IMG/VR virus record: IMGVR_UViG_3300024260_000055 | Span: 1-23,037 of that record | Length of the DNA: 23,037 nt | From: a virus | Reading direction: 5' to 3' (one strand) | Part shown: positions 1 through 23,037 of the stretch, piece after piece | Layout: each line of letters begins with the position of its first letter | Numbering within the stretch: position 1 is the first letter of the stretch | Translations under genes and position numbers: made by a program | The notes under the pieces: model-generated | What the model was told of the DNA's origin: nothing | Database searches by the model: none | What the model saw: only the letters and a program-made list of their open reading frames with translations

Positions 1-665
1 CGACTTTAACTAAACCGTGGAGTTACTCAGCGCTAACAGCGTTCGAGACGTGCCCACGTAGATACCAACTGACACGAGTAACTAAAGAGGCTCACGAGAA
101 ACAACACGAAGCATCGCTTTGGGGTAATAAAGTACACAAGCACCTCGAGGACTACGCTAATGGTACAGCGCAACTACCTAAAGACTTACAGAAGTACAAG
201 AAGTACGTGGATAAGATATTCACATACGAAGGTAAGCGGTTAGTTGAGCAACGTATGGCTATCAACAACAACTTCAAGCCTACCAAGTGGATGGCGAAGG
301 ACGTATGGTGTAGAGGTATCGTTGACATCGGTGTAGTAGGCTCGAAGACAGCGTACTTACTAGATTGGAAAACGGGCAAACACAAGCCGGACTCTAACCA
401 ACTTAAACTGTTCGCCGCATTGGCGTTCATCTACTACCCTTGGGTAGACAAGGTGGTAACAGGTTTCATTTGGCTTAAGTTCGGTAAGTTTGACAAGGCA
501 GTATTCACTAGAGATGACATCACAGACATTTGGGCTGAGTTTTTACCTAGGACTAAGCGCCTAGAGATAGCATTTGACACCGATAAGTGGCAAGCCAAAC
601 CGTCAGGACTGTGTCGCAATTGGTGCCCGGTCGGTAGTAAGCTATGTGAATTTTGTGGAGTATAG
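1..665 (+). CDS. Cas4/RecB-type PD-(D/E)XK nuclease with cysteine cluster (5' partial)
   Basis: The reading frame is open from base 3 and runs off the left edge; about 220 residues are visible and probably only a few are missing. Numbering from the first visible codon, the fold signature is YSALTAFETCPRRYQ (8-22), GNKVHKHLE (41-49), E83, then the core GIVDIG (D108) and LLDWKTGK (D121, K123), with Q133 beyond it. This is the PDDEXK_1 / Cas4-like exonuclease pattern. C17 plus C204, C208, C215 and C218 at the extreme C-terminus resemble the Fe-S cluster of Cas4 and AddB, which uses one N-terminal and three C-terminal cysteines. A GTG at 207 is not the start, because strong motifs lie upstream of it. 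It probably processes DNA ends during replication or recombination. It is first in a run of three different nucleases. No cas genes are nearby, so a CRISPR role is not suggested. Confidence 0.85.
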   Translation, partial: TLTKPWSYSALTAFETCPRRYQLTRVTKEAHEKQHEASLWGNKVHKHLEDYANGTAQLPKDLQKYKKYVDKIFTYEGKRLVEQRMAINNNFKPTKWMAKDVWCRGIVDIGVVGSKTAYLLDWKTGKHKPDSNQLKLFAALAFIYYPWVDKVVTGFIWLKFGKFDKAVFTRDDITDIWAEFLPRTKRLEIAFDTDKWQAKPSGLCRNWCPVGSKLCEFCGV

Positions 666-668
666 ATT

Positions 669-968
669 ATGGGTATGACACCTGAAGGTAAAGTTAAAAA
701 GAAAGTCAAAGACTATTTAGTATCAATAGGTGCGTGGTACTACATGCCGGTTTCAAACGGCATGGGACGTTCGGGATGTCCCGACATCTTAGTGTGTTAC
801 AAAGGTCGCTTCATGGCTTTTGAGACTAAGGCACCCGGTAAGTTAAAGAACACAACTCCAAACCAAGACCGAGAGATAGAAGGTATTAATAATGCAGAGG
901 GTCTTGCTATTGTAGTTGACGACGTTGAACAAGTTAAGGAGGTAATCAATGCCCAAGACATCGGCTAA
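669..968 (+). CDS. VRR-NUC domain nuclease
   Basis: This 99-residue protein is a stand-alone VRR-NUC fold, the PD-(D/E)XK variant found in phage proteins and in FAN1. The catalytic pattern is visible as GCPDILVCY (P38, D39) followed by FMAFETKAPG (E52, K54) and a downstream Q66. The N-terminal TPEGKVKKKVKDYLVSIGAWYY is the usual opening helix and strand. Length is normal for the phage stand-alone form. GGAG at 657-660 serves the ATG at 669; the ATG at 675 is an alternative start. It follows the Cas4-like nuclease by three bases and overlaps the HNH gene by 20 bases, so it is translationally coupled to both. A structure-selective or Holliday-junction nuclease role is inferred from the family, not from this sequence. 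Confidence 0.85.
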   Translation: MGMTPEGKVKKKVKDYLVSIGAWYYMPVSNGMGRSGCPDILVCYKGRFMAFETKAPGKLKNTTPNQDREIEGINNAEGLAIVVDDVEQVKEVINAQDIG

Positions 969-1221
969 GTCGCTTAAAACCAAAGCGGCATACAACAAGA
1001 AACCAAGCGTGCAAGCTAAGCGCGTGGCTCAGAACAAAGCACGACGACACGCTATAGCAAAAGGTACAGTTACGAAGGGAGACGGTAAAGACGTTGACCA
1101 CAAGAAACCTTTAGCTAAGGGCGGTAGTGCCAAAGACTCAAACACTAGGGTAGTTACCCAAAAAGAAAACAGAGGGTGGCGCGCGAAAAACCCGGAGATG
1201 TACAAAAAAGGGAGAAAGTAA
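949..1221 (+). CDS. small HNH-type endonuclease
   Basis: A 90-residue basic protein. Its first 40 residues are Lys/Arg-rich and lack an obvious fold. A compact HNH-like beta-beta-alpha core follows: DVDHKKPLAKGG (H51), SNTRVV (N65) and KENRGW (N74). This is the H-N-N form common in short phage HNH proteins. No CxxC zinc knuckles are present. AAGGAGG at 936-942 gives a strong ribosome binding site six bases before the ATG. The gene starts inside the end of the VRR-NUC gene, and its stop directly abuts the next ATG. Such proteins can act as nicking or packaging-associated endonucleases. With no terminase in view, a role in replication or recombination is the more cautious guess. Confidence 0.75.
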   Translation: MPKTSAKSLKTKAAYNKKPSVQAKRVAQNKARRHAIAKGTVTKGDGKDVDHKKPLAKGGSAKDSNTRVVTQKENRGWRAKNPEMYKKGRK

Positions 1222-1458
1222 ATGATAGCAAACGATAGGCAAGTCAGCGGTGCACACTACCAGACTGAGATACAGCCTTGGGACTTTATAGTCGCAAACA
1301 AACTCGGTTACTTGGAGGGCAACATCATTAAGTACGTGTGTCGCTACAAAGAAAAGAACGGTATTGTAGACCTACATAAGGCACAGCACTACTTAGAGAA
1401 GTTAATCGAGGAGACAGAACATGTTGGTTTGGAAAAAGAAGAGGGCGCTAGTACTTAA
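1222..1458 (+). CDS. DUF3310 family protein
   Basis: A 78-residue protein matching the phage DUF3310 pattern throughout: HYQTEIQPWDFI near the start, GNIIKYVCRYKEKNG in the middle, then DLHKAQHYLEKLIEE. The family is widespread in phage early regions and is sometimes annotated as nucleotide-kinase-like; its biochemical role is not settled. The ATG follows the HNH stop with no gap, and GGGAGA just upstream serves as ribosome binding site. The last 38 bases overlap the start of the SNF2 helicase gene, implying coupled translation. Its place between nucleases and a helicase fits DNA or nucleotide metabolism but proves nothing about function. Confidence 0.8.
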   Translation: MIANDRQVSGAHYQTEIQPWDFIVANKLGYLEGNIIKYVCRYKEKNGIVDLHKAQHYLEKLIEETEHVGLEKEEGAST

Positions 1459-2992
1459 GGTCAAAGAACCGGACAAGATACTCAATGTTATAACGTCAGC
1501 AAAGACGATAAAAGTAAAAGGGGAAACGTTAGTAGCAGTACCCCACAAGATGGACGAAACCAAGGTGCTACGCAGCTTAGGATTTGACGCACCGGCGCCG
1601 ATAAGGCACCACTACGAGTGGCCGGGTAGGTTTAAACCCTTTAAGGCTCAGCTAGAAGCCGCAGCTTTTCTATCTATGTACAAGCGAGCGTTCAACTTAA
1701 GTGAATTAGGTACGGGGAAATCGTTAGCGTCTTTATGGGCGTACGACTACCTACGTAGTATAGGCGATGCAGAGAAATTATTAGTCATAGCTCCGCTGTC
1801 TACGTTGGAACGAACATGGGCAGACGAGTTGTTTAACCACTTTCCACACCTGACGTTCTCAGTTGTGCATGGGACAAGAGAAAAGCGCAAGAAGCTACTC
1901 GCCCTAGATGTGGACGTGTACATTATTAACCATGACGGTGTCGCTATAATCGAAGAAGACCTTCGTACTAGGCCCGACATCGGTCTAGTTGTTGTAGACG
2001 AGATTGCTCAGTGTGCAAGAAACGCGGGTACTGATAAGTGGAAAGTAATTAACACAATAGTTAATAGGCATACACCAAAGCGTGCCTGTTGGGGTATGAC
2101 GGGCACACCGACCCCTAACGCTCCAACTGACGCATGGGCTCAGTGTAAGTTGTTGGTACCTGAAAAGGTTCCGCCTTACTTCAATAGGTTCAAGATGCAA
2201 GTGATGCGTCAGATAACTCAGTTTATATGGCAACCTAAACCCGATGCGCTAGACATGGTCAAAGAGGTTATGCAACCGTCAGTTAGATTCACTAGGGACG
2301 AGTGTGTAGACCTACCCCCTCTAATGTACGAGACCCGACAAGTAAGTTTAACCAAGGAACAGAACAAGGCCTACAACGAAATGCTTACCCGCTTGCGGAC
2401 TCAAGCAGACAGTGGTGCCATCACAGCAGTTAACGAAGCGGTTAAGTTAGGCAAGTTAATACAAATAGCGTGTGGTGTTGTCTACGCCGATGACGGTACT
2501 GAGGTGACTATACCTTCTAACCCACGCATCCAAGAAACAAAAGATATTATCAGCGCGGCTGAAGGTAAAGTAATTGTGTTCGTACCTTATGTATCGTCAG
2601 TCAAGATGGTCTCGAGGGAACTAGCTAAGCACTTCACGGTAGAAACTATTTACGGTGGAGTTAGTAAGAACGAGCGCGACCGTATATTCGGAGACTTCCA
2701 AAAAGGGAAAGACCTTAAGGTTATAGTAGCCCAACCGGCTGCGATGTCACATGGTCTGACCCTGACAGCGGCTAGTACTATCGTTTGGTACTCGTGCGTA
2801 ACATCTAACGAAACATTCGAGCAAGCTAATGGTCGTATCAACAGACCGGGGCAGAAAATGAATAACTTTATCATCATGCTTGAGGGGACAAAAGTCGAGA
2901 AACGTATGTACGCAAGGCTCAAGAACAAACAAAAAATGCAAGGTGCGTTGCTTGATGAAATAAAAGCACACAGAGGCGAACATATAGCTTGA
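1421..2992 (+). CDS. SNF2-family (SF2) DNA helicase/translocase
   Basis: A 523-residue protein with the full set of superfamily 2 motifs: Walker A ELGTGKS (G97-S101), motif Ia LLVIAPLSTL (120-129), motif II VVVDEIA (D193, E194), motif III MTGTPTPN (226-233), and in the second RecA lobe VIVFVPY (384-390), HGLTLTAA (444-451) and motif VI QANGRINRPGQ (468-478). The last has the QxxGRxxRxGQ spacing typical of SNF2 enzymes. The length is that of a minimal two-lobe enzyme with no accessory domains, as in other phage SNF2 proteins. It should translocate on double-stranded DNA using ATP and may help replication, repair or recombination. GAGGAG near 1409 serves the ATG, inside the DUF3310 gene. A promoter for the next operon overlaps its stop codon. 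Confidence 0.93.
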   Translation: MLVWKKKRALVLKVKEPDKILNVITSAKTIKVKGETLVAVPHKMDETKVLRSLGFDAPAPIRHHYEWPGRFKPFKAQLEAAAFLSMYKRAFNLSELGTGKSLASLWAYDYLRSIGDAEKLLVIAPLSTLERTWADELFNHFPHLTFSVVHGTREKRKKLLALDVDVYIINHDGVAIIEEDLRTRPDIGLVVVDEIAQCARNAGTDKWKVINTIVNRHTPKRACWGMTGTPTPNAPTDAWAQCKLLVPEKVPPYFNRFKMQVMRQITQFIWQPKPDALDMVKEVMQPSVRFTRDECVDLPPLMYETRQVSLTKEQNKAYNEMLTRLRTQADSGAITAVNEAVKLGKLIQIACGVVYADDGTEVTIPSNPRIQETKDIISAAEGKVIVFVPYVSSVKMVSRELAKHFTVETIYGGVSKNERDRIFGDFQKGKDLKVIVAQPAAMSHGLTLTAASTIVWYSCVTSNETFEQANGRINRPGQKMNNFIIMLEGTKVEKRMYARLKNKQKMQGALLDEIKAHRGEHIA

Positions 2993-3017
2993 CACGTTCG
3001 TACTAGTAGGGTATTCT
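2989..3017 (+). promoter_or_regulatory. sigma70-like promoter
   Basis: A perfect -35 box TTGACA (2989-2994) is followed by exactly 17 bases and a -10 box TATTCT (3012-3017, four of six matches to TATAAT). It overlaps the helicase stop codon and lies about 40 bases before the AlpA-like gene, giving a leader of roughly 30 bases. The spacer contains the 8-bp palindrome TACTAGTA (3001-3008), a possible regulator site. It would let host RNA polymerase transcribe the downstream ssDNA-binding genes. Confidence 0.72.
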
Positions 3018-3056
3018 TGTACTCTCTTGAACACATACGGAAGGATTTAGACTTAT

Positions 3057-3242
3057 ATGAACTTACTTAGACCGGAAGAAGTTTCGGAAAAATTAGGAAT
3101 TACGAAGGGCGCTTTACCGGCTCTACGTAGGCGTGAAGTTAGTTTTCCCCAACCTATAAGAGTCTCTCAAAAGGTTCTTCGTTGGGACGAGGCTGACATT
3201 AACAATTGGTTAGTAAACAAAAAGGAGAGCAGTAATGGCTAA
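3057..3242 (+). CDS. AlpA/MerR-like helix-turn-helix DNA-binding protein
   Basis: A 61-residue protein with the layout of the AlpA / HTH_17 family: LLRPEEVSEKLGIT forms the first helices, GALPALRRREVSFPQP the recognition helix and turn, then a wing and the ending WDEADINNWL. Family members act as excisionases or transcription regulators. AAGGA at 3041-3045 is the probable ribosome binding site. It is the first gene behind the promoter at 2989-3017 and overlaps the next gene by eight bases. No integrase is in the window, so excisionase activity is not supported over a regulatory role. Autoregulation through the spacer palindrome is conceivable but unproven. Confidence 0.75.
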   Translation: MNLLRPEEVSEKLGITKGALPALRRREVSFPQPIRVSQKVLRWDEADINNWLVNKKESSNG

Positions 3243-3636
3243 AGCAAGTGAAATGGATGATGGTTCTTTATTGAAACTATTCATCGCACTGCGCGACCGT
3301 AGAGCCCGAAGAAAAGCGGACTACAATGCGGACGATGCAGGAGACAAAGATAAACAGAACAACATTGAAGTAGAGTTCCTAAAACGTTTTAACGAACGGG
3401 GTATAGACAACGTGTCCTCCAAGGACTCAGGTACGGCGTATCGCTCCACAAGAGTATCGGCATCAGTTGCTGACTGGGACGCTTTGCTTGAACACATCAA
3501 AGCGGATAACGCATGGGAGATGTTGGAACGTAGGGTTAACAAGACGGCTGTACTTCAATACAAAGAAGAAAACGAAGACTTACCACCCGGTGTGAACTGG
3601 AACGAAACCCAAGTGGTTAACTTTAGGCGTAAGTAA
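3235..3636 (+). CDS. phage protein of unknown function in replication module
   Basis: A 133-residue hydrophilic protein that I cannot assign to a named family. The N-terminal third is charged and probably helical (KLFIALRDRRARRKADYN). A central stretch ending WDALLEHIKADNAWEMLERR also looks helical. The C-terminus, YKEENEDLPPGVNWNETQ followed by VVNFRRK, resembles the ends of other small phage proteins encoded beside ssDNA-binding genes, but this is from memory only. AAGGAGAG lies just before the ATG, inside the AlpA-like gene. The stop is one base from the next ATG, so it is co-translated with its neighbours. No catalytic motif, membrane segment or cysteine is visible. A role accessory to the ssDNA-binding proteins is inferred from position only. 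Confidence 0.7.
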   Translation: MAKASEMDDGSLLKLFIALRDRRARRKADYNADDAGDKDKQNNIEVEFLKRFNERGIDNVSSKDSGTAYRSTRVSASVADWDALLEHIKADNAWEMLERRVNKTAVLQYKEENEDLPPGVNWNETQVVNFRRK

Positions 3637-3637
3637 T

Positions 3638-4513
3638 ATGAGCGACATGATTGAATTAGACGCAGGCTTACCTGCACACCTAAAAGACACTTTCAGTGGT
3701 ACTAACCCGTTCGCAGCGGCAGGTAGCACGGAAGGGTTCAAACAACTTACAATTAAATCACCATCGTTCTACGTGAGTAGTAACGGAATGAGAGAAGAAA
3801 TAGGAGTGGACACGTTAGACATAGTGATACTAGCGGCGAACCCCAACAAATCTAAAGTGTACTACGCTGATGGGTTTGAAGACAGTGGTTTCGTTAAGCC
3901 TACATGTTACTCCAACGACGGGGCTGCTCCTTCGGATAACGCTGATGCACCTCAATCTAAGAAGTGTGCCATCTGTCCTCACAACCAGTGGGGCTCACGC
4001 ATAACCGACAAGGGTGGTAGAGGTAAACTATGCTCAGACTCTATGCGACTGTGCGTTACCCCTTTCGATAACGTAGGTGAGCCGATGCTACTTAAGGTAA
4101 CGTCGTACGCACTGAAGACCCTAGGGCAATACGGTGCGCAGTTATCCAAGCGTGGTGTTGACCCTAAGTACGTAGTAACTCAGCTAGGATTTAATTCCCA
4201 AGGTGACTACCCATCGCTGACGTTCAAAGCAATACGCTTCGTCGAAGAAGATGAGTTAAAAAAGATAGACGAACTAGTCAAGACAGAGAGCGAAACCATC
4301 GATAAGATTATCGGTGTAGTTGACTCCCCGATTGATAATGTAGGGGGGTTCGCGATAGCCCCTAAGGTAGAAGAAAAGGCTGAAGAAGCGCCGGTGAAGG
4401 TTGAGCCTAAGCCGGAAGTAAAAAAGGAACCGGAAGAACCTAAGCCAAAAGCTAGTGTAGAAGACTTCGACGACATAGAAGAAGCACTAGATAACTTAGA
4501 TTTTGACGATTAA
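3638..4513 (+). CDS. Cys-cluster phage protein with SSB-like acidic C-terminal tail
   Basis: A 291-residue protein with three parts. Residues 1-215 are a folded region with a probable metal site: C90, then CAICPHNQWGS (C110, C113), then GRGKLC (C132), with C139 further on. The CxxCPxNxxGS...GKxC signature recurs in phage proteins beside replication genes, usually without a function. Residues 242-272 are a Lys/Glu/Pro-rich, probably disordered linker. The protein ends EEALDNLDFDD, almost the same as the end of the next gene product (NEALDGLDFDD). This body-linker-acidic-tip layout is that of ssDNA-binding proteins; E. coli SSB ends DFDDDIPF. A DNA-binding or recombination-partner role is inferred. 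The ATG has only a weak ribosome binding site, so it probably depends on coupling with the gene before it. Confidence 0.75.
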   Translation: MSDMIELDAGLPAHLKDTFSGTNPFAAAGSTEGFKQLTIKSPSFYVSSNGMREEIGVDTLDIVILAANPNKSKVYYADGFEDSGFVKPTCYSNDGAAPSDNADAPQSKKCAICPHNQWGSRITDKGGRGKLCSDSMRLCVTPFDNVGEPMLLKVTSYALKTLGQYGAQLSKRGVDPKYVVTQLGFNSQGDYPSLTFKAIRFVEEDELKKIDELVKTESETIDKIIGVVDSPIDNVGGFAIAPKVEEKAEEAPVKVEPKPEVKKEPEEPKPKASVEDFDDIEEALDNLDFDD

Positions 4514-4539
4514 CATTCAAGTAAAAAAGGAGAAACACC

Positions 4540-5121
4540 ATGGCTGAAATAGCTAATTATTCGTTTAACAACGTAAAAGTAATGTGGACTAAACTGCAAG
4601 CAGACAAACCCGAAGCACCATACCAAGGGGAAGGCACTAGTAATTGGACAATCCAAGTGGTACTAGACGACGCTCAAGCAGACAAGTACAAAGACACGGG
4701 CTTATTCCCTAAGTTCAAGAGAAACCAAGAACACGACCTAGTACTAGAAGACGGGCTTAAGCAAGTGAAGCTTAAGAAGTCATCTACGTTTGGTGTAGGC
4801 GGTAAACCGAAGCGCCCTGTAGTAGTTGTAGACATCTACGGCAACCCGATAACTGACCTTATAGGTAACGGTTCGGTTTGTAATGTGCAGTGTTCAGCAC
4901 ACGTTTGGTCAAGAGACGGTAAGCAAAACACGTCACTAGAACTACAAGCGGTACAAGTTGTAGAGTTAGTAGTCTACGACGAAAACGGTGGCGGTGATGA
5001 CGAAGTAGAACTAAAATTCGACTTCCAGAAGCAAAAGAAGGTTGACATTAAAGACGTTAAAGCCCCAGTAGAAACGGACAACATCAACGAAGCCCTAGAT
5101 GGTTTAGACTTCGACGACTAA
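4540..5121 (+). CDS. putative OB-fold ssDNA-binding protein (DUF2815-like)
   Basis: A 193-residue protein resembling the DUF2815 / phage ssDNA-binding family. It opens YSFNNVKVMWTKLQADKP, has the predicted strand NWTIQVVLDD, and a central run PVVVVDIYGNPI then LIGNGSVCNVQ, typical of this OB-fold group. The C-terminal 45 residues are acidic or charged and end NEALDGLDFDD. Such proteins coat single-stranded DNA during replication and recombination and use the acidic tail to contact polymerase, helicase or nuclease partners. AAGGAG seven bases before the ATG is a strong ribosome binding site, in keeping with an abundant product. The gene closes its operon: a strong intrinsic terminator follows 14 bases after the stop. 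The family assignment is by pattern recall; the SSB role is well supported by length, tail and context. Confidence 0.82.
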   Translation: MAEIANYSFNNVKVMWTKLQADKPEAPYQGEGTSNWTIQVVLDDAQADKYKDTGLFPKFKRNQEHDLVLEDGLKQVKLKKSSTFGVGGKPKRPVVVVDIYGNPITDLIGNGSVCNVQCSAHVWSRDGKQNTSLELQAVQVVELVVYDENGGGDDEVELKFDFQKQKKVDIKDVKAPVETDNINEALDGLDFDD

Positions 5122-5135
5122 GTGCGGTAATACGG

Positions 5136-5160
5136 AAGCCGGGGTTCGCCCCGGTTTTTT
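5136..5160 (+). terminator. intrinsic terminator with UUCG tetraloop
   Basis: The arms CCGGGG (5139-5144) and CCCCGG (5149-5154) close on the very stable loop TTCG and are followed directly by six T residues. The lower stem can extend by pairing AAG with the first T residues. It sits 14 bases after the ssDNA-binding gene and should end the operon that begins at the promoter near 3000. Confidence 0.93.
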
Positions 5161-5168
5161 ATGCTCTA

Positions 5169-5193
5169 TAAAAAGTCCACCGTGGACTTTTTA
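5169..5193. repeat. perfect 25-bp palindrome before the primase gene
   Basis: Two 12-base arms, TAAAAAGTCCAC (5169-5180) and GTGGACTTTTTA (5182-5193), are exact inverted copies around a single central C. As RNA the end could fold as AAAAAGUCC / GGACUUUUU with a five-base loop, an A-tract and U-tract layout that could stop transcription from either side. As DNA it has the form of a dimeric regulator operator. It lies 9 bases after the UUCG terminator and 18 bases before the primase start. The sequence cannot decide between operator and second terminator. Confidence 0.75.
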
Positions 5194-5210
5194 AACTAAC
5201 TAGGTGGAAC

Positions 5211-8153
5211 ATGGGGATTCAACAATTTTTAGAATTAGTACTACCGGACAGCGGGGCGAAGATAATAGCCTTAGCTACACCAACAGGCAAAGGTGGCGTT
5301 TGGTTTAAGTACAAGAAGTACGATAGCGCTAAGGACGCGGCGCTAGCAGCTGAGTTCTTCGACGACCAAGGTGAGACAGTTTACTTCGCAGTGAACTCTT
5401 TTGGTGATTGGTACGACGATGAACGAAAAAAGAAGAAGCGCATACGAACCCAAGAAAACGTGGTGGCGTGCCGTTCGTTGTTCGACGACTTCGACGTTGG
5501 TGGCGACGGTAAGAAAAAGTACGCTACTAGGGAAGAAGCGCTAGCAGATATCGTTCAGTTAGCCAAGGTGTTACAACTTACCCCTACGATAACTTCGTCG
5601 GGCGGTGGGTACCACTGTTACTTCTCGCTAGATGAAGACGTTACCTCAGATGTATGGAAGGAACTGTCTGCTCTCAAGAGGGACGTCACGACTCATATGG
5701 GGCTAAAGGCTGACAGGGCTGTTGACATGGATAGCGCTCGGATACTACGACCGGTCGGTACTCATAACCGTAAGACTAACCCTCCCGTTGAGGTTAAGTT
5801 AGTCAAGCTAGGTAAGCAGTACCCTGCGGAAACAATACGTGAAAAACTCCAAGGGTACATCAAGGACAACGACGTACAGCCTGCGCCTACTAACAACTAT
5901 GACAAGAGTAAAGGGGCTAACCCGTTCGCTGCGGCGCTAGGAGATTACCCTACGGCAGACGCCAATGTAATTGCAGAGCACTGTAAGGCTATCCGCGAGT
6001 TCCGCGATAAGAAAGGTGACATACCTGAGCCTCATTGGCACAGAGCCATTGGTGTGGTTAAGCACTGTGAGAACGGTACGGAACTAATACACGAGTGGAG
6101 TAAAGGGTACAAGGGTTATACGTTTGAAGAAACCCAAGCTAAGATTGACGAGTGGGAGTTCGGACCTACTTCATGTGCTGAGATGGACAAACACATCGAC
6201 TGTGCTAGTGATTGCGCCATGGCTGACAAGTGCAAGTTCTCAATACAGTTAGGCAACAAGGAACAAGCAGAGTCCGCTAAGGACGAAACGGAAACGGACG
6301 ACGAACAGCCTGCGACAGTACCGGTAATAGAAGGGCAGAAAATTCCATATTGGCCGATGACCGGCTATCGTTGGAACGGTAAGTCATTGTCTAGGTCGAT
6401 CAAGGACGACGATGGAGTTGTACACTGGAGACCGTTCTGTAGGTCGTTCATATACCCTATCAACCGTATACAAGACTCCGAGGGCACTTGGGTAATTCAG
6501 TGGCGTGCCAAAGAAAAGAATGGCAGGTGGCGTGAGTTCTTCATGCCCACCTCAGAGTTAGCGTCAACGGATATGATGGCAAAGACTCTAGCGTCGCACG
6601 AAGTCTTCTTAATGAGAACAAATAAATCAAGGAACGACATGGCTGAATTTGCAGAAGGTCTCATCGAAACCCTCCAAGCGTGGCGTATGGAAACCAAAAC
6701 ATACAAGCAGTTTGGTTGGACCGAAGACAGAAAAGGTTTCGTAATAGGAACCAACATGATTAAGCTAGAAGGCGAGGAAGAAGTACTATGCGACGAGGAT
6801 ATGCCGGCGGACGTAGTTGTTAACTTCGGAACCTCCGGAACCTTAGAACAGTGGACGGCTAACATAGACACGCTGTACAACAGACCGGGAGCAGAGCCGT
6901 TTCAGTTCGCGGTGTGCCACTCGATGGGTTCTGTACTTGTTGAACTCATGGGTTCTTCGAACTGGCACGGGCTGCCTCTCGCTTTTACTGGGTATGGTGG
7001 CACGGGTAAATCTACAGCGGCTAAGATAGCGTGTGGTTTCTACGGCAACCCTGCGTACATGGAGCGCCAAACGGGCGAACAAGGTTCCACACTAAACGCT
7101 GTGATTAAACGTATCGCTATTATGGGCGCCGTACCTATGCTGCTCGACGAGTTCTCCGGTCGAGCGCCCGACGAGTTGACTAGAACGGGTTACGCCCTGG
7201 CTAACGGACGAGACAAAGAGCGCCTTGGTTCCAACGGTAAATTTAGCACAGTTGGTGGTCAGTGGTTTAAGAATAGTTTTATCACGTCGAACGACTCGTT
7301 ACACGAGAACATTAGTAAACTACCTGCGGGCTTCAGAGTTGAAGCGACGCAGTTGCGCTTCTTCGAGATACAACTACCCGAGAACTTTAGAGCCGATGTA
7401 TTCCCAGACATAACACAGTCGTTTGTAGAAGACCACATGGACAACGTCTACGGCGAAGCGTGCCGACCTTTCATTAGGTTTGTTATTAAGCACCATGACT
7501 GGGTGCGTAGGCAAATAACCGCTGCTCGTGGTAAATTTAATCCAAAGTCTAGCGACGACAACAAAGAGCGTTTCTACAGAGACACTATCGTAACTGCTAT
7601 AGTGGCCGGTAAGATTGCTGAGAAGATAGGGTTAATATCTTTTGACATAGCGGGCATGAAGAAGTGGGCACTGGAACAAATTGTTCAGATGCGCGAGAGC
7701 CGTAAAGAAAGTAACACAGATATTAGTGAGCACATCGCTCAGTTTATCTCGACGCTTCCGGGACGACTCATCATTACGCTTAGGTTCGGTGACGCAAGAG
7801 CCAAGAAAAAGGAAATGCCTTTAGAACATTTAAGGGCGCCAGCAGTTGGTAGAGTTTGTACCGAAGATAAGAAGGTGTACATAATGTCTAAGGCTGTTAA
7901 CGATTGGTGTAAAGAACACGGTGTGGCTCCAGCTGCCATGAAAGAGGAACTAGACCGCGGCGGGTATTTAATATACCACGCAGATGGTAAGCCTGCAGCT
8001 AAGTGCTACATAGGTTCGGGTACTACAGTTCCAAGTGGACAAACACGATGCTACGAGTTCAACTATGGCAAACTGTTCGGCGACAACGCCCCTTTGAACT
8101 TGGTTGAAACCGACGAAGGTGTAGCCACTGAGACGCTGTTAGATGTAGAGTAA
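5211..8153 (+). CDS. primase-polymerase / DUF927 / helicase replication protein
   Basis: A 980-residue fusion. Residues about 40-215 form an archaeo-eukaryotic (RepB-like) primase: motif I LFDDFDVGG (D92, D93, D95), motif II TSSGGGYHCYF (H135), motif III VDMDSARILRPVGTHNR (D172, D174). A C-terminal primase extension with clustered cysteines follows (C322, C331, C335, C341). Residues about 376-550 resemble DUF927. The ATPase has Walker A GYGGTGKST (G594-T602), Walker B PMLLDEFSG (D646, E647) and a sensor-like FITSNDS (N694). It probably primes and unwinds phage DNA, and is a candidate initiator. The ATG has an AGGTGG ribosome binding site. Two hairpins lie just upstream, so its expression may depend on read-through or a promoter I could not identify. 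The window's only GATC lies in this gene. No DNA polymerase gene is visible. Confidence 0.9.
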   Translation: MGIQQFLELVLPDSGAKIIALATPTGKGGVWFKYKKYDSAKDAALAAEFFDDQGETVYFAVNSFGDWYDDERKKKKRIRTQENVVACRSLFDDFDVGGDGKKKYATREEALADIVQLAKVLQLTPTITSSGGGYHCYFSLDEDVTSDVWKELSALKRDVTTHMGLKADRAVDMDSARILRPVGTHNRKTNPPVEVKLVKLGKQYPAETIREKLQGYIKDNDVQPAPTNNYDKSKGANPFAAALGDYPTADANVIAEHCKAIREFRDKKGDIPEPHWHRAIGVVKHCENGTELIHEWSKGYKGYTFEETQAKIDEWEFGPTSCAEMDKHIDCASDCAMADKCKFSIQLGNKEQAESAKDETETDDEQPATVPVIEGQKIPYWPMTGYRWNGKSLSRSIKDDDGVVHWRPFCRSFIYPINRIQDSEGTWVIQWRAKEKNGRWREFFMPTSELASTDMMAKTLASHEVFLMRTNKSRNDMAEFAEGLIETLQAWRMETKTYKQFGWTEDRKGFVIGTNMIKLEGEEEVLCDEDMPADVVVNFGTSGTLEQWTANIDTLYNRPGAEPFQFAVCHSMGSVLVELMGSSNWHGLPLAFTGYGGTGKSTAAKIACGFYGNPAYMERQTGEQGSTLNAVIKRIAIMGAVPMLLDEFSGRAPDELTRTGYALANGRDKERLGSNGKFSTVGGQWFKNSFITSNDSLHENISKLPAGFRVEATQLRFFEIQLPENFRADVFPDITQSFVEDHMDNVYGEACRPFIRFVIKHHDWVRRQITAARGKFNPKSSDDNKERFYRDTIVTAIVAGKIAEKIGLISFDIAGMKKWALEQIVQMRESRKESNTDISEHIAQFISTLPGRLIITLRFGDARAKKKEMPLEHLRAPAVGRVCTEDKKVYIMSKAVNDWCKEHGVAPAAMKEELDRGGYLIYHADGKPAAKCYIGSGTTVPSGQTRCYEFNYGKLFGDNAPLNLVETDEGVATETLLDVE
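6398..6401. other. only GATC site in the window
   Basis: By reading both strands (the site is its own complement) this is the single GATC in 23,037 bases. By comparison, CTAG, with the same base composition, occurs 14 times in the first 3,000 bases alone. The site lies in the DUF927-like part of the primase-helicase gene. Confidence 0.88.
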
Positions 8154-8322
8154 TTTCGCGAGAGGGGTTTTTCATGTTATGTTTTTCCCCACGCGAAGGT
8201 GCCAGCAGGAGGTGTGCCGTTAAAAAACGCCTGCAGTTGGGGGACTTCCACCTAGCCTTTCGTATTAGGGAGGCGATTTCCAGGGGGTGTGACCTAGCCG
8301 ACTAGCCGACGAGACGGGCTAC
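8154..8322. other. convergent intergenic region with inverted repeats
   Basis: No gene is visible between the two convergent blocks. TTCGCG (8155-8160) pairs with CGCGAA (8192-8197), and inside it GGGG (8164-8167) with CCCC (8187-8190), around a T-rich loop containing CATGTTATG. TAGCC (8303-8307) pairs with GGCTA (8317-8321), and CTAGCCGAC is repeated twice in tandem (8294-8310, the first copy as CCTAGCCGAC). GCAGG / CCTGC arms flank an A-rich run near 8225. None is a classic hairpin with a trailing U-tract, but the region probably ends transcription from both sides or forms a structured RNA. Confidence 0.5.
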
Positions 8323-8790
8323 CTACTTCTTGACATCCACTATAAGAATAACGCGGTCGCTATCACTTTCGTTAGCCGCCTCGTGCTCTATAGTGTCGTC
8401 AAATAATACAGCTTCCCCCTTTTTCCAGTGGTGTGTTTCTTCCCCAACACGTATCCAACATTTAGGAGGGCATATCAACCCTAGGTGTAGTCTCCATACC
8501 GAGTCGGTGTAACCTACGTGAGGTGTTATAACACAGCCCGCTTTCAAAACAGAAAATCCAGCTATGAATACTCCAGGAATACTGTTTATTATCTCAGTAG
8601 TTTTAGGGCACTCGTTAAGCAGGTCTTCGCCTTGGAACTTTATACCATACGCTTCCCACTTGCCATTGTGTAGGTGCGCCTCAGGCCACTGTTTTGTTTT
8701 GGATGACACCTTTAGGTACTCAGCCAAGATGACTTCGACGTTATCGGTAAGTTTTCTTATGGGTTTATAGTCTTCTGCAGTGTGAAACAT
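8323..8790 (-). CDS. aspartyl/asparaginyl beta-hydroxylase-like 2-oxoglutarate/Fe(II) oxygenase
   Basis: A 155-residue protein of the Asp/Asn hydroxylase family (cupin / jelly-roll fold). The iron ligands are H91 in TPHVGYTD and H136 in DDTIEHEAAN. R100 and H102 in WRLHLGL and R146 in DSDRVILIVD fit the 2-oxoglutarate contacts. The spacing of these residues follows human AspH: 11 residues from the first His to the RxH histidine, about 34 to the second iron ligand, and 10 on to the Arg. A minimal catalytic domain appears intact. The start chosen is the ATG at 8790, because GAGGAG lies four bases before it; a longer frame from a TTG would translate that ribosome binding site. It lies after the virion operon's terminator. 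The substrate is unknown; virion, host or small-molecule hydroxylation are all possible. Confidence 0.88.
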   Translation of the reverse strand: MFHTAEDYKPIRKLTDNVEVILAEYLKVSSKTKQWPEAHLHNGKWEAYGIKFQGEDLLNECPKTTEIINSIPGVFIAGFSVLKAGCVITPHVGYTDSVWRLHLGLICPPKCWIRVGEETHHWKKGEAVLFDDTIEHEAANESDSDRVILIVDVKK

Positions 8791-8800
8791 TTTTCTCCTC

Positions 8801-8839
8801 AAAAAAGAAAGGCCCGGAAAAAGAGGAAACCGAGCCTTT
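8801..8839 (-). terminator. intrinsic terminator after the giant virion gene
   Basis: Read on the minus strand, AAAGGCUCGG (from 8839) pairs with CCGGGCCUUU (to 8808) over ten base pairs, one of them a G-U wobble, with a 12-base loop. C and six U residues (8807-8801) follow. The wobble pair forms only in minus-strand RNA, as expected for a terminator of the virion operon. The hydroxylase ribosome binding site partly abuts the U-tract, so read-through would be needed to express that gene unless it has its own promoter. Confidence 0.87.
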
Positions 8840-8873
8840 AGTGGTACTGTTTAGCCTGTACCAAGGCAGCGAA

Positions 8874-11800
8874 CTATTCGGTTCCCAAACTACGTCTGGA
8901 GTTGCGTTCCCGTTTCCCTTGTTTCCTAGAAGCCCCTAATAGGGACCTAATAGAAGTTCGTTTAAGGGCCTTGTAATCATTGTTGAAGAACGGTCTTACT
9001 TTGTCCTTAGCGTCCTGTAACTCGTGGAACTCTGTTTCAAGCACGGCCATCTTCTTGAAGTCACCTGCTTCATCAGCATCCATGTACTGGTTCCTAATGT
9101 CAGACTGAGCTTCGCTGAAGTACTCTTTCAGCTCGTACTGTTGACCGTAGGTCCACTTAATCTTACTCAAGTCAGCGGCAGGAATACCTAGTGCGTTTGC
9201 TAGTAAAGGTAACTTACTAAAGTGACTAGGGTCAGCCACTAGGTCTCCGTTTCTAAGCGAGTAACCTTCGGTTCCAATTCTCCACGACTCCATGATTGTT
9301 TTAATGCCTTTAGGCATAGCGGACTCAACGGCACGGTACGCGTTTCCTTCAGAGGCGAACTCTGCGGAACGAATTGCGCTGGACGCTGTGCTACCAGTTG
9401 GGCCTAAGAAGGTACCAAAGAACGCGTCTCTAAGTCCTTCTTGAGACAACTCTAGGTCTATGAACGGTGCTGGGTGAAATATTTTGTCTTGGCTTAATTT
9501 GGTTGACATGTCTATGCCTATTATAGAAGGCAGTCCCCTAGATATTAGGTTCGCTAACTCCGGGTCGTCAATGTACTTACCGATAATACGTTCGATGTCT
9601 TCCGGCTCTTCACCACCAGAGAATAAGGAGAACGCTCCAGCTACTACACCAATGAAAGGAAGGCCTCTAACACCTCCAAACATACCTGCGTGCATTAGCA
9701 TGTATCTTAGGGTCTTGTACCCCACTGCTTTTTCTTCCGCAGTTGACCCCGCCCACGCGGCTTTCGCTGCATTGGCGTAAACCCAACCCATCATGAATTG
9801 ATACTTACGGTACTGAACCATTAGCTTAGGAAGTCGTTTAAGAAGTCTTGGGGCGTCCGTGTTAGAGAAGTCACCTTGTGTATCTTGAACAATCTTCATA
9901 GCGAACTGAGAAGGCGTCATACCTAGGTGTTTAATCTTACCCGGTTGCTTAATCGCCATATCGTGGGCTGCTACAGCTGTAGACACACGATTGTACATCT
10001 CTACTACTCTAGCTGCTTGGTACAGTCGGTGTGTTACATCACTAGCAGCACCGCTCGCTTTGTTGAGTACATCAGAGCCAGTGTTAAGTCTAGTAAACTC
10101 AGCTAGGTCTTGTTCCATACCAACGTCTAATAGCTTTCGGTCCTGCAGCATTTTGAACAACTCTTTGTACTTAGGGTCTAGCTTAGAAAAGTCAATTTCC
10201 GCTTGTCTGTGTAAGAACTTACCGTTTTGTTTTTTAAACGTAACCACGTCTCGCGCTACTTGGTACCCCGTGCCAAACATAGGCAACAGAGCTTTCATAG
10301 TCCCTTTGTAATCCCCAAACGTAGCGGCCAGTACAGGTACAGTAACCATCAGCGGTTGAGTGGCGTTTGTAAAGTGATAGCCCACGCTTGATGTAAGCAT
10401 CCACACAGTATTAAACGCCGCTATAGTGTTTGCTATTGGTGTCTCCTTACCCTCTAACATAGATGTGTAGTGCGACACTAACATGTTGTACACCGGTACT
10501 AGTTCCTCAGGGTCAGTCTTAGCTTCTTGCTCCGCATTTACTAGCGCCGCGGCTATATCAGCGCCATGCTCCATCTGAGAAATTAAGTTAGCTTCGGCTC
10601 TTGAATGAGATAAAAACGAGCGAATCATGTTAGACTCGAACCCAGCTATACCTTCTCGCTTGGCTTGGGACTCCCTTGCGTTACTCTCATCTAGCGAACT
10701 CATGTACATTTCTTGTACCAAAGACTCCATGGCTTTGTATGCCGTTGGGTCTATGTTAGAAGCCTTCATGGTGCCTAGTACTTTACTAAGAACCTTGTGG
10801 TTAGACACGTTGCCTTCACTCACCGTTTTAATCTTTTCTGTAGTAGTGGCGCTCTCGTACAACGCTTTCTTTTCTTTCTTGAATCTACTAGCTTCGCCTA
10901 TAGTGTCGAAGAACTTAACTACGAAGTGCGCTTCTTTAGCGCGAAGGTTATCTACGCGACGTTTGTTTATTTTGTTGGCTCGTAGCTCGTACGCTTTCTC
11001 TGCTTTAATTAAGGCTCCAGACTTAAGGGTCGTAACGTAGCTACCAAAACGTTTCAGAGGTGCGTATGGGCCGTCTAGAACTCCAGTGTGGAAGAACGCG
11101 TCACTTACGCCTTTAGCCTTAGCAATAGCGCGCTTACGCTGTATCATAGTTTCGCCGTGGGCGAATACGTCTTTAACTAGTTGCTGTTCAGGTGGCCGTA
11201 AAGCGTCGAACCGCTTACTCATTTCCTTGTCGACTTTTACTTTTCTACCTTTAAACTTAGGGTCATAACCCCAGGCTCTATCCAAAGTAGAGTCAGCAAT
11301 AAATTTGTTTACAACAGCTAGACGCTCATCGGACATCTCACGGGCTTGCACCGCAACACCCTCTACGTGCCTCTTAATTTGGTTTGCTGTTTCTTCGGCC
11401 TTCAGTATTAAGTTAAACCAAATAGAAGCACCGGGCATCTTAATTTTGTTCTCTTCAATAAACTGATGCAAGAACTTGTTTTCGTTGGAAGCTCGTTTCA
11501 TTATGTTACTGAACGTCTCCCAATGTTGGATACCCGTGTCGCCAAACACAGCCTTAATAGTCTTTCTAGTATTGCTAAGGTCTTTTTTGTTCTTTTTTGG
11601 GTTAATGGACTCTTGCGAACGAGCGGCTTGGTTCGCGTCTTTTCGTAGCCTTTTAAGGTCTTTCGCGTCACGGGCTTCTCTTTTGAACCCTATACTAATC
11701 TCGCGGCTAGCGGAACCAAACTCGTCCATTGCTTCCCGCGCGGCTCCTAGCGATAAGTCCAACAAGTCCTCAACAGTCAACTCTGCAACTCCGGCCCTAG

Positions 11801-14800
11801 ACATCCCTAACTTTTGTAGAGCTTTTCTAAACGAGGATACGATTAGAAAAGCTATGTTTTCTACGCTACCTTGCTTAGCGACAGCGGAGGGCTCTACTCC
11901 AGCTTCTACTGCGTACTGTATGAAGTAAGCGATGGTTTCAGACTCTATAGTACTACCGGGGATGGTTTTACCTTCTTCCTTCGCTCTAGCTCTAATGCGG
12001 GCCAGTTGTTCCGACACTCTACCGGCAATAGCTACTGGGTCTTTAGGGTCCAGACTTCCGTCTTTCATTAGAGGTAACGTAGGCTGGTCGGATACCATCC
12101 AAGTTTCAATTTTACCTATTACGTGCTCCAAGTCTAAGTCGGAAAACAAGCTTTCCAAACCTAGATGCACTCCTACTTCGTGCAGGAACAGCGCTAACTC
12201 GGTACCCTCTTCGATGTTTTCCATAACGAATACCACGTCTTCATCCAAACCGGTGGCGGTTTGCTGGGTTCTATAAACACCACCCACGCCCGTAGAAGTT
12301 GGTGTGTCATTTGGGAACAAAGCGTTAAGCTCCGCCACCGTATCCACGAAGTGGAAGTGGTCACGTATGAGTTTAGGTACAGCCCCCTTATTAAACAACA
12401 TACTTAGTAGGCTGTCGAACTTCATAGCCTTCTTATTGTTTTCGGCAGTAGCCTTCGGTTTACGCATAGCCGCAATGGCGTTCGCAGCGTCTGAGAAGCT
12501 TTCTTTACGCTCCGCTTTCGCTTTCTTCTCCGCTTTCGCTAGCTTAGATACTTCCGCACGGAAACCAGGAAAGTCTCGGGCCTGTAGCATTTCAGACAAC
12601 GTAGGGTGGTCTAAGAACCAGTCGTCACTCTTTAGCGTTTTGTTTGCAAACGCTATGGCGTTGTCCCTAGCGGCGGCCGTGGACTCCTCTTTCTTAATCA
12701 CATCCTTAGTTGACTTGTGCGAGCGCCCATCTTCCAAAGCTTTAGCGATGTCGGTTATCTCGGACTCAAACGCTTTGTACTTTTTCTGGGTTAGTATTTT
12801 CTTTAGGTGAGGGTACTCAGAGGCCCATAGGGCGCCCAGGATATCCTTCGCGCCGGCTTCCAGTTGCTGTACTACTTTCGGTTTCCGTACTGTTTCAGTA
12901 CTCTTTTTTCCACGTCCATCAGCGGTTGCCCCAGCTCTTTCAGGTCGCCTATCAGTTTTGCGCTGTCCGTTAACCACTTTTTCATCTTTAACTTCTGTCC
13001 TTTTGTTGGGTTCAGCATTTGGAGTCTCTCCTTTTTGGTTACTAAATTTATCGTTAATTACTTGAGCGTCTTCTACTAGAGCCGAAGGGTCTCCCTTTTC
13101 CATAGCAAGGCCCACAGCGTTAATCCAAGCGTACTTAGCTGTTACATGTAAGTCGTTGAACGAACCGGCTTCCTCTGGTTTGCTTTCGTCCCAAGATTCT
13201 TGTATTTGTTTAGCCATACCTTTGTCCCCCATAACGCGGGAGACTAAACCCTCTTGCCCCTTACGAGACTTGTTAATCCTAGCTTGGTCCTCAGTTTTTC
13301 CTTTCGCTTCCGCGTTCTTGGCAACTAGGGCTTTTCCCTTTTTGTCTGGAGACGCAACGCCTTCTATAGCACGGGTACCCCCTGCTGCGACGCTGCCCAT
13401 ACCATGGTCAAACACGTCTACTACGTCGTCGTTTGACGTCTCGTCAGCGTCGGCTACTACTTTTTTAGTTTCGTTTTCGTTTGGAACGAACCCTTCTACT
13501 TCAGCTGTTTGGGCATCTTCGTTATCAACCGAGGCTTCCCCAAGGGTCTTGCCATCTTCAGTTCGCAACTTAGTAGCTTTTAGTTGTTCTTTAGTACCTT
13601 CACCTGCAAATTCGGTGAAGTATCCCATAATAGATTTAACAGCAGCGTCTGCTGTCGAGCGACCTTTAAGGCCTGCGGCTTTAGCGATAGCTGCGGAGCC
13701 GGTTTTACCGTCTCCATAGAAGTACTCACCTAGTGTATCAGTTTCGATAGCATCAAGGATTACATCCAGTACCTTCACCTGTGTGTTGGTTAACTCAATT
13801 TCACCACTAGCCACCGCGGCTGCTATTTTAGCGCCTACGTCCTTAGTCGCTACTGAAGATTTATCTTTGGATAAACCCCCTTCAGTGGTAGTCCCTAGCT
13901 CTGCTAGTCGCTTCTTAACTTTAGCCTTAGCCAGTGTTCTACTAAACAGAGTTTCCCCGGAGCCGTACACGCCTTTCTTACTTTCAATAGCTTTGGTAAT
14001 TTCTGGGTACGCTTCCAAGTCACCTAGGGCTTCAGTGGCTTCTTTATGGGCTAAGTCTTTCTTAGAGTTCTCTTTGTAAGGAGAAGTAATAACAGGGGCT
14101 TCAGTAGTCCCCGGTACCTCATTCGAAATAGGGCCCGGAGTAGCCGGCTTAGCGGCTGCTTTAGCTTTACCCTTCTTAGGGCCTGCGTTGTTTCTTTTAG
14201 CAATCGCCCACTCAGCAGGGTCTAGTTGTTCTCTAGCCGTTTGTTCCACAGCGGCAATGCCACCTAGGTTTTTATCTGAGTTAGCAACGTTTAGTGCGTC
14301 AATTAGAGGAGCAACAATAGCGTCTACTTGCGCTTGTTCTTCCGGAGTTCTATTAGCTTCTACATCTTTAAATTTTGAGTGTGCATCCAAAGCAGCGAAG
14401 TACGGTTCTCTACTGTCGTCCACTTCTGGGAGTAAGTCTTGTACCGCTGGGTCGCTTAAGAACGCTTCTATGACATTGTCATTAGTGTCGTACTGCTCGT
14501 TTTCTTCCTGCCAAGCTACGAACGCAGAGCCAAGGTCAGACTGCTCGTTGGCTATGTCTAGTCTTTGCTGCTGTGCTTGGTTCGCTGCGTTTTCTTCTTC
14601 CCACTTATTCTCGTCGGGGAACGACTCCGCGGCTTTGCGTCGGTTAGTCCTAGTAATCTTTTCTTGTTTTATTTCTTCCTGCTGCTGACGAACAATGTCA
14701 AAACGTGGGTCTTGGAATACCTCATCGGTGCTAACGCCTAGTATCTTAGACCATTTAACAGCGAAGGCTCTACTGTCTTCAGTGGACGCTATAGCGCCTG

Positions 14801-15986
14801 CGTCACCTATAAACTCGTCGTCCTCTAGGGCTTGCGCTTGCTCTGCTAATATGGCAGCCTGTGCTTCCTTACTAGCTTCGCTTAATTCGTCTTTGGCTAA
14901 TGCAGCCCTAGCGATGTTTACACCACCACCCTGTCCCGCACCAGCGAACGCGCCCATAACGGCATCACCACCGACGTCCTCCAGTAGTGGGGTACCAGTA
15001 CCAAGGTTCTCAAATACTTTCTCTTGCGCACCTTGTAATAATTCTTCACCACCTTCGAACCCAGCACCCTTAGCAACATCTACTGCGTTAGCTCGTAGAC
15101 CCTTTTTGGCCGACTGCTCTATTAAATTGGTAGCGGCTCCTGTAACTTTACTAGTAACGACCTCATCAGGGTTGAGTACACCCGCTTTGGTAGCCATTTT
15201 TCCGCTAATCAGTGATATACCCGCGGTTGCCATACCTGCTGGGACAGCAGCTAGTCTGTCTGTGCTGTACTCACCGGACGTACCGGTCTTCTCAATAATA
15301 TTTTTAGTTACTTCACCAGACGTAATAGCACCTTCACCAACTGCGGCTGCGGTATTACGCCCCATGTTAGCTATCTTACCAAGACCAGCCACTTCGGCAC
15401 CTGCTTTAATACCTTTAGCAGCGAGACCGCCACCAAACATGTAAGGTACAGATGTGGCAATTAGGTTGGCAACTTGACCTGGATGGTCAGCTACAAATGA
15501 ACCAGCTTCGCCACCTTGGGCAACCATAGCGTCAATGTAGTCCATAGTAGAGGCGTCAGGGCCTAATGAACCTGCAGCTTCTTGAAGTCGTGTGGATAGT
15601 TCTTGGTTAATCTCTTGTTGTCTATCGGATAGTAGAGCCTCGTCTAGTGCTTCGCCACCTTTCTGTAGCCAAGCTGACAACGGGTCGGCTACGTAGTGCA
15701 ACCCTGGAACCAAAGAACCAAGTCCAACTAATGCTCCTGCTGCTTTCGCAGTACCTGATATTAGACCGGTAGCAACGTCAGCTACATCTCTAACGCCACT
15801 TGTTTCCTCTGACTTATAGTCATACCCACTATCGGTTTGAGCACCACTAGTTCCTCTGCTGGGTATAGTCTGCTCTGCGCCAAAGGTGCGCTGGACGTAA
15901 TCGTTTAGCTGTTTATCAGTTGCGTTATCAGGGCCATCGAACTCGTATACTGTTCCGTCTGGGCCCGTGGTCTCGTATGTTGCCAT
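8874..15986 (-). CDS. giant polyvalent internal virion / ejection protein with putative zincin domain (gp16-like)
   Basis: A 2370-residue protein, last of the virion operon. It opens GPDGTVYEFDGPDNAT, seen at the start of other phage virion giants. Residues about 65-350 are Ala/Gly-rich with hydrophobic stretches and GFEGGEELLQGAQ (about 305-317), like membrane-active parts of ejected proteins. About 370-1200 is charged, probably helical and low in conserved motifs. A putative metallopeptidase lies near 1215-1440: FLHEVGVHLGL (H1269, E1270, H1274) with E1350 in SETIAYF as likely third ligand. The spacing is HExxxH, not classic HExxH. Residues about 1850-2130, with SSVGYHFTNATQPLM and a later LLKRLPKLMVQYRKY, resemble the LPD38-type region of polyvalent proteins. 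No transglycosylase motif of T7 gp16 type was seen. Position after gp13/14/15-like genes supports an ejection role; the protease call is by motif only. Confidence 0.82.
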   Translation of the reverse strand: MATYETTGPDGTVYEFDGPDNATDKQLNDYVQRTFGAEQTIPSRGTSGAQTDSGYDYKSEETSGVRDVADVATGLISGTAKAAGALVGLGSLVPGLHYVADPLSAWLQKGGEALDEALLSDRQQEINQELSTRLQEAAGSLGPDASTMDYIDAMVAQGGEAGSFVADHPGQVANLIATSVPYMFGGGLAAKGIKAGAEVAGLGKIANMGRNTAAAVGEGAITSGEVTKNIIEKTGTSGEYSTDRLAAVPAGMATAGISLISGKMATKAGVLNPDEVVTSKVTGAATNLIEQSAKKGLRANAVDVAKGAGFEGGEELLQGAQEKVFENLGTGTPLLEDVGGDAVMGAFAGAGQGGGVNIARAALAKDELSEASKEAQAAILAEQAQALEDDEFIGDAGAIASTEDSRAFAVKWSKILGVSTDEVFQDPRFDIVRQQQEEIKQEKITRTNRRKAAESFPDENKWEEENAANQAQQQRLDIANEQSDLGSAFVAWQEENEQYDTNDNVIEAFLSDPAVQDLLPEVDDSREPYFAALDAHSKFKDVEANRTPEEQAQVDAIVAPLIDALNVANSDKNLGGIAAVEQTAREQLDPAEWAIAKRNNAGPKKGKAKAAAKPATPGPISNEVPGTTEAPVITSPYKENSKKDLAHKEATEALGDLEAYPEITKAIESKKGVYGSGETLFSRTLAKAKVKKRLAELGTTTEGGLSKDKSSVATKDVGAKIAAAVASGEIELTNTQVKVLDVILDAIETDTLGEYFYGDGKTGSAAIAKAAGLKGRSTADAAVKSIMGYFTEFAGEGTKEQLKATKLRTEDGKTLGEASVDNEDAQTAEVEGFVPNENETKKVVADADETSNDDVVDVFDHGMGSVAAGGTRAIEGVASPDKKGKALVAKNAEAKGKTEDQARINKSRKGQEGLVSRVMGDKGMAKQIQESWDESKPEEAGSFNDLHVTAKYAWINAVGLAMEKGDPSALVEDAQVINDKFSNQKGETPNAEPNKRTEVKDEKVVNGQRKTDRRPERAGATADGRGKKSTETVRKPKVVQQLEAGAKDILGALWASEYPHLKKILTQKKYKAFESEITDIAKALEDGRSHKSTKDVIKKEESTAAARDNAIAFANKTLKSDDWFLDHPTLSEMLQARDFPGFRAEVSKLAKAEKKAKAERKESFSDAANAIAAMRKPKATAENNKKAMKFDSLLSMLFNKGAVPKLIRDHFHFVDTVAELNALFPNDTPTSTGVGGVYRTQQTATGLDEDVVFVMENIEEGTELALFLHEVGVHLGLESLFSDLDLEHVIGKIETWMVSDQPTLPLMKDGSLDPKDPVAIAGRVSEQLARIRARAKEEGKTIPGSTIESETIAYFIQYAVEAGVEPSAVAKQGSVENIAFLIVSSFRKALQKLGMSRAGVAELTVEDLLDLSLGAAREAMDEFGSASREISIGFKREARDAKDLKRLRKDANQAARSQESINPKKNKKDLSNTRKTIKAVFGDTGIQHWETFSNIMKRASNENKFLHQFIEENKIKMPGASIWFNLILKAEETANQIKRHVEGVAVQAREMSDERLAVVNKFIADSTLDRAWGYDPKFKGRKVKVDKEMSKRFDALRPPEQQLVKDVFAHGETMIQRKRAIAKAKGVSDAFFHTGVLDGPYAPLKRFGSYVTTLKSGALIKAEKAYELRANKINKRRVDNLRAKEAHFVVKFFDTIGEASRFKKEKKALYESATTTEKIKTVSEGNVSNHKVLSKVLGTMKASNIDPTAYKAMESLVQEMYMSSLDESNARESQAKREGIAGFESNMIRSFLSHSRAEANLISQMEHGADIAAALVNAEQEAKTDPEELVPVYNMLVSHYTSMLEGKETPIANTIAAFNTVWMLTSSVGYHFTNATQPLMVTVPVLAATFGDYKGTMKALLPMFGTGYQVARDVVTFKKQNGKFLHRQAEIDFSKLDPKYKELFKMLQDRKLLDVGMEQDLAEFTRLNTGSDVLNKASGAASDVTHRLYQAARVVEMYNRVSTAVAAHDMAIKQPGKIKHLGMTPSQFAMKIVQDTQGDFSNTDAPRLLKRLPKLMVQYRKYQFMMGWVYANAAKAAWAGSTAEEKAVGYKTLRYMLMHAGMFGGVRGLPFIGVVAGAFSLFSGGEEPEDIERIIGKYIDDPELANLISRGLPSIIGIDMSTKLSQDKIFHPAPFIDLELSQEGLRDAFFGTFLGPTGSTASSAIRSAEFASEGNAYRAVESAMPKGIKTIMESWRIGTEGYSLRNGDLVADPSHFSKLPLLANALGIPAADLSKIKWTYGQQYELKEYFSEAQSDIRNQYMDADEAGDFKKMAVLETEFHELQDAKDKVRPFFNNDYKALKRTSIRSLLGASRKQGKRERNSRRSLGTE

Positions 15987-16001
15987 TTTAGGTTCCGGTG
16001 T

Positions 16002-17420
16002 TTACTTTTTTACACGTGGCGTTGAAAACCCGCCGTTATTCTCAACTGGTTTGTTGTTTCCGCCGCCCAAACCTGTGTTCGAGCTGTTGTTTCCGCGCGC
16101 ACGGTTTAATAGTTGTTGGTGTGCTATCTCGGCTTCTGCAACTTTGTCCCAGTCAACCTTAAGCCCAGACGCTGTTGCTGCCCTAACTAGTTTGGCGTAC
16201 GTACCGTCAGGGTCACTAGTGAATTCGTTCATCGACTTAACGTTTAGGTCACCTTCGTAGTCTCTACCGCCGGTTTTTGCTTCTGCGTTAAGCTTATTCG
16301 TCTCGGCTTTAATCTTACCAAGTCCAGCTTTGTTCTTTTTAAACGTAGCCATTTGGTTAGCCAACTGTAGCGCACCACCTGGAGTGGCAAAAGCCTGCAC
16401 GTTGGCTCTTAGTTCTGCTTCGTTAGCGCCTTGCACGTAGTACGGCTCCATAGGAACAGTGTCCCCATTCTCGTGGGTGAAAGAATTAGCTAGTACAACG
16501 CTACCGTCTTCCAAGGTAAACCTTCTAACTTCGTTGCCTTCAACGCCATCGTTATCACTTAACCAAGAGGCTACGCCTTGGATACCGCTCTTAGGGTCAG
16601 CAAGCATAGCTTGGATTTCCGCAGAGTTAACATTAGCGTCTTTCAGTATGCCAGCGATTTGAGCGGCGTCCATGGTCTTAACCATAGCAGCGCCTTTACC
16701 TTCTTGGTCGCCGTGAAGACCAAACACCTCTATAAGGGCTTTCTTAGCTTCTTCCGGAGAACCCCATTTAGTGTTCTGGTGCTCTAGTAGCGCATCGTTT
16801 AGTGGTTTGTTTTGGTTCCACGTCATCTGGGCCGTCTGCACGTCAATTTGTTTCTGCTTAGCGTTTAGGCGTTCTGTTTTAGTCTTCGCGTCTATAAGCT
16901 CTGTGTTTGCAAACGTTTGGCCTGTATCGGCTACGGTTTTGTCTACTGTTGCCTGCGCTTGCTCAACCTTAATAGGGTTCACTTCTTGTTTAAACTTAGT
17001 GTCTTCTACCACTCCACCTGTCTGGGCGTCAGTTAAACCTGTGGACGCCTCAGTTTTTTTTCTGGTTGCTTCCAACTGGTCAAGGCGGGTCTGCATAGAC
17101 TCAAAGTCGTATTTGTTACTTAGTCCTTTACCTCTAATGTCTGCTATTTTAGCTTGCATATCCAGTGAGCCGGCAATGTCTCCGTAGCGGGCAGCGTTGT
17201 CACTTAACCCTTGGTACTTAGCGGTTCTAATATCGTCCATGGTGCCGTAGTTCTTACCGCCCATAGAGAAACCAGTTGATGCACCTGAAGCATCGAACTG
17301 CTCCTCTACTTCTTGGCCCATGATGTCTCTAGCCGCGCCGTCTCGACCGAAGTCGTTTACCGCGTCGTACGTAGACTTAAAGTTATCGGCAAACTGTTGC
17401 CATCCTGATTTACGTGCCAT
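16002..17420 (-). CDS. probable internal virion protein (gp15-like position)
   Basis: A 472-residue hydrophilic protein with no recognised catalytic motif. Residues about 110-205 are strongly helical with recurring Thr/Ala/Lys steps (RKKTEAS, TDAQTGG, VDKTVADTGQTFANT, DAKTKTERLNAKQKQ), suggesting a long rod or coiled coil. A middle domain follows, around RRFTLEDGSVVLANSF and PYYVQGANEAELR. The C-terminus is Asn/Gly-rich (RGNNSSNTGLGGGNN). GGAGG eight bases before the ATG is a strong ribosome binding site; it lies at the end of the preceding gene with a two-base gap. It sits between a 280-aa gp14-like gene and the 2370-aa giant gene, the place of gene 15 in T7, whose product forms the ejected core and periplasmic tube. 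The assignment rests on order, size and composition. Confidence 0.72.
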   Translation of the reverse strand: MARKSGWQQFADNFKSTYDAVNDFGRDGAARDIMGQEVEEQFDASGASTGFSMGGKNYGTMDDIRTAKYQGLSDNAARYGDIAGSLDMQAKIADIRGKGLSNKYDFESMQTRLDQLEATRKKTEASTGLTDAQTGGVVEDTKFKQEVNPIKVEQAQATVDKTVADTGQTFANTELIDAKTKTERLNAKQKQIDVQTAQMTWNQNKPLNDALLEHQNTKWGSPEEAKKALIEVFGLHGDQEGKGAAMVKTMDAAQIAGILKDANVNSAEIQAMLADPKSGIQGVASWLSDNDGVEGNEVRRFTLEDGSVVLANSFTHENGDTVPMEPYYVQGANEAELRANVQAFATPGGALQLANQMATFKKNKAGLGKIKAETNKLNAEAKTGGRDYEGDLNVKSMNEFTSDPDGTYAKLVRAATASGLKVDWDKVAEAEIAHQQLLNRARGNNSSNTGLGGGNNKPVENNGGFSTPRVKK

Positions 17421-17422
17421 AA

Positions 17423-18265
17423 TTAACCTCCGTAGAATCCGCGTTTACCGCCGTTAAACATACCAGTGTTGTACACACCAGCCGCTGCACCAAAGGCGCC
17501 ACCAATATCACCAAGTAAACTACCTCGGTTCTCACTTTCTTGCATGGCTATCTTAGTCTTGTTATTTAGTACGTTGCCCATAGTATTCAAGTTCATGTTT
17601 AGACCGGTACCGATTGTTGATGCACCTTGGTTCATACCTTGCATGTAGTCCTGCCCTGCTCCACGATAAGCGTTAGTAGCGTTAGCACCAGCAGAAGCTG
17701 CGTTGCCGTACGCCGAAGTAGAAGCTCCAGATAAGTAGTTACCCAAACCTGCTGCTTGGACTTTACGGTTGAAGCCTGCATCTACTGCACGCTCTCTAGT
17801 ACCTGTCATTGCACCAGCTCTGTTCGCCGAGTGCATAAGTGCGTTCTGAGCACCTATACCTTGGAACTTACCTGAATTTGGATTGACACCCATACCTGCC
17901 ATAGCTCGTTCGTTGGCCTTAGTTGTTCTGTTAAAAGCCAGCCCTGCATCTGCAGCGGCTTGAGTAGCGAGCCTGTTACGGTACGCGTCGGTGTCGAAGT
18001 TGTTTGCATCTGCAACGATGCTTTTCTCTAGAGGTCTAAAAGTGTCTTTGTAGTAATCGAAGTAGTCTTTACCTTGAGCCGCTTGGTCGTTCATCAAACC
18101 TGTCTGCGCGTCACCTATCGCATCCATCCTAGGTTTATTCTCGTCGTATATCGCTTTAGCTTGGTCAATTTGGTCTTGCCCCAACTGGCCCATTTTGTCT
18201 GAAGCTGCGGAACCCGCGTCTGTCAGTGGGGTATAGTCAGGGGCTTCTACATCTTTTTTACTCAT
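17423..18265 (-). CDS. probable internal virion protein (gp14-like position)
   Basis: A 280-residue Ala/Gly/Asn-rich protein. It begins MSKKDVEAPDYTPLTDAGS, has a helical region (DQIDQAKAIYDENKPRMDA), the motif AMAGMGVNPNSGKFQG around residues 120-135, then a long small-residue stretch (NYLSGASTSAYGNAASAGA) and a Gly-rich end (GGAFGAAAGVYNTG, GGKRGFYGG). The GMGVNPNSG element with flanking small-residue helices is familiar from podoviral internal virion proteins of the gp14 type, which enter the outer membrane during ejection. AGAGGA precedes the ATG. It overlaps the GNAT gene by eight bases and is followed two bases later by the 472-aa gene, so the three are translationally coupled. Function is inferred from order and composition. 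Confidence 0.75.
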   Translation of the reverse strand: MSKKDVEAPDYTPLTDAGSAASDKMGQLGQDQIDQAKAIYDENKPRMDAIGDAQTGLMNDQAAQGKDYFDYYKDTFRPLEKSIVADANNFDTDAYRNRLATQAAADAGLAFNRTTKANERAMAGMGVNPNSGKFQGIGAQNALMHSANRAGAMTGTRERAVDAGFNRKVQAAGLGNYLSGASTSAYGNAASAGANATNAYRGAGQDYMQGMNQGASTIGTGLNMNLNTMGNVLNNKTKIAMQESENRGSLLGDIGGAFGAAAGVYNTGMFNGGKRGFYGG

Positions 18266-18689
18266 TAGCTTTTCCTCTAAAGTAGTTCTGAGGCCATAGT
18301 ACCAGAAGTTTAACGTCTTGTCCTTCCGACCCAGCCTGTTTCATTACACCTTCTTCTTCGAATCCGATGTGTTTATCTAGTTTCAATGCTTTGGAATTGT
18401 CAGCTGCGACCAACCCCGTAAGTCTCTTTAAACCGCATGACCCAAATGCGTATTGTATTACCGCGTGGTCTAACAGTTCTAAAAGTAACTTACTGGGTTT
18501 GCTGACTGCGATATGTGCAGTGGCGTTACACTCGTTAAAGTTGTTAAATACAACGCCGCTTACAATTTGACCGTCTACTTCAGCGCCCATAGCGTAGAAC
18601 GAACCCCAAGAGGTTCTTTGTCCTACTTCTTCAGCTACCCACTTGCCAACACGCTCTTTATCATCAAAGACTAAACGCGATTCACTCAT
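18258..18689 (-). CDS. GNAT-fold protein in gp13 position
   Basis: A 143-residue protein with a GNAT fold. AMGAEVDGQIVSGVVFNNF gives the first strands, TAHIAVSKPSK the central strand, and KRLTGLVAADNSKALKL then DKHIGFEEEGVMKQA is the acetyl-CoA-binding segment: the VxxxNxxAxxLxxxxGFxxEG pattern shared by small GNAT enzymes. Phage T7 gp13-type proteins belong to an acetyltransferase-like family, and this gene lies directly before the gp14-, gp15- and gp16-like genes, so a virion assembly or internal-protein role is likely. Whether it acetylates anything is unknown. No clear ribosome binding site precedes the ATG. A possible promoter lies in the 69-base gap upstream. Confidence 0.85.
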   Translation of the reverse strand: MSESRLVFDDKERVGKWVAEEVGQRTSWGSFYAMGAEVDGQIVSGVVFNNFNECNATAHIAVSKPSKLLLELLDHAVIQYAFGSCGLKRLTGLVAADNSKALKLDKHIGFEEEGVMKQAGSEGQDVKLLVLWPQNYFRGKANE

Positions 18690-18758
18690 GGGAGCTTTGT
18701 ATACTATTTAGCACAAGTTTATTATATATCATAGTTAGCGAGTTAGGGGGAGTTTTAT
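18690..18758 (-). promoter_or_regulatory. possible minus-strand promoter before the internal virion genes
   Basis: This AT-rich gap separates the tail genes from the GNAT gene. On the minus strand it holds TGATATATAAT, with a perfect TATAAT at 18726-18721 and a TG just upstream resembling an extended -10 element. No -35 box is at the right distance. A phage-specific or weak host promoter is possible, but the match could be chance in AT-rich DNA. Confidence 0.35.
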
Positions 18759-19610
18759 TTAGTACTTATCGGCATCTATAATCATGTAGGTTACTTGCTG
18801 TGCCGCGGATATTATCCCTAGTGTATCTGAGGTGAAGTTCGGCCCACAAGCGTCTGCGACTGATGAGGTAGCTCCCTCATCAGAGTTATGACCCACCCAC
18901 CCGTAGAACGACGCTACCCCCCCACTATATAAACCGTACAACATGCTGTGGTACCTGTAACAGTAGTAGTCCACCCCATCAAACTTTGTAAGATACTGCC
19001 GCTGGTACCCTTGGATACCCCCAGATATCATAAAAGCTGGTCGGGTTATACTAAGCGCTGTCAGCGTGGTGGTGTAGTTGGCTATATTCTTAAAGTTTAT
19101 AGAGTGGGTGATGTAGGAACCTCCGAAGCTACCAAACACGCGGGGCATGAGCATTTTTCTAGTAGAGTCATACACAGGTTGCGTTCCTGTTGGGTCATAA
19201 ACTACTACCCCATACCCCACTGGATTATAGGAAGGTAGTTTCTTAAAGAACAATAGCGTCAGTGGGAAACTAGCGCTCGACAGTTTGTCCTGTCCTCTCC
19301 GTAGGACTATGTCCCATATACCTGTACCTGCGGTTTTCACAGAGGTAACTATTATCATTTTAGCGGTGTCCGCAAGAGTGGCCGCGCCTCCGGGTTCAAG
19401 TGAAAGCCCTAGGTCCGCTACGAATACTAAAGGAGGGTTGGTGTTGTCCCCTGTATTTACACGATACGTCTCCCACACGCCAGTAAGTAGTGCCGTATAG
19501 CTAAACCTGTTAGCGTACGTCTGAGTACTGTGCCACTCGTACCCCAAACCTTCTGAACTTATAATAGCTGTATCGTTATTGTTTATAAACGAAATTCCTT
19601 GTTCGGACAT
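18759..19610 (-). CDS. probable tail-tip/fibre accessory protein
   Basis: A 283-residue protein I cannot assign to a named family. It begins GISFINNNDTAIISSEG, is rich in beta-prone stretches (FSYTALLTGVW, AKMIIVTSVKTAG, YGVVVYDPTGTQ) and has a Tyr/Gly-rich centre (DYYCYRYHSMLYGLYSGG). The opening resembles small phage tail proteins encoded after the tail-tip gene, which place short beta modules at the receptor-binding end. Its ATG overlaps the stop of the 117-aa gene (TAATG), and GGAGG 12 bases upstream serves it. It closes the tail gene group before a 69-base gap. No signal peptide, membrane segment or enzyme motif is visible. Receptor contact is an inference from position. Confidence 0.68.
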   Translation of the reverse strand: MSEQGISFINNNDTAIISSEGLGYEWHSTQTYANRFSYTALLTGVWETYRVNTGDNTNPPLVFVADLGLSLEPGGAATLADTAKMIIVTSVKTAGTGIWDIVLRRGQDKLSSASFPLTLLFFKKLPSYNPVGYGVVVYDPTGTQPVYDSTRKMLMPRVFGSFGGSYITHSINFKNIANYTTTLTALSITRPAFMISGGIQGYQRQYLTKFDGVDYYCYRYHSMLYGLYSGGVASFYGWVGHNSDEGATSSVADACGPNFTSDTLGIISAAQQVTYMIIDADKY

Positions 19611-19963
19611 TATCTTAGCCCTCCAACAGCAGTAGACCCCGCATCGGTTACTGAGTACGCATCGCCCCCCATGACAACCAGGCGAACGTTTCCTAGAGTT
19701 TTTCCGTAGTTAACGGTAAAGGTGTACGTGTTAGAGTTAACAGGAGCGCCAGCAGGGGTAACGTCGGTCCACATCAGGGTCTGCATGTGCCCACTACTGT
19801 GCATAGAAAAGTACACGAAGTAGAAGGGGGAGTGTTCGCTAACCCACGTCACGTTAGTGGAGGCCGCTGTTAAAGTAACCTCGTGAACGACCTGTAGCCC
19901 TATGCTGGTTGTGTCTAGTTCTAAGTTACCAGCGCTATCGAGTATTTCAAAACCGAAGCTCAC
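19610..19963 (-). CDS. small beta-rich tail accessory protein
   Basis: A 117-residue protein beginning SFGFEILDSAGNLELDT, a start shared by small phage tail proteins next to host-specificity genes. The rest is beta-rich (VVHEVTLTAASTNVTWV, SPFYFVYFSMHSSG, YTFTVNYGKTLG, VRLVVMGG). The start is GTG at 19963, sharing one base with the stop of the large tail gene (TAGTG); an in-frame ATG is absent near the beginning, so the GTG is accepted. Its stop overlaps the next ATG in the same way, so all three tail genes are coupled. It probably decorates or caps the tail tip. The family name is uncertain. Confidence 0.7.
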   Translation of the reverse strand: MSFGFEILDSAGNLELDTTSIGLQVVHEVTLTAASTNVTWVSEHSPFYFVYFSMHSSGHMQTLMWTDVTPAGAPVNSNTYTFTVNYGKTLGNVRLVVMGGDAYSVTDAGSTAVGGLR

Positions 19964-22900
19964 TAGGCCACCGTAACAGAAGCAGTTGAAGGGTTGGATA
20001 CATTACCTGCACCATCTATAATGTATATGTAATATGTCCCCGCTAGCGTTGGAGCCAAAATAGTAGTAGAGGTGCCACTCGCTGCTTTAGTCTGGTTGGT
20101 GTAAGGGCTAAACACCGTAGTACTCAAAGGAACCAGCCAAATCTGGCTGTCAACGTAACCTGTGGAAACGATAGTAACAGACCCGCCTGGAGACGCTGTC
20201 GTACTAGTTGGTAGAACAACATCCGACATAGCAGTGGTAGTAATAGACGCAGTTGACCTGTTGGACACGTTGCCCGCTTGGTCAATAACGTACAAATAAT
20301 ATGTACCTTCGGAAGCAGGGGATACGATGCTAGTAGACACACCACTTACTGAGTGGGTCATAATGTTACTACTAGCGAAACTAACAGTACCTGTAGGGGC
20401 TAACCAAACTTCGTTAGTAGAGTCCGCAGTTGATACTATAGTAATAGTGCTACCAACTACAACAGTGGCAGATGAAGATAGCGTTGCGTTGACCACCGTG
20501 TTACTAGGTGGAACAACGTCTAAATTACCCATCACAACTCGTAGGTTCCCGGAGCCATCGAACACTCTAATCCTAGAGTTGTTTATCTCTAAGCGTGCTC
20601 CTGAGGTAGCCTTGCCGATATCTAACTTACCTCTGAACACGCCGTTGTTATTAACTTCCAAGCCGTACGCTTTGGACATTCTCCATCCAGCGATACCTGA
20701 GTCAAAGTTAGCACTCTGCATACCGTCATGAATCTTAGCGTTTGTAATAGCAGCGTTATCTATATTGGCCGTTGTAATAGCAGCATTGGCAATCTTAGCG
20801 TTTGTAATAGCAGCGTTATCTATTTTAGCCGTTGTAATTGCCGCGGTACCTATTTTTGCACTGGTTACGGCAGCGGCACCTATCGTAGCCTCTGTAATCG
20901 CCCCCAATACAATATGCGCTGAGTCCACAGCTAAAAGTCCTATCTTAGCGCTAGTAATAGCTGCGTTCTTGATAAAGGCAGACTCTATGTATACGCCCGC
21001 AGGGATAAGAACCGTAGTTCCATCGGTGTCATACGTGGGGGACGTTTTAACTGTAAAAGGTATTGTCTGGGGTGTAGTCGACCAAGCGGTACCCGTGTAG
21101 TATTTAATATCGCCGGTAGTGTCGTGAACCCACACTCTACCTTTGTACAAGCCTGTTGTTGGGGCGGAAGATGCCACTGTCGAGGCGGGAGCTACCCAAA
21201 AGGTATCAGCTCGTACTCCAAACTCCGAAGTTGGGGTAGCGTCGTTATTAGTAGATATTAAACCATACCCCGTAACGTGACCCCCATTATCAATTTTTAC
21301 TGCGTACTTGCCTTCAATTCCGTCTACAGAGCTCGCTACAGTGTTTACCGTAGTGAAACGGTCGCCTACTCGGGTAGATACGGTGTGGGTGTCCACCGCC
21401 ATAGCGGCGTCATCTTTCCACGCAAAAGTACTGCCCGTTTGCGTAGCCGCCTCACACGTAGTTTTAGTAGCGTACGCCGAGGCTATGTTTGTAACGCCGG
21501 TAGTAGTAACGGTGCGCTCACAGTAACCTACCTGTTCTACTATCTGTTCGCCTACATAGGCTTGAGTAGCAAGCCCTACCTCGTCCCAAGCGCCAGTGCT
21601 GCAATCGCTACCGCAATCAAACCGGTATAGTTTTCCGTTATCACTAGTATCCGACCACAAGTCTCCGTCTCGTAGAACTAGAGTGGCTGGGGTGTTACGG
21701 ACAAAGGTTCCCGAAGTAACTGTGTCGTTGAAGTCAGGCATAGTCGTTGAGAAGTAGCTTGTTACTTTACCATCTGCAGCCGATTGAGCGTCTCCCGCGT
21801 CTGCTATAGCTTGTGCTATGTCCGAGTCAGGTATAGATACCCACCCATCAACACTTGGAGTAGCTCCTGTGTCCTGCCAGCGAGACATTGTGTACTTCGC
21901 ATTAGTAGTGTTAAACCAAAGGTCACCTGTAGACATCGTGTGCGTTGGAGCACTTGGGGCAGTAGCCTCAAAGTAAGTAGTAACCTTACCGTTGGCTATG
22001 TTTTCTACGGTCACAATTCTACCGTCTTGCGCAGGCTCCCACGTACCAGTGCTAGACTTAAAGGCCCACAGCATATTCTCACTGTCTAGGTCTACCCAGG
22101 TGTCTCCGTTTTGAAGAACTAGAGTAGCTGGGTTGTTCCTTACCATAGCCCCCGTTCCGTCGTCAACGAAGTCAGGCATACCGTTTTGGTAGTACGTTTT
22201 AGTTTTAGTAGCCGCTAAAGTATCATCAGTGTATATAGTGGCTTCCGTCCAGTTAGCGCCGTCACTTTGGTATATCGCCCCGGGGGTGTACGTAGTGTCC
22301 GCAGTTCCACTTATAGGAATCCATATATCTCGTGTTACCCCTGTAGGTACATCATCAGAAGCATTACTATAGATTGTTCTTTTACCGTCAGCTAAGTCAG
22401 CTAAAGCAGTAAGGTTGCTATTATTGCCTATCTGAGACCATTCGTACGTAACCGGGGTTGTTGCAGGAACTTTAGGTTGGTACTTGTAAGTGTTGGTTAC
22501 ATCTACGGTTACTCCCCCCGTACTAACCTCTGTAGTACTCTCAATGAAGATGTCATTCTCCTTCATTCCCGTCTGTGAGGTGTGGTCGCCCCCACTAAAA
22601 ACTACTACTTCTTTGTCTATCTCCCCACCTACGTACGTCTGAATTGTATCCGTACCGTCTATGGTCGCCGAAGTAAGGTTGACAGCTACGGTACCATCAG
22701 TAATCCCAGTGTTTAATGAGGCTACTGAGTTCTGGGCTACGTACGCGTCTAGGTAAACTTTACCAACAGCGTTGTTTGGAGTATTTACCCACCCTAGTGT
22801 GCCTTGAGACCCAGCTGTAGGGTCTTGGTACCTGTATATGCAAGTGTCATCTAGCGGGGTAACTTTATCTGTGTCAATCCACAAGTCACCGAAAGACGCA

Positions 22901-23037
22901 GTGCCTGGTTCTGCATCTTGGAAGAATCCTACTATCTCTCCATCTGCAGTGGTCTGGGCGTTGCTCGCGTTAGTAAGCGCTGTAGATATACCCCCATCTC
23001 TAACAGAGACAAAATCAGATGTAGATACAGAGTACTT
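19963..23037 (-). CDS. tail-tip/host-specificity protein, gpJ-like C-terminal part (5' partial)
   Basis: The frame is open to the right edge, giving 1024 visible residues. A TTG at 22884 could serve as a start, but upstream residues (ADGEIVGFFQD, then GDLWIDTDK across the TTG) continue the domain, so the true start is outside the window. Four related modules of about 50-100 residues follow, each with a GxVTxYF / GDLWxDT pattern. Next comes a gpJ-like (DUF1983-type) linker, then ten-residue repeats (AAITNAKIAN and variants, near residues 685-770), the segment SGIAGWRMSKAYGLEVNN, and two tandem Ig-like units ending GTYYLYVIDQAGNVSN and GTYYIYIIDGAGNVSN. Such proteins form the receptor-binding end of lambda-type tails. 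Finding one beside a podovirus-like ejection module is unusual. Confidence 0.87.
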   Translation of the reverse strand, partial: KYSVSTSDFVSVRDGGISTALTNASNAQTTADGEIVGFFQDAEPGTASFGDLWIDTDKVTPLDDTCIYRYQDPTAGSQGTLGWVNTPNNAVGKVYLDAYVAQNSVASLNTGITDGTVAVNLTSATIDGTDTIQTYVGGEIDKEVVVFSGGDHTSQTGMKENDIFIESTTEVSTGGVTVDVTNTYKYQPKVPATTPVTYEWSQIGNNSNLTALADLADGKRTIYSNASDDVPTGVTRDIWIPISGTADTTYTPGAIYQSDGANWTEATIYTDDTLAATKTKTYYQNGMPDFVDDGTGAMVRNNPATLVLQNGDTWVDLDSENMLWAFKSSTGTWEPAQDGRIVTVENIANGKVTTYFEATAPSAPTHTMSTGDLWFNTTNAKYTMSRWQDTGATPSVDGWVSIPDSDIAQAIADAGDAQSAADGKVTSYFSTTMPDFNDTVTSGTFVRNTPATLVLRDGDLWSDTSDNGKLYRFDCGSDCSTGAWDEVGLATQAYVGEQIVEQVGYCERTVTTTGVTNIASAYATKTTCEAATQTGSTFAWKDDAAMAVDTHTVSTRVGDRFTTVNTVASSVDGIEGKYAVKIDNGGHVTGYGLISTNNDATPTSEFGVRADTFWVAPASTVASSAPTTGLYKGRVWVHDTTGDIKYYTGTAWSTTPQTIPFTVKTSPTYDTDGTTVLIPAGVYIESAFIKNAAITSAKIGLLAVDSAHIVLGAITEATIGAAAVTSAKIGTAAITTAKIDNAAITNAKIANAAITTANIDNAAITNAKIHDGMQSANFDSGIAGWRMSKAYGLEVNNNGVFRGKLDIGKATSGARLEINNSRIRVFDGSGNLRVVMGNLDVVPPSNTVVNATLSSSATVVVGSTITIVSTADSTNEVWLAPTGTVSFASSNIMTHSVSGVSTSIVSPASEGTYYLYVIDQAGNVSNRSTASITTTAMSDVVLPTSTTASPGGSVTIVSTGYVDSQIWLVPLSTTVFSPYTNQTKAASGTSTTILAPTLAGTYYIYIIDGAGNVSNPSTASVTVA
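20728..20990. repeat. 30-bp-period tandem repeats coding for ten-residue units
   Basis: Within the tail gene, a unit of about 30 bases is repeated imperfectly about nine times and codes for AAIT-AKI-type decapeptides. A 33-base block starting with AATCTTAGCG at 20731 recurs exactly at 20791, making a 60-base higher-order repeat. Repeats of this kind form a beta-helical or trimeric stalk in gpJ-like tail proteins and can change copy number by slippage or recombination. Confidence 0.85.
21655..22180. repeat. duplicated tail module
   Basis: The DNA at about 21661-21745 and about 22093-22180 is visibly similar. Both copies encode a PDF...VRNxPATLVLxxGDxW element of the tail protein. The similarity at DNA level suggests fairly recent duplication or gene conversion between modules of the same gene. 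Boundaries are approximate. Confidence 0.65.

Follow-up and report, generated by a model that had tools for sequence, protein, structure and literature searches.

Near-total loss of GATC in a clade of uncultivated phages as a possible clue to their hosts

Why would a phage genome lack almost every copy of one four-base palindrome? The stretch of DNA analysed here (the window) is a whole IMG/VR virus record of 23,037 bases, itself a genome fragment, in which a first-pass annotation found near-total avoidance of GATC. Two causes were put forward, a DpnII/MboI-type nuclease or Dam/MutH-type mismatch repair in the host, along with two checks: a tetranucleotide count against a Markov model and a comparison with relatives. 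We report both here, together with a survey of phages of known host, and weigh which host system could have driven the loss.

Results

GATC is avoided in the window independently of codon usage

A direct count found a single GATC in the 23,037 bases, at 6398-6401, and agreed with the first-pass annotation on this site, on 14 copies of CTAG within the first 3,000 bases and on the abundance of GTAC (162 in the window). The figure of about 90 expected GATC sites equals the base-composition value (89.4), but the proper expectation is about 42, namely 41.5 under a first-order Markov model, 42.4 under a second-order model and 42.0 ± 5.5 in 500 synonymous-codon shuffles of 15 genes (lowest shuffle, 27). 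These shuffles were done gene by gene and changed neither the encoded proteins nor the codon usage of any gene. Against the Markov expectation, which is nowhere near one site, GATC had the lowest score of all 256 tetramers (z = −8.0). Because the shuffles still expect 42.0 sites, protein sequence and codon use are not the cause of the loss, in line with the earlier argument that codon use of one gene class does not explain it; a compositional origin is likewise rejected by the Markov models. Palindromes of the same composition exceeded the codon-shuffle expectation (CTAG 120 observed and 91 expected; GTAC 155 and 108), and milder shortfalls were seen for CCWGG (12 and 36) and GGWCC (8 and 21). 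GATC avoidance in the window is thus real and independent of codon usage.

The minus-strand genes of the window encode mostly structural proteins (Table 1). Codon shuffling predicts 16 GATC sites in the gene for the 2370-aa protein and 5 in the tail/tail-fibre gene, and both have none. Genes on both strands are depleted, as first described, but the strand argument is worthless as evidence because GATC is its own reverse complement.

Table 1. Annotated features of the window and its only GATC site
Feature	Position	Strand	Matches or context
PD-(D/E)XK exonuclease, 5' end open	3..665	+	PF12705, phrog_69
VRR-NUC-like endonuclease	669..968	+	phrog_93 endonuclease
SNF2-type DNA helicase, 523 aa	1421..2992	+	PF00176 1.9e-19, PF00271; phrog_62 1.8e-99
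gp2.5-like ssDNA-binding protein	4540..5121	+	phrog_112 3.6e-8
DUF927 / primase-helicase-like replication protein, 980 aa	5211..8153	+	PF06048 1.6e-24; phrog_25314 and DNA primase PHROGs
Sole residual GATC	6398..6401		DUF927 gene, codons TCG ATC (Ser-Ile)
Aspartyl/asparaginyl beta-hydroxylase domain protein	8323..8802	-	PF05118 9.4e-41
2370-aa protein, probable virion/ejected	8874..15986	-	phrog_10089 2.3e-25, residues 1629-2338
Tail/tail-fibre protein, 5' end open	19963..23037	-	phrog_2589, phrog_16534

Several other features of the gene content were recorded. The C-terminal third of the 2370-aa protein resembles DarB-like antirestriction proteins, making it a possible ejected counter-defence protein. 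Among the clade contigs searched, just two, one of them the window's own record, matched the beta-hydroxylase gene; none outside the clade did. A tandem repeat with 15-, 30- and 60-base units lies at 20731-20875 within the tail-fibre gene. The window and those clade contigs that were checked yielded no tRNA. Among the open reading frames of the window and of a 36.9-kb relative, both fragments, none evidently fits a single-subunit RNA polymerase (about 800-900 aa), a trait of Autographiviridae.

The loss is common to one clade

Using the DUF927 protein as query, we fetched relatives and found its gene in twenty viral contigs, with 0-3 GATC each over the 5-23 kb examined per contig. The longest relative contig (36,934 bases) has 1 GATC against 75.9 expected. 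In a polymerase tree of 84 sequences, the depleted contigs form one clade of 28 rows (SH-aLRT 99), and contigs outside it lie near the GATC expectation. Pooled observed/expected ratios (O/E) are 0.10 (58/573) for the clade and 1.17 (2200/1878) for the rest of the family. The comparison with relatives therefore places near-total GATC loss in one clade, across which it is near-uniform down to polymerase identities of about 78%. The tree requires at least two state changes, which we read as a single origin and a single loss, the latter in contig L040. A homologue of the VRR-NUC-like endonuclease also matches in 52 non-depleted contigs, so this enzyme is not the cause of the GATC loss. Self-avoidance of a phage nuclease was rejected more generally, as GATC-normal relatives have the same nucleases.

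Two contigs stand out. L040, nested in the depleted clade, has near-normal GATC (O/E 0.84 over its 44 kb; 92 observed and 125 expected by codon shuffle), spread along its length in an apparent loss of pressure; no Dam-type methylase was found in it. In contig L041, avoidance of GATC, ACGT and AGCT shifts along the sequence: the first 16 kb show milder GATC loss with near-normal ACGT and AGCT, and from about 20 kb ACGT is absent (0/18, 0/19 and 0/11 per bin). Recent module exchange or chimeric assembly is the likely origin of this shift.

Several of the IMG metagenome identifiers stand for what we take to be marine samples, and the uncultivated bacterial viruses of this lineage are probably marine. 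No isolate phage matched at the nucleotide level. Within the phage collection, replication proteins point to Pseudomonas phage Rollin and to Rhizobium phages, RHph_TM27A among them, as the nearest isolates, at 23-41% identity (RHph_TM27A and Rollin, respectively: DNA polymerase 33% and 31%, SNF2 helicase 41% and 38%; DUF927 protein 23-25%). Their GATC O/E values are 0.61 in RHph_TM27A and 1.50 in Rollin.

Selection against GATC is continuing

We compared pairs of sequences that both carry GAT but differ at the next base and scored the share of differences involving C. Within the depleted clade this share was 24 of 414, against 48-56% after AAT, CAT and TAT; in non-depleted relatives, the GAT context (59%) was level with the others (55-59%). 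Between contigs 97-99.9% identical, C was involved in 0 of 10 differences after GAT versus 34 of 56 in other contexts. Within the clade, substitutions that make or remove a GATC are under-represented by a factor of about ten, and selection against GATC is therefore still acting. A mutational hotspot at GATC, with no selection, is disfavoured because it alone should leave some new GATC between near-identical genomes, and none has newly arisen there. In aggregate, the Markov models, codon shuffling and these context differences all support the strong, GATC-specific counter-selection first proposed.

Of the 15 DUF927 relatives that cover the site at 6398, 12 have GATC there, despite divergence of up to 60% at fourfold sites between lineages and available synonymous alternatives. 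Of the other tetramers in this codon frame, about 8% are kept by all four of the most diverged lineages; conservation of the site is ordinary for its frame and needs no functional role for GATC. A second residual GATC, upstream near the helicase gene, likewise occurs in more than one lineage.

Other palindromes are avoided within the family

Sister lineages lack different motifs. CCWGG is reduced to 0 of 89 expected in L074 and 1 of 89 in L104, and the L074 contig has 21 of 148 expected GGCC; further shortfalls in sister lineages affect CCGG (0/13 and 0/19), ACGT (10/36), GCGC (5/24) and AGCT (13/52), and some other family members also avoid GANTC. This variety of avoided palindromes looks like restriction. 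The depleted clade itself under-uses GGWCC (pooled 41/308) and, more mildly, CCWGG. Pooled O/E for GANTC is 0.33 in GATC-normal relatives versus 0.72 in the GATC clade, and the two motifs correlate negatively across 59 contigs (Spearman −0.48), a figure that is phylogenetically non-independent because there were few independent transitions. With that limit, lower GANTC in GATC-normal relatives would fit a change of host class.

GATC content separates phages by host

As a control we computed GATC O/E for 15 T7-supergroup phages of known host. T7, which the first-pass annotation had named as poor in GATC, indeed has 6 sites against 149 expected (0.04); SP6 stands at 0.44, KpV48 at 0.05, and Vibrio phages N4, VP4 and VPy02 and Aeromonas phages LAh5 and HJG at 0 in the stretches examined. 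Values for the others are 1.17 (gh-1), 1.08 (phiKMV), 1.24 (Pipo), 1.10 (Axy09), 0.88 (Lullwater), 1.58 (SB4) and 1.36 (P60). GATC is thus depleted in 8 of 8 phages of Enterobacteria, Vibrio and Aeromonas, to 0-0.05 in all save SP6, and lies at 0.88-1.58 in 7 of 7 phages of Pseudomonas, Acinetobacter, Achromobacter, Caulobacter, Xanthomonas and Synechococcus. Enterobacteria, Vibrio and Aeromonas are Dam/MutH hosts, and the hosts of the other seven are not known to have this system. This separation by host upholds the use of GATC content as a host clue. CTAG is absent from Vibrio phages N4 (0/157) and VP4 (0/163), Pseudomonas phage gh-1 (0/71) and Xanthomonas phage SB4 (0/24), independently of GATC status.

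GANTC is missing to the same degree from phages of CcrM hosts, with 1 of 61 expected sites in Caulobacter phage Lullwater and 0 of 182 in the 50 kb examined of Rhizobium phage RHph_TM27A, which avoids this motif in place of GATC. CcrM bacteria are not known to carry MutH. Since their phages shun GANTC with equal strength, losing the motif of a host methylase is not enough to imply MutH.

Among 14 control genomes, the MutH family was found only in E. coli. Across 185 gammaproteobacterial genomes it occurred in 43, and the DpnII family passed the cut-off in 2, a count that covers this family alone among GATC enzymes. A search for the host found no close relative of the window in 84,980 species genomes, where scans with the DUF927 protein and polymerase gave only distant matches (22-34%). 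A nucleotide search of 369 Gammaproteobacteria gave weak matches of 28-56 bp, with no CRISPR repeat array at the six stretches checked. The 42 phage records, which are fragments, contained no match to Dam-type methylases (PF02086, PF05869), and self-methylation of GATC by these phages was accordingly not seen.

Discussion

The GATC pattern probably reveals the kind of bacterium that this clade infects. We favour, at a probability of roughly 0.55, a gammaproteobacterial host with Dam and MutHLS, in which the loss is driven by MutH-type attack on phage GATC sites that are not fully methylated; both the presence of Dam/MutH in the host and the role of MutH as the agent are what we infer from the pattern. 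Such phages would replicate in bacteria with Dam methylase and MutH-type methyl-directed mismatch repair, and phage DNA synthesis would outpace Dam methylation. GATC left unmethylated or hemimethylated could then be nicked or cut by MutH, or bound by other proteins that recognize hemimethylated GATC, so that each site would reduce phage yield and mostly synonymous mutations would have stripped out nearly all of them. Of the two causes named at the outset, the evidence leans towards this one because phages of known host match it and the DpnII family is rare in Gammaproteobacteria (2/185, against 43/185 for MutH); restriction remains a serious rival.

Observations on cultivated phages fall on both sides. 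In dam- mutH+ cells, phages tend to give lower yields (Deschavanne and Radman 1991, cited in PMC5014478). Against the Dam/MutH reading, phiX174 given 20 extra GATC sites grew without obvious defect under standard conditions (PMC5014478). The persistence of the site at 6398 across lineages diverged by 0.6 at fourfold sites also counts against it, and MutH cannot explain the under-use of GGWCC and, more mildly, CCWGG in the same genomes.

A GATC-specific Type II restriction-modification system of the DpnII, MboI or Sau3AI kind, common among the hosts and escaped by holding sites near zero, is a possible though not a likely driver. Changing restriction pressure would give just what the sister lineages display, other restriction palindromes avoided as strongly as GATC, and the window's own clade avoids GGWCC too. 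Near-elimination is moreover typical of non-temperate dsDNA phages, and GATC is reduced in all 46 phages from hosts that encode a GATC enzyme (PMC6286503). Set against this are the scarcity of the DpnII family noted above and the patchy, often strain-specific distribution of restriction systems, compared with a near-uniform loss over the whole clade. Where the host of a phage is known, the GATC pattern also tracks host order, and even one remaining site would in principle be open to cutting.

Two related readings dispense with cleavage. Phages may purge whichever motif is the core orphan methylase motif of their host lineage, needing neither MutH nor a restriction enzyme; we consider this rather improbable. 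If it were true, GATC and GANTC together would form a readable record of host-class switches within one phage family. Slightly less probable still is avoidance, without DNA cutting, of whichever motif the orphan cell-cycle methylase of the host recognizes (GATC with Dam, GANTC with CcrM), acting through proteins that bind methylation states, such as SeqA or GcrA, or through the methylase itself. The absence of GANTC from Caulobacter and Rhizobium phages, as complete as that of GATC from Vibrio phages, and the inverse relation of the two motifs within the family are what it would lead one to expect. However, the correlation stems from few independent transitions, GANTC is also a restriction site (HinfI), and it stays somewhat below expectation in the GATC clade. 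Least credible, and very improbable, is a loss without host pressure, through bias in mutation or composition or because the phage avoids a GATC nuclease of its own: the window does carry several nuclease genes, but these are common to relatives with normal GATC, composition fails under codon shuffling and Markov models, and near-identical relatives show no newly arisen GATC.

For uncultivated phages, GATC content may offer a simple indicator of the host, as it set the phages of Dam/MutH hosts apart from the others in the small control set.

Like the window, enterobacteriophages T7 and phiX174 show near-total GATC loss specific to that tetramer, for which MutH-type attack was proposed in 1991 (Deschavanne and Radman 1991, as cited and discussed in PMC5014478). 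The window's clade differs from them in being uncultivated and probably marine, in belonging to a different phage family and in having the trait mapped on a tree as a single gain and a single loss; T7 parallels it in GATC pattern only, the nearest isolate relatives lying elsewhere. The Vibrio and Aeromonas phages N4, VP4, VPy02, LAh5 and HJG, with 0 GATC in every stretch examined, also belong to another family. They are also without, or nearly without, CCWGG, and CTAG, normal in the window, is absent from N4 and VP4. With the lytic phages surveyed for restriction-site avoidance by Rusinov et al. 2018 (PMC6286503), the window shares the elimination of a short palindrome (O/E < 0.1) from a dsDNA phage, whereas its host could not be tied to any GATC restriction enzyme. 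That phages can avoid GATC has been on record since 1991, and the window's clade is a further case; as far as a limited literature search shows, this example, its clean phylogeny and the contrast with sister lineages had not been described before. With one gain, one loss and sister lineages that avoid different palindromes, the family is a natural experiment that bears on whether mismatch repair, restriction or orphan methylases are the driver, a question left open in PMC5014478.
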